NCBI RefSeq assembly: GCF_038049925.1 | Contig: NZ_CP145809.1 | Span: 2,514,599 to 2,578,598, forward strand | Direction of reading: 5' to 3' | Length of the DNA stretch: 64,000 nt | DNA from: Georgenia sp. M64 | GTDB lineage: Bacteria > Actinomycetota > Actinomycetes > Actinomycetales > Actinomycetaceae | Shown: positions 1-64,000 of the stretch, piece by piece | Layout of the letters: each line of letters opens with the position of its first letter | Numbering within the stretch: position 1 is the first letter of the stretch | Made by a program: the position numbers and the translations under genes | The notes under the pieces: model-generated | Database searches by the model: none | Told to the model about the DNA's origin: nothing | Seen by the model: only the letters and a program-made list of their open reading frames with translations

Positions 1-722
1 GTGGCGGTGTAGGCCGTCTCGATCCCGGCCCGGGCGCGCAGCTGCTCGCCGCGCAGGGCCGCCACGATCTCCTCGGCCCGTTGGGCCACGTAGCGTCGCC
101 GCCCGGCCCTGCGCAGCAGGGCCTGCACCCGCGCCGGGGTCAGCCGCGCGCCCGCGTCCGGGCCGGGCGCGGCGGCCAGGACCGCGAGGGCGTCGCGGTC
201 GGCCAGGTCGGTGCCGAAAGCGGCCAGGGCCGCGGGGTAGAACTCGCGCAGGTTCGAGCGCAACGTGTTGACCTGGCGCTGACGGGCCCAGATCAGCGAC
301 TGGTGCGAGCGGGCCAGGACCTTGACCTGCTCGGCGATCTCGCTGTCCCCGCTGATGGGGTGGTGGTGGGTCCGGTCGGTGCGGACGATCTCGGCGAGCA
401 CCAGGGCGTCGCCCTTGTCGGACTTGGCCCCCGAGGTGCCGTGCCGTTGCCGGTAGCGGGCCGCCTGGAGCGGGTTGATCGCGAAGACGACGTACCCGGC
501 CGCGAGGAGGGCCTGGACCCACGGGCCGCGGTCGGTCTCGATCCCCACCAGCACCTCGCCGGCATCGTCGTCCTCGTCCAGGTGGTCGGCCACCACGGCA
601 TGGAGCTTCTCGACGCCCTTGATGCCTTCGTCCAGTCGGCGCCGGGCCAGCAGCCGCCCGGCGTCGTCGATGATCGCGATGTCGTGATGGTCCTCGGCCC
701 AGTCATCGCCGATGAACAGCAT
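1..722 (-). CDS. IS110-family transposase, 5' part (runs off left edge)
   Basis: This is the N-terminal part (240 codons) of an IS110-family DEDD recombinase, which moves the element through a bridge-RNA-guided mechanism. The ATG at 722 opens with MLFIGDDWAEDHHD, and the frame stays open to the window edge with no stop. The RuvC-like catalytic set is visible: D7, E62 in VGIETDRGPW, and D102/D105 in AKSDKGDA, preceded by the family motif INPLQAARYRQRHG (about residues 82-95). The C-terminal Tnp_Tnp20 domain with its serine motif lies outside the window, so I cannot tell whether the gene is intact. It points away from cinA, and its noncoding end abuts that gene's start. Confidence 0.94.
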   Translation of the reverse strand, partial: MLFIGDDWAEDHHDIAIIDDAGRLLARRRLDEGIKGVEKLHAVVADHLDEDDDAGEVLVGIETDRGPWVQALLAAGYVVFAINPLQAARYRQRHGTSGAKSDKGDALVLAEIVRTDRTHHHPISGDSEIAEQVKVLARSHQSLIWARQRQVNTLRSNLREFYPAALAAFGTDLADRDALAVLAAAPGPDAGARLTPARVQALLRRAGRRRYVAQRAEEIVAALRGEQLRARAGIETAYTA

Positions 723-849
723 TCGTTCTTCCAGTCCCTTCCTCTCGACCAGAGCCACCCGAGGAGGACCAGCTGCGACCTAATGGATCAGTGCTCGCAT
801 CGGCACGACATCCCACCAGCGCTCTTCCTCCTCGCCAACCGGCAGGGGC

Positions 850-950
850 ACGATCTAGGCGTAGGTCTCTCAAAGGACCTGGCTGCGAGAGTGCTCACCC
901 GCCAGCGGCTCGGACACCAAGTCTGCTCCGAGCGGAGAGACATGATGTAG
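850..950 (-). ncRNA. possible IS110 bridge RNA region
   Basis: In the IS110 group a structured bridge RNA is encoded in the noncoding end upstream of the transposase. Here that end can form a 7-bp hairpin with a 12-nt loop (arms 908-914 and 927-933, GCTCGGA/TCCGAGC). It can also form a 5-bp hairpin (863-867 with 876-880) or a competing 5-bp pairing (867-871 with 887-891). Large internal loops between short stems are what a bridge RNA would show. The placement is inferred from family knowledge, and the RNA boundaries are not visible. Confidence 0.3.
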
Positions 951-969
951 CCCCATTAGGCTCCGGACC

Positions 970-1698
970 ATGCCCAACCCGACCGCCGCCATCCTCGTCA
1001 TCGGTGACGAGATCCTCTCCGGCCGCACCCGCGAGGCCAACGCGTACCACCTCGCCGGGGAGCTGACCCGGGTGGGGATCGACCTGTGCGAGATCCGGGT
1101 CGTGCCCGACGACCACGACGTCATCGTCGCCGCGATCAACGCACTGCGGTCCGCGCACACGCACGTGTTCACCTCGGGCGGGATCGGCCCGACCCACGAC
1201 GACATCACCGCCGACGCCGTCGCCGCGGCCTTCGGCGTCGGGATCGACGTGCGCGAGGACGCCCGCGCCATCCTCGAGGCAGCGCTGGTCGCCCGCGGAC
1301 GCACCGCCACCTCCGACCAACTGCGGATGGCGCGCATCCCCGACGGCGCCGGTCTCATCGTCAACGACCTCTCCGGCGCGCCCGGGTTCAGCATCGGCAA
1401 CGTCCACGTCATGGCCGGCGTGCCGAGCATCTTCGTCGCGATGCTCACCACCATCCTGCCCACACTCGAGGCCGGCGCCCCGCGCCTGTCGCGTGAGGTG
1501 CGCTTCGCCGTCGGCGAGGGCCGGATCGCCTCCCCGCTGCGCGAGCTCGCCGAGGCGATGCCGGACCTCAGCGTCGGGTCCTACCCGTTCCGCGAGGGCG
1601 AGCTCTACGGCACGAACATCGTCGTGCGCGGTACCGACGAGGCACTCCTCGACGAGGCCGTGGCGCGGCTGGAGGAGATCCGCACCCAGGTCGGCTGA
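970..1698 (+). CDS. CinA N-terminal (MoaB/Mog-fold) domain protein
   Basis: This 242-residue protein carries only the molybdopterin-binding-like MoCF/COG1058 domain of the competence/damage-inducible CinA family. The opening ILVIGDEILSGRTREANAY and the motif TSGGIGPTHDD (about residues 73-83) are diagnostic, followed by AGVPSIFVAML near residue 150. Full CinA is about 420 residues and has a C-terminal nicotinamide-nucleotide amidase domain that is absent here. Short stand-alone forms are common and are thought to be pyrophosphatases acting on ADP-ribose-like nucleotides. The ATG at 970 lies just beyond the IS110 end and has no clear Shine-Dalgarno sequence, so transposition may have replaced the native promoter. 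It is convergent with the acid phosphatase gene. Confidence 0.88.
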   Translation: MPNPTAAILVIGDEILSGRTREANAYHLAGELTRVGIDLCEIRVVPDDHDVIVAAINALRSAHTHVFTSGGIGPTHDDITADAVAAAFGVGIDVREDARAILEAALVARGRTATSDQLRMARIPDGAGLIVNDLSGAPGFSIGNVHVMAGVPSIFVAMLTTILPTLEAGAPRLSREVRFAVGEGRIASPLRELAEAMPDLSVGSYPFREGELYGTNIVVRGTDEALLDEAVARLEEIRTQVG

Positions 1699-1716
1699 CC
1701 GGGCGCCGACAGCACG

Positions 1717-1748
1717 GGTCCCGCCGCCCGGCTCGGGGCGGCGGGACC
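1717..1748. terminator. bidirectional hairpin terminator
   Basis: A perfect 13-bp stem (1717-1729 with 1736-1748) with a 6-nt loop lies between two convergent stop codons. It can end transcripts from both the CinA-like gene and the acid phosphatase gene. There is no U-run, as is common for such terminators in actinomycetes. Confidence 0.75.
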
Positions 1749-1760
1749 GGTCCGGGGGGT

Positions 1761-2963
1761 CTACCGGTCGGCGGCGATGAGGGCGACGTCGCCGTCGGGG
1801 GTGCTCCGCACGTCGGCGGCCATGGCGGCAGCGAGGTTGAGCCGCTGCCAGCTATCGTCACCCTCGTCGGTGAGGTCGAGCGGGTAGCCGGAGTCGATCG
1901 AGGTGAGCTCGAGGACCTGACGGCGCTGCTCGGCAGTGAGGTTTGGGTGGCTGGCGATGAGGAGGGAGTCGGCGCCCTCGGGAACGCTCATCTCCCGGCC
2001 GGGCTCCTCGACCTGCGGGAAGCCGTAGGTCATCCGATCCTCGTAGAGGTCGACCGCCTCGCCGTCGTCCAGGTAGTCCTCGTCCCGGGCGACGCACGCG
2101 GTCAGCGGGACGCCGCAGTCGGACTCGAGGACGGCGTGCAGCTCCTCGGAGGCGGCCTCCAGGAGCGGGTGGAACTCCTCGTCCGACCAGCGGCGCTCGA
2201 CGATCTTCTGGCCCATCATCCGGCCGCCGATGACGTCGAGCGGGTAGTGCACGCCCATGACCACGCGGTTGTGGCCGGCCTCGGAGGTGCGGGCGAGGAT
2301 CTGCGGGGCGAGCTCGGGCAGGAGGGTCGCCAGTGCCGTGCCCTGCCAGAACGCCTGGCTCGTGTGACCGGAGGGGCAGGCGCCGCCGGTGGAGCCGTAG
2401 GCGTCCCCACCCTCCTTGTCGTAGTACGTGATGAGCTCGGGGTGGGCGACGTACGGGCGGTCGTAGTCGTAGAAGTTCTTCGCCGGGTTCGTCGAGGCGG
2501 ACGGGCCGGCGAGCCGCTGCCCGGTCTTGGAGATCAGGGCCTCGGTCTTCGGCAGACGGTCCTCCGCCAGGGCGTCCAGGTAGATCTGCCCGAGCGTCTC
2601 CCCCAGCCCATCGGCCATCGAGACCGACATGTCGGCGTACGGGTCGACGATCGCGCGCTCCTGCTGCTCGACGTCGGCACCGGAGTTGATCTCGACCGTC
2701 GTGGCGAGGTTGAGCTCCAGGATCTCGGGGTGGTTCTCCCGAAGGTCCGTGAACCCACGGAGCAGGGGGATGTAGTCGTAGGAGGAGTCCGAGGGGTAGG
2801 TGGCCGCGAGGACGTCGGCCGAGAACGGCTCGGGGCTGAACTCCTGCTTCCACGCGGGCTGGCGCACGCTGACGTCAGCCGCGGGGGCTGCCACAGCGGC
2901 AGAGGCCAGACCGCCGGCGAGCGCGCACGCGAGCGCTCCGGCGACGAGTGGCTTCTTGGGCAT
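1761..2963 (-). CDS. secreted PAP2-family (class A) acid phosphatase
   Basis: This 400-residue exported phosphomonoesterase begins with a Sec signal peptide (hydrophobic run in residues 6-27, likely cleaved after AVAAPA). It carries the three PAP2/haloperoxidase motifs: K-x6-RP as KNFYDYDRP (K162), PSGH at 197-200, and a final motif in GHNRVVMGVHYPLDVIGG that supplies Arg, His and Asp. The catalytic histidine of the last motif forms the phospho-enzyme in this family. Substrates are probably organic phosphate esters outside the cell. The ATG at 2963 is followed at once by the lysine-rich signal n-region. The gene is monocistronic and convergent with the CinA-like gene. Confidence 0.92.
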   Translation of the reverse strand: MPKKPLVAGALACALAGGLASAAVAAPAADVSVRQPAWKQEFSPEPFSADVLAATYPSDSSYDYIPLLRGFTDLRENHPEILELNLATTVEINSGADVEQQERAIVDPYADMSVSMADGLGETLGQIYLDALAEDRLPKTEALISKTGQRLAGPSASTNPAKNFYDYDRPYVAHPELITYYDKEGGDAYGSTGGACPSGHTSQAFWQGTALATLLPELAPQILARTSEAGHNRVVMGVHYPLDVIGGRMMGQKIVERRWSDEEFHPLLEAASEELHAVLESDCGVPLTACVARDEDYLDDGEAVDLYEDRMTYGFPQVEEPGREMSVPEGADSLLIASHPNLTAEQRRQVLELTSIDSGYPLDLTDEGDDSWQRLNLAAAMAADVRSTPDGDVALIAADR

Positions 2964-3310
2964 GACGACGATGTCCTTCCGTAAGGGTTCTCGGGCGTCT
3001 GAAACCCATTGGAGAGGACATGCACATGTCTAGACAAAAACCTCATATCCGTCCGTGCTGACCGCGGACCCAATCGATGGAGGCGCCATGCGCTTCGCGG
3101 TCGTCCGACACCGTCCGGTCGTCCACCGCGACAAGAACCACCACCACGCCAGCGAGCCGACCCCGCGCGACTATCAACCTCCGCGAGTGCTCGCGTCTTG
3201 ATGCATCACCGGGTAGAGCAATCCAACTTCCGCGACGAGTCGGGCGCAAGGATCTCGCGCGGGCGCATACGGTGTGTCAGGTAGATCGACGAGAGCGAGG
3301 TAGTTCACTG
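2964..3310. other. intergenic region between divergent genes
   Basis: About 350 nt separate the acid phosphatase start and the DUF262 nuclease start. I see no credible gene in it. It contains a perfect 10-bp palindrome, TGTCTAGACA, at 3027-3036, about 65 nt upstream of the phosphatase start, which could be a regulator site. An AG-rich stretch at 3288-3301 just before 3311 serves as the ribosome binding site of the nuclease gene. Confidence 0.5.
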
Positions 3311-5410
3311 ATGGGGGCCATTTTCAAGCCAACACCATGGCAGGTCGACCAACTGGTCTCAGGAGTACAGAAGGGCAGCATCCGGCTGCCAGATCTGCAG
3401 CGCCCATTTGTGTGGCCGGCGACCAAGGTCCGCGACCTATTCGACTCGATGTACCGCGGTTACCCTGTCGGGGAACTGATGTTCTGGGACGTGACCGCGA
3501 CGGGCGAGACCAGGGCGATATCCGGGCCCGGCGAAGTGGAAGCAGCACACCAGATCGTTGACGGCCAACAGCGCCTCACAAGCCTTTACGCCGCGATGAA
3601 GGGGCTGCCGGTGCGCGATGAGGCGTACCGCAATAAGTCGATCACCATCTCCTTCAACCCGTTTACCGAGAAGTTCGATGTTCGCTCACCCGTCCTTGCG
3701 CGCTCAGTGTTCTGGGTCGAGGACATCTCGACTGCCTTCTACTCACCCATTGAAGCGCACGACACTTTTGTCGAGCGCTTCCTGGCGTCTGGCCAAGATC
3801 TCAGTCGCGGGAAGGAGAGGGAACTCACGAAAGTCTTCGTGAAGCTCGACGCGCTCCGGAACTACTCGTTCCAAGTGGTCCACATCCAGAGTGAGGTCGA
3901 GAAGCGGACTGTCGCTGATATTTTCGTGAGAATCAACTCAGAGGGCGTCAGCCTCAAGGCCTACGACTACATCCTCACGTGGCTGAGCGTGTTCTGGCCT
4001 GAGGGGCGCGACGGCATCGAGCACTTCGCACGGAATTCACGGATCAGCCCGGACCGGGCCACCGAGATCGCTGGTATGCGGATCGATTGGACACCGAAGA
4101 ACCCCTTCTTGGCAGTCGAGACGGGCCATGTCGTGCGCGCCATGGTCGCCGTTGGCCAGAACCGAGCAAAACTGCTCGACGCCTACGCGGCACTGCAGGC
4201 AAAGGATCGTTCGACCGGCGTCGTTGATCCGGAGCGGCAGGAACGTGAACTGAACCTCTTGCAGAAGGCGTTGCCGATCGTCACCGATCGGGTCAACTGG
4301 ACTGAGTTCGTCCACGCGGTTCAATCGGCCGGATTTCGGTCAAACAAGGGCATCACGTCCAACACCAACCTCGTCTATAGCTACGTCATATTTCTCCTCG
4401 GCCGGAACCGGTTTGGCGTCGACCTGCAGCGGCTCCGCTCACTGATCGCGCGATGGGTCTTCATGTCCCAGATGACATCGCGGTACACCGGATCAGGCGA
4501 GTCTCAACTCCAACGAGACCTGGACGCGTTCGGAGGGCTGACGAAGGGCGACTCGGATGGCTTCGAACGTCTCATTAACCAGACAATCAAGACGACCCTG
4601 ACTGACGACTTCTGGTCATTCAATGTACCCCAGCTATTGGTCAGCTCGAGCACAGCCTTCTCCCCGATCTATCAGTGCTATCTGGCAGCACTCAATACTC
4701 TCAACGCTGACATGTTCATGCTCCGCATGCCCGTCCGGGAGTGGATGGATCCGACACTGCCGGCCGTCAAGGGATTGGAGGGCCATCACCTGTTCCCGCG
4801 CGCATACCAGGAAGCCGTCCTGGACATCCACGACACCAAGCGCATCAATCAGGTCGCAAATTTCGCGCCAACCGACTGGGCCACAAACATCAGAATCTCG
4901 GACAGACCGCCAGCAGAGTACTGGCCTGACCTCGTGGCCGAGCGCGGAGGCGATGAAGAGTGGCTCGCGAGGCAGTACTATTGGCACGCGCTCCCAGATG
5001 AATGGCAGCACATGCGGTACGACGATTTTCTCGAGGCACGGCGCGAACGAATCTCAGAAGTAATTCGCGACGCCTTTGCGGTGCTCAGCGGAAGTTCAAG
5101 CCGACTCACTGACGAGCCAGTATTTATCGAGGAGATCCGTCCTCCCGAACCGGCGCTGTCGGAGATGGTAGGAGCGGGAATCCTCAAGCCAGGCGACCTA
5201 CTGGACCCAGTGGACCCGGAGTGGGTGGTGGACGCGGTCATCAGCGACGATGGCACAGTTCTAATCGATGGCATTCATGAGTTTGACTCCCTCGACGACG
5301 CCGCCTGGCACCTAGGAGTCACAAACCTCAGCGGGTTCGAATTCTGGGCTCTGGAGCGCGACGGTGGCACTGCCCCTCTATCAGAGGTGGTTGCCCAGCA
5401 CGCAAACTAG
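3311..5410 (+). CDS. DUF262-DUF1524 (GmrSD-like) nuclease with C-terminal RAMA-like domain
   Basis: This 699-residue protein has the architecture of GmrSD-type modification-dependent restriction enzymes. The N-terminal DUF262 ParB-like NTPase domain has RLPDLQRPFVWP near residue 23, DGQQR at 84-88 and FVRINSEG at 205-212. The DUF1524 HNH nuclease domain has HHLFPR at 492-497 followed by the NQVANF and NIRIS asparagines. Residues about 616-690 (GAGILKPGDLL, GTVLIDG, SGFEFWAL) resemble a RAMA/DUF4357 domain, a module predicted to read modified DNA. The ATG at 3311 is chosen because GAGCGAGG precedes it and the fold begins there; an upstream in-frame extension to 3077 is not protein-like. The gene is clearly less GC-rich than its neighbours and stands alone, which suggests recent transfer. 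The likely role is degradation of phage DNA carrying base modifications. Confidence 0.85.
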   Translation: MGAIFKPTPWQVDQLVSGVQKGSIRLPDLQRPFVWPATKVRDLFDSMYRGYPVGELMFWDVTATGETRAISGPGEVEAAHQIVDGQQRLTSLYAAMKGLPVRDEAYRNKSITISFNPFTEKFDVRSPVLARSVFWVEDISTAFYSPIEAHDTFVERFLASGQDLSRGKERELTKVFVKLDALRNYSFQVVHIQSEVEKRTVADIFVRINSEGVSLKAYDYILTWLSVFWPEGRDGIEHFARNSRISPDRATEIAGMRIDWTPKNPFLAVETGHVVRAMVAVGQNRAKLLDAYAALQAKDRSTGVVDPERQERELNLLQKALPIVTDRVNWTEFVHAVQSAGFRSNKGITSNTNLVYSYVIFLLGRNRFGVDLQRLRSLIARWVFMSQMTSRYTGSGESQLQRDLDAFGGLTKGDSDGFERLINQTIKTTLTDDFWSFNVPQLLVSSSTAFSPIYQCYLAALNTLNADMFMLRMPVREWMDPTLPAVKGLEGHHLFPRAYQEAVLDIHDTKRINQVANFAPTDWATNIRISDRPPAEYWPDLVAERGGDEEWLARQYYWHALPDEWQHMRYDDFLEARRERISEVIRDAFAVLSGSSSRLTDEPVFIEEIRPPEPALSEMVGAGILKPGDLLDPVDPEWVVDAVISDDGTVLIDGIHEFDSLDDAAWHLGVTNLSGFEFWALERDGGTAPLSEVVAQHAN

Positions 5411-5738
5411 CCCAGCTTGCCGAATGGCTGCCCGTCGATCTGGTCGGCCGCCACGGAGGGCTACTGCCCCGTGCGCTTAAGGAGACCTCAGTCAGCGACC
5501 GCATGCCACCTGAAATCGCCTAGAGATCATCACCCGGCGAACGGGCTCGGTGGTGGAGGGTGTGTAGCGGTCGATGGCGAGGTGTGTTGATCGACGGTGC
5601 ATGGCCCGTCGAGGCGGCCCGCACCCATCCCGATGCGCGGTCCTCGGCGTCAGCTCAGTCAACTCATGCTCACAGAGCACCTCCTGCGTCCCCAGCTGGC
5701 GAGATTAGGCAGCCGGCGTCCTCATCTCCAGTGATACC
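5411..5738. other. intergenic region, no gene recognised
   Basis: About 330 nt lie between the nuclease stop and the terminator of the next minus-strand gene. Short open frames are present on both strands but none resembles a known protein or has a ribosome binding site. It may hold decayed DNA left by the event that brought in the nuclease gene. Confidence 0.5.
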
Positions 5739-5769
5739 GCCGCCCCCGGAGCGCAGCTCCGGGGGCGGC
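5739..5769 (-). terminator. strong hairpin terminator of the long minus-strand operon
   Basis: A perfect 14-bp GC-rich stem (5739-5752 with 5756-5769) with a 3-nt loop lies 7 nt downstream of the esterase stop codon. It is the first strong hairpin seen after the LacI-led gene train, so it probably ends that transcript. Confidence 0.85.
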
Positions 5770-5775
5770 CGACCG

Positions 5776-7935
5776 CTACGGAGCGATGGTCATCGTGAAC
5801 ACGTCACCGGCTCCCGCGTTGGTCTGGCCGTCCGGAGCGCCGAAGCTGAGGCCGGAGACCAGCACGCTGCCATCGGGCGCACCCGCGGCGTAGAGGTTCG
5901 CCTCGTCCCACTCGTCGGCACCGTCACGGTCGCCGGACCCGAACTGGCTGCGCTCCCCCACCGCGCCGCTCGCGTCGAGCACGGCGGTGAACACATCCAC
6001 CCCGCCCACCTGGGAACCGATCGGCCCGTAGGTCGTTCCGACGAGCAGCACCGAGCCGTCGGCGCGAGACACGGCGGTGACGCCGCGGTCGTCGGTCGCC
6101 GTGCCCAGCTGGGTGGTCCACAGCTCCGAGCCGTCGTCGGCGAGAGCGAGGGCGAAGGCGTCCTTGTCCCCGAACGCCGTGGCGCCGAGCTGGCCGCCGG
6201 TGTGGCCGACGGCGATGACGGTGCCGTCGTCGCGGACTTCGAGCCCGCTCACCTGGTCGGTGTCGCCGGTGCCGTGCTGGTTCAGCCAGGCGACATCGCC
6301 GGCTGCGGTGAGCCGGGCGGTCCAGCCGTCAAGGCCGCCCGCGGCGGCACCGCCGGGCATGGCGCCACCGGCGACCCCGCCCACGTACACCCCGCCGTCG
6401 GGCGCCGGTGCGACGGCGAGGGCCTTGTCCTCGCCGGTGCCGCCGATCTGCTTCACCCACGCGAGGGCGCCGTCGGCGGTGACGCGGGCGACGAGAGCGT
6501 CCTTGTCGCCGGCGCTGGGGCCGTCGACGCTGCCGCTGGTGTACCCGGCCACGAACGCGCCACCCGCCCCGTCGGAGGCGACGGCGTAGACGCGGTCCGC
6601 GGCGGCCGGGTCACCGAACTGGGTGGTCCATTCGCGCGCACCGGCGGCGTCGATCCCGGCGACGAACGCGTCGTCGCTCGCGCCCGACGGGTGGGCGCCG
6701 TCGAGGTCGCCGCGGGTGTACCCGGCCGTGACGACGCCGCCGTCGCTCCCGGCGACGACGCCGTACGCGCGGTCGTTGGCCGCGGTGGTCAGGGCGTGAC
6801 GCCAGGCCACGCTGCCGTCCGCGGCCCGCCGCTCGAGGACGACGTCCATCGCGCCGGCGTAGGGGACGTCGGCGTAGGCAGCCCCGACGTTGAGGCCGAT
6901 CAGCGTGCCGTCGTCGAGCGCGAGCGCACCGCCCGCGCGGTCGTCACCGCTCGTGCCCAGCAGCTCGGCGTCCCACGGCGTTGCCGGCGTGGTGCGCAGG
7001 CGGGCGGAGACGTCGGTGATTGCCTCACGGAAGGCGGGCTGCCACACGTCCCAGTCGTGGCCGCCGTCGAGGACCCGAAATTCCGCGGTCACGCCGTCGA
7101 CGCGGCGGGCGGTGTTGTAGAGCTGGGCAGACTCGAAGTCGAGGTCGTGGCTGGCGTCGGCGGGGTCGGGGTTCGCCCACTCGTCGTCGCCCACGGCGAT
7201 GAACAGGTGCACCGGCAGGCCGGGGTCGAGCGCCTCGAGGGCGGTCGGGTAGCTGAGCTCGGTGTACCGGTGCTTGTCGAAGAGCTTGTGCCCGACGCCG
7301 TAGGCGCCGTAGTCGCGGGTCGAGGAGTCCGCGGGCGGCTGGGGGACGTAGACCGCCGGGCTGAGGACTATGCCGGCGGAGAACGTGTCCTGGTGGGCGA
7401 GGGTGAACCGCAGCGCCCCGGCGCCGCCCATGGAGTACCCGCCGACCGCGCGGGCGGCCCGGTCCTCGACGGTGCGGTAGGTGGCGTCCACGTGCTCGAC
7501 GAGGTCCTCGGTGAAGGCGGTCTCGACGGACATGCCCGCGCCCGCCCCGGTCGCCTTGTCCCCGGTGTAGAGCGAGTCGGTGTACCAGCTCCCGCGCTCG
7601 TTCCACGGCGCATCGGGCATGACGACGACCATCGGCTGGATGGTGCCGGCGGCGATCATCTCGTCGAGGTCGCCCGCGACGCGTTGCCACGCCGCCTGGG
7701 TGTCGCCGCGGCCGTGGAGGAGGTAAACGGTGGGGTACTCGGCGTCGCCGGCGTCGTACCCGGCGGGCAGGTAGACGGTGTAGTCGATGGTCCCGACGGC
7801 GTCCGAGGGGGCCTGGGCGGTGAGCACCGTGCCCGTCTCGGCGGCGAGGGCGGGCAGGGCGGCGGGCGCGCCGGCGCCGAGGAGCACGGCGGCCCCGGCT
7901 CCGGCGAGCACCCGGCGGGTGAGGCGGTTCCTCAT
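5776..7935 (-). CDS. secreted alpha/beta-hydrolase esterase with C-terminal beta-propeller repeats
   Basis: This 719-residue exported protein has an arginine-rich n-region and a hydrophobic segment (RRVLAGAGAAVLLG) ending near ALAAE at about residue 32, possibly a Tat signal. Residues about 40-310 form an enterochelin-esterase/esterase-D-like alpha/beta hydrolase: the nucleophile sits in GYSMGGAGAL, the acid is probably in GDDEWANPD, and the histidine is in GGHDWDVW. Residues about 330-719 hold repeated GG-VVTAGYTRG and GGAFVAGYTSG blades of the SBBP/delta-60 propeller type, which may bind a polymer or the cell surface. The gene starts 36 nt after the CitE-like stop behind GGGAGAG. It is probably the last gene of the operon and may release an acyl or aryl group from the substrate outside the cell. 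Confidence 0.85.
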   Translation of the reverse strand: MRNRLTRRVLAGAGAAVLLGAGAPAALPALAAETGTVLTAQAPSDAVGTIDYTVYLPAGYDAGDAEYPTVYLLHGRGDTQAAWQRVAGDLDEMIAAGTIQPMVVVMPDAPWNERGSWYTDSLYTGDKATGAGAGMSVETAFTEDLVEHVDATYRTVEDRAARAVGGYSMGGAGALRFTLAHQDTFSAGIVLSPAVYVPQPPADSSTRDYGAYGVGHKLFDKHRYTELSYPTALEALDPGLPVHLFIAVGDDEWANPDPADASHDLDFESAQLYNTARRVDGVTAEFRVLDGGHDWDVWQPAFREAITDVSARLRTTPATPWDAELLGTSGDDRAGGALALDDGTLIGLNVGAAYADVPYAGAMDVVLERRAADGSVAWRHALTTAANDRAYGVVAGSDGGVVTAGYTRGDLDGAHPSGASDDAFVAGIDAAGAREWTTQFGDPAAADRVYAVASDGAGGAFVAGYTSGSVDGPSAGDKDALVARVTADGALAWVKQIGGTGEDKALAVAPAPDGGVYVGGVAGGAMPGGAAAGGLDGWTARLTAAGDVAWLNQHGTGDTDQVSGLEVRDDGTVIAVGHTGGQLGATAFGDKDAFALALADDGSELWTTQLGTATDDRGVTAVSRADGSVLLVGTTYGPIGSQVGGVDVFTAVLDASGAVGERSQFGSGDRDGADEWDEANLYAAGAPDGSVLVSGLSFGAPDGQTNAGAGDVFTMTIAP

Positions 7936-7962
7936 GGTTCTCTCCCTTGAGAATCGTGGACG

Positions 7963-7975
7963 CTGAACTGTTCAG
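7963..7975. repeat. 13-nt palindrome over the CitE-like stop codon
   Basis: CTGAAC-T-GTTCAG is a perfect inverted repeat that overlaps the stop of the CitE-like gene, 28 nt before the esterase start. It could be an RNA processing hairpin or an operator giving the esterase separate control. No regulator is assigned. Confidence 0.35.
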
Positions 7976-8793
7976 TCCTCGGTGAGGGCGAGGACGGCCC
8001 GGGCCTGTTGGACCATGGCGACGTCGAGGAACGTGCCGTCCTCGAGCGCGATCGCCCCGACGCCGTCGGTACGCGCGTCACCCACCCTCGCGACGACGGT
8101 GCGGGCCCGCTCGACCTCGGCGTCGCTGGGGCGGAACGCCTCGCGGATCGGGCCGAGCTGGGCGGGGTGGATGGCGGCACGGCCGAGGAACCCCAGCGTC
8201 TTCCCCTCGCGGCACGAGGCGGTGAGCCCGTCGAGGTCGCGAACGTGCGGGTGGACGGACATGTGCGGGGACGGCAACCCGGCGGCGCGGGCGGCGACGA
8301 CGACGCGGCTGCGCACCCACGCCAGGCCGGCGTCGTCGCTCAGCCGCAGGTCCGAACGCAGGTCGGCCTCCCCGAGCCCGACCGAGGCCACCTGGTCCGA
8401 CGCAGTCGCGATCTCGAAAGCTCGCTCGACGCCGATGGCCGACTCGAGAAGCAGGTGCAGGCTCCGGCCGGGCAGGGCGCCGGCGAGGGCACGGACCTGC
8501 CCCGCCGACTCGACCTTCGGCACCCGGGCGCCCACGTCGCCCGGCAGGGCGTCCAGCATGGCGACGTCGTCGGTGTGCCACGGGGTGTCCGGGTGGTTGA
8601 TGCGCACCTGGACCGGCCGGCCGGCGTCGGTGAGCAGCCGGGCCGTCTCGGTGCGGGCCCGGTCCTTGTGGGCGGGGGCGACGGCGTCCTCGAGGTCGAC
8701 GATGACGATGTCGGCGTCGGTGGCGAGGGCCTTGGTGACGCGCTCGGGCCGGTCGCCCGGGACGTACAGGAGCGTGAGCACGGGCCGGGTCAT
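7972..8793 (-). CDS. CitE-like HpcH/HpaI-family CoA-ester lyase
   Basis: This 273-residue TIM-barrel enzyme belongs to the citrate lyase beta-subunit/malyl-CoA lyase group, which cleaves 3-hydroxyacyl-CoA esters into acetyl-CoA or a related acyl-CoA plus a keto acid, using Mg2+. It shows LLYVPGDRPERV at the N-terminus, DLEDAV with metal-site acids near residue 36, RINHPDTPW, PKVESA, LLLESAIGV with the second conserved glutamate, and GRAAIHPAQ near residue 215. The length fits stand-alone CitE-like proteins rather than the citrate lyase complex. The ATG at 8793 overlaps the CoA-transferase stop (ATGA). Following a CaiB-type transferase, it plausibly cleaves the acyl-CoA that enzyme makes; the acid is unknown. 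Confidence 0.85.
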   Translation of the reverse strand: MTRPVLTLLYVPGDRPERVTKALATDADIVIVDLEDAVAPAHKDRARTETARLLTDAGRPVQVRINHPDTPWHTDDVAMLDALPGDVGARVPKVESAGQVRALAGALPGRSLHLLLESAIGVERAFEIATASDQVASVGLGEADLRSDLRLSDDAGLAWVRSRVVVAARAAGLPSPHMSVHPHVRDLDGLTASCREGKTLGFLGRAAIHPAQLGPIREAFRPSDAEVERARTVVARVGDARTDGVGAIALEDGTFLDVAMVQQARAVLALTED

Positions 8794-9998
8794 ACGGCGC
8801 CCTCGTCCCGCAGCGCCGCGATCCGCTCGGGGGTGAAGCCGAGCTCGCCGAGGACGGCGTCGGTGTCGGCGCCCGGCGGCCGGCCGGTGAACGCGATGAC
8901 GCCGTCGTTGCCGGAGAGCCGGAACAACGGGCCCTGCATGAGCATGGGGCCGAGCTCAGGGTCGTCGATCTCGTGGACGGTGCCGAGCGCTCGGAACTGC
9001 GGGTCCTCGACGATGTCGTGCGCGTCGTACACCGGCGCGACAGCGGCCTGGGCCTCCTCGAAGGCGGCGACCACCTCGTCGCGGGTGCGCCGGCCGATCC
9101 ACGCCCCGACGGCCTCGTCGATGACGTCGGCGTGCTGGGCGCGCTCGTGGCCGCTGGCGAACCACGGCTCGTCGACGAGGTCCGGCCGGCCGACGAGCCG
9201 CATGATCCGCTCGGCGATCGACTGGGCCGAGCTCGACACGGCCACCCACTGGCCGTCACCGGTGCGGTAGGTGTTGCGGGGGCTGTTGTTGCTCGACCGG
9301 TTGCCGGTGCGCGGCTGGACGGTGCGGGTCTGGTCCCACCGGGTGATCTGGGGGCCGAGCATGGCGAGGATCGGCTCGATGATCGACACGTCGACCACCT
9401 GGCCTCGCCCGGTGGCCTGCCGGGCGTGCAGGGCGGTCATGATCGCGTACGCCGTGGCGAGCGACGCGATGCCGTCGGCGAGGCCGAAGGGCGGGAGGGT
9501 GGGCGGGCCGTCGGGCTCGCCGGTCATGGCGGCGAACCCGCTCATCGCCTCGGCGAGGGTGCCGAACCCGGGGCGGGTTCGGTACGGGCCGATCTGGCCG
9601 AACCCGGAGACCCTGGCAAGGACGAGCCCGGGGTTGGCGGCGGAGAGCTCGTCGTAGCCGAGCCCCCAGCGCTCCAGGGTGCCGGGGCGGAAGTTCTCGA
9701 TGACGACGTCGGCCCGGCCGGCGAGGGCGAGGAAGACCTCGCGTCCGCCGTCGGAGCCGAGGTCGGCGGTGACGGTGCGCTTGTTGCGGCCGAGGGTCTT
9801 CCACCACAGGTTGACCCCGTCCTTGCTGGCGCCGTGCCCGCGGGAGGGGTCGGGCCGGCGGGGGTGCTCGACCTTGACGACGTCGGCGCCCATGTCGCCC
9901 AGGTGCGCGGCGGCGAGCGGGCCGGCAAAGAGGGTGGAGGCGTCGACGACGGTGAGGCCCGCCAGGGCGCCGTCGGTCTTGTCGCGGGAGACGGTCAC
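8790..9998 (-). CDS. CaiB/BaiF-family (class III) CoA-transferase
   Basis: This 402-residue enzyme moves CoA from a donor thioester to a carboxylic acid through an aspartyl-CoA thioester. Family features are DASTLFAGPLAAAHLGDMGA with KVEHP, NLWWKTLGRNKRTV, ENFRPGTLERWGLGY and SGFGQIGPY. The active-site aspartate is expected in GLADGIASL. I choose GTG at 9998 because it overlaps the upstream stop as GTGA and has GGAGG five bases before it; an ATG at 10022 would add eight residues. The position between a glycosidase-like fusion gene and a CitE-like lyase suggests activation of an organic acid released during substrate breakdown. Confidence 0.88.
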   Translation of the reverse strand: MTVSRDKTDGALAGLTVVDASTLFAGPLAAAHLGDMGADVVKVEHPRRPDPSRGHGASKDGVNLWWKTLGRNKRTVTADLGSDGGREVFLALAGRADVVIENFRPGTLERWGLGYDELSAANPGLVLARVSGFGQIGPYRTRPGFGTLAEAMSGFAAMTGEPDGPPTLPPFGLADGIASLATAYAIMTALHARQATGRGQVVDVSIIEPILAMLGPQITRWDQTRTVQPRTGNRSSNNSPRNTYRTGDGQWVAVSSSAQSIAERIMRLVGRPDLVDEPWFASGHERAQHADVIDEAVGAWIGRRTRDEVVAAFEEAQAAVAPVYDAHDIVEDPQFRALGTVHEIDDPELGPMLMQGPLFRLSGNDGVIAFTGRPPGADTDAVLGELGFTPERIAALRDEGAV

Positions 9999-12076
9999 TG
10001 GTCCTCCAGGGTCCAGGCGCACCGGAACCCGATGCTCGAGCTGCGGGCCAGGCCCAGGCCGGGGACGAGGAGCTTGGCGGTGAAGTCAGCAGCGCGGACG
10101 CCGCCGTCGAAGTACCACTCCGAGCCCTCGCACTGATGCGCCGAGCCGCCCTTGAGCATCGCGAAGCGGGTGCGGCCGTCGCTGTGCTCACTGTCGGTCC
10201 AGCTCCACACCGCCGGTGTGCCGCGGCGGATGCCGCGTTCGCCGGCGAGCTGCCACTCGTCCTCAGTGGGCAGGCGCCCGCCGCGCCAGGCGCAGTAGGC
10301 GCGTGCGTCGTCGAGGTCGACGAACGTCACCGGCTCGTCCTCGCGTCCGGCCGGCGGGCGGCCCTTGTCGAAGTGGGCGAGGAAGCGGTGGGCGACGGCG
10401 GGTGTGTAGCCGGTAGCGGCGAAGAACGCGGCGAACTGGGCGTTGGTGACCTCGGAGGCGGCGACGGCGACGGCGTGGTCGAGCCGCCCGTCGCGCTGGA
10501 GCGTGCGGGCGTCGTGCAGGCGCGGGACGAGCGGCTTCCACTCGTCGACGTAGGGCGCGCCCTGGTACATGCCGGTCTCCCGGGCGCGGAATCGCACGGT
10601 GAGGACGTACTCCCCTGCCGGGACGACGACGGCGTCCGCGGGCACGTCGTCGGTCCGAGCCGCGAGCGAGGCCGGGGCAGGCGGGACCGAGGGGCTCGGA
10701 GCCGAGCCGGGAACATCCGCGACGACCGGGCTCAGCCGGCGGGCGAGGCGGTGCGGGAAGTGGCCGTCGTCGTCGAACGGCATGGTGGCGAGCCGCTCGC
10801 GGAGCCCGGGCAGCCAGTCCGGCTCGCGGGCCCCGGGCGCGACGGCGAGCGCGGCACCGATCGAGCGGGCAGGGACGGTGACGGGATTGAAGGTGCTCCT
10901 GTCGGTGACAGTGTCCGTGTCGGCCACGGCGCCGCCGTCGGTCCTGAACAGGTCGACCACGATGCCGTCGGCGGGCAGCGGGCCGGTCCAGTCGGCGTCG
11001 CCGCGGTTGACCAGCGCCCACAGCGTCACGCCGTCGCGGGCGAAGGTCGAGGCGTAGATCCCCGCGTCGTGGGCGTCGGGTGAGATCTCGGCGAGTGGGG
11101 TCCACTCGCCCTCGAGCAGCAGGTCGGCGGCGGCGCGCTGCACGGTGACCGTGCGGCGCACGGTGGCAGCGTCGCGGGGGTTCCACCCGACCCACACGCC
11201 GAACACCACCTCCCACACCATGACCCCGACGCCGTTGAGCCAGGCGGACTGCAGCTCCTCGGTGTGGTCGCGGTGCCAGCGACGGATGTGGTGCTGCATG
11301 TGGCGGCGCTCGTACCAGTGGGCGCGCAGGACGCCGGGCACGGGGCTGTCGGCGAAGAACTGCGCCCAGGACGCGTTGTGGTCGACGATCCGCTCGACAG
11401 GCAGCTTGGACTCGCCCTCCAGCACGATGCCGGGGCGGGCGCGCTCGAGGGACTCGACGAGCTCCGGGTCGGCCTTCTTGAGGGTGTCGAGGAAGACACC
11501 GTCGGCCGGCAGGTCCCGCACGAGGGCGGCGAGCTCGGTGACGTCGTCGCCGCCGCGTCGGGTGCCGGTGTCCCACGGGTTGTAGTCGACGAAGACCTTC
11601 AGGCCCGCGGCGTGCAGGTCGGCCACGAGCCGGTCCAACCCCGGGACGTCGCGGTAGTAGTCCCACTGGTTGCGGTCGTCGATCCCGATGACCGGGTAGG
11701 CGTGCCAGAGCACGACGGCGTCGAGGCCGCCGAACCGCTCCCGGGCGTCGTCGACGAAACGCTCGGGGGTGAAGCGGTGGTCGTCGAAGGAGTACAGCAG
11801 CTCGTCCCACAGCCACACCTGCGCCACGGTGAAGCAGCGCGCGGCCCATCGGGCGCCCGACCGGTCGTACGCGGCGCCGTCGTAGGCGTGGCGCTGCCGG
11901 GCGTCCTCACGCCAGGCGGTGAGGCGCGCCCGCCACAGGGGCCAGTCGGCGGGGTCGTCGGGCGCCGCGAAGATCTTGGCGACGTCGAGTGCCGTGAGGT
12001 CGGCGCCACCCTCGAGCGGGACGGATGTGGGGGCGTCGATGGGGCGCGGGACGAGGGGGTCGAAGCTGTAGCTCAC
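9995..12076 (-). CDS. TIM-barrel glycosidase-like protein fused to an FGE/SUMF1-type domain
   Basis: This is a 693-residue cytoplasmic fusion with no signal peptide. Residues about 60-370 look like a glycoside-hydrolase TIM barrel: DAVVLWHAYPVIG, KVFVDYNPWDTG, DGVFLDTL, IVLEGES and LNGVGVMVWEVVFG give acidic residues at strand ends. Residues about 370-440 resemble the beta-sandwich that follows such barrels. Residues about 460-690 form a formylglycine-generating-enzyme/sulfatase-modifying domain with EVTNAQFAAFFAATGY, RAYCAWRGGRLPTEDEW, MLKGGSAHQCEGS and GFRCAW. Such domains often serve as carbohydrate-binding or non-oxidase modules, and I see no sulfatase nearby. The ATG overlaps the ribokinase stop. 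The substrate is unknown; a sugar conjugate is inferred from the operon. Confidence 0.75.
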   Translation of the reverse strand: MSYSFDPLVPRPIDAPTSVPLEGGADLTALDVAKIFAAPDDPADWPLWRARLTAWREDARQRHAYDGAAYDRSGARWAARCFTVAQVWLWDELLYSFDDHRFTPERFVDDARERFGGLDAVVLWHAYPVIGIDDRNQWDYYRDVPGLDRLVADLHAAGLKVFVDYNPWDTGTRRGGDDVTELAALVRDLPADGVFLDTLKKADPELVESLERARPGIVLEGESKLPVERIVDHNASWAQFFADSPVPGVLRAHWYERRHMQHHIRRWHRDHTEELQSAWLNGVGVMVWEVVFGVWVGWNPRDAATVRRTVTVQRAAADLLLEGEWTPLAEISPDAHDAGIYASTFARDGVTLWALVNRGDADWTGPLPADGIVVDLFRTDGGAVADTDTVTDRSTFNPVTVPARSIGAALAVAPGAREPDWLPGLRERLATMPFDDDGHFPHRLARRLSPVVADVPGSAPSPSVPPAPASLAARTDDVPADAVVVPAGEYVLTVRFRARETGMYQGAPYVDEWKPLVPRLHDARTLQRDGRLDHAVAVAASEVTNAQFAAFFAATGYTPAVAHRFLAHFDKGRPPAGREDEPVTFVDLDDARAYCAWRGGRLPTEDEWQLAGERGIRRGTPAVWSWTDSEHSDGRTRFAMLKGGSAHQCEGSEWYFDGGVRAADFTAKLLVPGLGLARSSSIGFRCAWTLEDQ

Positions 12077-12990
12077 GCGTGCTCCCTCGCGAGCCGGGCG
12101 GTCTCGGTGGCGGTGGGGACGGCGTTCTGGGCGCCGGGCCGGGTGACGGCGAGCGCCCCGGCGGCGGCGGCGAGCCGGGCGGCGTCGGCGAGGGAGGCGC
12201 CGTCGGCCAGGGCCGCGGCGAGCACGCCGCAGAAGGTGTCGCCGGCGCCGGTGGTGTCGACGGCGGTGACGGCCGGGGCCGTCACGGTCTCCGGCTCGCT
12301 GCCGCGCTCGGCGACCAGGGCGCCGTCGCCGCCGAGCGTGACCACGACGGCGGGGACCCGCTCGAGGAGGGCGGCGGCCAGCCCGCCGGGATTCCCGTGG
12401 TGCCCGACGGGGTCAGGGCCGGCCAGGTCGCGGGCCTCGTGCTCGTTGACGACGAGGACGTCGATCTCGGCCCACACGTGGGCCGGCAGGTCCCGGGACG
12501 GGGCGGCGTTGAGCACGAACCGCGCGCCGCCGCGGCGGGCGCGGGCCGAGGCGACCACGGTCTCCAGCGGTATCTCCAGCTGGGCGAGGACGACGTCGGC
12601 AACGGCGAGACGGCCGGCGGCGGCGGCGTCCACCGTCACCTCGGCGTTCGCGCCGGGCGCGACGATGATGGCGTTCTCGCCGTCGTCGGTGATCCAGATG
12701 AGCGCAGTGCCGGTGGGCTCCTCGGTGCGGGCGACGAGGTCGGTGCGCACGCCGGCGCCCGTGAGCGAGTCGAGGAGCAGGTCCGCGGCCTCGTCGCGCC
12801 CGAGGGCGCCGAGGAACCACGTGTCCGCGCCCCCGGCGCGCGCAGCGGCCACCGCCTGGTTGGCGCCCTTGCCGCCGGGCGTGCGGCGGAGGTTGCCGCC
12901 GAGGATCGTCTCCCCCGGTGCCGGGTGCCGCGGGACGTCGACGACGAGGTCGACGTTGGCGCTCCCGACGACGACGACGGTGCCGGTCAT
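12073..12990 (-). CDS. rbsK: ribokinase (PfkB family)
   Basis: This 305-residue sugar kinase phosphorylates D-ribose at O5 to ribose 5-phosphate using ATP. The N-terminus VVVVGSANVDLVV and the sugar-binding motif RRTPGGKGANQAVAAARAG (about residues 35-53) are typical of ribokinase rather than fructokinase. The ATP/catalytic motif DTTGAGDTFCGVLA near residue 247 contains the general-base aspartate. The start at 12990 overlaps the upstream ADP-ribosylglycohydrolase-like stop by four bases. Its place directly after three ribosyl-hydrolase-family genes is the main reason to think free ribose is an intermediate of this pathway. Deoxyribose or another pentose cannot be excluded. Confidence 0.92.
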   Translation of the reverse strand: MTGTVVVVGSANVDLVVDVPRHPAPGETILGGNLRRTPGGKGANQAVAAARAGGADTWFLGALGRDEAADLLLDSLTGAGVRTDLVARTEEPTGTALIWITDDGENAIIVAPGANAEVTVDAAAAGRLAVADVVLAQLEIPLETVVASARARRGGARFVLNAAPSRDLPAHVWAEIDVLVVNEHEARDLAGPDPVGHHGNPGGLAAALLERVPAVVVTLGGDGALVAERGSEPETVTAPAVTAVDTTGAGDTFCGVLAAALADGASLADAARLAAAAGALAVTRPGAQNAVPTATETARLAREHA

Positions 12991-14195
12991 CCGGCTCCCC
13001 CACCCGTCGTCGCACGCGGTGCGGAGGGTGCCGCGGCGGCTGCGGGTCCGCCGTCGTCGAGGAGGCCGGCGAAGGCCCGCTCGACACCCGCACGCCGTTC
13101 GGCGTCCCGGCGCCGGATCTCCACCGTGACGGCGGCCAGGTCACGGGCGGGAGCGGCGAGGTCCATCCGGCTCGCGGTCGCCACGGTCTCGGCGAGGTCG
13201 GCGCGGACCGCCGCGGAACCGCCGAGCGCCCCGGCGAGGGCCCCGCCCATCGTGGCGATGGAGTCGGAGTCGCGGCCGTAGTTGACCGCGCCGAGGACCG
13301 TGGACTCCCACTCGCCGTCGGCGATGAGGAGGAACCCCAGCGCCACGGGCAGCTCCTCGATGCTGTGGAGGCGGCTGGGCCGGTGGGCGGCGAGGCCGCG
13401 GTCCCGGTAGCCCTCGGCGACGAGGTCGAACGGGCGCACGGCGTCGCGCACCGCCCCGGTGGCGATCGCGTCGGTCCAGTGGTCCTGCCGGCCGGCGGCC
13501 TCGGCGACCGCCTCGATCGCTGCCCGGGTGCCGTCCTGGGCCAGCCGCAGCGCCGTCGCCACGACGTCCTGCGCACTCGCCCCGGGCACCATCGCGGTCG
13601 CGGCCGCAGCGGCCATGACGCCGGCGGCCTCCCGGCCGAAGGAGGACTGGTGAGCCCCGGCCACCTCGATGGCCTCGGCGTAGGCGCCGTCGGGATCGGC
13701 GGCGTTGACCAGGCCGATGGGTGCGGCGTACATGGCCGCCCCGCAGTTGACCGCGTTGCCGACCCCGGCCTCGCGGGGGTCGGCGTGGGCCCAGTGCAGC
13801 CGCAGGGAGAGGTACTTCTCCGCCAGGGCGAGGCGCTGGAGCAGCACCGTCTCCGTCTCGAGCTCGGGCACCCACACCTTCTGGGTGAGCAGCCGGGGCA
13901 CGAGCCGCTCGGCGACGTCGTAGGCGTCGAGGTGGTCCCTCTTGTCGCAGTAGACCTCGACGAGCATCCGGTTCATGAGGGTGTCGTCGGTGACGTGCCC
14001 GTCGCCCTTGTGGAAGGGCGCGGTGGGCTTCCGGGTGCGCCAGTCCGGGTGGTAGGGCTCGACCACGCCCTCGACCCAGCCGCCCCACCGCTCGCGGATC
14101 TCGTCCGGCAGGTACGTCTCGGTGGCGCCGCCGAGGGCGTCGCCGACGGCGGCGCCGACCACGGCCCCGGTCATCTTGTCCAGGAGGTCGTTCAT
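12987..14195 (-). CDS. ADP-ribosylglycohydrolase-family protein, paralogue 1
   Basis: This 402-residue member of the ARH/DraG fold hydrolyses N- or O-linked ribosyl bonds with a two-metal (Mg2+ or Mn2+) site. The N-terminal GAVVGAAVGDALGGATE, the metal motif GHVTDDTLMNRM (near residue 58) and the C-terminal metal motif NYGRDSDSIATMGGALAGAL are intact, so it should be active. The ATG at 14195 has GGAGG nine bases upstream and overlaps the stop of paralogue 2. A longer upstream reading is rejected because it only translates the paralogue in another frame. The C-terminal tail is Ala/Pro-rich. It is likely to cleave a ribosyl conjugate imported by the ABC system rather than protein ADP-ribose. 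Confidence 0.88.
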   Translation of the reverse strand: MNDLLDKMTGAVVGAAVGDALGGATETYLPDEIRERWGGWVEGVVEPYHPDWRTRKPTAPFHKGDGHVTDDTLMNRMLVEVYCDKRDHLDAYDVAERLVPRLLTQKVWVPELETETVLLQRLALAEKYLSLRLHWAHADPREAGVGNAVNCGAAMYAAPIGLVNAADPDGAYAEAIEVAGAHQSSFGREAAGVMAAAAATAMVPGASAQDVVATALRLAQDGTRAAIEAVAEAAGRQDHWTDAIATGAVRDAVRPFDLVAEGYRDRGLAAHRPSRLHSIEELPVALGFLLIADGEWESTVLGAVNYGRDSDSIATMGGALAGALGGSAAVRADLAETVATASRMDLAAPARDLAAVTVEIRRRDAERRAGVERAFAGLLDDGGPAAAAAPSAPRATTGGGAG

Positions 14196-15259
14196 CGTGC
14201 TGCCTCCGAGGTGCGGGCCGAGGACCGGTCTCTCTGGGCGGTGACGATCTCGCTGAGGACGTCCTCGACGGCGAGGCCGGCGAGGGCGCGCACGCTCGTG
14301 CCGGTGAGCACCGGCAGCGGGGCGCCGCCCGTGACGTCCCCGAAGGCCGCGCCGGCGACCGCCCCGGCCAGCGGGACGAGGGCGTCGGCGTGGCGCGGGT
14401 GGGCCAGGGCCCCGAGGAGGAGCTCCTCCGCGCTGCTCGCCGCGGCGAGGTGGGCGAGGAGAAGCCCGAGGGTCTCCGGGGCCTGGTTGGAGAAGGCGTA
14501 GACGTGGTCGACGACGTCGCGCTCGAGGCGGGCGGCGAGGGCCCACGGCGCGGCCGGTCCGACGGCCAGGCACTCGGTGACGACGTTGGCGCACCAGCCG
14601 CCGGCCGGCAGCTCGGCGACGGCGGCGTCGATCGCGTCCTCCGTGCTGCCGCCCGCGAGGAGGGTGGCCAGGAGCGCGGCGGCGCCGCGGGCGCCGTCCA
14701 CGCCGTCGAGGGCGTGGGTGATCCGGGCGTCGTCCTCGGCGAGGTCGGCCGCGCCGAGGGGGTCCCCCGGCCGCAGGACGGCGGCGGCGACGGCCCGCAC
14801 GCAGGCGACGTCGTCGAAGTAGTGGGCGTTGTCGTTCCCGGTCTGGGGCGCGGACATGCCGGCCGCGAGGTTCTCCAGCGCCATGAGGGTGCCGAGCCTG
14901 GCCCGGACGGTGCCGGGCTCACGCCTGCGCTGCTCGGCCACCTGCGCCCAGGCGCCGTCCCCCTCGCCGGCGGGCGAGCCGTCGAGGCGCTGCCGGAGGT
15001 GGTGGCGCAGCGCGACGACGAACCACTCGACGTCGTCGGCGGGCCCGGCGGGGTCGATGAGCTCGGGCGAGGACGACTGCAGGTAGGGCGTGGGCAGGGA
15101 CGTCGACCCGAGCGCGTGGCTGTGCCGCACGGCCTCACCGAGCCGGACGCTGCGCCGGGGCGGGAAGGCCCCCAGGCGGTGCCACCACGACGGCCACGCG
15201 ATGGCGTCCCCCGCGCTCATCCCGGCGATCGTCCACCGGGTCCGTTCCGTCGTCGTCAT
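14192..15259 (-). CDS. ADP-ribosylglycohydrolase-family protein, paralogue 2 (altered metal site)
   Basis: This 355-residue relative has the same fold and position as its neighbours but is diverged. The first metal motif reads GPADDVEWFVV instead of TDDT. The C-terminal motif reads HPRHADALVPLAGAVAGAA, so the usual D-x-D-T/S has become H-A-D-A, losing one metal-ligand aspartate and the adjacent hydroxyl residue. The fold signature TIAGMSAGDAIAW at the N-terminus is retained. It may bind substrate without hydrolysing it, use another metal arrangement, or act as a partner subunit. The ATG at 15259 overlaps the stop of paralogue 3 (ATGA), and its own stop overlaps paralogue 1, so all three are translated together. 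Confidence 0.8.
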   Translation of the reverse strand: MTTTERTRWTIAGMSAGDAIAWPSWWHRLGAFPPRRSVRLGEAVRHSHALGSTSLPTPYLQSSSPELIDPAGPADDVEWFVVALRHHLRQRLDGSPAGEGDGAWAQVAEQRRREPGTVRARLGTLMALENLAAGMSAPQTGNDNAHYFDDVACVRAVAAAVLRPGDPLGAADLAEDDARITHALDGVDGARGAAALLATLLAGGSTEDAIDAAVAELPAGGWCANVVTECLAVGPAAPWALAARLERDVVDHVYAFSNQAPETLGLLLAHLAAASSAEELLLGALAHPRHADALVPLAGAVAGAAFGDVTGGAPLPVLTGTSVRALAGLAVEDVLSEIVTAQRDRSSARTSEAAR

Positions 15260-16236
15260 GACACTCCCTGCAGCTCGGTCGCGAGGTCGCACAGCTGGTC
15301 GGCGATCTCCATCGGGTGCATGCCGCGCGTGGCGGTCAGGCACACCCCCGGCGCCACGGCGACCGCGGGCAGCCACTCCTCGGGCATGGCCGCGATCCCG
15401 GCCATGGCGCCCGCGACGGCGCCGGCCATGGCCGCGACGGTGTCGGCGTCGCGGCCGAGGTTGACGGCGTTGAGGATGGTCTCGCGCGGGTCCCCGCCGC
15501 CGGCGAGGACGGCGGTGAAGGCCAGGCCCACCGCCTCGGGCGCGAGGTCGGCCCAGTAGTAGCCGCGCACGGCCAGCCGGTCCACCGCGGCCGGGGCCAC
15601 GACCGACCAGTCCGGCGACGACGCGGCGACGGTCCGCGCGACGGCGAGGCACCGGGCCGTCCAGGAGTCGGCGGGGACGGCGTCGACCGCGGCCGTGACG
15701 ACCCCGTCGACGTCGGCCCCGGCCATCGCGGCGGCGACGGCCGCGGCGACCGCCTGCCCGGCGTAGATGCCCTCCCCGGCGTGGGAGACGGCGCCGTCCT
15801 CGGCCGCGAGCCGGGCGGCGAGGGCCGGGTTGCCCGCGGCCGCGATGCCGATGGGTGCGACCCGCATGGCCAGGCCGTCGCTCCACGCGTGGGCGTGCTG
15901 CCCGGACCGGGGCGGGCGGTGGCCGCGCTCGAGGTTGCGGATGGCGGCCATCTCGCTGAACCCGCCGCCGGCGAACCCGCCCTGCTGGCCGCAGACCTCC
16001 TCGCGCCACAGGTCGGCGACGGTCTCGGCGGTGAAGCCCGAGCGGTAGCGCAGCAGCGCTTTGGCGGTGAGGAGGGCGTACTCGGTGTCGTCGCTGCCCA
16101 GCGGGGTGTCGGCGACGTACCCCTCGATCCTGCCCCACCGCGCGACGATCTCCGCCGGTTCCATGCCCTCCGCGGGCCGCCCGAGCGCGTCGCCGACCGC
16201 CAGGCCGGCGAGGCAGCCGCGGGCGCGGCTTCTCAT
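15256..16236 (-). CDS. ADP-ribosylglycohydrolase-family protein, paralogue 3
   Basis: This 326-residue ARH-fold hydrolase has an intact metal site: RARGCLAGLAVGDALGRPAE at the N-terminus, PLGSDDTEYALLT near residue 47, and VNLGRDADTVAAMAGAVAGA near residue 274. It is the first of three consecutive paralogues and the closest to the canonical family. I annotate the ATG at 16236, but GTG at 16245 has a better-spaced AAGGGGAG and would add three residues. It lies 83 nt downstream of the solute-binding protein gene. The separate paralogues may act on different ribosyl positions or form a hetero-oligomer. Confidence 0.88.
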   Translation of the reverse strand: MRSRARGCLAGLAVGDALGRPAEGMEPAEIVARWGRIEGYVADTPLGSDDTEYALLTAKALLRYRSGFTAETVADLWREEVCGQQGGFAGGGFSEMAAIRNLERGHRPPRSGQHAHAWSDGLAMRVAPIGIAAAGNPALAARLAAEDGAVSHAGEGIYAGQAVAAAVAAAMAGADVDGVVTAAVDAVPADSWTARCLAVARTVAASSPDWSVVAPAAVDRLAVRGYYWADLAPEAVGLAFTAVLAGGGDPRETILNAVNLGRDADTVAAMAGAVAGAMAGIAAMPEEWLPAVAVAPGVCLTATRGMHPMEIADQLCDLATELQGVS

Positions 16237-16319
16237 GTCCTCCACGTTCTCCCCTTCGTCGTCGTGCTCCGCCGTGCTGGTGCGCCCACGCCCGGGCGCA
16301 CCGGCCGGCGGTCGACCGG

Positions 16320-17627
16320 TCACCGACCGATGTCGGCGCCGCCCTCCTCGAGCTGCTGCGCGAGCTCCTCGGCGGTGATCTCCTCGGCGAAGTACCGCTG
16401 GAAGGCCGGGGTGGCCGCGCGGTCGCGCCACTCCTCGAAGCCGGCGAGCTGCTGCCACGGCGCGGCCATGAGCGAGTCCATGGACGCCACGGCGATGTCC
16501 CAGCCCTGCTCCCCGCCGGTCTCCTCGGAGAGCACCTCGAGCGCCCCCTCGCTGGTGGGGACGAGCCAGTCGCCGAGCGCGAGCTCGGCCATGTTCTCGT
16601 CGTTGAGGAAGAACTCGATGAACTGCGCGGCGGCCTCCTGGTTCTCCGACTGCGCCGCGATCGACAGTGTCTGCGGGTTGGCCGACTGCGCGCTGCCCTC
16701 GCTGCCCTCCAGCGGCGGGAGGGTGACCCACTCGAAGTCGTCGGGAGCCTGCTGGACCATCTGCTGACGCAGCCAGATCGCGCCGAAGAGCATCGCCGTC
16801 TCCTCCCCGAAGAACGCCGGGAGGGCGTCGGTGGTGCTCACGCCCACGGAGTCGGGGTCGATCGTCTCGGACTCGTAGAGCATGGAGTGGATGCGGGTGG
16901 GCACCTCGAGCTCGGGCTCGCCGACGGAGATGGTGGCGTCCTCGCCGTCGCCCTCGACGTAGTCGCCGCCGAAGCCCAGGGAGAGGTTGAGCATGGCGTT
17001 GGCGGGGCTGCCCAGCGGCCACGCGACGCCGTAGCGCCCCTCGGAGGTCAGCTGCTCGGCGGCGTCCTGGAAGTCGTCCCACGTCCACGGGTTCTCGGCG
17101 GTCGGGATCTCGATCCCGGCCTCCTCGAGCATCGTGGCGTTGGCGAACGGGACGCGCGCCTCGAGCAGGAAGGGGGCGCCGACCGTGCCGTTGCCCTCGA
17201 CCTGGACGGTCTCCCAGATGCTCTCGGGGATGCCGGCCTTGAACTCGTCGGAGAGCAGGGGGTCGAGGTCGGCGTAGTAGCCGCCCTCGGCGAAGACCTG
17301 CCCGGCGGCCGCCTCGTAGTGGATGATGTCGGGCGGGTCGCCGCCCTCGAACGAGGTGAGCAGCTGGTCGTGGACCGAGCCCCAGTCGCCCTGGACGTAC
17401 TCGACCTGGATGTCGGGGTTCTGCTCGTTCCACTCCTCGACGATGGCCTGGTTCGCCTCGATGGAGGCCTCCTGCCACGCGAGGGACTGGAACCTCAGGG
17501 TGATCGGTTCCTCCGCGCTGCCGGTCTGCTGGTCGGCGCCTTCCTGGTCGCCGGTCCCGCCGCCGCAGGCGGCGAGGACGAGTGACGCACTCACCGCGGC
17601 GGCGGCGACGCTCATGCGCTTGCTCAT
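16320..17627 (-). CDS. carbohydrate ABC transporter solute-binding lipoprotein (family 1)
   Basis: This 435-residue extracellular receptor carries a lipoprotein signal with the lipobox LVLAAC (Cys near residue 21). The mature protein has the SBP_bac_1 layout: ITLRFQSLAWQ, NEQNPDIQVEYVQGDWGS, PDIIHYEAA, NPWTWDDFQDAAEQLTSEGRYG and a C-terminal helix rich in Glu and Gln. This family binds oligosaccharides, glycosides or polyols. The ATG at 17627 has GAGAGGAG upstream. It follows the two permease genes after 104 nt, a gap that often allows higher expression of the binding protein. The ligand is unknown; a ribosylated compound is inferred from the hydrolases downstream. Confidence 0.9.
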   Translation of the reverse strand: MSKRMSVAAAAVSASLVLAACGGGTGDQEGADQQTGSAEEPITLRFQSLAWQEASIEANQAIVEEWNEQNPDIQVEYVQGDWGSVHDQLLTSFEGGDPPDIIHYEAAAGQVFAEGGYYADLDPLLSDEFKAGIPESIWETVQVEGNGTVGAPFLLEARVPFANATMLEEAGIEIPTAENPWTWDDFQDAAEQLTSEGRYGVAWPLGSPANAMLNLSLGFGGDYVEGDGEDATISVGEPELEVPTRIHSMLYESETIDPDSVGVSTTDALPAFFGEETAMLFGAIWLRQQMVQQAPDDFEWVTLPPLEGSEGSAQSANPQTLSIAAQSENQEAAAQFIEFFLNDENMAELALGDWLVPTSEGALEVLSEETGGEQGWDIAVASMDSLMAAPWQQLAGFEEWRDRAATPAFQRYFAEEITAEELAQQLEEGGADIGR

Positions 17628-17731
17628 CGTGTTGCTCCTCTCGGTGGTGCTGTAGGTCGGTGGTGGTGGGTAGGTGCTGGAGGTCGGTGGGTGGTCGGGT
17701 GAGATGGCATCGGTGTCCTGTCGGTGCGGGA

Positions 17732-18640
17732 TCAGCCCTTGGTGGCGCCGGCGGTCATGCCTCCGATGAGGCCCTTCTGGATGAAGCCGAAGAAGACCAG
17801 GCCCGGGATGGTGGCGACGAGCGCACCGGCGGCCAGCGGCCCGAGACGGGCCACGCCCTCGAGGCCGACGAACCGGGCGAGGGTGAGCGGGAGGGTCTCC
17901 AGCTCGGGGCTCTTGATGAGCACGAGGGCGAAGAAGAACTCGTTCCACGCGGTGATGAAGGCGAACAGGGTGGTCGCCACGACCCCGGGGAGCAGGAGCG
18001 GGAAGACGATCGAGCGCAGGATCCGCAGCCGGGACGCGCCGTCGACCATCGCGGCCTCCTCGATGTCCGCGGGCAGCTCCCGGACGTAGCCCTGCAGCAT
18101 CCACAGCGCGAACGGCAGGATCCACACCACGTAGATGAGGACGAGGCCGGGGCGGGTGTCGACGAGCTGCGCGCTGCGCAGCAGCAGGAAGATCGGGATG
18201 ACGAGGAGGATGAAGGGGAACAGCTGGCTGACGAGCACCCAGGCGAGGATCGGCTTGCCCATGCGTGAGCGCAGGCGGACGACGGCGTAGGACGCCGGGA
18301 GGGCCACGAGCACGGTGAGCACCGCGCTGGCGAGGGCGACGACGAGGCTGTTGACGATCGACCGGACGAGCGCCTGCTCGCTGAACGCGGTGACGAAGTT
18401 GTCCAGCGTCGGCTGCTCCGGGAAGAGCCCGGGGTGGAGCCGGACGAGGTCCTGCGGCGACGCGAACGACGTCGACAGCAGCCACAGCAGCGGGAAGCCG
18501 AGGAAGAGCAGGTACAGGCCGAGCGCCACGTACTGCAGCGGGCGCACACCGCGCGGGAGGCGGTCCATCGGCGAGGTCCCCGACTGGCGCCCGGCGGTCG
18601 TGGGGGGCGCGGTGTCGGTGGACACGACGGTCGTGGCCAT
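17732..18640 (-). CDS. carbohydrate ABC transporter permease, MalG type
   Basis: This 302-residue inner-membrane permease is predicted to span the membrane six times, starting at LQYVALGLYLLFLGFPLLWL. The EAA loop that docks with the ATPase is EEAAMVDGASRLRILRSIVF near residue 205, and the conserved WNEFFFALVLIKSP follows. It forms the channel with the adjacent MalF-type subunit. The ATG overlaps the upstream stop by one base (TGATG), indicating translational coupling. No ATPase gene is present in the operon, so a shared MsiK-type ATPase encoded elsewhere probably energises it. Confidence 0.92.
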   Translation of the reverse strand: MATTVVSTDTAPPTTAGRQSGTSPMDRLPRGVRPLQYVALGLYLLFLGFPLLWLLSTSFASPQDLVRLHPGLFPEQPTLDNFVTAFSEQALVRSIVNSLVVALASAVLTVLVALPASYAVVRLRSRMGKPILAWVLVSQLFPFILLVIPIFLLLRSAQLVDTRPGLVLIYVVWILPFALWMLQGYVRELPADIEEAAMVDGASRLRILRSIVFPLLLPGVVATTLFAFITAWNEFFFALVLIKSPELETLPLTLARFVGLEGVARLGPLAAGALVATIPGLVFFGFIQKGLIGGMTAGATKG

Positions 18641-19539
18641 CAGGTCTCCTCCCTGAGCCGGCGGCGTAGGTAGAACAGGACGACGACGAGCACGATGAGG
18701 ACCATGACGTTGCCCAGCGCGGCGGCGTAGCCGTAGTTGCCGTACCGGAACGCCTCCTCGTAGGCGAAGAGCATCGGCAGCAGCGTCCGGCCGCCGGGCC
18801 CGCCCCGGGTGAGGACGTAGACGAGGTCGAACGAGTTGAAGTTCCAGATGAAGTTCAGCGTCGTGATCGCCGCGATGACGCCGCGCATGTTGGGCAGCGT
18901 GATCGAGAGGAACCGCCGCCACCGGCTCGCGCCGTCCACGGCGGCGGCCTCGTGCATCTCCTGGGGCACGCCCTGCAGGCCGGCGAGGAGGACCACGGTG
19001 GTGACCGGCAGCCCCGCCCACACGCCGACGACGATGACGGCGGGCAGGGCGGTGCTGAAGTCGGCCAGCCAGTTCCGGCCCAGCTCCTCCAGCCCCAGCC
19101 GGTAGAGGATCTCGTTGACCAGTCCGGCGTCGGGCCGGTAGACGAGGGACCACATGATGCCGACGACGACCGGGGGCATCGCCCACGGCACGACGGCCAG
19201 GGTCCGGGCCAGCCATCGTCCCCGCAGGTTCTCGTTGAGCAGCAGGGCCAGGCCGAGGGCCAGCACGAACTGGATGCCCGTCACCGCGAACGCCCAGATG
19301 AACCCGATGCGGAAGGACGACCAGAACTTCGAGTCGTCGAGCATCTGGCGGTAGTTCTCCAGGCCGTTGAAGGCGTAGACGGCGTTGAGGCCGGCCTGGG
19401 CGTCGGTGAACCCGAGGTAGACCCCGCGCAGGAGCGGGTAGACGCTCAGGGCGAGGATCGGGATGACGGCCGGCAGGAGCAGCCACAGGGCAGAGGTGCC
19501 CCGCTGCTGCTTGCGCCGCGTCGTGGCGGGTGCGGTCAC
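18640..19539 (-). CDS. carbohydrate ABC transporter permease, MalF type
   Basis: This 299-residue membrane subunit has six predicted helices, starting at ALWLLLPAVIPILALSVYPL. The EAA motif is EMHEAAAVDGASRWRRFLSI near residue 205, followed by NFNSFDLVYVLTRGGPGG, a MalF signature. The start is GTG at 19539, with GGAGGG four bases upstream and a GTGA overlap with the LacI stop; no ATG lies near it. It pairs with the MalG-type subunit and the family 1 binding protein downstream. Confidence 0.92.
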   Translation of the reverse strand: MTAPATTRRKQQRGTSALWLLLPAVIPILALSVYPLLRGVYLGFTDAQAGLNAVYAFNGLENYRQMLDDSKFWSSFRIGFIWAFAVTGIQFVLALGLALLLNENLRGRWLARTLAVVPWAMPPVVVGIMWSLVYRPDAGLVNEILYRLGLEELGRNWLADFSTALPAVIVVGVWAGLPVTTVVLLAGLQGVPQEMHEAAAVDGASRWRRFLSITLPNMRGVIAAITTLNFIWNFNSFDLVYVLTRGGPGGRTLLPMLFAYEEAFRYGNYGYAAALGNVMVLIVLVVVLFYLRRRLREET

Positions 19540-20555
19540 GTGTCCCTCCTTCGTGTGCTCGAGCCGCGCACGACCAGCTCGGTGTAGACCTGCTGGCGGC
19601 GCGGGGCTCCCGTGTAGCGGCCGTGGATGCGGTCGAGGAGCATCTGACCGGCGAGGCGGCCACGGTCGGCGAACCGGAGATCGACGCTGCTCAGCTGGGG
19701 ACGGCAGACCGTGGCGTCCCGGGAGTTGTCCATCCCCACCAGGGCGACGTCCTCGGGCACGCGCAGCCCGGCGTCCTGGCAGGCGTGGAACGCGCCGACG
19801 GCCAGCTGGTCGTTGGCGCAGAAGAGGCCGTCGACGTCGTGCTCGGCGAGCAGGCGGGCGGTGGTCTCGTACCCGGCCTCGCGGGTGAAGGCCGCGGCGT
19901 GGGTGATGACCGGCTCGCCGGCTCCGCGACCGTCGAGGGCGGCGCGGAACCCGCCGGACCGGCTCCGCGCGGGCAGCGTCCCCTCGGGACCGTTGACCAT
20001 GGCCAGTCGCTCGCACCCCTGGTCGAGCAGGTGATCCGTGGCGATCCGTGCGCCGTCGGCCGCGTCGGCACCGACGGAGTCGACGGCGAGCCCGTCGGGG
20101 ACGGAGCCGATGACGACGACCGGGACGGCCGGCTCGCGAAGCGCCTTGACGAGCTTGGGATGGAACCGGGTCGAGGTCATGATGAGCCCGTCGACGTACC
20201 GCTGGCGGAGGCTCTCCACGACCCGCAGCTCCTCCTCGAGCCGACCGTCGGTCGACTCGACCAGCAGTCGGAGCCCGTGCTCGCGGGCGAGCGCCTGGAG
20301 CGCACGCATCGTCTCGACGTAGGCGGGGTTCCCGATGTCGTCGACGACGAGGCTCAGCTGGCCCGTCGAGCGCCCCCGGAGCGAGCGCGCCGCGGCGCTC
20401 GGGAAGTAATCGGTTTCTAGAACTGCTTTCCGGACCCGCTCACGGATGTCCTGGCCGACGCGCGGATCGTCGTTGAGGACGCGGGAGACAGAGGCGACAG
20501 AGACGCCCGCACGTGCAGCGACGGCAGAGATCGTCACCGACCGGCCCGCGACCAT
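19536..20555 (-). CDS. LacI-family transcriptional regulator
   Basis: This 339-residue regulator is the first gene of the catabolic operon. The N-terminal HTH VTISAVAARAGVSVASVSRV with the hinge helix AARSLRGRST is typical. The periplasmic-binding-protein-like core (FYP-type TDYFPSA, VDGLIMTS, VGMDNSRDATVCRPQLSSVD) binds a sugar effector. I choose ATG at 20555, because GGGAGG lies five bases upstream and the HTH begins at once; the reading could extend to 20618 but would add unstructured residues. Being co-transcribed with its targets suggests autoregulation, with inducer released by the imported sugar or ribose derivative. Confidence 0.92.
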   Translation of the reverse strand: MVAGRSVTISAVAARAGVSVASVSRVLNDDPRVGQDIRERVRKAVLETDYFPSAAARSLRGRSTGQLSLVVDDIGNPAYVETMRALQALAREHGLRLLVESTDGRLEEELRVVESLRQRYVDGLIMTSTRFHPKLVKALREPAVPVVVIGSVPDGLAVDSVGADAADGARIATDHLLDQGCERLAMVNGPEGTLPARSRSGGFRAALDGRGAGEPVITHAAAFTREAGYETTARLLAEHDVDGLFCANDQLAVGAFHACQDAGLRVPEDVALVGMDNSRDATVCRPQLSSVDLRFADRGRLAGQMLLDRIHGRYTGAPRRQQVYTELVVRGSSTRRRDT

Positions 20556-20586
20556 CACAACCTCCCTGTTGTGAAACTGATTACAC
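20555..20586. promoter_or_regulatory. inverted repeats at the operon start (candidate LacI operators)
   Basis: Two overlapping dyads sit at the head of the operon. TCACAAC-N6-GTTGTGA (20555-20574) is a perfect 7-bp inverted repeat enclosing the lacI ribosome binding site and touching its start codon. Next to it, GTGAAACTGATTACAC (20571-20586) is an imperfect dyad of the form GTGnAA-N4-TTnCAC, similar to known LacI-family boxes. They could be operators for autoregulation. The first could also form an mRNA hairpin that hides the Shine-Dalgarno sequence. Confidence 0.55.
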
Positions 20587-20662
20587 GGAACCGTAAGGCC
20601 GACCCTGCCTCGCGTCAAGACGAACGGACAATTCGCCGCCCCGCTCCTGGCGATCGTCGCCG

Positions 20663-20861
20663 ACGTGGAACAGCGCTGGCACGGACGCCGATCGCTTCGC
20701 GGGCAGGCCGAGAGGCTGCGAGTATCTGGGTGCCGGACGTCAGCGCGCCCCGGTTCGCGGAGGAGGCGCGTCGGCAGTCGGCGGCGGCTGCGCGCAGCAA
20801 CACCGAACAGGACAACCAGGCTTACGTCGACGCCATCTCATGGGGGGCCGCGGACGGGTGA
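20663..20861 (+). pseudogene. remnant of a MazE-like (DUF3018) antitoxin gene
   Basis: The last 38 or so codons read IWVPDVSAPRFAEEARRQ, then DNQAYVDAISWG and a TGA at 20859-20861. This closely matches the C-terminal half of MazE-like DUF3018 antitoxins as I recall them. The expected upstream arginine-rich segment (LRGQAERLR) is present but in a different frame, which suggests a frameshift near 20720-20730. There is no convincing start codon. I read it as a decayed antitoxin gene. Confidence 0.6.
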
Positions 20862-20908
20862 GGCGAGGAGACGTCTTCGCCGCTGCAGCACAATCTCCGT
20901 GCACCTGA
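20858..20908 (+). pseudogene. truncated MazF/PemK-like toxin start
   Basis: A GTG at 20858 overlaps the antitoxin stop as GTGA, the usual arrangement in such pairs, and reads VRRGDVFAAAAQSPCT before a stop. The first eight or nine residues match the conserved start of MazF/PemK toxins (RRGDV plus beta-strand), and everything beyond is lost. With the frameshifted antitoxin it marks a dead toxin-antitoxin module directly before the Wadjet operon. Confidence 0.5.
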
Positions 20909-20979
20909 CGAGCGGAACCTGTGGCGATCGTGCAGGAGGCCGCTGACACCGACACCGACTGTCGGTAGGGACACCTAGC

Positions 20980-22527
20980 ATGTCGCGCATGACCGAGGAG
21001 GCGACGGCGGAGCTCGGCCCGGACCCCTGGGCCGCCTACCTCGCGGGTCCGGAGTCCATCCCGTCCTACCTGACCTCCCGTCACGCGGCGCAGTACCGCA
21101 CCGTCGTCGACGTCCTCCTCGCCACGCAGGACTCCTCGCTCACCGGCATGAGCTTCGACGAGGCACGCTCCGCCGTCGTCGCGCACCTGACGACAGTCCT
21201 CGACAGCGAGACGGCGCGGCGACTCACCGACGAGGAGGTGTTCCCGCTCGAGGCCCGTCTCGAGCAGCTGGCGGACTGGGGTGTGCTGACCCGGTGGCAG
21301 GAGCCAGCCCGCAGCGGCGAGGACTTCCTGCGCAGGCGCGACCGGTACCAGCTGACCCCGCGGGCGGCGGCGCTGCACCACTTCTGGCGGACGCTGGGCG
21401 ACGACGTCGAGCCCGAGGCCGACATCGCCCTGGCCCCGCGGGCGATACGCGAGCGCGCGGAGGCGTTCGAGGCCGCCGTGCTGGCCGCGGACTACACCTC
21501 GGCCGCCAACGAGTTCGCCCAGATCAAGGTCCAGCGCGAGTCGATGGCCCGGGCCGCCCGCTCCTGGCAGCGGACCCTGGCCCACGCGCTGGCCGGACGT
21601 CCCGAGGAGCACAAGCAGGACCTGCTCTGGCAGACCCTCGCGGCCTACATCGCGATGTGGGGCGAGCAGGTCGATGTCCACTCCCCCGCGATCTCCGCGG
21701 CGCTGGACCGCCTGGACACCCACCTCGACACGGGCGTCTGGCGGGCGTGCGCGCGCGCCTCCATGGGTGAGGCCGCCCCGGAGTCGGCGGTCGACGCGTC
21801 GGTCGAGCGGTGGCGCGAGGCCTGGGTGGTGCTGCGTCGCTGGTTCGACGGCCCCGACTCCCAGGCGCGGAGCCTGCGCCGGCAGCTGCGCGACCTCGTC
21901 TCCCCCTGGGCGCGCAACATGGGCATCCTCATGGGGTCGGCGGGGACCGTGTCGCGGCGCGGCGACCTCCTCGCCCTCGCCACCGCGATCGAGCGTGCCG
22001 AAAGCGATGACGTCGCCTGGCGGCTGTGGGACGTCACGACCGGGCTGTTCTCCGCCCGGCACCTGCTCGTCGCCGCCCCCTCGGCCGAGGATCAGCGACT
22101 CTCCTGGGCCGAGGCACCGCCGGCGCCGATCGCCACCCGGTTCCGGGAGCAGGGTGCCCGCGCCGTGGCCGGCCGGGTCTCCCGGGCGCCGAGCTTCGCC
22201 GAGGGACGCCGGCTCTCCCGACTGGCGCGCCAGCAGCGCGAGGCCGGGCGCGAGGAGGCCATCGCCCGCCTGCGGGCCCGGTCCGGCACCCGGGTGGGGA
22301 CCTGGCCCCCGATCGACCGCGAGGAGCTCACGGTGCTGCTGGACCTGTTCGCGACCGTGACGCGCCTGAGCCGACACGGCGACGGCCACGACCGCACCGC
22401 CGTCACCGAGGACGGCCGCTGGCGGGTGCGCCTGACCGAACCGGAGCCCGGCGCGGTGGTGGTCCTCGACTCCCCGGACGGTGCGCTCGCCGTGCGGGAC
22501 TGGCACTTCGAGATGACGCCGGCATGA
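20980..22527 (+). CDS. jetA: Wadjet type II component JetA (TIGR02677/DUF2397)
   Basis: This 515-residue protein is the first gene of a four-gene Wadjet operon and corresponds to the kleisin-like MukF/MksF-type subunit that bridges the SMC-like JetC heads. The N-terminus DPWAAYLAGPESIPSYLTS, then RYQLTPRAAALHHFW and LLALATAIERAESDDVAWRL, resembles TIGR02677 proteins. Predicted winged-helix segments at both ends fit a kleisin. No catalytic motif is visible. The ATG at 20980 is used, with a second ATG at 20989 possible. The stop overlaps the jetB start (ATGA). It lies 72 nt after the toxin-antitoxin remnant. Confidence 0.88.
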   Translation: MSRMTEEATAELGPDPWAAYLAGPESIPSYLTSRHAAQYRTVVDVLLATQDSSLTGMSFDEARSAVVAHLTTVLDSETARRLTDEEVFPLEARLEQLADWGVLTRWQEPARSGEDFLRRRDRYQLTPRAAALHHFWRTLGDDVEPEADIALAPRAIRERAEAFEAAVLAADYTSAANEFAQIKVQRESMARAARSWQRTLAHALAGRPEEHKQDLLWQTLAAYIAMWGEQVDVHSPAISAALDRLDTHLDTGVWRACARASMGEAAPESAVDASVERWREAWVVLRRWFDGPDSQARSLRRQLRDLVSPWARNMGILMGSAGTVSRRGDLLALATAIERAESDDVAWRLWDVTTGLFSARHLLVAAPSAEDQRLSWAEAPPAPIATRFREQGARAVAGRVSRAPSFAEGRRLSRLARQQREAGREEAIARLRARSGTRVGTWPPIDREELTVLLDLFATVTRLSRHGDGHDRTAVTEDGRWRVRLTEPEPGAVVVLDSPDGALAVRDWHFEMTPA

Positions 22528-23756
22528 CGCAGTCGACTCGCGAGCTCCAGGTCGCCTTCACGTCGCTGCTGGCCACGCCCGCGCTCTCCCGCGCCGCCAG
22601 CCCCGAGATCTTCCACCTCGTGCGCCGGCACCAGCACCGCCTCGCCGAGTGGTTCGACACCCGCCTGGGCTACCGGCTCGTCCTGTCGGCCACCACGGCC
22701 CGGCTGGTCCGGCTCGCCTCGCCCACTGGCGTCGTCTCGCCCGCGCCCTTCGAAACCGTCCCCCGGCGGGCCCTCGTCCTGGCGCTGCTGGCGGCCGCGG
22801 TCGCGGAGGACGCCGACGAGATCACCTCCACGCAGGAGCTCTCCGACCGGGTCAGTGTGCTCTCGGCACGCGAGGAGGTCGGTGTGGAGGCCTACGACCC
22901 CGACCGGTTCGCCGAGCGCCGGACGTTCGTCCAGGGGCTCGGGATGCTGCTGCGGGCCGGGGCGCTGGTTCCGCTGGCCCGACGCGACGAGGACGCCCGC
23001 GAGGGCTGGGCCCACCAGCGCGACCAGGTGGGCGGCGCGTACCAGGTCCAGCGCGAGATGCTCCTGCGACTGGTCCATCCCGCGAACCTCACCGCCGCGC
23101 TCCGCGCCGGCCCGCACGGCCCGCGCACGGACGGACCCGGCGGGCACGGGCCCACCGACACCGCCGAGCACCCTGCCCGGTTCGGAGTGATGCGCCGGAT
23201 CGTGGAGCTGCCGGTCTGCCTCGTGGCCGACCTCGCACCCCGGGAGCAGGAGTACCTGGCCGGCCAGCGCCCGCGGATCGCCCAGTGGTGCGAGGAGATG
23301 ACGGGCTGGACCCTCGAGCACCGCCGGGAGGGGGTCGCGCTCGTCCCGGACCACGAGGGCGGGACGGACCTGCCGTTCCCCCGTCCTCGGGCCCGCGACT
23401 TCGCGGCCCTCATGGTGCTCGGCGAGCTGGTGCGGGCGGCACCGCCCGCCGGGTCTGCCGCGCCGGTCGTGTCCCGGGAGGACCTGCTCGGCGCCGCCGA
23501 CCGGGTCCGGACCACCTACCCCAGGGCCATGACGAAGGATCTGGCCGGCACCGGCGCCGTCGCCGACCGGTCGGTCGAGCTGCTGGTCGCCCTCGACCTG
23601 CTCCGGCCCGGCCCGGCCCCCGGCTCGTGGCACCTCATGCCGGCCGCGGCGCGTTTCCGCGACCCGGCGGTCTCCGTCGCCGACCCCCCGCGCGACGAGG
23701 CACAGCCAAGGCCCAAGAAACAGAGCACCCTGTTCGACACGGAGGTCTTCTCATGA
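22524..23756 (+). CDS. jetB: Wadjet type II component JetB (TIGR02678/DUF2398)
   Basis: This 410-residue protein corresponds to the KITE/MukE-like subunit that binds JetA and DNA. It matches TIGR02678 in layout: RELQVAFTSLLATPALSRA at the start, FHLVRRHQHRLAEWFDTRLG and RLGYRLVLSATTARLVRL near residue 50, and VELLVALDLLRP near the end. The tail after residue 390 is charged (QPRPKKQSTLFDTEVFS). The ATG at 22524 overlaps the jetA stop, and its own stop overlaps the jetC start. A long alternative reading starting at 22026 is only the shadow frame of jetA. Confidence 0.87.
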   Translation: MTQSTRELQVAFTSLLATPALSRAASPEIFHLVRRHQHRLAEWFDTRLGYRLVLSATTARLVRLASPTGVVSPAPFETVPRRALVLALLAAAVAEDADEITSTQELSDRVSVLSAREEVGVEAYDPDRFAERRTFVQGLGMLLRAGALVPLARRDEDAREGWAHQRDQVGGAYQVQREMLLRLVHPANLTAALRAGPHGPRTDGPGGHGPTDTAEHPARFGVMRRIVELPVCLVADLAPREQEYLAGQRPRIAQWCEEMTGWTLEHRREGVALVPDHEGGTDLPFPRPRARDFAALMVLGELVRAAPPAGSAAPVVSREDLLGAADRVRTTYPRAMTKDLAGTGAVADRSVELLVALDLLRPGPAPGSWHLMPAAARFRDPAVSVADPPRDEAQPRPKKQSTLFDTEVFS

Positions 23757-26700
23757 TGGACCCGGGACGGTGGCTCGCCGCGCAAGCCACCGGTGCACTG
23801 CCCCTGCCCACGCGGCAGCGCTGGCAGCCCCTGCGCGTGGGCATCGTCAACCTGTGGGAGTACGACCGCGCCGAGTTCTGGTGCGCCGACGGACGGCTGA
23901 TCCTGCGCGGTGCCAACGGCTCCGGAAAGACCAAGGTCCTCGAGCTGACCACGCTGATGCTCCTGCGCGGGGAGATCGCCCCGGCCGTGCTCGACCCCTT
24001 CGGCAGCCGGAACCGGACCATGGGGTACAACCTGCTCGCGTCCGGACAGGGCGACGACCCGCGGCCGGTCGTCGACGCCGCCACCGGCTACTCGTGGGTG
24101 GAGTTCGGCCGGCTCGACGACCACGGCGACCCGCAGTTCGTCGTCGCCGGGGTCGGGGCCTCGGCCCGGCGGGCCGCCGGCAACCCCGCGATCACGTCCT
24201 GGCGGTTCGTCACCCACCTGCGACCGGGCCGCGACCTCGAGCTCGTGCAGGACCGGCGGGTCCTGCCGGAGAAGGAGCTGCGCGCCCTGCCCGGGATGAC
24301 GGTCTTCTCCAGCGCCGCGGCCTACCGGGAACGCCTCTCCACCGAGATCTTCGGCCTCTCCGCCGGCGCCTACGACAACCTCACGAACCTCCTGCGGGAG
24401 CTCCGGGTGCCCAAGCTCGGCGAGCGGCTCAACCCCGCCACCCTGGCCGCCACGCTGCGCGACGCCCTGCCGCCGCTCGCGTCCCACGAGGTCAGCCAGC
24501 TCGCGGACGGCTGGGACGGGCTGGAGTCACTGCGCGAGCGGATGGCCCAGACCGAACGCGCCGCCCGTGCCGTCGCCCGGTACGTCGCCGACAGCTGGCG
24601 GCCCTGGGCCCGCGCCGTCGTCGAGCAGCGCGCGAGCGAGATGGCGGTTGCCACCTCACGCCTGGACCGCACCACCCGGGACCGGCGCCAGGCGCAGGAG
24701 TCGCTCACGGCGAGCGAGGCGCTCGTGGAGACCACCCGGGTCGACGAGGCTGAGGCAGGTGCCGAGCTGCAGCGCCAGCGCGCCGCCCTGGCCGAGCTCA
24801 TGGAGTCCGAGGCGTACCGCGACGCCCAGCAGGCCGAGCACCGCGTCACGAGCCTGCGGGACGAGACACGCCGGCTCACCACGCAGGCCGAGGACGCGGC
24901 CACCAGGCTGGCCGCGGCGGAGCGGGACCGCACGGACGTCGCGTCGCGCCATGCCGGCGCGGAGGACCGGCTGACCGAGGCTGTCGACGCGCGGGAGCGC
25001 GCCGCGGACCTGCTGCACGGCACCGCGGGACCGGCCGGGGTCGTCGTGACGCTGCCCGAGGACGCCCTCACCGCCGCGCTGCACGCCCTGCGCGCCACGG
25101 TCCAGCGACGCTCCGAACGCCTCCGCCACCTGCGCACCCTCAGCGCGGAGCACCAGCGTGCGGCGCGGACGGCGGAGGGCTCCGGCACCGAGCTGAGCAC
25201 CCGCGAGGCCGACCTCGCCGGCGCCCAGCACGACGCCGACGGGCGTGCCGACGCCCTCGACGCCGCCGTGAGCAGCCTGCAGAGCGCGCTCGTCACGTGG
25301 GCGGGGCAGCTTCGTGAGCTCGACGGCGCCGCCTGGCTCCCCCGGTGGGAGGACGCCGTCGCCCAGCTCGACGTGCCCAACTCCGACCCGCCGGTCCTGC
25401 GCGACCTCGTCGACGAGGCCACCACCTCCCCGCGTCAGCTGCTCACCGCCGAGCTCGGCCGGCTCACCGCCGTGAGGTCCGAGATCGACAGGCGCCTGGA
25501 CCGCACGGTCGAGGATCTCCGGCGCGAGCGGTCCACCACCGAGCAGAGCGTCCCCGAGCCCGTGGGCTGGCGACGGCGCGAACGTCCCGCTTCCGGCCCG
25601 CACGGTGCGCCGTTCTGGCGCTGCGTCGAGCCCGTCGGTCTCGACGACGACGCGGCCGCCACCCTCGAGGCGGCCCTGGCCGCGGCCGGCGTCCTCGACG
25701 CCTGGGTGAGCGAGACGGGTGCCCTGCTCAGCGCACCCGACGGCGCGGCCGAGGCCGAGGTGGTCCTGCGCCCCGGCACGCACGTGGACGGCCCGACCCT
25801 CACCGCCGTCCTTGCTCCCGCCGAGGGCTGCCCCCTGCCCGGGGAGACCGTCACCGCGCTGCTGGCCGCCATCGGCTGGGGCCGCCCCCCGGAGCCGGCG
25901 GACACCTGGTTCGACCCGGACGGCACCTGGTCCCTCGGGCCCCTCACGGGCCGGGCGGCACCGCTGCAGCCCGCGTCCTACCTCGGCGCCACGGCGCGGG
26001 AGGCGGCGCGCCTGCGACGGATCGCCCTCCTCGAGATGCAGGAGCGGGACCTGCGAGCCGACCTCGGCGCAGCGAGTCGCGCCCTCCAGGGTGTGCGGGA
26101 CCGCCTGGCCCGCCTCGACACCGAGGTCCGGACCGTACCCGTCGACCACGACGCGAGGGCCGCCCGGACCGCCCTCGCGTCGGCCCTGCGCGCCGTCGCC
26201 GACGCCGAGCAGCGAGCGGCGGCGACCCGGCGCCGTCACGAGGAGAACCTCGGGGCGGTGAGCCAGGCGCGCGCCGCACTGACCCGGTACGCCTCGGAGC
26301 ACGGGTTCTCCCCCGACGACGTCCCGGCGCAGGAGGAGGCGCTGCGGGCGTTCTCCGAAGCGCTGGAGCGGCTCGGGCACGCCGTCGCGATCGAGGACGA
26401 GCGGCGCCGTGCGGCCGCGGACGCCCACGACGCGCTCGACGTGGCCACCGCCCGCGTGGCCGTGGAGAACGAGGGCCGGGCGCGGCGGGTCGCCGAGCTC
26501 GAGGAGTGCCGCACACGCCTGCACACCCTCGAACGGATGATGCGCAAGGACCACTCCGAGGTGCTCGCGGAGCGGCAGCGCATCGACGACCACGTCCGCG
26601 AGCTCGAGACCTCCGTGCGCGAGCTGGGGCAGACGCTGCTCGCCGCCACCGTCGAGGCGGAGAAGGCCCGCGGCGTCCTGGACCGCCACGAGGAGGCCTA

Positions 26701-27925
26701 CGTCGAGGCGGAGGGCCGACGGGACCGTGCGATGGCGGCGTGGTGGGTGGCGGCCGACGCCGGCCTGCTGTCGGCGCTGGAGATCGACGCCCCCGAGCGG
26801 CACACCGTCGAGACCGCCCGCGTCTCCGCCCGCGCCGCCCGCGGCTCGCTGTCGGTCTCGGCCGACGAGCTCGCGGCCGCCGTCGACCGGGCGTGGCGTT
26901 CATGCTTCGCCGCCACGGCCCGCCTCGCCGAGGAGCTCGCCACCGAGCGGGACGCCCGGCACCGCCAGGAGGCCGACGCCGTCCTGCAGGGTTTCGAGAT
27001 CCTCGCGGACCCCGACGCGGGCTGGCAGCGGCCGGACCTGGCCGAGCAGTCGCTGACCGAGCAGCTCCACCGTCAGCGCGCGCACTTCGACGAGGAGCAG
27101 CACCGGGTCCTCGCGACCCTGCTGGGCTCGACCTTCATCGAGCACCTCAAGGAGCGCCTGGACTACACCCAGCGGACGTTCACCCGCATCAACGACCGGC
27201 TCGCCGAGCACCCGACGCGCCAGGGCCAGTCGGTCCGGCTGCGGTGGGAGCCGGACTCCCAGGACCCCGAGGCCGGTCAGGTCATCCACGCCCTCAGCCG
27301 CGGGTTCGACCAGCTCACCGCCGAGCGCCAGGAGCAGGTCCGCCAGTTCCTGTCCCGGCGCATCGAGGACGCGCGGGACAACGCGGAGGCCGACGGGCAG
27401 GACTGGCGCGAGAGCCTCCACCACGCGCTGGACTACCGCACCTGGCTGCGGATCACGCTGCAGTACCGGGCCGGCCGGGAGAGCGCCTGGGTGCCCTTCG
27501 ACGCCGCGACGCACGGGTCGAAGTCCGGCGGGGAGAAGGTGGTCCTGCTGTCCCAGCCGCTCTTCGCGGCCGCCGTGGTCGCCTACGACTCGGCCCTGCC
27601 CACCGCCCCGCGCTGGGTCTGGCTGGACGAGGCCATGACCGGTGTCGACGCCGAGCTCAAGGCCTCCTTCCTGGGCCTGACCGTCGACTTCGACCTCGAT
27701 CTCATGCTCACCGCGCACGACGAGTGGGGCACCTACCCGTCCGTGCCGGCGGTGGCCATCTACGACCTCGCCCGGGAGAAGGGGTTCCCGGGCGTCGACT
27801 CCGTGGTGTACCTGTGGGCGGGCGGCCGGCGGGTGAGGGTGGCGGACGTGGCGGCCGGGCCGGGCACGTCCGCGGCGGCGGTGGACGTCGAGTCCGAGCT
27901 CGACCTCGAGGGTGCACGTGGCTGA
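23753..27925 (+). CDS. jetC: Wadjet type II component JetC (SMC/MukB-like ATPase, TIGR02680)
   Basis: This 1390-residue SMC-like motor extrudes loops of plasmid DNA so that JetD can cut it. The Walker A motif GANGSGKT is at residues 53-60, the ABC signature SKSGGEK is near 1256, and Walker B WVWLDEAMTG has D1292 and E1293. Long coiled-coil arms rich in Ala, Arg and Glu lie between (about 250-600 and 750-1150), interrupted by a hinge-like globular segment near 600-740. The ATG at 23753 overlaps the jetB stop (ATGATG; MM or M start). The head motifs are complete, so the ATPase should be functional. Confidence 0.93.
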   Translation: MMDPGRWLAAQATGALPLPTRQRWQPLRVGIVNLWEYDRAEFWCADGRLILRGANGSGKTKVLELTTLMLLRGEIAPAVLDPFGSRNRTMGYNLLASGQGDDPRPVVDAATGYSWVEFGRLDDHGDPQFVVAGVGASARRAAGNPAITSWRFVTHLRPGRDLELVQDRRVLPEKELRALPGMTVFSSAAAYRERLSTEIFGLSAGAYDNLTNLLRELRVPKLGERLNPATLAATLRDALPPLASHEVSQLADGWDGLESLRERMAQTERAARAVARYVADSWRPWARAVVEQRASEMAVATSRLDRTTRDRRQAQESLTASEALVETTRVDEAEAGAELQRQRAALAELMESEAYRDAQQAEHRVTSLRDETRRLTTQAEDAATRLAAAERDRTDVASRHAGAEDRLTEAVDARERAADLLHGTAGPAGVVVTLPEDALTAALHALRATVQRRSERLRHLRTLSAEHQRAARTAEGSGTELSTREADLAGAQHDADGRADALDAAVSSLQSALVTWAGQLRELDGAAWLPRWEDAVAQLDVPNSDPPVLRDLVDEATTSPRQLLTAELGRLTAVRSEIDRRLDRTVEDLRRERSTTEQSVPEPVGWRRRERPASGPHGAPFWRCVEPVGLDDDAAATLEAALAAAGVLDAWVSETGALLSAPDGAAEAEVVLRPGTHVDGPTLTAVLAPAEGCPLPGETVTALLAAIGWGRPPEPADTWFDPDGTWSLGPLTGRAAPLQPASYLGATAREAARLRRIALLEMQERDLRADLGAASRALQGVRDRLARLDTEVRTVPVDHDARAARTALASALRAVADAEQRAAATRRRHEENLGAVSQARAALTRYASEHGFSPDDVPAQEEALRAFSEALERLGHAVAIEDERRRAAADAHDALDVATARVAVENEGRARRVAELEECRTRLHTLERMMRKDHSEVLAERQRIDDHVRELETSVRELGQTLLAATVEAEKARGVLDRHEEAYVEAEGRRDRAMAAWWVAADAGLLSALEIDAPERHTVETARVSARAARGSLSVSADELAAAVDRAWRSCFAATARLAEELATERDARHRQEADAVLQGFEILADPDAGWQRPDLAEQSLTEQLHRQRAHFDEEQHRVLATLLGSTFIEHLKERLDYTQRTFTRINDRLAEHPTRQGQSVRLRWEPDSQDPEAGQVIHALSRGFDQLTAERQEQVRQFLSRRIEDARDNAEADGQDWRESLHHALDYRTWLRITLQYRAGRESAWVPFDAATHGSKSGGEKVVLLSQPLFAAAVVAYDSALPTAPRWVWLDEAMTGVDAELKASFLGLTVDFDLDLMLTAHDEWGTYPSVPAVAIYDLAREKGFPGVDSVVYLWAGGRRVRVADVAAGPGTSAAAVDVESELDLEGARG

Positions 27926-29174
27926 CGCCGTCCCGCCCGGCCTCCGGGCGTGGGCGCAGACCGCCGGAGGCACCAAGGTGCTCGACGCCCTGCGGGAGCG
28001 GGGCCGCCGGGGAGCCTCCCTCGCGCGCGGGAAGGTCACCGCGGACCTGACCGAGGCCGAGCGGTCCGACGTCGGGCGTCTGCTGGGCACGCCCTGGGCG
28101 GTCGGTGCGGCGGCCGTCCGCGTGGAGCACGTGGCCAGGTCGCTGGCGGAGCACGGGCTCGACGTCCCGACGTTCCTGGAGAGGCTGGACGGGGCGCCGG
28201 TCATGCCGCGCAGCGCCGAGCGGGCCGCAGCCCGCGCCGGACGGGCCGAGGAGACGGACCGCGCCGTGCGGACACTGGTCGAGGCCGGCGTCGACGCCGA
28301 CGTCGCGATGGCCTGGGCTGCGCACCCGGTCACGCCGGCCGGCGGGGACGGCACGCTGGTGCACCTGGCCGGTCAGGTCGCACGGGCCTGGAGTCACCTG
28401 CCGCACGGCGGACGGCCCGTCCGGCTCGCCGAGCTCGCCACGCTCGTCACCGGCGCGGACGCCCACGCGCTCGACCGGGACACCGCGGCGGGACGCGCGA
28501 CGGTCCTCCTCGTCGCTCTGGTGCACGGCGAGGACTACCCGTCGGGCCCGTCGTCCTGGCGCCGGCGGTGGGCCCGGGCGGACGTGTGGTGCGACACCAT
28601 CTCCTCCACCGCCCTGGTGCTCAACCTCCCGCTGCTCGGGAGCGCACCCGCCGTCGCGGTCGCGACGGCGACGCCCGGGGAACCGGTGTGGCTGACCCTG
28701 CGGTCCCTCGCGGGTGACTGGGCCGTCGGCACCGCCGCCACGCCCGGCTCGGTGTTCGTCTGCGAGAACCCCACGGTGGTCGAGGCGGCCGCGGACCGCC
28801 TCGGTCCGACCTGTCCGCCGCTGATCTGTACCGACGGCGTGCCGACGCAGACGGTGATCGACCTCCTCGCCGCTGTGGCCGCAGCCGGGTTCACGGTCCG
28901 AGCACGTGCCGACTTCGACGGCAGAGGCGCCGACATCGTGCGCATGCTGACGACCGTGGCACCCGAGCTCGAGCCGTGGCGGTTCACACGAGGCGACTAC
29001 GCCGCCGCGGGCGGTGTCCTCACCGATCCGTCATCGGCGCCGGACGCGCTGCTGGTCCGGGGTGACATCACGAACGCCATCCACGAGGAGGCGCTGCTCA
29101 CCGACCTGATCGGCGATCTGCGGGACGCCGCAGACGTCCTTGCCAGCGACACCGCTTCGGCACGGGGCGCCTGA
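27918..29174 (+). CDS. jetD: Wadjet type II component JetD (DUF3323/DUF2399, TOPRIM nuclease)
   Basis: This 418-residue nuclease cleaves circular plasmid DNA once the JetABC motor stalls on it. The N-terminal half matches DUF3323 (arm and DNA-binding region). The C-terminal half is a TOPRIM-like DUF2399 domain with E283 in VCENPTVVEAA and the DxD pair D332/D334 in ADFDGRGADI, the expected metal ligands. I choose GTG at 27918 because GAGGG lies at the right distance; GTG at 27912 is the alternative. It overlaps the end of jetC by eight bases. All catalytic residues are present, so the four-gene system looks intact. Confidence 0.9.
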   Translation: MADAVPPGLRAWAQTAGGTKVLDALRERGRRGASLARGKVTADLTEAERSDVGRLLGTPWAVGAAAVRVEHVARSLAEHGLDVPTFLERLDGAPVMPRSAERAAARAGRAEETDRAVRTLVEAGVDADVAMAWAAHPVTPAGGDGTLVHLAGQVARAWSHLPHGGRPVRLAELATLVTGADAHALDRDTAAGRATVLLVALVHGEDYPSGPSSWRRRWARADVWCDTISSTALVLNLPLLGSAPAVAVATATPGEPVWLTLRSLAGDWAVGTAATPGSVFVCENPTVVEAAADRLGPTCPPLICTDGVPTQTVIDLLAAVAAAGFTVRARADFDGRGADIVRMLTTVAPELEPWRFTRGDYAAAGGVLTDPSSAPDALLVRGDITNAIHEEALLTDLIGDLRDAADVLASDTASARGA

Positions 29175-29206
29175 CCCCTGGAGCCCCCGCCGACCGGGAG
29201 CCCCGA

Positions 29207-29244
29207 ACATATCGCCTTGCGCATATATATCTTTCGGCGTATGT
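29207..29244 (+). promoter_or_regulatory. promoter/operator of the ArsR-AHSA1 pair
   Basis: An unusually AT-rich TATATAT (29224-29230) fits a -10 element a few bases before ATG 29241, so the mRNA may be leaderless. It is flanked by a near-perfect dyad: ACATATCGCC at 29207-29216 and GGCGTATGT at 29236-29244 (one unpaired base). ArsR-family repressors bind such dyads across their own promoters. Confidence 0.5.
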
Positions 29245-29585
29245 TGGCTTCGATGGACGGAACCCGGACCCAGGAGCGGCTGAGCGCCATCGCCGAGCCC
29301 ACCCGCTTCCGGATCGTCGAGCTCCTCAGGGCCGGTCCCCGACCGGTCGGCGCGATCGTCGACGCGCTCGGCGTCGGCCAGCCGCAGGTGTCGCGGCACC
29401 TGCGCGTCCTGGCCGACGCGGGCGTCGTCGGCGTGACGAAGAACGGGCAGCGTCGCATCTACCGGCTGCTCCCCGAACCGATACAGGATCTCGAGGAGTG
29501 GGTCGCCGGCCTGACGGCCGCCTGGTCCGACCGGCTCGACCGTCTTGGCACCCTCCTCGACGACAAGGACGGAGCAGCACCATGA
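29241..29585 (+). CDS. ArsR-family transcriptional regulator
   Basis: This 114-residue winged-helix repressor has the HTH PRPVGAIVDALGVGQPQVSR followed by HLRVLADAGVVGVTKNGQRR and the wing/RIYRL strand. The metal-binding cysteines of classical ArsR are absent, so it is the non-metal type usually paired with AHSA1/SRPBCC proteins. Neither ATG 29241 nor ATG 29253 has a Shine-Dalgarno sequence. The -10 position favours 29241 with an almost leaderless transcript. Its stop overlaps the next start (ATGA), and it probably represses itself and its partner. Confidence 0.88.
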   Translation: MLASMDGTRTQERLSAIAEPTRFRIVELLRAGPRPVGAIVDALGVGQPQVSRHLRVLADAGVVGVTKNGQRRIYRLLPEPIQDLEEWVAGLTAAWSDRLDRLGTLLDDKDGAAP

Positions 29586-30091
29586 CGTCGCAGCACACCA
29601 CCACCGTTGATGAGGAAGCCCGCACCATCACCGTCGAGCGCACCTTCGCCGCCGACGCCGAGCGCCTCTGGCAGGCGTGGACCGACCCGGCCCTCGTCGC
29701 CCGCTGGTACGGCCCGCACCACTGGACCACCACCGTGCACGAGATGGACGTCCGCCCGGGCGGCCGCTGGCGCTACACGATGGCGCCGGACGACGGCTCG
29801 CGCCCACCGATGAACGGCGTCGCCACGTACGAGGACGTCGAGCCACCACACCGCCTGACCTACCTCGACCGGATCGCCGACGACGCGTGGACCGCCGCCG
29901 TCGGCGAGCCCGGGCTGTCCGTCGCGGTGACGTTCGAGCCGACGCCGGAGGGCACCCGGGTGCGGGTGGTCGCCGGCTTCGGCGACGACGAGGGACTGCG
30001 CCGCGGCATCGCCTCGGGCATGTCCGGCGGGTACGTCGAGACCCTCGACCGGCTGGCGAGTGTCGTCCTACCGGGGCACGGACCCGAGTAG
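29582..30091 (+). CDS. SRPBCC/AHSA1-family (START-like) protein
   Basis: This 169-residue helix-grip protein, of the Aha1 C-terminal type, binds hydrophobic small molecules. Typical features are ITVERTFAADAERLWQAWTD, RWYGPHHWTTTVHEMDVRPG, and a C-terminal helix GMSGGYVETLDRLASV. It is translationally coupled to the ArsR-type repressor, a very common pair whose ligand is generally unknown. It is convergent with the iron-siderophore binding-protein gene. Confidence 0.88.
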   Translation: MTSQHTTTVDEEARTITVERTFAADAERLWQAWTDPALVARWYGPHHWTTTVHEMDVRPGGRWRYTMAPDDGSRPPMNGVATYEDVEPPHRLTYLDRIADDAWTAAVGEPGLSVAVTFEPTPEGTRVRVVAGFGDDEGLRRGIASGMSGGYVETLDRLASVVLPGHGPE

Positions 30092-30114
30092 CCGGCGACC
30101 CCTTGGGACGCCGG
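30092..30114. terminator. short hairpin between convergent genes
   Basis: CCGGCG (30092-30097) and CGCCGG (30109-30114) form a 6-bp stem filling the whole gap between two convergent stop codons. It is a weak but well-placed bidirectional terminator. Confidence 0.45.
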
Positions 30115-31074
30115 TCAGCCGAGAATGCTCTCGATGTCGTTGAGCACGAGGTTCGCGGCGGTGACGCCGATGCCGAGCATCCAGGTGTCGTCCGAGACCT
30201 CGTGCGCGTTGCCGGCCTGGACAGCGGTGAGCCGGTTCCAGAGCTCGCCGCCGGTGACGTCCGCGACGGCGGTGTCCTCGGGCGCCCCGTAGACGGCCGT
30301 GAACACGACGTCGCCGTCCGCCTGGGAGATCTGCTCCGCGGAGACCTCGACGAACGTCTCCGGCACCTGCTGGACGGCCGGACGGCCGAAGCCGGCGTCG
30401 GCGAGCACGGTGCCGATGAACGAGGCCTCGCCGTACAGGCGGATCTGGCCCGGCAGGAACCGCACGACGCTGACCTCGGTCCCGGCGGGGTCGCCGCCGG
30501 TGACCGCCCCGCCCACATCGGCGGCGCGCGCCTCGTAGTCCGCGATGAGCTCGTCGGCCTGCTCGCGCTCGCCGAGAGCGTCGCCGGCAAGCCGGAGCGT
30601 CTCCTTCCAGGTGTCGCCGACGTCACCCGCGAAGACCGTGGGCGCGATCGCCGAGAACTCGTCGTAGAGGTCCTCGTGGCGGACGGTGTTGGACAGGATG
30701 AGGTCGGGTTCGAGGGCCGCGATCGCCTCGAGGTTCGGCTCGCCGATCGTGCCGACGGGCTCGGTCTCGGCGAGCTCGTCCTCGAGGTAGCTCACCAGGG
30801 ACGTCGAGACGTCCGTGGTCACCGCCCCGACCGGGGTCACGCCGAGCGAGACGACCGCGTCGAGCTCGCCGGTGTCGAGTACGACCACGCGCTCGACGTC
30901 GGCCGGGACCTCGGTGGCCCCCATCGCGTGCTCGACGGTGCGGGTCTCGGCCGCCTCCGTCGTCGTCCCGGACCCCGCGGTCTCGCCTCCTGAGCCGCAT
31001 GCGGCGAGGGCTGCCGCCGCGGCGACGATGGTCAGGGTGCGGCCGGTCCGCGTGGTGAGAACGTTCCTGGGCAC
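30115..31074 (-). CDS. iron-siderophore ABC transporter substrate-binding lipoprotein
   Basis: This 319-residue FecB/FepB-like receptor captures ferric siderophores at the cell surface. It has a lipoprotein signal with LAAC (Cys near residue 26), and the mature domain reads ERVVVLDTGELDAVVSLGV, IGEPNLEAIAALEPDLILSN and DDTWMLGIGVTAANLVLNDI, the class III binding-protein layout with a long linking helix. It is divergent from the two permeases and ATPase of the same importer. A 20-bp iron-repressor palindrome between them should control both directions. Confidence 0.93.
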   Translation of the reverse strand: MPRNVLTTRTGRTLTIVAAAAALAACGSGGETAGSGTTTEAAETRTVEHAMGATEVPADVERVVVLDTGELDAVVSLGVTPVGAVTTDVSTSLVSYLEDELAETEPVGTIGEPNLEAIAALEPDLILSNTVRHEDLYDEFSAIAPTVFAGDVGDTWKETLRLAGDALGEREQADELIADYEARAADVGGAVTGGDPAGTEVSVVRFLPGQIRLYGEASFIGTVLADAGFGRPAVQQVPETFVEVSAEQISQADGDVVFTAVYGAPEDTAVADVTGGELWNRLTAVQAGNAHEVSDDTWMLGIGVTAANLVLNDIESILG

Positions 31075-31130
31075 AGCGAGAACCTCCGTGATCGTGGGGT
31101 GTGACCGAGACGCGGTCGCCAGACGCTAGC

Positions 31131-31150
31131 AGGTAAGGCTAGCCTTACCT
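31131..31150. promoter_or_regulatory. DtxR/IdeR/DmdR-type iron box
   Basis: AGGTAAGGCTAGCCTTACCT is a perfect 20-bp palindrome and closely resembles the iron-box core TTAGGnTAGnCTnACCTAA. It lies 57 nt before the binding-protein start and 35 nt before the permease start, so a single Fe2+-loaded repressor could shut off both transcripts. Confidence 0.9.
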
Positions 31151-31184
31151 ACCGGCCGTTCAAACCACCCGTGAGGACCTCTCC

Positions 31185-32249
31185 GTGCACCCGACGACAC
31201 TGCCCGTGGACGGGCGCGCGCCTGCAGCGGCCACGCCGCGCCCGGGCAGGCGGCATCCCGGCAACCGCCGCCGGCGCCTCCTCGGTCTCGTCGTCCTCGC
31301 CGCCGCGCTCGCCGCCTTCGCCCTCGTGAGCCTCGCCGTCGGCTCGAATCCCCTCCCGCTCGACCTCGTCTGGTCCGCGCTGGTGTCACCGGCGGACACG
31401 GAGGCGGACATCATCGTGCGGCAGCTCCGGCTGCCTCGCACCGTCGTGGCCCTGGTGGCAGGGGGCGCGCTGGGCCTGGCGGGTGCGCTCATGCAGGGCC
31501 ACACACGCAACGCCCTGGCCGACCCCGGTCTCCTCGGCGTCAGCGCCGGGGCGGCGCTCGCCGTGGTGGTCGCGGCCTACGTCCTGGGGGTCGACGAGCC
31601 GTCGGCGTACGTCTGGTTCGCCTTCGCCGGTGCCCTGGTGGCCACAGCGATCGTGCTCGTCTTCGGCTCCGCACGCGACAACCCGGCCACGCTGGCGCTC
31701 GCCGGTGCCGCCGTGACCGCCCTGCTGGGCGCCTTCACCAGCGCCATCGTCCTGCTGGACGTGGAGACGCTCGAGGCCTACCGGTTCTGGGCGGTCGGCT
31801 CGGTCGCGGGCCGGGACCTGCAGGCCCTGACCCCCATGGTGCCGTTCCTCCTGGTCGGCGCCGTCCTCGCCGTGGCCAACGGCCCGGCCCTCAACACCCT
31901 CGCGCTCGGCGAGGACGTCGCCCGGGCGCTGGGTCAGCACGTGGGCCGCGCCCGCCTCGTCGGCATCGCCGCGGTGACGCTGCTCACCGGCTCCACCGTG
32001 GCCCTGTGCGGCCCGATCGGCTTCGTCGGGCTCATCGTCCCCCACGCGGCGCGCGCGCTCACCGGTCCGGACCACCGGTGGCTGCTGCCCTACAGCGCGG
32101 TCGCGGGTGCGGCGGTGCTGCTCGCGGCCGACGTCGTCGGCCGGGTGGTGGTGCGGCCGGCCGAGCTCCAGGCGGGCATCGTGCTGGCCCTGGTCGGAGC
32201 GCCGTTCTTCGTCGCGCTCATCCGCCGCCGCCGGACGGCGGCGCTGTGA
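31185..32249 (+). CDS. iron-siderophore ABC transporter permease (FecCD family), subunit 1
   Basis: This 354-residue membrane protein belongs to the BtuC/FecCD family (about ten helices). It shows [40 protein letters not shown] and [20 protein letters not shown], which are family signatures. The start is GTG at 31185 after GAGGACC. The N-terminal 30 residues are Arg/Pro-rich and cytoplasmic. It forms a heterodimer with the next gene product and is controlled by the iron box upstream. Confidence 0.93.
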
Positions 32250-33355
32250 GCCTCACCCAGGCCCAGGCCCAGGCACAGGCGCGGGCCGCCGGCACCGCCC
32301 CGGCCGAGACGCCCCGGTTCCCCGGGGTGCGCCCGGTGCGCGTCGGACCTGCCTCGACGGTGCTGCGCCCCCGGTACCTGGTGGTCGTCGGTGCGCTGCT
32401 CGTGGTCGCCGCCGCGCTGATGGCGGTCAGCGTCGCCCTGGGCGACCTGGGACTGAGCGTGGCCGAGGTGCTGGCCATCCTCGTCGGCGGGGGGGACGAC
32501 GGCGACCGGTTCGTCGTCCTCGGCCTGCGCCTGCCTCGTGCCCTCACGGGGCTGCTCGTCGGTGTCGCCCTCGGCGCGGCCGGGGCGATCACCCAGTCGG
32601 TGAGCCGGAACCCGCTCGCCTCCCCGGACGTGCTCGGGGTCACCGCCGGCGCGAGCGTGGGCGCCGTCGCGATGATCGTCCTCGCCCCGACCGGCGGGGC
32701 GGTGCTCGGCGTCCCTGCCGCGGCCCTCCTCGGCGGCCTCGCCGCCGCCGTGGCGGTCTACGCCCTTGCCTGGCGGCAGGGGGTCGACGGCTTCCGCCTG
32801 GTCCTCGTCGGCATCGGCGTCAGCGCGTTCGGTACGTCCCTGACCACCTGGCTGCTCGTCCAGGCAGAGCTCAACGACGCCGCCACCGCCACCGTGTGGC
32901 TCACCGGCAGCCTCAACGGCCGCGGCTGGGACCACGTCGTCCCCGTCGCCGTGACGATCGCCGTGGTGGCGCTGCTCGCCGGTCCGGCGGCCTTCGCCCT
33001 GCGCGCCCTGAGCCTCGGGGACCAGACGGCCACGGGCCTCGGCGTGCGGACCCAGGTCACGCGGCTCGTTCTCGTGCTGCTCGCCGTCGCGCTGGCCTCG
33101 GTGGCCACCGCCGCCGCCGGGCCCGTGCCGTTCGTGGCGCTCGTCGCGCCCCAGGTGGCGCTGCGCCTGACCCGCTCCCCCACACCGCCCCTGGTGGCGT
33201 CCGGTCTGCTCGGCGGGTGCCTGCTGCTCGCCTCCGACGTCGTCGCCCGCACCGTGCTGCCCGTCCCGCTGCCCGCCGGTGTCGTCACCGCGGTCATCGG
33301 TGCCCCGTTCCTGCTCCACCTGCTCCGACGACGGATCCGAGAGGTCACCCCATGA
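32246..33355 (+). CDS. iron-siderophore ABC transporter permease (FecCD family), subunit 2
   Basis: This 369-residue partner permease starts at GTG 32246, overlapping the previous stop (GTGA). It has [40 protein letters not shown] and a [17 protein letters not shown] segment in place of the usual GFVGLIVPH. The N-terminus carries an Ala-Gln stretch ([13 protein letters not shown]). It is coupled by ATGA overlap to the ATPase. Confidence 0.93.
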
Positions 33356-34203
33356 CGGACCCGAACCCCCGGCTTCGCGCCGACGGCGTCACCCTGGCCT
33401 ACGACGAACGCGTCGTCGTCCAGGATCTCGACCTGGCCCCGGTCGACGGCGGTATCACCGCGATCATCGGGCCGAACGGCTGCGGCAAGTCCACCCTGCT
33501 GCGCGCTCTCGGTCGGTTGCTCCGGCCGCGAGCCGGGCAGGTCCTCCTCGACGGCAGGCACATCGACCGCATGCGCAGCCGCGACGTCGCGAAGGTGCTC
33601 GGCGTCCTCCCGCAGGCCCCGGTCGCCCCCGAGGGGCTCACGGTCGCGGACCTGGTGGCGCGGGGCCGGCACCCGCACCAGTCGTGGATCCAGCAGTGGT
33701 CCGCCGGCGACGAGGACCACGTGGCGGAGGCGCTCGCCTGGACGGGCATGCTGGAGCACGCCCACCGGCCGCTCGACGAGCTCTCCGGCGGCCAGCGCCA
33801 GCGCGCGTGGATCTCCATGGCCCTGGCGCAGGGCACCGACGTCCTGCTCCTGGACGAGCCGACCACCTACCTCGACCTCACCCACTCGCTCGAGGTCCTC
33901 GACCTCGTCGACACCCTGCACGAGGAGCGCGGCCGCACCGTCGTCATGGTGCTGCACGACCTCAACCTCGCCGCCCGGTACGCCGACCTGCTCGTGGTGA
34001 TGAACGAGGGTCGGGTGGTCGCCTCCGGCGACCCTCGGGAAGTCCTCACCGAGGATCTCCTGCACGAGGTCTTCGGGCTGCGGGCCACGATCGTCCCCGA
34101 CCCCGTCTCGGACGCCCCGCTCGTCGTGCCCATCGGCCGGCGGCACGTCCACGCGCATCTCGGCACCGCCGGTGCGGCGAGGCCGGCCGCCGTCGTCGGC
34201 TGA
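33352..34203 (+). CDS. iron-siderophore ABC transporter ATP-binding protein
   Basis: This 283-residue FecE/FepC-type ATPase energises the importer. Walker A is GPNGCGKST near residue 42, the signature is [17 protein letters not shown] near 144, Walker B is [13 protein letters not shown], and the switch histidine is in [15 protein letters not shown]. The start at 33352 overlaps the permease stop. It completes the iron uptake set. Confidence 0.95.
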
Positions 34204-34316
34204 CGTATCTCCGCAGCCACCCAGCCAGGGCGGGTCCACAGGCGCGGGTGGCCCCTCGGCGTCACGCTGGCACACTGGATCGCGACCATCCCGTCGGCCG
34301 ACACCGCGAGGACCCC

Positions 34317-35456
34317 GTGCCGAAGAAGCGCAAGAACCGCAAGAGCCCGACCCACCAGGCGCAGCAGCACCGGACGCGGCGGCCGCACCAGGCGGACCGT
34401 CCGGGGCCCACCGGCTCCATGGGCGGCAACATCATCGAGGCCGCCCGCACGGAGGGGTTCGACGTCACCTCCCCCGAGGGTGTCGCCGCGGCCATGGAGT
34501 GGTTCAACTCGCTGAGCTACGAGGAGCGCTTCGCCGTCACCGAGACGGGCCGGCTCCCGGACGACGCCTCCCCCGGCACCCCAGAAGTTCCGGGCGGTCA
34601 GGCCGGCGCCGCCTTCGGGCTCGGCCCGGACGGCCGACCACGGCTCTCGGTCGTGCCGGACCTGGGCGTGAGCTGGTCCGACGGCGCCTGGCCCGACGGG
34701 GACGACGAGGACTGGCCCGACGAGGACGAGGAGGACTGGCCGGACGACGACCTCGAGCTCGCCGACATCTGGCCGCCGTTCCTGGGCGACCCGGTCGACC
34801 CCGACGCCGTCCCGGCACCGACCTCCCTCGCCGAGCAGGCCGCCGCGCTCTCGGGGACCACGCTGGTGCGCCGCGCCGACGCCCTGCTGGCGTGGCTCGG
34901 CGACGGCCGGCGGGTGACGAGCACCGGCGCGCTGCGCCAGGCCGACACCGCCGAGGTCATCGGGCTGCTCGGGCTCGACGACCCGCAGGTGCGCTCGATG
35001 TGGGACGTCCCCGAGCTCGCGCTGCTCTGGACCGCCCTGGTCGGCGGTGGCTTCATCGACGTCGGTCGGACCACCGTCTCCCCCGCAGCGAAAACCCTGC
35101 CGTGGGTGGGCCCGGACGGGGACGACGAGGCGCGAGTCAGCTGCGGCAACGTCCTGTTCGGCTCGGCGCTGCTGACCTTCCTCGCGGAGCAGGAGGACGG
35201 CACGACCGTGGCCGCGATGCCGCCGCTGACCTTCCTGGCCCTGACCAAGGCGGCTCAGCCCGGCGGCGTGCATCTCGCCGACCCCGGCGCCTCGTCCGAC
35301 GACATGATGGCGGTGATGGTCCACGCCGACCTCGAAGCCCTCGCGGCGGTCGGTGTCCTCACCGTTACGGACGACCGCTACGAGCTCCCCCCGCACCTGC
35401 TCCCGGTACTCGACGTCGTCATGCAGCAGGTGGTCGATCAGCTCGGCCTGACCTGA
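34317..35456 (+). CDS. hypothetical protein with basic N-terminus and acidic tryptophan repeats
   Basis: This 379-residue protein is not recognised. It starts at GTG 34317 behind GCGAGG and opens with a lysine/arginine-rich tail (PKKRKNRKSPTHQAQQHRTR) that could bind nucleic acid. Residues about 125-145 hold a tandem acidic motif, DEDWPDEDEEDWPDDD. The remaining 220 residues look globular and helical (ADALLAWLGDGRRVTSTGAL and LTFLALTKA), resembling the winged-helix style of uncharacterised actinobacterial proteins. There is no signal peptide or membrane segment. It is 113 nt after the iron ATPase gene and probably a separate unit. Confidence 0.7.
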   Translation: MPKKRKNRKSPTHQAQQHRTRRPHQADRPGPTGSMGGNIIEAARTEGFDVTSPEGVAAAMEWFNSLSYEERFAVTETGRLPDDASPGTPEVPGGQAGAAFGLGPDGRPRLSVVPDLGVSWSDGAWPDGDDEDWPDEDEEDWPDDDLELADIWPPFLGDPVDPDAVPAPTSLAEQAAALSGTTLVRRADALLAWLGDGRRVTSTGALRQADTAEVIGLLGLDDPQVRSMWDVPELALLWTALVGGGFIDVGRTTVSPAAKTLPWVGPDGDDEARVSCGNVLFGSALLTFLAEQEDGTTVAAMPPLTFLALTKAAQPGGVHLADPGASSDDMMAVMVHADLEALAAVGVLTVTDDRYELPPHLLPVLDVVMQQVVDQLGLT

Positions 35457-35475
35457 GCCGCGTGGGGCGGTCGGA

Positions 35476-35808
35476 TCACAGGCCCAGGAGCCGCCGGAGC
35501 GCAAGCTCCGCGCGCGCGAGGGTCACCACGTCCACCGCCCCCATCCGTCGGATCAGGCGTTGGGGCGAGATGGCCCGGACGTCCTCGCACTTGACATAGC
35601 TTGTCTGGCGCAGACCGGAGGCTCCCGGGTCAACCTCGACGTGAGTGACTGACGGACGGTGGGTTCGGGTGAGAGGCAGGACCGTGACGACGGGCGGTGC
35701 CGAGTCGAGCCAAGGCTGAGCGCTGATGATGACAACCGGCCGACGCATCGACTGCTCGTGCCCCACGGGCTCACCGAGATCAGCGAGGTGGATCTCGCCG
35801 CGGATCAC
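35476..35808 (-). CDS. PemK/MazF-family toxin (endoribonuclease)
   Basis: This 110-residue CcdB/MazF-fold toxin is likely to cleave mRNA. It has the N-terminal strand RGEIHLADLGEP, the RRPVVIISAQP motif with the conserved Arg-Pro-Val core, VTVLPLTRTHR and SYVKCEDVRAISPQRL with the conserved Ser/Thr and Asp. The start is GTG at 35808, overlapping the antitoxin stop as GTGA. It is the second gene of a complete toxin-antitoxin pair on the minus strand. Confidence 0.88.
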   Translation of the reverse strand: MIRGEIHLADLGEPVGHEQSMRRPVVIISAQPWLDSAPPVVTVLPLTRTHRPSVTHVEVDPGASGLRQTSYVKCEDVRAISPQRLIRRMGAVDVVTLARAELALRRLLGL

Positions 35809-36065
35809 CAGTCGTCCTCGCTGAGGGCGTCGTCGACCGGATTGCGAAGGTTGTCAGCGGCCGTCGGATCGTGGAGGCGGGCGCGGCACTCCTCGTCTGT
35901 CAGCGCGGCGTTCTCCGACCGAACCCGCGTCCAGAACTCGTGCTCGTCAGAGGCATCCAGTGCGGTCTCGATGGCTGCGGCGAGCGTCGTGTGCTGCTGC
36001 CTCGCCCGGACGGCCAGCCGGTCACGCAACGCACGCGGCACCTTGATGGTCGTGGAGTCGTTCAT
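35805..36065 (-). CDS. ribbon-helix-helix antitoxin of the PemK-type toxin
   Basis: This 86-residue antitoxin has an N-terminal ribbon-helix-helix (STTIKVPRALRDRLAVRARQ with LAAAIETAL) for DNA binding and an acidic C-terminus (NPVDDALSEDDW) that would wrap the toxin. ATG 36065 is preferred over a TTG at 36101, because the dyad GGTATACC lies between them and the RHH strand begins after it. Translation is coupled to the toxin by a four-base overlap. Confidence 0.85.
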   Translation of the reverse strand: MNDSTTIKVPRALRDRLAVRARQQHTTLAAAIETALDASDEHEFWTRVRSENAALTDEECRARLHDPTAADNLRNPVDDALSEDDW

Positions 36066-36081
36066 ACCCACTGGTATACCG
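36066..36081 (-). promoter_or_regulatory. promoter and GGTATACC operator of the toxin-antitoxin pair
   Basis: The perfect 8-bp palindrome GGTATACC (36073-36080), with a second GGGTAT half-site beside it (36064-36069 on the other strand), overlaps a TATACC-like -10 element 7-13 bases before the antitoxin start. RHH antitoxins bind such short repeated dyads to repress their own operon. Confidence 0.5.
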
Positions 36082-36169
36082 CCACGCACACCGAGCGGCA
36101 ATGCCTCACGAGACCGTGGGAACGACAGAGAAGACCGGATGCCCCTCCGGTCCCCTCTGTCGACGACGG

Positions 36170-39100
36170 CTACGGTCGCTTGGCGTACCCACCCGCGTGC
36201 GGCGGCGGGCCGGGCTCGCCGGCGAACGCCGGCCGGCCCTGCTCGCCCGCGTGCGCGGGCGGCTCACCGGCACCCGCCTCACCGGCACCGCCGCGCGGGA
36301 CCGTCACCGTCTCGACGGCCGAGAGTGCCTCGGCCCCGTACGGGTCGGTGACCACCGCGTACCAGCCGTGCTCCCCCGCCGGGAGCCCGGCCCACTCGGC
36401 CGTGACGGTCTCACCCGACGGCACGCCCTCGAACGCGGCGATCTCGGTACCGGTGAGGACCTCGACCACGAGCGCGTCGGTGCCCAGCACCTTCTCCCGC
36501 GTGGTGATCCCGACCGCGGCGTAGGGGATGGTGAAGTCCTGGTGCTCGGCCGCGAGCGAGGCGTCGTCGGCGTCGTAGTCGTCCAGCGAGGGCGAGTACG
36601 TGCGGGCGACGACCTGCTCGCCGTCGTTGTCGAAGTGCAGCAGGCGCAGGTACCCCAGGCCGCCCTCGGGCAGTCCCTGGTAGTCGAACAGCACCTGGTA
36701 CACCGACCGGTCGGGCGCGCCGTCGCCGTCGTCGTCGAAGTCGTCGATGCGGGTGTAGGCGTCGTGGTAGTGCCCGGAGAAGACCATCTTGACGTTGGGG
36801 TTGGTCGCGACGACCTCGTCGTAGATCTGCTGCGGGATCGGTCCCAGCCCGCCGGTGGTGAGCATGTACTCGTGGAGGTTGAGGATGGCCACCCGTTCGG
36901 GGTACTGGGCGAGGACCTCGTTCAGCCACGCGATCTCCTCGGCCCCGGGGTCCCAGCCCATGGAGAGCATGAGGAAGTCGATCCCGCCGGCGGTGACGAG
37001 GTCGTAGTGGCCGCGGTTGTCGGCGTAGTCCCCGCCCCACCAGGGGTTGTCGGCGTAGCGCTCGGCGCCGAAGAACTTCGAGTAGTTGGAGTAGTCGGCG
37101 AGCTTGGACCCGACGTCGTGGTTGCCCGCCAGGACCCCGTAGGGCAGGTCGGCGTCGTCGAGCATCGTGTACGCGGCGTCGGCGCGGTCCCACTGGGCCA
37201 TGTCGTCCCACACGTCGACGATGTCGCCGGTGTGGATGACGTACTGGAGGTTGAGGTCCGCCCGCTCGGTGAGGAAGAAGTCGTGGATGGCGAGCTGGTG
37301 GTCGTAGAACGTCTCGTTGTAGTACTGCGTGTCCGACTCCCAGCCGATCGTGAAGTCGTACGCGCTGCGCGGGGTGTCCTCCGGGTGGTTCGGCTCGACG
37401 GCGGACGCGCGGGTGGACAGGTCCTCCCCGGCGAAGCCCTCCGAGTGCTGGACGAGCACGGTCACGTTGCCGTTCGCGACGTGGTCCGCCGCCGGGACGA
37501 GCCCGCCGAGGGTGAAGTCCTCCCGGGCGTCGGCCTGAGCGGTCTCGCCGTCGGTGACGTGCCGGTCGACCTCCTCCCACGCGCCCGTGGCGGTGTTGAG
37601 CACGTAGAGCAGGACCTTCGCGTCCGGGTTCGCCGAGCCGTCCCAGCTCACGCGCACCCGCGCGTCGTCGCCGGCCCCCTCCGGCACCGCGACCTCGAAG
37701 AGCTGGTAGGGGAAGGCGTCCGCGGACGTCGTCACGGCCTCGACGCCGTCGGCGCCGGTGAGCGCCTCGAGGTCGGCGCCGGTGAGGAGCTGCCGACCCT
37801 CGCGGTCGAGCCCATCGGCCTCGCGGGTCTGCCCCGAATAGGCCTCGACGCCGTCGCCGGGGATGAGCCGGTGGCCCTCGCGGAAGCTGACGTCGAGCGG
37901 GTCGCCGCTCGGGTCGGTGACGGTCGCGCTCAGCTCGACGTCGCCGTTGCGCGCCACCTCGGACTCCGCGGCGTCCACGGCCGGCTGCTCGACCGGCGTC
38001 GTGAAGCGCACCTCGTGGGTGGCGGTGTTCCCGACGGCGTCGGCCGCCTCGACGACGAACGTGTGCTCGCCCGCCGCGAGGTCCACCGAGGAGATCGTGT
38101 GCGGGAGGGTGACCGGCTCGCCGTCGAGGGTGGCGGTGACGGTCTCGACCCCGGTGGCGTCGGTGAGGTCCGCGTCGAGGACCACCTCGCCGCGCACCTG
38201 CGTCCCGTCGGCGAGGTCGGTGGTGATGACCGGGGCGGTGTTGTCGACGACGACCGTCGCCTGCGCCGTCGCCGTCCCGTCCGTGGCGGAGACGGCGTGC
38301 TCGCCGTCGGCCGCGGCGGTGGTGTCCCAGGTGTGCCCGACGGCCCGGAAGGCGTCCTCGGGGAGGGTGAAGGCGGCGTCGACGTAGTCGTTCTTGCCGG
38401 CGGAGTCACCCATGGAGATCACCTGGGCGGGGTCCTCGTAGCCGGCGGGGCGCAGGGTGCGCCCGTCGGGCAGGACGAGGCGGAGGTTGGTGATCTGGAA
38501 GTCGTCGTTGTTCTCGTCCGGGTCGATCTCCGGTGCGGCCTTGGTGCCCGCCCACACCGAGACGACGAGGTCCTCGCCGCGGGTGACGTGCTCGAGCGGG
38601 ACCGGCGTGGCGATGGTCTCGAAGCCCTCGTAGATCCCGTCGTCGAAGATCCTCAAGGTCTCCTCGCCGACCTTGACGCCGTTGCGGAAGTAGGTGTCCA
38701 CCCCGCCGGCCTCGAAGATGAACACCGGCGCCGACTCCAGGGCCGGCTCGGTGGGGACGCTCTCGCCGTCGACGGCGAGGGTGAGCTCCGGCGGGTAGGT
38801 GTCCCCCGCGGCGGAGACCACGTGGTCGCGGGCGACGACCTCGCCGTCGGTGACGTTGAGGCGGACCGGCGACTGGTCGACCCCGGCGACCGGGACCCGG
38901 CGCACGTCGGTCGTGGTGACGTTGGCGCCGTCGGAGGCGGTGACCCAGTACTCGTACCAGCGCTTGCCGGTGAGGTCCGCGGCGTCGACGACGTGGGTGT
39001 AGCCGTCTGCGCCGTCGCTGCGGAGGTTGAAGGCCTGGGCGCCGGCGTCCGCGCTGGAGCGCACGTGGACCGTGACGGTGCGGACCTGGCCGTCGGTGAC

Positions 39101-40600
39101 CGTGAGCTCGATCGGGAAGCCGGCCGCGGGGTCGATCTCGGCCGCGGTGGCGTCGGTGACGGCCGGGGCGGTGGTGTCCTCGGCGGGGACGACGAGCCCG
39201 GCGGGAACCTGGTCGGCGTCGACCGCGCCGGGGGTGGCGGGGGCGGCGCGGATGAGCTGCTGGCGGCCGAGGTCGGCGGGGTCGTGGGCGTAGTGGATGC
39301 CGATGTTGGCGGCGGTGTCGTCCGCGCCGGCGAGGTTGTAGTACGCCGTGCTCACCGCGAAGCCGGTGTTGGTGACGACCTGCATCCCGCGCGCCGAGCC
39401 GTTGGCCATGCCGCCGATGAAGATCTCGGTGAGGTCGTCGCCGAGCGTGAGGTCGGAGCCGTAGTGGGCGTTGAAGTCGGCGTCGGTGAGGTGGTCGTTG
39501 CGGCCGTTCTTCACCCACAGGACGATCGTGGCGCCGGGGTCGACGACGAGGTCGGCGGGCTGCGCGGGCCAGGTGACCACGTTGGAGTTGGTGAGGTCCT
39601 CGAGCGGGTACAGGTAGTCGAGGGTGAAGTCGGCGTAGGAGACCGGCTCGGCGGTGGGGTTGTAGAGCTCGATGAACTCGTAGGCGTCCGCGCCGTCGAC
39701 GTTGGAGGTGTCCGGGACGAGCTCGGTCACCTGGACGGTGGCGGCCTCGAGCGTGGGGTCGGGCTCGAGCGGGCCGGGGGTGGCGGTGGGCTCCTCGGTC
39801 GGGTCCACGGTCGGCTCGGCCGTGGGCTGCTCGGTCGGCTGGTCGGTCGGCTGCTCGGTCGGCTCCGGCGTCGGCTCCGGCTCGGCCGGGACGAGCGCCT
39901 CCGGTGCGACGACGCCCGGCGAGGGGGTGGCCCGGGTGGCGAGGATGTCGAGGCCGGCTCCGCCGTCGGCGGGGAGACGGAAGTGCACGGTCTGGTCCGG
40001 CGCGGCGGACCCGGCCGGGTAGTACGAGAAGGTTTGCGTCTCGGCGGTGGTGACGCGGATACCCCGGTCGCCGCCGTTGGCCATGCCCGGCTGCCCGGTG
40101 AGGCGCACGAGTGGGTAGTCCGCCGCCTCCCCCGCCGCGGCCGCCCAGTGGTCGCGGAACTCCTGCTCGGTCCGGTCCGGCGCGGTCACCGTGGTCGAGG
40201 TGTAGGTCAGCCACAGGACGACCGTGCCGCCGGCGGGCACCACGGTCCCGGCGGGGTAGGTGAGCGGGACGTCGCGGGCGGTGTCCGCGCCGTCGAAGAT
40301 GTAGAAGAGCTCGACGCCCGCCGCGGTGAGGTCGATGTCGGCGTCGGTGGTGTTGTGGAGCTCGACGAACTCGTAGTCGTCGTAGGAGACGGTGTCCGGG
40401 GCGATCTCGGTGACGACCAGCGGCGGCGGCTGGGTCGCGAGTGCGGTCGGCGCAACCGTGGCCGGTGCGACCACGGCGGGCGCGGCCGCGGGAGCGGCGG
40501 TGGTCGGCGCAGCGGCCGCCACGGCGATCACGGCGCCGGCGGCGAGCGCGGCCGTCAGGCGGAGCGCGGGGAGTGCGGATGGTGCCGGGCGGGCGGGCAT
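36170..40600 (-). CDS. large secreted metallophosphoesterase with lamin-tail and Ig-like domains
   Basis: This 1476-residue exported protein has a signal peptide (ALRLTAALAAGAVIAVAAAA). Lamin-tail domains lie at about residues 60-140 (EIAPDTVSYDDYEFVELHN) and 295-370 (ELVPDTSNVDGADAYEFIEL), joined by a Pro/Thr/Glu linker with EQPT repeats. Several Ig-like or beta-sandwich domains follow. A calcineurin-like phosphoesterase occupies about 1075-1390, with SDTQYY, HTGDIVD, GNHD (His 1161) and SGHYHDA as metal ligands. The tail is Pro/Gly-rich with no sortase motif. The ATG at 40600 follows AAGGA and begins the signal peptide. The PHO-box-like repeats upstream suggest induction by phosphate starvation, to release phosphate from extracellular nucleotides or diesters. 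Confidence 0.9.
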   Translation of the reverse strand: MPARPAPSALPALRLTAALAAGAVIAVAAAAPTTAAPAAAPAVVAPATVAPTALATQPPPLVVTEIAPDTVSYDDYEFVELHNTTDADIDLTAAGVELFYIFDGADTARDVPLTYPAGTVVPAGGTVVLWLTYTSTTVTAPDRTEQEFRDHWAAAAGEAADYPLVRLTGQPGMANGGDRGIRVTTAETQTFSYYPAGSAAPDQTVHFRLPADGGAGLDILATRATPSPGVVAPEALVPAEPEPTPEPTEQPTDQPTEQPTAEPTVDPTEEPTATPGPLEPDPTLEAATVQVTELVPDTSNVDGADAYEFIELYNPTAEPVSYADFTLDYLYPLEDLTNSNVVTWPAQPADLVVDPGATIVLWVKNGRNDHLTDADFNAHYGSDLTLGDDLTEIFIGGMANGSARGMQVVTNTGFAVSTAYYNLAGADDTAANIGIHYAHDPADLGRQQLIRAAPATPGAVDADQVPAGLVVPAEDTTAPAVTDATAAEIDPAAGFPIELTVTDGQVRTVTVHVRSSADAGAQAFNLRSDGADGYTHVVDAADLTGKRWYEYWVTASDGANVTTTDVRRVPVAGVDQSPVRLNVTDGEVVARDHVVSAAGDTYPPELTLAVDGESVPTEPALESAPVFIFEAGGVDTYFRNGVKVGEETLRIFDDGIYEGFETIATPVPLEHVTRGEDLVVSVWAGTKAAPEIDPDENNDDFQITNLRLVLPDGRTLRPAGYEDPAQVISMGDSAGKNDYVDAAFTLPEDAFRAVGHTWDTTAAADGEHAVSATDGTATAQATVVVDNTAPVITTDLADGTQVRGEVVLDADLTDATGVETVTATLDGEPVTLPHTISSVDLAAGEHTFVVEAADAVGNTATHEVRFTTPVEQPAVDAAESEVARNGDVELSATVTDPSGDPLDVSFREGHRLIPGDGVEAYSGQTREADGLDREGRQLLTGADLEALTGADGVEAVTTSADAFPYQLFEVAVPEGAGDDARVRVSWDGSANPDAKVLLYVLNTATGAWEEVDRHVTDGETAQADAREDFTLGGLVPAADHVANGNVTVLVQHSEGFAGEDLSTRASAVEPNHPEDTPRSAYDFTIGWESDTQYYNETFYDHQLAIHDFFLTERADLNLQYVIHTGDIVDVWDDMAQWDRADAAYTMLDDADLPYGVLAGNHDVGSKLADYSNYSKFFGAERYADNPWWGGDYADNRGHYDLVTAGGIDFLMLSMGWDPGAEEIAWLNEVLAQYPERVAILNLHEYMLTTGGLGPIPQQIYDEVVATNPNVKMVFSGHYHDAYTRIDDFDDDGDGAPDRSVYQVLFDYQGLPEGGLGYLRLLHFDNDGEQVVARTYSPSLDDYDADDASLAAEHQDFTIPYAAVGITTREKVLGTDALVVEVLTGTEIAAFEGVPSGETVTAEWAGLPAGEHGWYAVVTDPYGAEALSAVETVTVPRGGAGEAGAGEPPAHAGEQGRPAFAGEPGPPPHAGGYAKRP

Positions 40601-40634
40601 CAGGTGTCCTTCGGTATGGGGACAAATCGCCCCA

Positions 40635-40690
40635 CACGTTAGGGACGCCAGGTGCCCGGAAGGTGCCGCGCAGGTGAGGGCCGGGTGAAC
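40635..40690 (-). promoter_or_regulatory. PHO-box-like array and -10 of the metallophosphoesterase gene
   Basis: On the minus strand four consecutive 11-nt units read GTTCACCCGGC, CCTCACCTGCG, CGGCACCTTCC and GGGCACCTGGC (40690 down to 40647), with CACC at a fixed position in each. Actinomycete PhoP binds 11-nt direct repeats with the core GTTCACC. A TAACGT -10-like element (40640-40635) follows seven bases later, 35-40 nt before the start codon. The geometry fits a PhoP-activated promoter. Confidence 0.7.
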
Positions 40691-40783
40691 GACACGTGGC
40701 GGGTCGGTGCCGGCACGGACATCGCGGCGGGCCGGACCGCACCGTCCGGCCCACATCCTGAGATCCCGGCGAACCGGACGAGA

Positions 40784-40797
40784 ACAGACCGGTCTGT
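40784..40797. promoter_or_regulatory. perfect TetR-type palindrome before the ABC/flavoprotein operon
   Basis: ACAGACCGGTCTGT is a perfect 14-bp palindrome, 52 nt upstream of ATG 40850. A similar sequence (11 of 14 identical) lies in the promoter of the TetR gene at 46375-46971, so that regulator may act here too. Confidence 0.7.
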
Positions 40798-40849
40798 CGG
40801 TGGGAGCGTCGGGGCTTCACCGGACCGACACCGCCCAGGAAGGCCCGAC

Positions 40850-41914
40850 ATGACTGCCTCCCCCTCGCTCGAGGACGTCCTCGAGAACGTCCTGCCCGAC
40901 ATCGCCGACCGGGCCGGGGCCATCGACCGCTCGGACGCCGACCCGCTCGACGACCTGCGCGTCCTCGGCCACCGGCTCGACCTGTTCGACCCGAGCGCCA
41001 CGTCGGTGGCCACCGCGGTGCGCGTCATCGAGTCGGTGGCCCGGGCGTCCCTCACCGTCGGCTTCGTGGCCTGGGCGCAGCGGATGGCGGCGGAGTACCT
41101 CGCCCTCGCCCCGGCCTCACCCCTGGCGGCCGCCCGGCTCGCCGACGTCGTCGCCGTCCGGCGCCGCGGGGTGACGGCCATGGCCGCCGGACAGCGCCAG
41201 GCCGTCGGGCTCGAGAAGGCCCCCGTCACCGCCACTTCCGACGGTGCGGGCGGCTACCGCCTCAGCGGCACCGTGGCCTGGGCGTCGAACGTCGCCGCGG
41301 ACAGCGTGGTGGTCCTGGCCGCGAACCTGCCCGACGGCGGCACGCGCGTCCTCGCCGTCGACGCCGCGGACCTCACCGTGCGCGAGGCGCCGGACCTGCT
41401 GGGGCTCAACGCGACGGCGTCGGGCTCGCTCGTCATCGAGGACGTGGCCGTCCCGGCCGAGGCGGTCGTGAGCACCGACCTCCAGGTCTTCGCCGCCACG
41501 ATGCGGCCCCGGTTCCTGCTCCTGCAGACCGCGTTCTGCAGCGGCGTGACGTCGGCGGCGCTCGACGCCGCCGGCCCCCAGCTCGCCGGCACCGGCGCCG
41601 TCTACGCGGGCGACCACGCGGACCTCGCCGCCCGGTACGGCGACCTCCGGGACCGCCTGCACGGCTACGCGGCGCAGGAGGTGGCCTCGCCGGGCACGGT
41701 CGCGGTCCGCGACCTCATCGCCCTGCGCCTGGAGAGCACGACGCTCGCCACCGCCAGCACCCGCCTGGGCCTGGCCCTGGACGGCGGGCGCGGCTACGCC
41801 ACCGCCTCGGCCACCAACCGGCGCTTCCGCGAGGCGTCCTTCCTGCCCGTGCAGTCCCCCTCCGAGGCCCAGCTGCGCTGGGAGCTCGCCCGGGCCGAGG
41901 CGGCCGCGCGATGA
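40850..41914 (+). CDS. acyl-CoA-dehydrogenase-like flavoprotein
   Basis: This 354-residue protein has the three-domain acyl-CoA dehydrogenase layout in compact form: N-terminal helices, a beta middle domain (YRLSGTVAWASNVAADSVVV and LVIEDVAVPAEAVVS) and a C-terminal helical bundle (LDGGRGYATASATNRRFREA). The usual catalytic glutamate is not evident. Many such proteins beside nitrate/sulfonate importers are FMN-dependent monooxygenases of the DszC/SfnB type rather than dehydrogenases. ATG 40850 has AGGAAGG upstream; the earlier in-frame GTG at 40652 is rejected as non-protein-like. It overlaps the ATPase gene by four bases, so it likely acts on the imported substrate. Confidence 0.78.
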   Translation: MTASPSLEDVLENVLPDIADRAGAIDRSDADPLDDLRVLGHRLDLFDPSATSVATAVRVIESVARASLTVGFVAWAQRMAAEYLALAPASPLAAARLADVVAVRRRGVTAMAAGQRQAVGLEKAPVTATSDGAGGYRLSGTVAWASNVAADSVVVLAANLPDGGTRVLAVDAADLTVREAPDLLGLNATASGSLVIEDVAVPAEAVVSTDLQVFAATMRPRFLLLQTAFCSGVTSAALDAAGPQLAGTGAVYAGDHADLAARYGDLRDRLHGYAAQEVASPGTVAVRDLIALRLESTTLATASTRLGLALDGGRGYATASATNRRFREASFLPVQSPSEAQLRWELARAEAAAR

Positions 41915-42678
41915 GCGCCCCCGTGACCCCGCCCGTGACCGTCGCGCCCGCCGTCCGGGTCGACGGGGCCCGCCGGACCCTGCCCGACGGCCGCCCCCTG
42001 TTCGCCGGCCTCGACCTGGAGGTGCGGGAGGGCGCGTTCTTCGTGCTGCTCGGCCCGTCCGGCTCGGGCAAGTCCACGCTGCTGCGCGTCCTCGCCGGGC
42101 TGGACCAGCTCGACGACGGCACGGTCGACCTCGCGGCCGTCAGCGAGGCCGACGGCGCCGGCCGGGTCCGCCCGAGCGTCGCCATGGTGTTCCAGGACCC
42201 GCTGCTCTACCCCTGGCTCACGGTGCGGGAGAACGTCGCCCTCGGCTCGCGGTTCCGGGCCACCCGCGAGCGCCACGGCCACTCCGACCTCCAGGAGATG
42301 CTCGAGCACTTCCGCCTGGACCACCTCGCCGACGCCTACCCCGACGAGCTCTCCGGCGGGCAGGCCCAGCGGGTCGCCGTCATGCGTGCGGTCGGGGTGC
42401 GTCCCCGACTGCTCCTCCTCGACGAGCCGTTCAGCGCCCTCGACCCCGCCACCCGGGCCGACCTGCAGCAGTGGCTCGCCGGCGTCGTCGCCGAGCTCGG
42501 CACGACGACGATCCTCGTCACCCACGACGTCGACGAGGCGATCACGCTCGGCGGCCGCATCGGGCTGCTCAGCGGCTCCGGCGTCGTCGACCGCGTGTGG
42601 ACGGACGTGGACCGGGCCCGCGAGGGCGGCGCCCGGACCGCGCTGCGCTCCGAGATCCTCAGCGAGTACCGCCGATGA
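41911..42678 (+). CDS. nitrate/sulfonate/taurine-type ABC transporter ATP-binding protein
   Basis: This 255-residue SsuB/TauB-like ATPase has Walker A GPSGSGKST near residue 50, Q-loop MVFQDPLLYPWLTVRENV, signature LSGGQAQRVAVMRA, Walker B LLLLDEPFSALDP and the switch histidine in LVTHDVDEAI. The YPWLTVRENV string is characteristic of this importer class. The start overlaps the flavoprotein stop, and the stop overlaps the binding-protein start. Confidence 0.92.
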   Translation: MSAPVTPPVTVAPAVRVDGARRTLPDGRPLFAGLDLEVREGAFFVLLGPSGSGKSTLLRVLAGLDQLDDGTVDLAAVSEADGAGRVRPSVAMVFQDPLLYPWLTVRENVALGSRFRATRERHGHSDLQEMLEHFRLDHLADAYPDELSGGQAQRVAVMRAVGVRPRLLLLDEPFSALDPATRADLQQWLAGVVAELGTTTILVTHDVDEAITLGGRIGLLSGSGVVDRVWTDVDRAREGGARTALRSEILSEYRR

Positions 42679-43856
42679 GCCTGACGCGCCGGGGCCTGCT
42701 GCGGGCCGGGTCCGGCCTGCTGGTGGCGGGCGCCGCGGCCGGGGGCCTGACCGGTCTGGCCAACCTCGGGATCACCGCCGCCACCGGGGCCTCGCCGGCG
42801 CCGGGGCGGGACCGGCCGCTGCGGATCGGCTACCTCCCCATCACCGACGCCTCGCCCCTGCTCGTGGCGCACGGCCACGGGCTCTACGGCGAGCACGACC
42901 TCGACGTCGCCCAGCCGGTCCTCTTCCGCAGCTGGGCCGGGCTCGCGGAGGCCTTCCTCACCCGTCAGGTGGACGTGGTCCACATGCTCATGCCGATGGC
43001 GCTGCAGCTGCGCGCGACCGTCGACCCGGGCGCGCGGGTGCTCGCGTGGAACCACACGTCCGGCTCGGCCCTGACCGTGGCCCCGCAGGTCAGCGACCTC
43101 GCCCAGCTCGCGGGGCAGCAGGTCGCGATCCCGGGGTGGTGGTCGATCCACAACATCGTCCTGCAGCGGATGCTGCGCGGCGCGGGCCTCGAGCCGGTGA
43201 TCCGGCGCGGCGCGTCGGCCCGGGCGGGGACGGTCGAGCTCATCGTCATGTCGCCGTCGGACATGGTCCCGGCGCTCGCCGGGGGGTCGATCGCCGGCTA
43301 CACCGTCGCGGACCCGTTCAACGCCGCCGCCGAGGCGCGCGGGATCGGCCGGATCCACCGCTTCCTCGGGGACGTGTGGCGGGACCACGCCTGCTGCGTG
43401 CTCCTCACCCACGACGAGCTCATCGACGCCCGGCCCGGCGCGGTGCAGGCCCTCACCGACTCCGTCCTGGCCGGGCAGCAGGCGATCGTGGCCGACCGGG
43501 CCGGGGCTGCCGCCACCCTGACGGAGATGTCGTACCTGCCCCAGCCGGGGCCGGTCGTGGCGCGGGCGCTCAACCAGCCGGCCGACGCCCACGCCGTCGC
43601 CCACCCCGCGTGGGACCCGCACCTCATCGGGTTCGCACCGTTCCCGTTCCCGAGCTTCACCGAGGCCCTGGTGGAGAACATGCACGCCACGGTCGTCGAC
43701 GGCGACCGGACGTTCCTCGACCGCCTCGACCCCGCCGCGGTCCACGGCGCCCTCGTGGACGACCGGTTCGTCCGCACCGCCCTCGAGCGCACCGGCGGCG
43801 CCGCCGCCTGGGGCCTGCCCGCCGACCTCACCCGTACCGAGGAGATCGCCGTATGA
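42675..43856 (+). CDS. nitrate/sulfonate/taurine-type ABC substrate-binding protein (Tat signal)
   Basis: This 393-residue binding protein has a twin-arginine signal (SLTRRGLLRAGSG followed by a hydrophobic Ala/Gly run). The mature SsuA/NMT1-like domain reads LRIGYLPITDASPLLVAHGH, FRSWAGLAEAFLTRQVDVVH and PGWWSIHNIVLQRML, and is longer than most SsuA proteins. Tat export suggests folding before secretion, possibly with a cofactor or bound ligand. It is encoded between the ATPase and permease with ATGA overlaps. Confidence 0.88.
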   Translation: MSLTRRGLLRAGSGLLVAGAAAGGLTGLANLGITAATGASPAPGRDRPLRIGYLPITDASPLLVAHGHGLYGEHDLDVAQPVLFRSWAGLAEAFLTRQVDVVHMLMPMALQLRATVDPGARVLAWNHTSGSALTVAPQVSDLAQLAGQQVAIPGWWSIHNIVLQRMLRGAGLEPVIRRGASARAGTVELIVMSPSDMVPALAGGSIAGYTVADPFNAAAEARGIGRIHRFLGDVWRDHACCVLLTHDELIDARPGAVQALTDSVLAGQQAIVADRAGAAATLTEMSYLPQPGPVVARALNQPADAHAVAHPAWDPHLIGFAPFPFPSFTEALVENMHATVVDGDRTFLDRLDPAAVHGALVDDRFVRTALERTGGAAAWGLPADLTRTEEIAV

Positions 43857-44746
43857 GCGCCCAGACCCCGACCGCGCCGCCCTCCGGCGCGCCGACCCGC
43901 AGGGCCCCTGTCGATGCCCGCACCGACGCGCCCCGCGCGCGGAGCCGCGGAGACCGGACCGGCCGCCTGGGCGCCACGCTCGCCGGGTTCGCCACGCTCA
44001 TGGTGCTGTGGTGGGTCCTGACCCACCCGGCGGTGGTGGACGACCCGATCCTGCGCGCGGTCGCCCCGCAGCACGCCCTGCCCGCCGTGGCCGGGCTGTT
44101 CGCCCGCGGCGTCCTCGTCCCGGACGCGCTCGCCTCGCTCTACCGGCTCCTCAGCGGCCTCCTCGTGGCCGCCGTGGTCGGGATCCCCGTGGGCCTGCTC
44201 GTAGGGCTCAACCGCCGGCTCGAGCAGGCCACGCACTCGCCGTTCCAGTTCCTGCGGATGATCTCGCCGCTGTCCTGGACGCCGCTCGCCGTCGCCGTGT
44301 TCGGGATCGGGCACGAGCCCGTGGTCTTCCTCGTCGCCGCGGCGGCCGTGTGGCCGATCGTCATGAACACCGTGGCCGGCGTGCGCGCCATGGACCCCGG
44401 GCACGTGCTGGTGGCCCGCTCGATGGGTGCGACGCACCGGGAGATCCTGCTCGCCGTCGTCCTGCCCTCGATCCGGCCGGCCCTGCTCACGGGGTTCCGG
44501 GTGGCCCTCGGCACGGCATGGATCGTGCTGGTGCCGGCGGAGATGCTCGGGGTGCGGTCGGGGCTGGGCTACCAGGTCCTCAACGCGCGCGACCAGCTCG
44601 CCTACGACCAGGTGATGGCGGTCATCGTCGTCATCGGGGCGCTCGGCTTCCTCCTCGACACCCTCTCCAGGCGCCTGCTCGAGCGGCGCCGGGCCACGCC
44701 GGCCGCCCGGGCCGGCCGGGCCACCGCGGCCGCCGCCGTAGGCTGA
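43853..44746 (+). CDS. nitrate/sulfonate/taurine-type ABC transporter permease
   Basis: This 297-residue SsuC-like permease has about six helices (TLAGFATLMVLWWVLTHP, LYRLLSGLLVAAVVGIPVG) and the EAA-like loop ARSMGATHREILLAVVLPS that contacts the ATPase. Then ALGTAWIVLVPAEMLGVRSG matches the family. The N-terminal 40 residues are Pro/Arg-rich and cytoplasmic. It ends the operon that starts at 40850. Confidence 0.92.
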   Translation: MSAQTPTAPPSGAPTRRAPVDARTDAPRARSRGDRTGRLGATLAGFATLMVLWWVLTHPAVVDDPILRAVAPQHALPAVAGLFARGVLVPDALASLYRLLSGLLVAAVVGIPVGLLVGLNRRLEQATHSPFQFLRMISPLSWTPLAVAVFGIGHEPVVFLVAAAAVWPIVMNTVAGVRAMDPGHVLVARSMGATHREILLAVVLPSIRPALLTGFRVALGTAWIVLVPAEMLGVRSGLGYQVLNARDQLAYDQVMAVIVVIGALGFLLDTLSRRLLERRRATPAARAGRATAAAAVG

Positions 44747-44768
44747 CCCCGACGATCGGGAGGGCGAG

Positions 44769-45455
44769 ATGGCGCAGACGGTGACGACCGGGACGACGGC
44801 GGCCGAGGTGATGGCCGAGCTGGCCGCGCTCGAGGACCCCAGGATCCGCGAGGTGAACGCCCGCCACGGCGACGACCACGGCGTGAACCTCACCAAGCTC
44901 CGCGCCGTCGCCAAGCGGCTCAAGACACAGCACGAGCTGGCCCGCGAGCTCTGGGCCACCGGCGACACCGCCGCGCGGCTGCTCGCCCTGCTCGTCTGCC
45001 GCCCCAAGGCGTTCGAGCGCGATGAGCTCGACACCATGCTCCGTGACGCCCGGACCCCGAAGGTGCACGACTGGCTCGTCGGCTACGTCGTCAAGAAGTC
45101 CCCGCACGCCGAGGCGCTGCGCGTGGCGTGGTTCGCCGACCCGGACCCGGTGGTCGCGAGCGCCGGCTGGGCGCTGACCACCGACCGCGTGGCGCGCAGC
45201 CCCGAGGGCCTCGACCTGCCCGGGCTCCTCGACGTCATCGAGGCACAGATGAAGGACGCCCCCGACCGCCTGCAGTGGGCGATGAACCACTGCCTGGCCC
45301 AGATCGGCATCGAGCACGCCGAGCACCGCGCCCGGGCGCTGGAGATCGGCGAGCGCCTCGAGGTCCTCAAGGACTACCCGACGCCGCCGGGCTGCACCTC
45401 CCCGTTCGCGCCGGCGTGGATCACCGAGATGGTGGGCCGGCAGCGCACGAGCTAG
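44769..45455 (+). CDS. DNA alkylation repair protein (AlkD-like HEAT repeats)
   Basis: This 228-residue all-helical protein belongs to the COG4912 family, which folds as HEAT-like repeats around damaged DNA. Visible features are RELWATGDTAARLLALLVC, VHDWLVGYVVKKSPHAEALR, RLQWAMNHCLAQIGI and the C-terminal YPTPPGCTSPFAPAWITEM. The short AlkD-like versions differ from the true alkylpurine glycosylases, so activity is uncertain. It begins 22 nt after the permease stop with GGGAGGG, so it may be read through from that operon. Confidence 0.85.
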   Translation: MAQTVTTGTTAAEVMAELAALEDPRIREVNARHGDDHGVNLTKLRAVAKRLKTQHELARELWATGDTAARLLALLVCRPKAFERDELDTMLRDARTPKVHDWLVGYVVKKSPHAEALRVAWFADPDPVVASAGWALTTDRVARSPEGLDLPGLLDVIEAQMKDAPDRLQWAMNHCLAQIGIEHAEHRARALEIGERLEVLKDYPTPPGCTSPFAPAWITEMVGRQRTS

Positions 45456-45487
45456 CACGGCGCATCGCGAGGTTGCGCAGCGGGCTC

Positions 45488-46354
45488 TCAGCCGGACCTG
45501 AACCGGGAGGTGACGGCCTGGCGGGTCGCCGCGACGTCGACATCCCCGTCGCCGCTCTCGGTGATCAGCCTCGCGAGGCGTCTCGGCCAGATCGCGTGGA
45601 CCCCGCGCGTGGTGAACGCCCCACCGATGAGCGGCCAGTCGGCGTCGACGAAGCAGAGCACGCCGGTCACCGGCACCTCGCCGACGACGTCACGCACCAG
45701 CTCGACCTGTCGGAGCACGCCGTCGACGAGCTTCGTGCAGTCCCGGCGGCCCACCAGCACCTTCTCGACACGGGGCCGCAGAATCCCACCCTCGATGGTC
45801 AGCGCCGGTCGCCCCGTGTAGCGCTTGGCGTCGATCACCCACACGCCGCCGCGGGTGATGGCGATGTGGTCGATGTTGGCCTTCGTGCCCGGGATACGGC
45901 GGTCGTGCAGGACGGCGACCCTGTCCGACGTCAGCCCGTCCAGGCGTGCGCCCAGGCGTTCCTCGCCGACCGCCCCGCGCTCCCACGCCGTGGTGCTCTG
46001 CTTCTCGTCCGCCAGCACGACCGCGAGACCGCCCAGCCTCCCCCACCTCTGGCGGAGCCGCTCCTCGTCCTTGGTCCTGCGCCGCTCGTACTCGCGGCGA
46101 GCGGAGGAGCCGGCCACCCCGGCCACCTCCTCCGGTGGCGAGTCCGGGGTCGGCACCTCGACGTGCGCCACGGATGCCGCGCTTGTCTCCGCCGTCGGGC
46201 ACTCGACGCAGCGAACCGTCCTGGTGACACGCTCGTACACGGCGTCGGCGCGGGCCGGGAGCTGGGATCCGCAGACCCGGCAGACGCCGGCGTAGCGGAG
46301 CCTCATCCGCTTCGTCGACTCCGGGTCGGCTTCGTCGCCGCTCGCTTCGCTCAT
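45488..46354 (-). CDS. NERD-domain nuclease-like protein
   Basis: This 288-residue protein has an N-terminal zinc-ribbon-like segment (CRVCG, then CVEC about 25 residues later) and a C-terminal NERD (nuclease-related) domain. The PD-(D/E)XK-like residues are the glutamate in GAVGEERLG, the aspartate in GTKANIDHIAITRGG and the D-x-K of VIDAKRYTG. NERD proteins are thought to process DNA, and some occur in defence contexts. It is convergent with the AlkD-like gene. Only 20 nt separate it from the TetR gene upstream, so the two may be co-transcribed. Confidence 0.88.
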   Translation of the reverse strand: MSEASGDEADPESTKRMRLRYAGVCRVCGSQLPARADAVYERVTRTVRCVECPTAETSAASVAHVEVPTPDSPPEEVAGVAGSSARREYERRRTKDEERLRQRWGRLGGLAVVLADEKQSTTAWERGAVGEERLGARLDGLTSDRVAVLHDRRIPGTKANIDHIAITRGGVWVIDAKRYTGRPALTIEGGILRPRVEKVLVGRRDCTKLVDGVLRQVELVRDVVGEVPVTGVLCFVDADWPLIGGAFTTRGVHAIWPRRLARLITESGDGDVDVAATRQAVTSRFRSG

Positions 46355-46374
46355 CGCTGCGTGCCGGCCGCCGG

Positions 46375-46971
46375 TCAGCGGGCGAGCATCGCCGCGGCGA
46401 GGTCGCGGGCGGTGCGCAGCGGCTCGCCGTCGTGGGCGAGCTTCGACCCGGCCAGCGCGCCGTCGTAGAGGACCCGCAGCCGCCGGGCCAGCTCCTCGGC
46501 GTCGTCGCGACCGTCCTGGCGCAGGAGGTCCGCGATCGTGGTGAAGAACCAGTCGCGGTGGGCCGTGATCGCGGCGCGGACGGCCCGCTCACCCGCCGTC
46601 GTCGCCTCCGGGTAGTCCGACGCGACGCCGAGGTAGAGGCAGCCGCGGTGGTGCGGCTCCTGGCCGGCCAGGGCGAGGTCGAAGAAGGTCAGCACCTTCG
46701 CCGTGGGGTCTGCCTCGTCGGCGACGGCGCCCGCCCACCGATCGCGGTCCCGCTCGTCGAGCGAGCGGACGTAGGCGGCCACGAGCTCATCCTTGGAGCC
46801 GAAGGTCGTGTACAGGCTGGCCTTCGCCACACCCGCCTCGCGCAGGATGCGGTCGATGCCGACGGCGTGGACGCCCCGCTCGGCGAACAGCTCGGTCGCG
46901 GCCGCGAGCAGCCGGTCCCGCGGAGGGAGCCGGTCGGCCCGCGCCCGCTGCTGCCCGGTGGTCACAGTCAC
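46375..46971 (-). CDS. TetR-family transcriptional regulator
   Basis: This 198-residue repressor has the N-terminal HTH (LLAAATELFAERGVHAVGID, ILREAGVAKASLYTTFGSKD) and an all-helical ligand domain (RGCLYLGVASDYPEATTAGE). It is divergent from the DUF4242 gene at 47144. The dyad at 47044-47060 between them is its likely operator. A related perfect palindrome precedes the ABC/flavoprotein operon 6 kb away, a possible second target. Confidence 0.9.
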   Translation of the reverse strand: MTVTTGQQRARADRLPPRDRLLAAATELFAERGVHAVGIDRILREAGVAKASLYTTFGSKDELVAAYVRSLDERDRDRWAGAVADEADPTAKVLTFFDLALAGQEPHHRGCLYLGVASDYPEATTAGERAVRAAITAHRDWFFTTIADLLRQDGRDDAEELARRLRVLYDGALAGSKLAHDGEPLRTARDLAAAMLAR

Positions 46972-47043
46972 GCGACCACCCTATCGACCGAGTTCGTGGG
47001 CTTCCCCACGGATCGGTCCAGCTCGTGGACACAACACCACCCG

Positions 47044-47060
47044 ATAGACCGACCTGTCTG
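47044..47060. promoter_or_regulatory. candidate TetR operator
   Basis: ATAGACCGACCTGTCTG lies between the divergent TetR and DUF4242 genes. It matches the perfect palindrome at 40784-40797 at 11 of 14 positions. It keeps the AGACCG and CTGT half-sites. Confidence 0.55.
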
Positions 47061-47143
47061 TTCAGCCAGTACGCTGGCATGAGCCCGGCGACGGGCGGAC
47101 CACGTTGCCCACGGGCAGACAATCGACCCGGAAGGAACCCGGC

Positions 47144-47668
47144 ATGGCTCTCTACCTGTACGAGACGGTCCCGAACGAGGCGCACCGCGAGGACCCGGGC
47201 GCCGTCGTCGCCGACATCGGCGAGCTCCTCACCGCCGCGGGGGCCGAGGTCATCGAGTCCCAGGTGACCCGCGGCGCCACCCAGATCTTCACCGTGGCCG
47301 AGGTCGCGGACGACGCCGTCGCGCCCGAGCTCGACGCGTCCGACCTGGACGCCGTCTCGGTCTCCGAGCCGGCTAAGGTGCGGATCGTCGGGGCGGACCT
47401 CGCCGACATCAAGGCCGCCCGCCCCGCCGCCGGCTACCTCGTCGAGTGGGACATCCCCGCCGAGATCGACATGGACAGCTACCTCACGCGCAAGAAGGCC
47501 AACGCCCCGCGGTACGCCGACGTCCCCGAGGTGAGCTTCCTGCGCACCTACGTGCGCGAGGACACCCTCAAGTGCCTGTGCTTCTACGACGCCCCCGACG
47601 AGGAGGCCGTCGTGCGCGCCCGCAGCGCCGTCAGCACCCCGATCAGCCGGCTCCACGAGCTCGTCTGA
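47144..47668 (+). CDS. DUF4242-type nickel-binding-like protein
   Basis: This 174-residue protein contains two halves of the DUF4242 ferredoxin-like fold. The C-terminal half, EVSFLRTYVREDTLKCLCFY followed by APDEEAVVRARSA, is the clear match; the N-terminal half (YLYETVPNEAHREDPGAVVA) is more diverged. A Streptomyces member of this family binds nickel, but function is otherwise unknown. ATG 47144 has GGAAGGA seven bases upstream. It is divergent from the TetR gene and probably under its control. Confidence 0.8.
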   Translation: MALYLYETVPNEAHREDPGAVVADIGELLTAAGAEVIESQVTRGATQIFTVAEVADDAVAPELDASDLDAVSVSEPAKVRIVGADLADIKAARPAAGYLVEWDIPAEIDMDSYLTRKKANAPRYADVPEVSFLRTYVREDTLKCLCFYDAPDEEAVVRARSAVSTPISRLHELV

Positions 47669-47776
47669 AGCAACGCGCCAGGTCACCCGAACCGGAGCGG
47701 ACCGTCCGACCGGAAGCACGCGACACCAGCGACCTTGGACCTGTCGTCCGGCGGTTTGCGGGGTTAGGGTGGACGG

Positions 47777-48038
47777 ACAAGACCGCAACTCCCCCGGCGG
47801 TCGGACGCGGTGCACACGTTCGCCGGCGGCGGGGGGAACGGTGCCGAACGGAAGCAGAGCAGGTGATGCGTAGAGGTGATGAAGCCAACTAGCGCTACCC
47901 GGCCGTCAGGCGACATGCGACCACTTGGCCGTTGATGCGAAGTCAGCACCGGCACTGCCCATGATCGGGCGAGTCGCGGAAGCCGACCCACCGGGAATGC
48001 ACCCTTGAGAGGCCCGGGTCCACGGACCCGGGCCTCTC
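47777..48038 (+). ncRNA. candidate noncoding RNA ending in a strong terminator
   Basis: The roughly 450-nt gap between the DUF4242 gene and the DUF2182 gene has no plausible protein. It has a TTAGGGT -10-like element (47764-47770), a 6-bp hairpin with a C-rich loop (47781-47786 with 47797-47802, loop AACTCCCCCG), a near direct repeat (AGGTGATG/AGGTGATGAAG) around 47860-47885, and a 15-bp terminator stem at the end. Size (about 260 nt) and layout suit an abundant small RNA such as the Ms1/6S-like class. I cannot show a specific family match, and the signature sequences of tmRNA, SRP RNA and RNase P RNA are missing. Confidence 0.35.
48007..48038. terminator. strong GC-rich hairpin terminator
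   Basis: A perfect 15-bp inverted repeat (48007-48021 with 48024-48038) has only two bases between its arms, giving a 14-bp stem with a tetraloop. It lies 340 nt after the DUF4242 stop and 85 nt beyond the DUF2182 stop. It may serve the candidate noncoding RNA and both convergent genes. Confidence 0.8.
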
Positions 48039-48122
48039 CTTGCGCGACGACGCAGTCGGCCCGTGCGCTCAACGGAGTCAGTCCGCGCCCGACGCAGTCA
48101 GCGCCGGTGGGGCCCGACGCAC

Positions 48123-48965
48123 TCAGCGCCGGGCGAGAACCGACCCGCCGTCGTCGACGGCGTGACCGGTGTCGCCGTGGCCCTCCTCCGCCGGCCCCGT
48201 CAGGGCGACGACGAACGCCCCGGCGACGACGAGCGCCACGGCCACCACCGGCACGAGCCGCCGCCCGCGTGGGTGCGTGCGCTCGATGAGCATGACCCCG
48301 GTCAGGGCCGCCATCGCCACGAGGTTGCCCATCCCGACGGCGAACATCACGAGCATGAGCGCCCAGCAGCAGCCCAGGCAGTACGCGGCGTGCCGCAGGC
48401 CCGTGTGCCAGGCGCCGCCCACCCCGCGCCGGTAGTGCGACCACAGGAAGGCCGACGGCGACCGGCACTCGGTGAGGCAGCGCTCCTTGAGCGGGCTGAG
48501 CTGGAAGAGCCCGGCCGTCACGAGGACGCCGCCGGCGATCAGTCCCGGGTTCTCGGCGAGCCACGGGGTGGCTTCGACCACCCGGTGCAGTACCGCGTCG
48601 GCGCCGAGCGCGACGACGGCGAACCCGGTCCACACCGCGAAGTAGGCGCCGACGAAGACCGCCATCGTCGTCCGGGGCCGGGCCTGCCCGCGGGCGACCC
48701 GCTCGAAGGCCCGGAGCATCGGCAGCGCGGTCGGCAGCATCATCGCCGCCGTCATCACCTGCCAGGTCGCCACGAACAGGAGCAGCGCCACCGGCAGCGA
48801 CGCCGGGGGTGCGGCGAGGATGGCCCCGTGGTCGAGGACCGCCGCCCGGTCGAGCGCGACGAGGGCCAGCATCAGCGCCCAGGCGGCCGCCACCGTGACC
48901 AGCACGAGCGGGTCGAGACCCGGGCGGACACGGAACCGGGCGAGCGGCGCGTGCGAGACGGCCAT
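48123..48965 (-). CDS. DUF2182 integral membrane protein
   Basis: This 280-residue protein with about seven membrane helices belongs to the DUF2182 predicted metal-binding family. Conserved pieces are ATWQVMTAAMMLPTALPMLR, then the cysteine-rich YCLGCCWALMLVMFAVGMGN, which may bind metal in the membrane. ATG 48965 is chosen because GAGGGG lies eight bases upstream; GTG 48974 is possible. It follows the DUF1326 gene by 12 nt, a well-known pairing of unknown function, possibly linked to copper or thiol chemistry. Confidence 0.88.
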   Translation of the reverse strand: MAVSHAPLARFRVRPGLDPLVLVTVAAAWALMLALVALDRAAVLDHGAILAAPPASLPVALLLFVATWQVMTAAMMLPTALPMLRAFERVARGQARPRTTMAVFVGAYFAVWTGFAVVALGADAVLHRVVEATPWLAENPGLIAGGVLVTAGLFQLSPLKERCLTECRSPSAFLWSHYRRGVGGAWHTGLRHAAYCLGCCWALMLVMFAVGMGNLVAMAALTGVMLIERTHPRGRRLVPVVAVALVVAGAFVVALTGPAEEGHGDTGHAVDDGGSVLARR

Positions 48966-48977
48966 CTCCGCCACCCC

Positions 48978-49607
48978 TCAGGCGGTGAAGCGGAAGTGGC
49001 CCTGGAGGGCGTTGTGCCCGCCGAGGTCGACGTCGGGCAGGCCGTGCCGGCTGCCGTCGCGCGTGAACCGCGCGGCCTTGCCGACGTAGACGGGCGAGCC
49101 GGGAATCGTCGAGAACACGGTCTCGGAGAGCACCGACGGCTGACCGGTCGCGCCGGCGTACCCGGTGATCTCGGCGTCGGCGATGTTCCCGACCGTGAGC
49201 CGGCCCGCCCCCTCGGCCACCGTGAACACGATGGGTGCCCGCTCGACGGCGGCGACCTCGCCGATGAGGCCCGCCAGGTCCGCGACCGCGCCGCCCAGCT
49301 GTCCCGTGAACAGGCGCAGGAGGGCGTCCTCCTGCTCCTGGGTGGCCTTCTCGTCGACGACGACGACGGCGCGCCACCCGCCGGCGAGGACGTTGCCGGG
49401 GATGTGGACGCTCAGGGCGAGGGTCAGGCCCGAGACGTCGGTGCCCTCGATGGTGCCCGAGTCGACGTGCCAGGCGAGGGCCGAGTCGCACGTGCCGCCG
49501 TCGGGGTCCTCCCCCACCCAGCACGGGCAGATCACCTCGCAGGAGCAGACCTCGAGCAGCCGGCCCTCGACGTCGTACGTGGTGGTGGTGGGTGCGGTGG
49601 TGGTCAT
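48978..49607 (-). CDS. DUF1326-domain protein
   Basis: This 209-residue soluble protein is of the DUF1326 family. Near the N-terminus it carries LEVCSCEVICPCWVGEDPDG, the typical cysteine cluster CSC-x3-CPC suited to binding metal or a thiol cofactor. A beta-rich domain follows (YVGKAARFTRDG). It precedes and is probably co-transcribed with the DUF2182 membrane protein, which is the usual partner of this family. Confidence 0.88.
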   Translation of the reverse strand: MTTTAPTTTTYDVEGRLLEVCSCEVICPCWVGEDPDGGTCDSALAWHVDSGTIEGTDVSGLTLALSVHIPGNVLAGGWRAVVVVDEKATQEQEDALLRLFTGQLGGAVADLAGLIGEVAAVERAPIVFTVAEGAGRLTVGNIADAEITGYAGATGQPSVLSETVFSTIPGSPVYVGKAARFTRDGSRHGLPDVDLGGHNALQGHFRFTA

Positions 49608-49796
49608 GGTGGTCCTCCTCGGGTGTGCTCCTCACGCTAGGAGCGCCCGGGGCGCGGCCGCGTCCGTCGTACCACCCACCCGTTCCGGCCACCCACGTCT
49701 CCGGTCGGCGGGCTCGCGGCGCCGTGCACGTAGTCCGCCCGGCCGGGGCGGTCGGTGGCGCGGGCGGCGGGGCGCATCGCCGTGGAGCGGGTGCCC

Positions 49797-50876
49797 TCAA
49801 CCCCCGCTCGGGTGCACCGTCGCCGCCGCTGCCGCGGCTCGGGCGCCCTTGCCGGTCAGGCCGAGCTTGACGTAGACGTTGGACAGGTGCCGCTCGACCG
49901 TCCGCGGGCTGAGCCCGAGCTCGGCGGCGATCTCGTCGTTGCCCAGCCCGCGCCGCACGAGCGCCATGACGTCCAGCTCGCGCACCGTCAACGGCGTGTG
50001 GGGCGTCAGGCCGGCGTCGCCGTCCGGGTCGGCCGCGAGGAAGTCGTCGACGAGGCGGAAGAACCGCTCCCACGCCGGCTCGTCGGGCTGGATTACGTGG
50101 TTGTGGCCCGGGAGCAGCGCGAACCGCGCGTGTGGGATCGCGGCCGCGACCTCCTGCCCGGCGGTGAGGGGGATGACCCGGTCGTCGTCGAGGTGCATCA
50201 CCAGCGTCGGGACGGTGACGTGCGGTGCCACGCTCCGGACGTCGATCGCCGCGAAGGCCGCCTCGAAGCGTGCGGCGTCGGCCGGGGTCGTGGTGCGCCG
50301 CAGGAGCTCGTCGTAGGCGCGGAGGAGGTCCTCGTCGCCGTCGGGGACGAAGTCGGAGGTGTATAACCGGCGGAACGTCGGGTTCTCCTTGCCCCAGGCG
50401 ATCCGGATGAGCGTGGTCATGGCGTCGCGCGCCTGACGCTGGAGCTCGGTGGGGTTGCGGTGGTCGAACCCGCGGAGGTAGCCGCCGTAGAGGACGAGGT
50501 GGCTCACCCGCTCGGGATGGGCCGCGGAGTAGCGGATCGCGACGGGCGTCCCCTGGGAGACGCCGAGGAGGGCGAAGCGGTCGAGCCCGGCGGCGTCGAC
50601 GACGGTCTCGAGGTCCTCGACCCACGCGTCGAGCGAGAAGTCCTCGACGTCCCGGTCGGAGAGTCCGCAGCCGCGCTCGTCGTAGCGCACGACCGTGTAC
50701 CGGCTGCCCAGCTCGGCGAGGAAGGGGTGCCAGATGGGGCTCTCCCAGTCGTACTGGAGATGGGTCAGCCAGTGGGCGGCGCGGACCAGGACCGGTCCCT
50801 GGCCGTGGACGGCGTACGCCAGGCGCGTGCCGTCCCGCGCGGTGGCGAACCCGATGCGCTGCTCGAGCGCTGCCAT
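49797..50876 (-). CDS. alpha/beta hydrolase fused to a LuxR-type HTH
   Basis: This 359-residue two-domain protein has a hydrolase at residues about 10-270 and a DNA-binding domain at about 290-350. The hydrolase has the nucleophile elbow GVSQGTP, an acid in HLDDDRVIP and the histidine in LPGHNHVIQ. The LuxR HTH reads LTVRELDVMALVRRGLGNDE with SPRTVERHLSNVYVKLG. Such fusions probably sense a small ester or lactone and regulate genes. There is no receiver domain. It is monocistronic and divergent from the VapBC module. Confidence 0.88.
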   Translation of the reverse strand: MAALEQRIGFATARDGTRLAYAVHGQGPVLVRAAHWLTHLQYDWESPIWHPFLAELGSRYTVVRYDERGCGLSDRDVEDFSLDAWVEDLETVVDAAGLDRFALLGVSQGTPVAIRYSAAHPERVSHLVLYGGYLRGFDHRNPTELQRQARDAMTTLIRIAWGKENPTFRRLYTSDFVPDGDEDLLRAYDELLRRTTTPADAARFEAAFAAIDVRSVAPHVTVPTLVMHLDDDRVIPLTAGQEVAAAIPHARFALLPGHNHVIQPDEPAWERFFRLVDDFLAADPDGDAGLTPHTPLTVRELDVMALVRRGLGNDEIAAELGLSPRTVERHLSNVYVKLGLTGKGARAAAAAATVHPSGG

Positions 50877-51036
50877 CGCTTCAGTGTAGGGACCGTGTCG
50901 GCGCGGCGAAGCCGTTGGCGAGGTCCCGGCTGCCGAGCCACCGGGGCCTCGCCCGTCTCCCGTTCAGCCGCTGATCCAGTGCGCCATTCCGGGAGGCAGC
51001 TCGCGCGCAGGATCGCCGTTCAGCTGATGCGCTCTT

Positions 51037-51055
51037 GTAGCACTCAGAGTGCTAC
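51037..51055. promoter_or_regulatory. perfect 9+1+9 operator of the VapBC-type module
   Basis: GTAGCACTCAGAGTGCTAC is a perfect inverted repeat with a single central base, 10 nt before the antitoxin start codon. It overlaps the expected -10 region and is the natural site for antitoxin or toxin-antitoxin complex binding. Confidence 0.8.
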
Positions 51056-51065
51056 CGTGTCCGGT

Positions 51066-51350
51066 ATGACGCGTATCGGAATCCGGGAGCTTCGCCAGCA
51101 CGCGTCCCGCTACGTCGCCATGGTGAGGAAGGGCGAGACCGTCGAGGTGACGGACCGGGGACAGCTGGTCGCACTCCTCACCCCCCCGGAAGGCCCCAGG
51201 AGCGCTCGGGAGCAGCTGATCGCGGCCGGCCAGCTCATTCCGGCGACGAGTCCGAGTGGGCGTCTCCGCTCCCCGCACCCTGTGCCGGTGGCACCCGGCG
51301 AACCGACCAACGAGGATCTGCTCGACGCCGGCCGCGAGGAACGGTTGTGA
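51066..51350 (+). CDS. Phd/YefM-type antitoxin
   Basis: This 94-residue antitoxin begins TRIGIRELRQHASRYVAMVR followed by KGETVEVTDRGQLVALL, the Phd/YefM DNA-binding and dimerisation fold. The C-terminal part (NEDLLDAGREERL) is acidic and should mask the PIN toxin. ATG 51066 follows GTCCGGT with no strong ribosome binding site. The stop overlaps the toxin start as GTGA, and expression is probably repressed through the palindrome immediately upstream. Confidence 0.9.
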   Translation: MTRIGIRELRQHASRYVAMVRKGETVEVTDRGQLVALLTPPEGPRSAREQLIAAGQLIPATSPSGRLRSPHPVPVAPGEPTNEDLLDAGREERL

Positions 51351-51748
51351 TCTACCTCGACTCGTCGGCGGTGATGAAGCTGGTGCGCCGCGAGGCAGAG
51401 ACAGCCGGGATCCTCGAGTGGCTCCAGCTTCACCGTGACCTCCCCGCGGTGACGAGCGAGCTCGGCCGGGTCGAGGTCCTGCGAGCCGCGCGACGAGCGG
51501 GCGCGAACGCGCTGGCTGAGGCGCGGGCCGTCGTGGGAGACCTCGACCTCATCTCGCTCGACCGCGCGGTGCAGGACGTCGCATGCGACGTCGGAGAGCC
51601 ATCGCTCAGGACCTTGGACGCCCTCCACCTCGCCTCCGCCCTCCTGCTCGGCGAGGCCCTGACGGTCCTCGTCACGTACGACCATCGACTCGCCGATGCC
51701 GCGCGGGCCGCCGGCCTGGTCGTCGCCTCTCCCGGCCGGTCGACCTGA
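51347..51748 (+). CDS. vapC: VapC-type PIN-domain ribonuclease toxin
   Basis: This 133-residue PIN toxin starts at GTG 51347 with IYLDSSAVMKLVRRE, supplying the first metal aspartate (D5). The acidic residues in SELGRVEVLRA, TLDALHLASAL (conserved D-x-x-x-x-A) and VTYDHRLADAA complete the site. PIN toxins cleave tRNA, rRNA or mRNA. All acidic residues are present, so the toxin should be functional. Confidence 0.92.
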   Translation: MIYLDSSAVMKLVRREAETAGILEWLQLHRDLPAVTSELGRVEVLRAARRAGANALAEARAVVGDLDLISLDRAVQDVACDVGEPSLRTLDALHLASALLLGEALTVLVTYDHRLADAARAAGLVVASPGRST

Positions 51749-51790
51749 CGTGGCACACTCGCCGGTCTTCCACGACCGGGTCGCTCGCCC

Positions 51791-53170
51791 TCAACACGCC
51801 CCTAGCTGCACCAGCGTGTCCGTCAGACCACTGACGAAGGCATCGAGGTCGGGGACGACGTCGCCGTCGCCCACCACGTCGATCTCCAGCGTCCCGGCGT
51901 AGGAGAGCACCCCGACGGACAGCGCGAGGTTGCCCTGGTTCGTGCCCAGCTGGAACAGCTCCAGCACCGGCGCGCCCGCGAAGACGAGCGGCGCCGTCGG
52001 GCCGGGGAGGTTGCTGACGAGCAGGTTCACCATGCGCTGGTGGTTCATCACCCCGACCATCCAGCGGCGCAGCAGCCGTCCGCCAGGTCTCAGCGGCGGC
52101 CGGCCCCGCCGGGCGGCGGTGTGGGCGGCGATGCGCTTCAGGCGGCGCACCGGGTCCGCCTCCCCCACCGGGACGGGCACGACGCGCACGCCGGTGAGGT
52201 TGCCGGGGGCTCCGTCGGACCGGGCCGCGGCGGGATCGCGGAGCGAGGCGATGACCGAGACCCGCAGGACGAGGTCGTCGCTCAGCTCGCCGCGCTGCTC
52301 GAGCAGACGCCGGGCGCCGCCGGCCACGGCGGCCAGGACGACGTCGTTGACCTTGCCGCCGTGCGCGTGGGCGACGGCCTTCGTGCGGGCCAGGTCGGCG
52401 CGGGCGAGGACGACCCGACTGCGTCCACCCACCGGCCGGTTGAAGGAGACGGCGGGCGCCCGGCCGGCGCGCAGCACCCCCGCCGTCTCCACCGCCCTCG
52501 CCGCGGTCAGCCGGGCGCCGGTCGCGACAGCGCGGGTGGTGGCACGCAGGCCCTGACGGGTCGGCGCACGTTCAGCGGCGTCGCGCACGGTGGCGTCGCC
52601 GCGGCCCGCCCCCGGATCGGTGACCTGCCCGTGTGGCGGCGCGCCCGGGGCACCCTCGAACAGCGACTCCAGCAGACCGAGGACCGCGACGCCGTCGGCG
52701 ATCACGTGGTGCAGCCGGAGGAACAGCCCGACCCGGTTCTCCGGCAGACCGGTGAGGAGCCACATCTCCCACAGCGGGTAGCGACGGTCGAGCGGACGCT
52801 CGTTGATCCGGGTGCAGGTCTCGAGCAGCGCGGCCTCGTCGGCGGGCGGGTCGAGCGCCCGGGTGCGCACGTGCCGGGTGAGGTCGATCGCGCCCGGAGC
52901 CGACCAGCGCGGCCCGCCGTGAGCGGCCCCGCGCGCCATGCCGCGGGGCGGCAGGACCAGCCGCTGGCGCAGGCGTCGGGGCAGGCGCGCGCTCACGTAC
53001 TCGCGCACGGCATCGAGCCGCACCTCACCCGCGGGGTCGCGCAGCGGCCGCCCGTCGAGGACGGCGAGCGCGGCGACGTGCATGACCACCCCGCGGGCCT
53101 CGACCATGAGGTTGGTGACATCCATGGCGCTGAGGCGGTCCGGCCGCGCGGGCCGTCGCTCGAGGGTCAC
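51791..53170 (-). CDS. wax ester synthase/diacylglycerol acyltransferase (WS/DGAT family)
   Basis: This 459-residue acyltransferase transfers acyl-CoA to diacylglycerol or alcohols to make storage lipid. The active site LHHVIADGVAVLGLL contains HHxxxDG near residue 137. The C-terminal VNLLVSNLPGPTAPLVFAGA matches the conserved SN-PGP motif. I choose GTG 53170 because GGAGG lies six bases upstream, while an upstream ATG lacks a site. Such genes are typical of lipid-storing actinomycetes. It is convergent with vapC and divergent from the SDR gene. Confidence 0.9.
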   Translation of the reverse strand: MTLERRPARPDRLSAMDVTNLMVEARGVVMHVAALAVLDGRPLRDPAGEVRLDAVREYVSARLPRRLRQRLVLPPRGMARGAAHGGPRWSAPGAIDLTRHVRTRALDPPADEAALLETCTRINERPLDRRYPLWEMWLLTGLPENRVGLFLRLHHVIADGVAVLGLLESLFEGAPGAPPHGQVTDPGAGRGDATVRDAAERAPTRQGLRATTRAVATGARLTAARAVETAGVLRAGRAPAVSFNRPVGGRSRVVLARADLARTKAVAHAHGGKVNDVVLAAVAGGARRLLEQRGELSDDLVLRVSVIASLRDPAAARSDGAPGNLTGVRVVPVPVGEADPVRRLKRIAAHTAARRGRPPLRPGGRLLRRWMVGVMNHQRMVNLLVSNLPGPTAPLVFAGAPVLELFQLGTNQGNLALSVGVLSYAGTLEIDVVGDGDVVPDLDAFVSGLTDTLVQLGAC

Positions 53171-53338
53171 CGGCCACCTCCCCGCCGTCGGGAGCTCACA
53201 CCACAACCGTAGGGGCGGCGGTCGGGAAGCGGCGTCTGTCGGCGACCGGGCCGGGCACCGGCTGGGCCCATGGTCCGGCTCGCCGTCCCCTGGTCGTGCG
53301 TAGGTTCAGGACCACGACCGTCAACGAGGAGAGTCGCC

Positions 53339-54112
53339 ATGGGCACTTACGTCATCACCGGCGCCGCATCCGGCATCGGCCGGACCACGTCCGAGATCCT
53401 GACCTCACGCGGACACCGGGTGGTGGGGGTCGATCTCGCGGGTGTCGACGTCGACGCCGACCTGTCCACGCCTGATGGCCGCGAACGCATGGTCGAGGAG
53501 GTACGCGGGATCACCGGCGGTCGCATCGACGCCGTCATCGCCTGCGCTGGACTCTCGACCCCGACGACGACGACCGTGCGGGTGAACTTCTACGGCGCCG
53601 TCGCGACGCTCCAGGGCCTGCGCCCGCTGCTGGCCGGGTCCCCCGCGCCGCGCGCCGCGGCCGTCGCCTCGATGGCTTCGCTGTTCCCGCCGGACGAGGA
53701 GCTGCTCACCCTGCTGCTCGAGGGGACCGAGGACGAGGCCGTCGCACGGGCCGAGGTGCTCGCCGCCGACGAGCGGGCCGGCCAGATCTACGGGACCTCC
53801 AAGCGGGCGCTCGCCCTGTGGGTCCGCGCCCACGCCGCCACCCCGGAGTGGGCCGGTGCCGGGATTCCGCTCAACGCCGTTGCGCCGGGCATCATCCGCA
53901 CCCCGATGACCACCGACCTGCTCACCACCGAGGAGAGCACGAAGGCGCTCCTGCAGCAGGTACCCATGCCGCTCAACGGCGTCGCGGAACCCGAGACGGT
54001 CGGGTACCTGCTCGCGTGGCTGACGGGCGAGGAGAACACCCACCTGTGCGGGCAGGTCGTCTTCGTCGACGGCGGCTCCGACGCGGTCATCCGCGGGGCG
54101 TCCACCTGGTAG
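53339..54112 (+). CDS. short-chain dehydrogenase/reductase
   Basis: This 257-residue Rossmann-fold oxidoreductase has the nucleotide motif VITGAASGIGRTTSEIL at residues 5-21 and the NAG-equivalent IACAGLSTP. The catalytic serine is in VASMASLF and the Tyr/Lys pair in YGTSKRALALW, followed by NAVAPGIIRTPMTTD. It resembles hydroxysteroid dehydrogenases of the 3-alpha-HSD type, but the substrate is unknown. ATG 53339 has GAGGAGAG upstream. It is convergent with the membrane protein gene at 54125. Confidence 0.9.
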   Translation: MGTYVITGAASGIGRTTSEILTSRGHRVVGVDLAGVDVDADLSTPDGRERMVEEVRGITGGRIDAVIACAGLSTPTTTTVRVNFYGAVATLQGLRPLLAGSPAPRAAAVASMASLFPPDEELLTLLLEGTEDEAVARAEVLAADERAGQIYGTSKRALALWVRAHAATPEWAGAGIPLNAVAPGIIRTPMTTDLLTTEESTKALLQQVPMPLNGVAEPETVGYLLAWLTGEENTHLCGQVVFVDGGSDAVIRGASTW

Positions 54113-54124
54113 CCGGCCGACGCC

Positions 54125-54721
54125 TCACCGCCCGCGGTCGCGCTGCCGCTGCCGCATGACCACGTAGGTCGCCCCGCCGAGCAGCAGTCCGGCGACGACC
54201 ACGATCACCGTGCCGGTCGGGCCGGACACGACGGACTCGAGCATCTGGCGGGACTGCGACGTCGGGTCGGCGAGGACGACGCCCACGAACGCCGCGACCA
54301 GCACGCCGGCGAGGACGGACACCCACCGCGACGACACCCCGTCCAGGCCCATCTTCCGGCGCAGGATCTGAGCGGCGCGGACGATGCGCCCGGCCCGGAC
54401 GATCCTCAGCGCACCCACGACCCGGAGCAGGCGGAGAAGCTGGACCGGGCCGATCGCAAGGACGACGGCGATGGCAACGGCCACGGTGAGCAGCACCATC
54501 CAGATGTGCTTGCGCAGCCACGCGACCTTGTCGCCCGAGACGGCGAAGAGCACGACCGTCTCGGCGACGAGGACTCCCCCGCTCAGCCAGTTCGCGCCCG
54601 TGCCGAGCATCGCCCAGGGGTCGTCGAGGAGTGTGAGGAAGACGGCGGGGACCGAGGCGACGGCGGCGACCAGGACCGGCAGGGCGAGGCGCTCCTCCCA
54701 CCGGCTCTCGCGTTCCTCCAT
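54125..54721 (-). CDS. small membrane protein with voltage-sensor-like S4 helix
   Basis: This 198-residue protein has about five or six membrane segments. The fourth, LLRLLRVVGALRIVRAGRIV followed by RAAQILRRK, carries arginine at nearly every third position, the hallmark of an S4 voltage sensor. The first segments (LPVLVAAVASVPAVFLTLL) resemble the N-terminus of ion-transporter proteins. After S4 come two further helices, but no TxGYG or other pore filter is seen. It may be a voltage-sensor-only protein, such as a proton channel, or a degenerate channel. The start is ATG 54721. Confidence 0.65.
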   Translation of the reverse strand: MEERESRWEERLALPVLVAAVASVPAVFLTLLDDPWAMLGTGANWLSGGVLVAETVVLFAVSGDKVAWLRKHIWMVLLTVAVAIAVVLAIGPVQLLRLLRVVGALRIVRAGRIVRAAQILRRKMGLDGVSSRWVSVLAGVLVAAFVGVVLADPTSQSRQMLESVVSGPTGTVIVVVAGLLLGGATYVVMRQRQRDRGR

Positions 54722-54787
54722 CGGCCACCACGGTACCGGGGCGGCGCGGCCTGGCCGACTTGGGTCGGCGGGTCAGGACGCGTCGAC

Positions 54788-54859
54788 GACGGCGCTGCCT
54801 GTTCCGGAGGCGACGGCGCTGCCTGTTCCGGAGGCGACGGCGCTGCCTGTTCCGGAGGC
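54788..54859. repeat. three perfect 24-nt tandem repeats
   Basis: The unit GACGGCGCTGCCTGTTCC plus GGAGGC occurs three times without any change at 54788-54811, 54812-54835 and 54836-54859. It lies just upstream of the voltage-sensor-like gene and directly before the 20-bp inverted repeat. Identical copies imply recent expansion. Confidence 0.9.
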
Positions 54860-54861
54860 GC

Positions 54862-54918
54862 CGAGTTGGGGGTTGTTGCGAAAATCTGGCGCACAGAGTC
54901 GCAACAACCCCCAACTCG
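54862..54918. repeat. 20-bp perfect inverted repeat (REP-like hairpin)
   Basis: Arms 54862-54881 (CGAGTTGGGGGTTGTTGCGA) and 54899-54918 are perfect reverse complements separated by 17 nt. It is a large hairpin, related in sequence to the inverted repeat at 56967-57030. The central tandem array starts inside its right arm. Confidence 0.9.
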
Positions 54919-55126
54919 ACGAGTGGTCGCCCGGGCTCAGGCTTCCTCGACGAGTGGTCGCCCGGCGCAGGCGCCCTCGACGAGTGGTCGCCCGGGCGCA
55001 GGCGCCCTCGACGAGTGGTCGCCCGGCTCAGGCGCCCTCGACGAGTGGTCGCCCGGGCGCAGGCGCCCTCGACGAGTGGTCGCCCGGGGCGCAGGCGCCC
55101 TCGACAACCGGCAAGTCGCCCGCCGG
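54916..55126. repeat. six-copy 30-31-nt tandem repeat array
   Basis: The unit TCGACGAGTGGTCGCCCGG, followed by GCGCAGGCGCCC, starts at 54916, 54947, 54977, 55008, 55038 and 55069, with a diverged partial copy at 55101. The spacing of 30-32 nt varies through small changes in a G-run. Each unit contains a GGGCGC/GCGCCC mini-palindrome. All reading frames stay open through parts of the array, but none has a start or family match, so I treat it as noncoding. Confidence 0.85.
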
Positions 55127-55175
55127 CCGCCAGGCGCCCGGGGGCCGGCCGCCGGCCGCCGGGCACCCGGGGGTC

Positions 55176-56774
55176 CTACTCGGCCGGGACACCGATGCGG
55201 TCCAGGAGGTCGTCGGCGACGCCGGCGAGGTACTCCGCGCCCCACTCGGTGAGGTAGCCGGCGTCGATCTGCTCGGCGTCGACCTCAGCCACCAGCGCGA
55301 GGTACTCCGCCCGGCTGCCGTAGGTCTGCTCGAACTCCTCGGCGGTGATGAGGTCCACCGAGCCGTAGACCGACCCCGGCTTCGAGGCGCCGAGGTAGGT
55401 GCCGAGCGGGTGCTCGATGAGCCCGTAGCGCACACCGCCGGTGACGTTGCCGCTCTCGTCACGGACGAAGGCGCCGTCGGCCTGGTCGAACCAGAGCGAG
55501 GGTGCGGCCTCCTTGCCGGTCTTGCTCCAGGTCACCAGCGCCTCGGCGGCGGCGATGATCGTGGGCTCGAGCGGGTAGGGGTTGAGGGCGTCGCGGAACT
55601 CCTGCTCGTGGACGGCGGTGTTGGGCAGCCGGCCCGACTTGTAGATCTCCTCGTCCGCAGGGATGACCGGGGAGAGGAGGTCGGTGTGCGGGGTGCCGGG
55701 CACCTGCCAGTGGCGGCGGTTGTCCGGCAGGTCCTTCTCGGCCAGCGTCGCGGTGCCGAACAGGCCGGCGTCACCCTCGGAGGTGACGGTGATGAAGGGG
55801 ACGTCGAGCGCGGGCTCGGAGCCCGGGCCGACGACGAAGCCGTCAGTGTCGGCCTGCGTGAGCGGACGCTCGAGGACGGCGCCGACGGAGTTGAGGTAGC
55901 CGTCGAAGACCGGTCCGCGGTTCGCCGCGGTGACGGCCTCGTGGAAGTGCGTGGCGTAGGTGTTGATGTAGATGCCGGACTGGGACTGGCCCATGAGCAG
56001 GACCGTCTTGGCCTTCTCGCCGCCGAGGACGGCGCGCCCGTCGTTGCCGTCGAGCAGTGTGCCGACCTGGGTGAGGATGTCCCACGCGAGGCCCTCCTCC
56101 GCGCCGGGCACGACCATGAAGGGGTTGAACGAGGACGGGTCGTTCGGGTTGGCGACGATCGGCTCGCGCTCGACGTCCTCGACGTCCCAGGTCAGCGGTG
56201 CGTAGCGCTCGGCGTCGAAGTTCTTCAGCGCGTCGATCTGGATGGGCTTGGAGGTGACGCCGATGACGGTGTGGCCCTCGTCCATCGCCCAATCCCACAT
56301 GCGGCGCCAGTGGTCCTCGCCCGGGAAGCCGTTGGAGGCGTTGAGGATGTCCACGAGCACGACGCCGGAGGAGTCGCCCTTGTGGGCGGGACGGCGCACG
56401 AGGATGTGGTTGGTGTAGTCGACGTCCTCGGTGACGACGGCCAGCTCGCCGTCGGCGGCCGCGTCGTCGTCGTAGACGTTGGCCGTGCCGGAGAGGAAGT
56501 ACTCCTCCTCCACGTAGCCGCGCGCGGCGAGGTCGAGCGGCTGGCGGGCGCGCTCCATCGTGGACCAGGGGTAGCTGTCCTCGGCGACGGCGATCGGTCC
56601 GACGACGTCGGGCACGGCGGTGAGGGACTCGGTGACGGCGTCGAGCTCGGTGTGCGGGTTCGTGCCGGCTGGCGGGGCGGCGACGGCCGGGGCGACCGCG
56701 GCGGTCAGGCCGAGCGCAGCGACGGCGGCTGCGGTCAGCGCGGTGCGCCGGCGGGGAAGTCTGTGGGTGGTCAA
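55176..56774 (-). CDS. secreted alpha/beta-hydrolase-domain protein
   Basis: This 532-residue exported protein is of the large alpha/beta hydrolase domain family (Abhydrolase_10-like). The signal peptide is RRRTALTAAAVAALGLTAAV, cleaved near VAAPPAG. Family features are VVLVDILNASNGFPGEDHW, HTVIGVTSKPI, and the nucleophile elbow LMGQSQSGIYINTYATHFHE with serine in GQSQSG; GTPHTDLLSPV may hold the histidine. The start is TTG 56774 behind AAGGAGA, since no ATG or GTG lies near the signal peptide. The substrate is unknown. The gene is flanked by two related inverted repeats. Confidence 0.85.
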   Translation of the reverse strand: MTTHRLPRRRTALTAAAVAALGLTAAVAPAVAAPPAGTNPHTELDAVTESLTAVPDVVGPIAVAEDSYPWSTMERARQPLDLAARGYVEEEYFLSGTANVYDDDAAADGELAVVTEDVDYTNHILVRRPAHKGDSSGVVLVDILNASNGFPGEDHWRRMWDWAMDEGHTVIGVTSKPIQIDALKNFDAERYAPLTWDVEDVEREPIVANPNDPSSFNPFMVVPGAEEGLAWDILTQVGTLLDGNDGRAVLGGEKAKTVLLMGQSQSGIYINTYATHFHEAVTAANRGPVFDGYLNSVGAVLERPLTQADTDGFVVGPGSEPALDVPFITVTSEGDAGLFGTATLAEKDLPDNRRHWQVPGTPHTDLLSPVIPADEEIYKSGRLPNTAVHEQEFRDALNPYPLEPTIIAAAEALVTWSKTGKEAAPSLWFDQADGAFVRDESGNVTGGVRYGLIEHPLGTYLGASKPGSVYGSVDLITAEEFEQTYGSRAEYLALVAEVDAEQIDAGYLTEWGAEYLAGVADDLLDRIGVPAE

Positions 56775-56966
56775 GGAACTCTCCTTCGAGGAACGTCGGT
56801 GTTCGGCCCGGCGGCGGTGGTGGGCGCACTGGCGGGCGTGCGCGCCGCGGACAGCCCGGGTGACGGACGGCGCGGCACGGGCCCGAGTCTGGGCAGCAGC
56901 GTCCGAAATGGCCACCGGTTGCCACATCTTGCAGGGAGCAGTGGCGGGGCCCGTTGCCCGGCCGTG

Positions 56967-57030
56967 CGCCGAGTTGTGGGTTGTGGTCATCCGATCGACC
57001 TCGAAGGCAGCACGAACCCACAACTCGGCG
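56967..57030. repeat. 16-bp inverted repeat related to the one at 54862
   Basis: Arms CGCCGAGTTGTGGGTT (56967-56982) and its complement at 57015-57030 are perfect; three further pairs form past a one-base bulge. The arm shares CGAGTTG-GGGTTG with the repeat at 54862-54918. It lies upstream of the hydrolase gene. Confidence 0.85.
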
Positions 57031-57074
57031 ACGGTGGCGCGGTTGGCCTGGCGCGCCGGGACCAGGCATGCCGA

Positions 57075-57105
57075 TGACCGGCCACGCGCGCGGCGTGGCC
57101 GGTCA
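57075..57105 (-). terminator. hairpin terminator of the LPATG-protein gene
   Basis: A 13-bp perfect stem (57075-57087 with 57093-57105) and a 5-nt loop lie 14 nt downstream of the stop codon at 57119. Confidence 0.8.
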
Positions 57106-57118
57106 CCTGCAGTGTTCG

Positions 57119-58597
57119 TCAGCTGATCTGCACCCCGAGCCGACGGGTGAGGGCGAGACCGGCCGCCATGAGGAGCAGGGCGAGCCCGCCGAGCGTCCTG
57201 CCGTCCGCGCCGGTTGCCGGGAGCGAGCCGGATCCGGTGGTCAGCGCAGCCGCTTCGGTGCCGGACATCTGCGGCAGCGGGCCGCCGGACGCAGTGAGGG
57301 CGTGCGTCAGGTTGGCGACAGTGACCACCCGACCGGCGCCGAGGACGCCGGTACCGAGAGCACCTCCACCGGTGGAGACGACGGCCTCGTCGCCTGCGGT
57401 CTTGTCGGCGGAGTCGACACCGAAGTCGACCTCGGCATCGACAATGACCTCGCCGCTGCCGGTGTCGGTGCCCGTGCCGGTGTCGGTGCCAGTGCCGGTG
57501 TCGGTGTCGGTGCCATCGTTGCCGGTGCCAGTCCCGGAGTCGCTGTCAGTGCCACCGATCGCGACGTCCACATCGACCGTGGCCGGATCGGTCGCGTCAG
57601 CGGCCTCCTCCTCCGACAGATCGCCACCGAGAAGCTCGCCGTCGACATCGACAACCTCGTTGCCGGCGTCGCCCGTCAGGTCGACCTCGACGTCCGCAAT
57701 GGCGAGCTCGTCGGTGCCCACCGCAGCGTCACCGGTGACGGCACCGCTGTCGGTGCCACCGATCGCGAGATCCACGTCGACCGTGGCCGGGTCAGCGGCG
57801 TCGGTAGCCTGCTCCTCCGACAGGTCACCACCGAGAAGCTCGGCATCGACGTCGACAACCTCGTTCGAGGCGTCGCCGGCCAGGTCGACCTCCGCGTCCG
57901 CGTTGACCACCTCGTCGGTGCCGATCCCGATGACACCGGTCTCCGTGCCGGCGCCGGTCTCACCCGTGCCGGTGCCAGTCCCGGAGTCACCGGTGTCGCC
58001 GATCGCGAGGTCGACATCGACGGTGGCCGGATCGGTCGCGTCAGCGGCCTGCTCCTCGGACAGATCGCCGCCGAGAAGCTCGGCGTCGACGTCGACAACC
58101 TCGTTCGTGGCCTCGCCGGTCAGGTCGACCTCCGCATCCGCGGCGATGACTTCACCGGTGCCGATCACGGCACCATCGGTTTCCGCACCGGCTTCGGTCT
58201 CACCCGTTCCGGTGTCGATGCCACCGATCGCGACATCAGCATCGACCGTGGCCGGATCGGTCGCGTCGGCGGCCTGCTCCTCCGACAGGTCACCACCGAG
58301 GAGCTCGGCATCGACGTCGACAACCTCGTTGGCGGCATTGCCGGTCAGGTCGACCTCCGCATCCGCGGTGACGACCTCGCCGGTGTCTGTGTCCGTGGTG
58401 GCGTCGGTGAGGGTCGCGTCGACGTCCACCAGGACGTCCTCCGTGGCTGTCGCCTCGGTGACGACCTCGACGGATGCTTCGGCGTTGAGGTCGATGCCGG
58501 TTCCGCCGACCTCGGCGTGTGCTGCTGTGGCGCCGGCGGCGAAGAGGCCACCGGTGACGAGCGCTGTCTTGAGCGCCCGACTGACGTAGATGTGCAT
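57119..58597 (-). CDS. sortase-anchored repeat protein (LPATG)
   Basis: This 492-residue cell-wall protein has a signal peptide (TALVTGGLFAAGATAAHAEV) and a C-terminal sorting signal LPATGADGRTLGGLALLL with a membrane helix and RR tail. Between them four repeats share EVDLTG-A-NEVVDVDAEL, LLGGDLSEEQAADATDPATV and DVDVAIGGTD, at DNA spacings of about 205, 240 and 222 nt. Linkers are Gly/Thr/Asp-rich. The protein is extremely acidic, which suggests Ca2+ binding or an adhesive stalk. ATG 58597 has AGGAGA upstream. No sortase gene is in the window. The next gene upstream also encodes a repetitive exported protein. Confidence 0.88.
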   Translation of the reverse strand: MHIYVSRALKTALVTGGLFAAGATAAHAEVGGTGIDLNAEASVEVVTEATATEDVLVDVDATLTDATTDTDTGEVVTADAEVDLTGNAANEVVDVDAELLGGDLSEEQAADATDPATVDADVAIGGIDTGTGETEAGAETDGAVIGTGEVIAADAEVDLTGEATNEVVDVDAELLGGDLSEEQAADATDPATVDVDLAIGDTGDSGTGTGTGETGAGTETGVIGIGTDEVVNADAEVDLAGDASNEVVDVDAELLGGDLSEEQATDAADPATVDVDLAIGGTDSGAVTGDAAVGTDELAIADVEVDLTGDAGNEVVDVDGELLGGDLSEEEAADATDPATVDVDVAIGGTDSDSGTGTGNDGTDTDTGTGTDTGTGTDTGSGEVIVDAEVDFGVDSADKTAGDEAVVSTGGGALGTGVLGAGRVVTVANLTHALTASGGPLPQMSGTEAAALTTGSGSLPATGADGRTLGGLALLLMAAGLALTRRLGVQIS

Positions 58598-58647
58598 GGC
58601 TGAATCTCCTGACTGAGGATGGGTGCGCACATGGCGCGGGGTCGCGT

Positions 58648-58665
58648 GCCGGCAGTGGTGCCGGC
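58648..58665 (-). terminator. small hairpin after the heptad-repeat gene
   Basis: GCCGGCA (58648-58654) and TGCCGGC (58659-58665) form a 7-bp stem with a 4-nt loop just beyond the stop at 58676. It is a weak terminator candidate. Confidence 0.4.
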
Positions 58666-58675
58666 CGGACCGGCC

Positions 58676-59746
58676 TCAGGCAGGAGAGACGGAGACGTCC
58701 AGAGCGATGCTCTGCGGTGTGGGGTCGTCGCCGGGGTTGCCGCGAGACGTGCGCGGACTGGCGTCGAGGTCGAAGAGGGTGGTCGGAGCGGCCTCCGCGG
58801 TGACGGACGCACCGCTCGCGGCCACCAGGGGCGCACCGGGAACGGCGGCCGACGACGGCGTGCGTGAGTTCCCGCTGCTACCGACGGCTGTGCCGGTGGG
58901 TGCGCTGGGTTCGCCGTCGGTGGCGACGAATGCCGGGTCGGCCGGCCGGAGCTCCCCGTGTCGACTCTCGGGTGTCGCACCGACGAGCCGGTCGGCGCCC
59001 GTCGTCACGGTGGGTGCGGCCATGTCACCGACGACAGCGCTGGCCTCGTCAGCCACCGGTACGGGTGTCGCGGCCGTCGGACCTGCATCGGGCGAAATCT
59101 GGAGTGCGGGAGTAGCGGGCTCCGGCGGGGCGGCCTCCGGGACCAGCTCGAGCGCGACGTCGTCCAAGGTGTCAGTGACGGGGTCGAGAGCGGGCTCAAC
59201 GGGCGCCGCGATCTCCGCGAGGCTCTCCACCACGGGTGCCACAGCTTCGACGACCGGGGCAGCCACCTCAACGACCGGCTCGGCAGCCTCCACCACCGGG
59301 GCAGCCACCTCAACCACCTGCGCGGCAGCCTCCACCACGGGCGCTGCCACCTCAACCACCGGCACGGCAGCCTCCACCACGGGCGCTGCCACCTCAACCA
59401 CCGGCACGGCAGCCTCCACGACCGGGGCAGCCACCTCAACCACCGGCGCCGCGGGAGCGACCGCCGTCTCGACCGCCTCCGTGCTTGCCCTCTCGACGAC
59501 CTCGTTCGTGGCGGACGCCATGGGGTCGACGGCTGTCGAAACCGGCGCGGCGACCTGCTCGACGACGGTCTCCGCGCCGTCCAGCGCGCCACCGTCGAGC
59601 ACGGACGCACTCGCCGATGACGCGAGCGCGGCACCGGCGACCAGGGCGCCCGCCGAGCCGGCGAGCAGCCCCAGCCCGCGCAGGACCCACCGTCCGAGAC
59701 GGCGTTCGCCGTCCGGGCGCTGGTCCCTGCCCTGCGAGCCGGACAT
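58676..59746 (-). CDS. exported protein with eleven APVVEVA-type heptad repeats
   Basis: This 356-residue protein has an arginine-rich n-region and a long hydrophobic segment (WVLRGLGLLAGSAGALVAGA), probably a signal or anchor. Eleven consecutive 7-residue units of the form (A/V/E)PVVE(V/A)A follow, encoded by near-identical 42-nt DNA pairs between about 59215 and 59450. The C-terminal 150 residues are low-complexity Pro/Ala/Thr with no LPxTG. It may be an extended wall-spanning stalk. ATG 59746 is preceded by GGAGG five bases away. No homologous family is recognised. It sits upstream of and parallel to the LPATG-protein gene. Confidence 0.75.
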   Translation of the reverse strand: MSGSQGRDQRPDGERRLGRWVLRGLGLLAGSAGALVAGAALASSASASVLDGGALDGAETVVEQVAAPVSTAVDPMASATNEVVERASTEAVETAVAPAAPVVEVAAPVVEAAVPVVEVAAPVVEAAVPVVEVAAPVVEAAAQVVEVAAPVVEAAEPVVEVAAPVVEAVAPVVESLAEIAAPVEPALDPVTDTLDDVALELVPEAAPPEPATPALQISPDAGPTAATPVPVADEASAVVGDMAAPTVTTGADRLVGATPESRHGELRPADPAFVATDGEPSAPTGTAVGSSGNSRTPSSAAVPGAPLVAASGASVTAEAAPTTLFDLDASPRTSRGNPGDDPTPQSIALDVSVSPA

Positions 59747-59812
59747 GTCACCTCCGGTGTGGTCTACGCCACAACGTAGAGGCGACACCGCGACCATGCC
59801 ACCTGAACAGGT

Positions 59813-59858
59813 GTCGACAGGAATGGGCGAGGCGGGTCGACAGGAATGGGCGAGGCGG
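59813..59858. repeat. 23-nt tandem duplication
   Basis: GTCGACAGGAATGGGCGAGG plus CGG occurs twice in direct succession (59813-59835 and 59836-59858). It lies between the MMPL gene stop and the heptad-repeat gene start. Confidence 0.85.
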
Positions 59859-59953
59859 CACGGCAAGCCGACCGCCGCCCGCGGTGCAGGCCGCGCCGCC
59901 GTGCAGGCCGGCCCGGCGCAGACCACCCGCGGTGCGAGGCCGACCGACCCTCC

Positions 59954-62623
59954 TCAGCGCACCCCCGCCGGCGCCACAGCGTGCGGCTGCTCGCCGTCGT
60001 CGATCCCGAGCGACCGCTCGAGCTTGGCGCCTTCGACGTCGACGTCCGGCAGGACCCGGTCGAGCCAGCGCGGCAGCCACCACGCCCGCTCCCCCAGCAG
60101 GCTCAGCACCGCCGGGGTCAGCGTCATCCGCACGAGGAACGCGTCCACCAGCACGCCGAGCGCGAGCCCGAACCCGATCGGCCGGATCATCGTCAGCTCG
60201 GCGAAGATGAACCCGCCGAACACCGCCACCATGATGATCGCCGCGGCCGTCACCACCCGGGCGCTGTGGTCGAAACCGCTGACGACGGCGGAGCGGGCGT
60301 CCTCACCGTGGACGTAGGACTCGCGCATCGCCGAGACCAGGAACACCTGGTAGTCCATCGCGAGCCCGAAGAGCACACCGATGAGCATGATCGGCAGGAA
60401 GCTCAGCACGGGACCGGGCTCGTGGACGTCGAAGACGCCCGAGGCGATGCCGAGCTGGTAGGTCGCCACGACGCCGCCGAACGTCGCCGCGAGCGAGACG
60501 AGGAAGCCCGCGGTGGCGAGCAGCGGCACCCAGATCGAGCGGAACACCATGAGCAGCAGCAGGAGCGACAGCCCGATCACGACGGCCAGGTAGACGGGCA
60601 GGGCGTCACCGAGGCGTGCGGAGATGTCGATGTTCGCGACCGTCTGGCCGGTCAGGCCGATCGTGACGCCGCGGGCGTCGCCGATCACGGGGGCGGCGTC
60701 GTCGAGCCGGTTGACCAGCTCGACGGTCGACTCCGCCGACGGGCCGTCGGCCGGGACGAGCTGGAACGCGAGCGTGGACCGGTCCTCGCTCACGCCGAAC
60801 GGCACCACGTACTCCACGCCGCCGACGCCTGCGAGGTCCTCGGCCACGTCGAGCTGGACGTCGGTGAGCGTCGCGTCGTCGGCCGGCACGTCGTCCAGGG
60901 TCGCGACGGCGATGAGCGGCCCGTTGGCGCCGGCACCGAAGTTGTCCCGGATGAGGTCGTAGGTGCGGTAGGCGGTGGTGTCGGCCGGCTCGGCGCTGCC
61001 GTCGGGCAGGCCCAGCCGCAGCTGCGGCGCGGGGCTGGCCAGGACCGCGGCGACGACGGCGACGCCGAGGATCGCGAGCCACGGCTTCCCCTGGACGACG
61101 GCGGCCCAGCTCCGGCGGGTGCGGCGCGCGCGCCGGGTGGTCGCCGCCGGCTGCGCGGTGCGGGGCGCGGTGCGCTGCCGGCGCGGCAGCACCCGGTCCC
61201 CCAGCAGGGCCAGGAGCGCCGGGGCCAGGGTGAGCGCGGCGAGCACCGCGACGACGACGGTCGCCGCGGCCACGAGGCCCATGGTCGCCAGGAAGGGGAT
61301 GCCGGTGAGGGTGAGCGCGGCGAGGGCGATGACCACCGTGGTGCCGGCGAAGGCGACCGCGTTGCCGGCCGTGCCGCTGGCGAGGGCGATGGACGCGGTG
61401 CGCTCCATGCCGCGGCGGAGCTGGATCCGGTGCCGGTTGAGGATGAAGAGGGAGTAGTCGATGCCGACGGCGAGGCCCAGCATGAGCGCCAGCGCCGGGG
61501 TCACGCTCGTCATCTCGACCACCGAGCTGAGGGCGAGCGCCCCGCCGATGCCGATGCCGACGCCCACCACGGCGACGAGCAGCGGCAGCCCGGCGGCCAC
61601 GACCGAACCGAGCATCACCAGCAGGACGATGGCCGCGATGACGAGGCCGACCGCCTCGCCGGGACCGAAGGCGCCCGCGATGTCGGAGACGATCTCGGTG
61701 CTGTAGTCGACCTGGACCCCGGCCTCGGCGAGGGGCTCGCCGACCCGCTGGACCTCCTCGGTGATCTCCGCGGGCAGCGTGCCGCCCCCGACGGCGTCGA
61801 AGCGGATCTGCGCCATGGCGACCGTGCCGTTCTCGGAGACCTGCCGCACGCCGTCGGTCAGTGCCGCGAGCCGCTCGCCCTGGTCGAGCTCGGTCTCCCC
61901 GCTGGCGAGATCGGCCTCGCCCTGCTCGATCCGGGCGAGGCCCGCGTCGATCTCCGCCTGGGCGGCGTCGAGCTCGGCGGCGCCGGCCTCGAGCTCGGCC
62001 CGGCCGGCGTCGATCTGCGCCTGCCCGGCGGCGAGCTGCTGCTCGGCGGCGGCGACCTGCTCGGGAGGCATGGCGGCCCGGCCGGCGTCGAGCTGGGCGG
62101 CCTGCTCGTCGAGCTGGGCCTGTGCCGCGTCGAGCTCGGCGGCACCGGCCTCGAGCTCGGCCCGGCCGGCGTCGACCTGCTCCTGCCCGGCGGTCAGCTC
62201 GGCGCGGCCGGCCTCCAGCTCCGCCCGGCCCGCCTCGAGCTCCTGGCGGCCCTGGGCGAGCTGGTCGCCGGTGCCGTCGAGCTGGGCCTGGACCTCGAAC
62301 GGGTCGGTGGCGTCGATGACGCCGTCCAGAGCCGACCACTCCTCGGTGACGTCGGCGACGGCGGCCCTCTGGTCCTCGGTGAACCCGTCCTCGGTGGAGA
62401 ACGTCACCGTGCCGATGACGCCGGAGGCCTCGGGGATCTCGCGCTCGAGATCGTCGAGCACCTCCTGGAAGCGGCTGCCAGGGATGGTGAAGTCGTTGCC
62501 GAGCGGCTTGCCGAGCACGACGGCGCCGGTGCCGGCGAGCGCGATGACCAGCGCCCAGGCGATGACGACGCTCCAGTGGTGCCGGGCGCTCCAGCGTCCG
62601 ATCCGGTGCAGCAGGGCGGCCAC
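59954..62623 (-). CDS. MMPL-family RND transporter with Ala/Glu/Gln-rich coiled coil
   Basis: This 889-residue membrane exporter has about 12 helices in two halves. Each half carries the proton-relay GxxxD-type motif, LAVGIDYSLFILNRHR (first) and FGLAMDYQVFLVSAMRE (second). A large loop between about residues 130 and 245 is a heptad-rich coiled coil with repeated AELEAG and QAQIDAGRAE units, which is common in actinobacterial MMPL proteins. The start is GTG 62623, with GGAGAGGAG five bases upstream; a GTG at 62659 is less likely. It follows the TetR gene by 130 nt in the same direction and is probably regulated by it. Substrates are likely lipids or toxic hydrophobic compounds. Confidence 0.92.
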   Translation of the reverse strand: MAALLHRIGRWSARHHWSVVIAWALVIALAGTGAVVLGKPLGNDFTIPGSRFQEVLDDLEREIPEASGVIGTVTFSTEDGFTEDQRAAVADVTEEWSALDGVIDATDPFEVQAQLDGTGDQLAQGRQELEAGRAELEAGRAELTAGQEQVDAGRAELEAGAAELDAAQAQLDEQAAQLDAGRAAMPPEQVAAAEQQLAAGQAQIDAGRAELEAGAAELDAAQAEIDAGLARIEQGEADLASGETELDQGERLAALTDGVRQVSENGTVAMAQIRFDAVGGGTLPAEITEEVQRVGEPLAEAGVQVDYSTEIVSDIAGAFGPGEAVGLVIAAIVLLVMLGSVVAAGLPLLVAVVGVGIGIGGALALSSVVEMTSVTPALALMLGLAVGIDYSLFILNRHRIQLRRGMERTASIALASGTAGNAVAFAGTTVVIALAALTLTGIPFLATMGLVAAATVVVAVLAALTLAPALLALLGDRVLPRRQRTAPRTAQPAATTRRARRTRRSWAAVVQGKPWLAILGVAVVAAVLASPAPQLRLGLPDGSAEPADTTAYRTYDLIRDNFGAGANGPLIAVATLDDVPADDATLTDVQLDVAEDLAGVGGVEYVVPFGVSEDRSTLAFQLVPADGPSAESTVELVNRLDDAAPVIGDARGVTIGLTGQTVANIDISARLGDALPVYLAVVIGLSLLLLLMVFRSIWVPLLATAGFLVSLAATFGGVVATYQLGIASGVFDVHEPGPVLSFLPIMLIGVLFGLAMDYQVFLVSAMRESYVHGEDARSAVVSGFDHSARVVTAAAIIMVAVFGGFIFAELTMIRPIGFGLALGVLVDAFLVRMTLTPAVLSLLGERAWWLPRWLDRVLPDVDVEGAKLERSLGIDDGEQPHAVAPAGVR

Positions 62624-62753
62624 GAGGGCTCCTCTCCGGGCGCTTGGCCCTGCCGCCACGGTCGTGGCGGGTGAAGTCGGTGGCGCCTTGGGGCAGCCGT
62701 TGATGGGGGCGTCTTGGTGCGGGTGGGGCGATGTGCGCGTGGTGGGAGGACGG

Positions 62754-63371
62754 TCAGTCAGGACTGCGCCACCCGGCGCGGGCGTGCTCCAGCGCGCGGA
62801 TGAGCTCGGTGTTGAACAGGGCGACGGCGTCGGCGTCGGACAGCCCGGCGCTCTGGGTGCGCCAGGCCTTCTCGACCGTCTCGAAGAGGGTCATGACCGT
62901 GGCGGCGAGGGTGCGGGCGCGCAGGGGGTCCGCGTCGGCGAGGCGCTCGGTGAGGACGGCGGCGAGCCAGTCCTCGTGGTGCTGCCACAGGCGCAGGTGC
63001 GCGCGGTGGCCCAGCCCCTCCTCGGCGGCCGCAGCGTCGGCCGGCTGCCAGCCGAGCAGCCCCTGGTCGACGGGGGTCTCGCGGACGGCGGCGACGATCT
63101 CGCCGAGCGGGTCCCCGCCGCGCGGCTGGCGGAGGAAGGCCTCGACGAGGCGCTGGACGGGCGCGGCGGTCGCCTCGGCGACGGCGCCCTCGATGCCGGA
63201 GAAGTAGTTGAAGAACGTCCGGCGGGAGACCCCGGCCCGGTCGGCGATGTCGTCCACCGTCACCCGGTCCGCGCCGTTGTCGCGGCTCAGCTCCTTGACG
63301 GCGTCGAGGAGCGCCTGGCGGGTGCGCGCCTTGTTGAGCTCGCGGCGCCCGGGAGCCGACTCGTCCGTCAT
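62754..63371 (-). CDS. TetR-family transcriptional regulator
   Basis: This 205-residue repressor has the HTH VTVDDIADRAGVSRRTFFNY with FSGIEGAVAEAT and a helical ligand domain ending LFNTELIRALEHARAGW. ATG 63371 opens the protein with DESAPGRRELNKARTRQALL. It precedes the MMPL exporter gene in the same direction and probably senses its substrate. A dyad 20 nt upstream of the start is the likely operator. Confidence 0.92.
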   Translation of the reverse strand: MTDESAPGRRELNKARTRQALLDAVKELSRDNGADRVTVDDIADRAGVSRRTFFNYFSGIEGAVAEATAAPVQRLVEAFLRQPRGGDPLGEIVAAVRETPVDQGLLGWQPADAAAAEEGLGHRAHLRLWQHHEDWLAAVLTERLADADPLRARTLAATVMTLFETVEKAWRTQSAGLSDADAVALFNTELIRALEHARAGWRSPD

Positions 63372-63389
63372 GTCTCCATGGTGCGCTCC

Positions 63390-63409
63390 AACTGCACGCA
63401 GTGCAAGTT
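63390..63409. promoter_or_regulatory. candidate operator of the TetR-MMPL unit
   Basis: AACTGCACGCAGTGCAAGTT is an inverted repeat (AACT-GCAC-GCA-GTGC-A-AGTT) with one extra base, 18 nt before the TetR start codon. It is in the right place for autorepression. Confidence 0.55.
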
Positions 63410-63566
63410 TGCATCGGGTGCATGCCGTCTCGGATGTATCGGGTGCACGCCCTCCTGGATGTAGGAGAATCCCTCCGGGGTCCGACGACGGTCGAGATGT
63501 GGACCGGCGCCCCCGTTCAGCTGCCCGGCGCCATCGGCGCGGCGACCGACGAACAGATGGATGCGC

Positions 63567-63980
63567 ATGCCGGAGTGGTGGAGCAGCGCCTGGCCGGTTC
63601 TTGTCGGCCTCGCCGGCGCCCTCCTCGTGCTGTGGCTGGCCCTGCTCGTCTCCCTCTGGCGCACGAAGCCGGACGAGCTCCGCCTGCGCGAGGCAGTCCG
63701 CCTGCTCCCCGACGTGCTGCGGCTGCTGAGGCGCCTCGCGGGCGACACCTCGCTCCCCCGCGGCATCCGCCTTCGCCTCGTGCTGCTGCTCGCCTACCTG
63801 GCCCTGCCGTTCGATCTCGTCCCGGACTTCATCCCCGTCCTCGGCTACGCGGACGACGTCGTCGTCGTCGTCCTCGTCCTGCGCTCGGTCGTCCGCACGG
63901 CCGGCCCAGAAGCTCTCGAGCGGCACTGGCCGGGAACTCCCGAGGGCCTCGTCGCGGTCCGCAGACTCGTCCGGGACTGA
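63567..63980 (+). CDS. YkvA/DUF1232-type membrane protein
   Basis: This 137-residue protein has an N-terminal membrane helix (VLVGLAGALLVLWLALLVSL) and a C-terminal DUF1232/YkvA domain with the family signature YLALPFDLVPDFIPVLGYAD followed by DVVVVVLVLRSV. The P-x-DLIPDFIP-like core is unmistakable, but the function of the family is unknown. ATG 63567 or 63561 are both possible starts; neither has a strong ribosome binding site. It is divergent from the TetR gene and is the last gene in the window. Confidence 0.88.
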   Translation: MPEWWSSAWPVLVGLAGALLVLWLALLVSLWRTKPDELRLREAVRLLPDVLRLLRRLAGDTSLPRGIRLRLVLLLAYLALPFDLVPDFIPVLGYADDVVVVVLVLRSVVRTAGPEALERHWPGTPEGLVAVRRLVRD

Positions 63981-64000
63981 TCCCGCCGGCGCGCCGGCAG

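Follow-up and report, generated by a model that had tools for sequence, protein, structure and literature searches.

A Conserved, Apparently Undescribed Actinomycetota Operon Joins ADP-Ribosylglycohydrolase-Fold Proteins to a Sugar-Type Importer, a Ribokinase-Like Kinase, and a CoA-Transferase/Lyase Pair

Twelve Minus-Strand Genes Form the Operon

The window, the whole 64,000-nt stretch of Georgenia sp. M64 DNA analyzed here, contains twelve genes between positions 5776 and 20558, all on the minus strand. These are the twelve that an earlier sequence-only reading had described, and Pfam matches uphold the families it assigned. The first, lacI (19536–20558), encodes a LacI-family regulator with PF00356 and Peripla_BP_3 domains; the domains agree with the regulator proposed at the head of the operon, but its start is most likely the GTG at 20558 or the ATG at 20555 rather than position 20586. 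Two ABC importer permease genes follow, permA (18640–19539) and permB (17732–18640), both matching PF00528 (BPD_transp_1), and then the gene for a MalE-like solute-binding protein (SBP), sbp (16320–17627; PF01547, SBP_bac_1, and PF13416). Next lie three genes for proteins of the ADP-ribosylglycohydrolase (ARH) fold, arh1 (15256–16236), arh2 (14192–15259), and arh3 (12987–14195). The remaining genes are rbsK (12073–12990), encoding a ribokinase-like PfkB kinase (PF00294); fge (9995–12076), encoding a TIM-barrel glycosidase-like domain fused to an FGE-like domain; caiB (8790–9998), encoding a family III (CaiB-type) CoA-transferase; citE (7972–8793), encoding a CitE/RipC-like acyl-CoA C-C lyase (PF03328, HpcH_HpaI); and est (5776–7935), encoding a probably secreted PF00756 esterase with a beta-propeller-type repeat. 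The operon is of new composition, made of known families.

Most of the genes had been expected to be joined by overlaps, and 8 of the 11 junctions do overlap, by 4 nt at lacI/permA and at each junction in arh1/arh2/arh3/rbsK/fge/caiB/citE and by 1 nt at permA/permB. Gaps of 104, 83, and 36 nt separate permB from sbp, sbp from arh1, and citE from est, respectively. Below est stands a GC-rich, terminator-like hairpin (5739–5769, minus strand), and the folding energy of 5725–5785 is −45.1 kcal/mol (z −4.6). The strong terminator previously proposed here is a very stable hairpin, but it has no T-run and does not appear in the list from a terminator scan of the window. A promoter scan of the window found no sigma-70-like promoter, and an Rfam scan of the window gave zero matches.

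The Gene Set Is Conserved across Actinomycetota

Relatives of the TIM-barrel/FGE protein were retrieved with six short peptide patterns, and the best 80 of the 174 obtained define the locus set, which is thus sampled by FGE; all 80 loci are from Actinomycetota and represent 14 named families. The simple gene caller was error-prone in GC-rich DNA, where it reports shadow ORFs, and gene-order counts were redone by tblastn, anchored on CaiB. Gene k19, considered as GltB in its called frame, was rejected, being a shadow ORF with no Pfam match and with GltB on the opposite strand.

The sequence-only reading had staked itself on conservation of the gene set elsewhere, and the order SBP-ARH3-c5-FGE-CaiB-CitE is kept in 73 of the 80 loci. 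Here c5 is a further ARH-fold protein of the relatives, with an extra N-terminus of ~100 residues; a ~30%-identity ARH1-like match was rejected as the relatives' second ARH, as that gene is c5. The complete LacI-to-CitE order, including RbsK, is found in 63/80 loci, ARH3 in 73/80, c5 in 75/80, and an esterase orthologue in 18/80. CaiB and CitE are retained in 78 of the 80 FGE-sampled loci and in 19 of the 20 loci L145–L164, while RbsK and FGE vary: RbsK is absent from 11 loci having both c5 and FGE and from at least five of L145–L164. The FGE protein and the esterase are accessory parts of the operon. A family search gave 11/200, the window genome included, and comparison of the FGE protein with 395 other genomes of the phylum returned nothing at 1e-20. 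A literature search of titles and abstract openings found no description of this operon, which is apparently undescribed.

Other genomes show an alternative arrangement, ARH1-ARH2-ARH3-c5-(RbsK)-CaiB-CitE. In loci L158–L164 gltB adjoins this series, which is followed by lgt-trp. Streptomyces coelicolor SCO2028–SCO2033 is very probably the counterpart of one operon version. There, SCO2028–SCO2031 are four consecutive ARH genes located two loci from gltB (SCO2026) and, because four consecutive ARH genes near gltB are also found in L158–L164, they are very probably the same four ARHs. From gene order, SCO2028 and SCO2030 would be the ARH1 and ARH3 orthologues. The literature search found no mention of SCO2032 or SCO2033.

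The Window Copy Is a Mosaic of Two Operon Versions

The window gene set is atypical, a hybrid without the fourth ARH, c5, which is absent from the window genome. Positions 5740–12999 have 87.6% DNA identity to a same-genus genome (L108), and the similarity breaks at the start of rbsK: in the alignment at its start codon, 46/54 bases match downstream and 22/66 upstream. This recombination breakpoint (12990–12999) is in the arh3/rbsK overlap. The seven promoter-proximal genes are of a different lineage from the rest, and the window copy is a mosaic of two operon versions. Ahead of lacI, 44 of 70 loci contain an exact copy of the LacI-type palindrome GGAAACGTTTCC; it was rejected as the window operator, having no occurrence within one mismatch across the whole window. 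Because it has neither c5 nor the relatives' palindrome, the window copy may not be fully functional. The hybrid illustrates how recombination at the boundary between two genes can give a catabolic operon a different input module.

ARH1 and ARH3 Retain Metal Motifs and Lack the NGxxMR Asparagine

All three window ARHs exceed the PF03747 gathering score of 26.2 bits, with 199.8 bits for ARH1 (E 9.5e-59), 66.9 for the divergent ARH2 (E 3e-18), and 155.6 for ARH3 (E 3e-45). The metal motifs are intact in ARH1 (SDDT, GRDADT) and ARH3 (TDDT, GRDSDS), and are maintained among the members of each group, with [TS]DDT in 20/20 ARH1 and 93/93 ARH3 proteins and GxDxD[ST] in 20/20 and 92/93, respectively. 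The c5 proteins contain DDD[LIV] in 98/99 and GxDTDS in 99/99. Although ARH2 belongs to the family, as was claimed of all three proteins, its motifs are degenerate (ADDV, PRHADA in the window); GxDxD[ST] is found in 0/21 members and the metal motif is lost in 21/21. In solved DraG and ARH3 chains a GNGxxMR stretch is present, the NGxxMR portion of which we take to bind ADP-ribose. Its Asn is replaced in the operon's ARH1, ARH3, and c5 proteins, where the corresponding stretch reads SDG[LCA]AMR (20 proteins), CGA[AT]M[YF] (93), and [IV]GA[LQA]IR (99).

Distant c5 homologues have contexts such as LacI-ARH-nucleoside hydrolase-SBP-PermA-PermB-PfkB (L112) and LacI-ARH-(455-aa gene)-PermA-PermB-PfkB (L167). 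Among the 17 contexts, only two contain a nucleoside hydrolase and only four a kinase called RbsK; one homologue adjoins a NAMPT/PRPP-synthase-like group. A second ARH, PfkB, and LacI group is present elsewhere in the window genome.

Importer, Kinase, and Acid-Branch Proteins

The SBP_bac_1 protein and two BPD_transp_1 permeases, with a MalK-type ATPase elsewhere, constitute a carbohydrate-type ABC importer. The earlier description of an importer without an ATPase is correct for the operon itself, and an OB_MalK profile search of the genome gave a single match, encoded elsewhere. MalE-type SBPs usually bind oligosaccharides. The kinase scores 274.4 bits against TIGR02152, under the equivalog cut-off of 299.65, and its best solved-structure matches are ribokinases. 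In alignments with 6znx and 1gqt, its N-x-D, GGKGANQ, QLExPLE, and AGDTF motifs match those of 1gqt, which we take to be E. coli RbsK, and are presumably ribose-site and catalytic motifs. The structure model of the TIM-barrel/FGE protein (mean pLDDT 82.4) gave GH13-type Foldseek matches; the FGE assignment comes from PF03781 at residues 527–633 only. CaiB, in its longer reading frame, is a family III CoA-transferase by sequence (PF02515, CoA_transf_3; 393.4 bits, E 1.4e-117), falls under every listed NCBIfam cut-off, and has succinate-hydroxymethylglutarate CoA-transferase among its best five solved matches. Among NCBIfam equivalogs, CitE is nearest to RipC (150.2 bits, cut-off 375); against citE it scores 132.9 bits (cut-off 443.4). 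Judged from their families, the CaiB and CitE pair would fit a 3-hydroxy diacid substrate.

A Proposed Route of Furanoside Catabolism

We see about an even chance that the operon serves the uptake and breakdown of a small glycoside in which a pentofuranose, ribose being the likeliest, is combined with a short hydroxy-acid. In the route that we infer, the SBP and two permeases would take up the substrate, driven by the MalK-type ATPase encoded elsewhere. ARH1 with its degenerate partner ARH2, ARH3, and, in relatives, c5 would carry out metal-dependent cleavage of its furanosyl glycosidic bonds, the ARH target being a small molecule instead of protein-bound ADP-ribose. In copies that have it, the TIM-barrel/FGE protein may trim another glycosidic bond. 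Ribose set free in this way would be trapped by the kinase as ribose 5-phosphate. The CaiB-type transferase would convert the remaining acid to its CoA ester, which the CitE-type lyase would cleave, giving acetyl-CoA and a 2-oxo acid. Outside the cell, an acyl group would be taken off by the esterase in those copies that encode one. The LacI protein is the predicted regulator of the operon.

The sequence-only reading had centered its pathway on ribose release. The conserved LacI-linked operon, importer, ARHs, ribokinase-like kinase, and CoA-transferase/lyase survive from that proposal, but not its center, given the 11 loci with c5 and FGE that lack the kinase. Indirect support for ribose comes from the ribokinase-like kinase and from certain distant c5 homologues that have a nucleoside hydrolase or a kinase as neighbors, and ribose may not be central, because RbsK is missing from those 11 loci and from at least five of L145–L164. 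Also counting against the proposed route are the small number of nucleoside hydrolases and RbsK kinases in the 17 distant c5 contexts, the usual preference of MalE-type SBPs for oligosaccharides, and the scores of the kinase, CaiB, and CitE below the NCBIfam equivalog cut-offs; in addition, a riboside with a malate-like acid is not known to us. Other conceivable substrates would be methanopterin fragments, bacillithiol, HMG-acylated apiosides, poly(ADP-ribose) fragments, and arabinan. More tentatively, and with somewhat less than an even chance, ARH1, degenerate ARH2, ARH3, and c5 may be a distinct small-molecule furanosidase set, with an ARH1/ARH2 heteromer, that opens an undescribed Actinomycetota glycoside pathway; the window's promoter-proximal, substrate-choosing half would have been swapped at a gene boundary and the core kept.

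Degradation of a non-ribose furanoside (for example, arabinofuranosyl or apiosyl), or of a plant or cell-wall glycoside carrying acyl groups, is unlikely. In that case the ARHs would be glycosidases whose sugar has changed, the kinase would form a side branch, and the acid would be an ester-bound part such as malate, citramalate, or 3-hydroxy-3-methylglutarate. The MalE-like SBP with sugar-type permeases, the GH13-like TIM barrel, the esterase in some loci, the loci without RbsK, and the hydroxymethylglutarate-related CaiB match are consistent with such a substrate, whereas the kinase is closest to solved ribokinases and keeps their motifs, and ribosides are indicated by those distant c5 homologues that adjoin a nucleoside hydrolase or a PfkB kinase.

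It is improbable that the ARHs are true (ADP-ribosyl)hydrolases, acting in protein de-ADP-ribosylation or clearing ADP-ribose derivatives in an operon that is under metabolic regulation or serves only to recycle ADP-ribose. PF03747 membership, the intact metal motifs of ARH1 and ARH3, and the c5 homologue beside the NAMPT/PRPP-synthase-like group favor this role, and SCO2028–SCO2030 (PMC5087735) and SCO2028–SCO2031, four of eight S. coelicolor DraG/ARH homologues (PMC9411070), are given as putative ADP-ribosyl hydrolases. Against it are the genetic linkage of the ARHs with a sugar importer, CaiB, and CitE, the lost NGxxMR Asn, and the fact that the operon proteins match no ADP-ribosyltransferase family in Pfam. 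In addition, SCO2028 and SCO2030 were inactive on U-alpha-ADPr (PMC13036486), although they may still act on other ADP-ribosyl substrates. Slightly less probable again is an operon whose main purpose is conversion of an imported hydroxy-acid by CaiB and CitE, with the ARHs modifying or conditioning it and ribose incidental, as the near-constant CaiB and CitE beside variable RbsK and FGE might suggest in counts anchored on CaiB and, for the 80 loci, sampled by FGE. However, each operon has two to four ARH paralogues, and ARH3 and c5 are conserved nearly equally, which suggests a central role for the cleavage of glycosidic bonds.

A conserved operon tying up to four ARHs to a sugar importer, a kinase, and a CoA-transferase/lyase suggests that part of the family may be metabolic hydrolases. 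Bacterial ARH-fold proteins are readily listed as enzymes that strip proteins or nucleic acids of ADP-ribose, SCO2028–SCO2031 in the reports cited above being examples, and the operon offers a testable challenge to reading its ARHs as de-ADP-ribosylating enzymes. The test cluster in a laboratory species is very probably SCO2028–SCO2033; if the furanosidase proposal is true, half of the counted S. coelicolor DraG/ARH homologues would lie outside ADP-ribosylation altogether.

Comparison with Known Systems

DraG and human ARH3 share with the operon's ARH1 and ARH3 the PF03747 fold and the TDDT and GxDxD[ST] motifs. They differ in that the operon ARHs have a catabolic context and no NGxxMR Asn, ARH2 has a degenerate metal motif, and the c5 N-terminus is ~100 residues longer. 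In S. coelicolor, unlike the window, the importer, FGE, and lacI are absent within the stretch read around SCO2028–SCO2031, whose ARHs are published only as uncharacterised ADP-ribosyl hydrolases.

E. coli yegTUV, as described in PMC10819704, likewise groups a predicted ARH with a putative sugar kinase and a predicted nucleoside symporter, under a single-target regulator, GgaR/YegW. However, that source describes an MFS symporter and one ARH, with no CoA-transferase, lyase, or TIM-barrel/FGE gene, and a GntR-type regulator sensing ADP-glucose, whereas the window has an ABC importer and three ARHs; the window operon thus falls outside the yegTUV type (MFS nucleoside-type transporter, one ARH, one kinase). 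Operons for nucleoside catabolism that encode inosine-uridine hydrolase and ribokinase also combine an importer, a ribosyl hydrolase, and ribokinase, and one contains a c5 homologue (L112); the window operon, in contrast, has no nucleoside hydrolase and an added acid branch.

For that branch, the nearest NCBIfam lyase is RipC of itaconate/citramalate degradation, in which CoA activation of a 3-hydroxy diacid is likewise followed by cleavage to acetyl-CoA, although the window CitE is far under its cut-off. The Chloroflexus-type malate/citramalate CoA-transferase and lyase carry out the same two steps. Unlike in the RipC and Chloroflexus-type systems, the window transferase is of the CaiB family and is joined to a glycoside-type importer.

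Organization and conservation of the operon

The Georgenia sp. M64 operon consists of 12 minus-strand genes, running from lacI (start at 20558 or 20555) down to the esterase gene, which ends at 5776, on a genome that is a single 4.18-Mb contig. Eight of its 11 junctions overlap, and six 4-nt overlaps link arh1 through citE. Every gene family named in the sequence-only reading was borne out by Pfam; the strong terminator it placed after the esterase stands as a stable hairpin (-45.1 kcal/mol, z -4.6) but has no T-run.

A contig scan with six peptide patterns found 174 relatives of the FGE fusion (a TIM-barrel glycosidase-like domain joined to an FGE-like domain), and the best 80 of the 174, all from Actinomycetota and spanning 14 named families, were compared by tblastn. 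The order SBP-ARH3-c5-FGE-CaiB-CitE is kept in 73 of these 80, where c5 is a further ARH-fold protein of ~450 aa with an additional N-terminal stretch, and the complete LacI-PermA-PermB-SBP-ARH3-c5-RbsK-FGE-CaiB-CitE is present, in order, in 63, with several loci truncated by contig ends and the count anchored on CaiB, so that L022 and L061, without a CaiB match, were scored as lacking all genes, yet at L022 the gene caller gives importer genes, c5, and FGE. In the same tblastn comparison, the esterase occurs in 18 of the 80 loci and ARH1 and ARH2 in none, and 11 loci contain c5 and FGE but no kinase. The Tessaracoccus coleopterorum locus (L065) keeps the usual order, but several of its genes are split in two in the gene calls, a pattern like that of frameshifts from sequencing error or decay. 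In four Promicromonospora loci (L027, L032, L038, and L047), a further gene grouping with the FGE fusion lies downstream of CitE, right behind the operon; the one scanned with Pfam (L032:15026-16234) gave no match and could be a frame called in error.

A search with c5 at 1e-30 gave matches in 66 of 394 genomes of the class, and 35 regions around c5-type matches were read. Among the 20 close ones (L145-L164, two of which, L145 = L058 and L146 = L074, were already among the 80), ARH3, c5, CaiB, and CitE are present together in 19, ARH1 in 17, ARH2 in 14, RbsK in 14, FGE in 8, and a local importer in 12; L152, which lies close to contig ends, had no CaiB match and was scored as lacking all genes, although ARH1, ARH2, ARH3, and c5 can be made out there. 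One group has the order LacI-PermA-PermB-SBP-ARH1-ARH2-ARH3-c5-RbsK-(FGE)-CaiB-CitE. The seven loci L158-L164 have ARH1-ARH2-ARH3-c5-(RbsK in three)-CaiB-CitE without a local importer, flanked by glutamate synthase gltB and a VIT1 gene on one side and a DsbA-like gene, lgt, trpA, trpB, and trpC on the other (each scanned in one or two loci and traced in the remainder by clustering). This type very probably corresponds to the Streptomyces coelicolor SCO2028-SCO2031 region, because gltB is SCO2026 (PMC9282665) and SCO2028-SCO2031 are DraG/ARH homologues (PMC9411070; SCO2028-2030 also PMC5087735).

The window copy is a mosaic

The operon copy in the window is a mosaic. Window positions 5740-12999 match L108, from a same-genus genome, with 87.6% DNA identity, and the match stops nine bases past the rbsK start; aligned at this start codon, the two agree at 22 of 66 bases upstream and 46 of 54 downstream. 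At the protein level, identity to L108 is 89% for RbsK, 84% for FGE, 91% for CaiB, and 82% for CitE, compared with 58% for PermA, 55% for PermB, 45% for SBP, and 56% for ARH3. These last four are closer to the other group of loci (65-68%, 56-59%, 47-53%, and 66-67%, respectively), while LacI barely separates the groups (40-44% versus 43-46%). For the trees, the window was combined with a selection of 21 of the 80 loci and 13 others, with all seven genes in 26 rows. Grouping of the window with the same-genus loci was rejected by the upstream genes (p-AU 1.4e-45 and 9e-11) and grouping with the other group by the downstream genes (p-AU 1.9e-9), the groups having been named only after the first tree was viewed and the window row being a long branch in the upstream genes.

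A whole-genome search found no c5 in the window genome, its top matches being ARH1 and ARH2, and among the loci read the window is the only case of ARH1-ARH2-ARH3 without c5. The absence of c5 could weaken the pathway or point to an altered substrate.

A complete Wadjet type II defense operon, JetA2-JetB2-JetC2-JetD2 (20980-29174, plus strand), adjoins the half of the catabolic operon that was swapped. L108 has a different gene at the corresponding place, so the defense system may have entered this same region. At the other end, a GmrSD_N/HEC-05-like protein (3311-5410, plus strand) and a PAP2 gene (1761-2963, minus strand) separate the esterase from a 242-aa gene (970-1698); the neighbors in L108 are the esterase, a 116-aa gene, and a 242-aa gene like that of the window.

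An exact copy of the palindrome GGAAACGTTTCC precedes lacI in 44 of 70 loci, and a copy with at most one mismatch does so in 56 of 70; the fetched loci (1.64 Mb) contain 84 exact copies, of which 62 are upstream of lacI. It was not found in the six Glycomyces loci examined or in L156-L164. The window contains no copy within one mismatch, in keeping with its diverged LacI.

Active-site residues and structural predictions

ARH1 retains [TS]DDT and GRDADT in 20 of 20 sequences, ARH3 retains TDDT in 93 of 93 and GRDxDS in 92 of 93, and c5 carries DDD[LIV] in 98 of 99 and GxDTDS in 99 of 99. In ARH2, the first Asp of GxDxD is gone in 21 of 21 sequences, a set to which we ourselves assigned the second gene of L107 and that of L167. 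At these two loci (L107:8896-10976 and L167:12011-14025), ARH1 and a divergent partner gene form a pair near other importers, with no CaiB/CitE core, which hints at a unit of two subunits. The motif loss and these side-by-side pairs suggest that ARH2 is a noncatalytic partner. The NGxxMR stretch is present in solved DraG and ARH3 chains; its Asn is absent from the ARH1, ARH3, and c5 proteins of these loci and likewise from the hypothetical protein MJ1187.

The predicted model of the FGE fusion (mean pLDDT 82.4) matched GH13-type and other TIM-barrel glycosidases with E down to 1.7e-10 and low TM-scores (~0.33 on the query). Its Asp197 and Glu222, invariant in 33 sequences, follow strands 193-196 and 218-221, respectively; in GH13 enzymes, the nucleophile and acid/base come after strands in the same manner. 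The best matches of the kinase among solved structures are ribokinases. Neither CaiB nor CitE reaches an equivalog cut-off; CaiB is nearest to formyl-CoA, succinate-glutarate, and succinyl-CoA:mesaconate CoA-transferases and CitE to RipC.

Possible function and relation to known systems

We give about even odds to a general scheme in which a small ribose-type glycoside is imported and broken down by the ARH-fold enzymes and the kinase, with CaiB and CitE then acting on the released acid; any one specific substrate is, at best, improbable. The ribose part of this scheme is based on the kinase and on gene context, and the acid part on CaiB and CitE only. At L112, a distant c5 homologue stands second in the order LacI-ARH-nucleoside hydrolase-SBP-PermA-PermB-PfkB, and L167 has the order LacI-ARH-(unscanned gene)-permeases-PfkB. 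Among 17 distant c5 contexts (L112, L113, and L165-L179, including L178, where the gene caller gave no ARH), BLAST names a kinase RbsK in four (Pfam scan on two, L112 and L167), and a nucleoside hydrolase occurs in two (Pfam scan on one, L112); thus, the link between c5 and a ribose context exists but is not general. In the window genome, genes for a PfkB kinase and a LacI regulator accompany the fourth ARH (L183:7208-10516; C1 near 2.886 Mb); an ABC ATPase and a BPD_transp_2 permease are encoded a few kb farther along, and urease-like genes, named from sequence starts alone, are also there. At L113:6256-14235, a c5-type ARH and sugar ABC genes lie immediately upstream of PRPP-synthase-like and NAMPT/NAPRTase genes, a possible link to NAD salvage.

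Our search found no description of the operon within the literature covered, and, though its component families are known, the operon itself appears to be undescribed. The nearest described gene group is yegTUV of Escherichia coli, itself without known function (PMC10819704).
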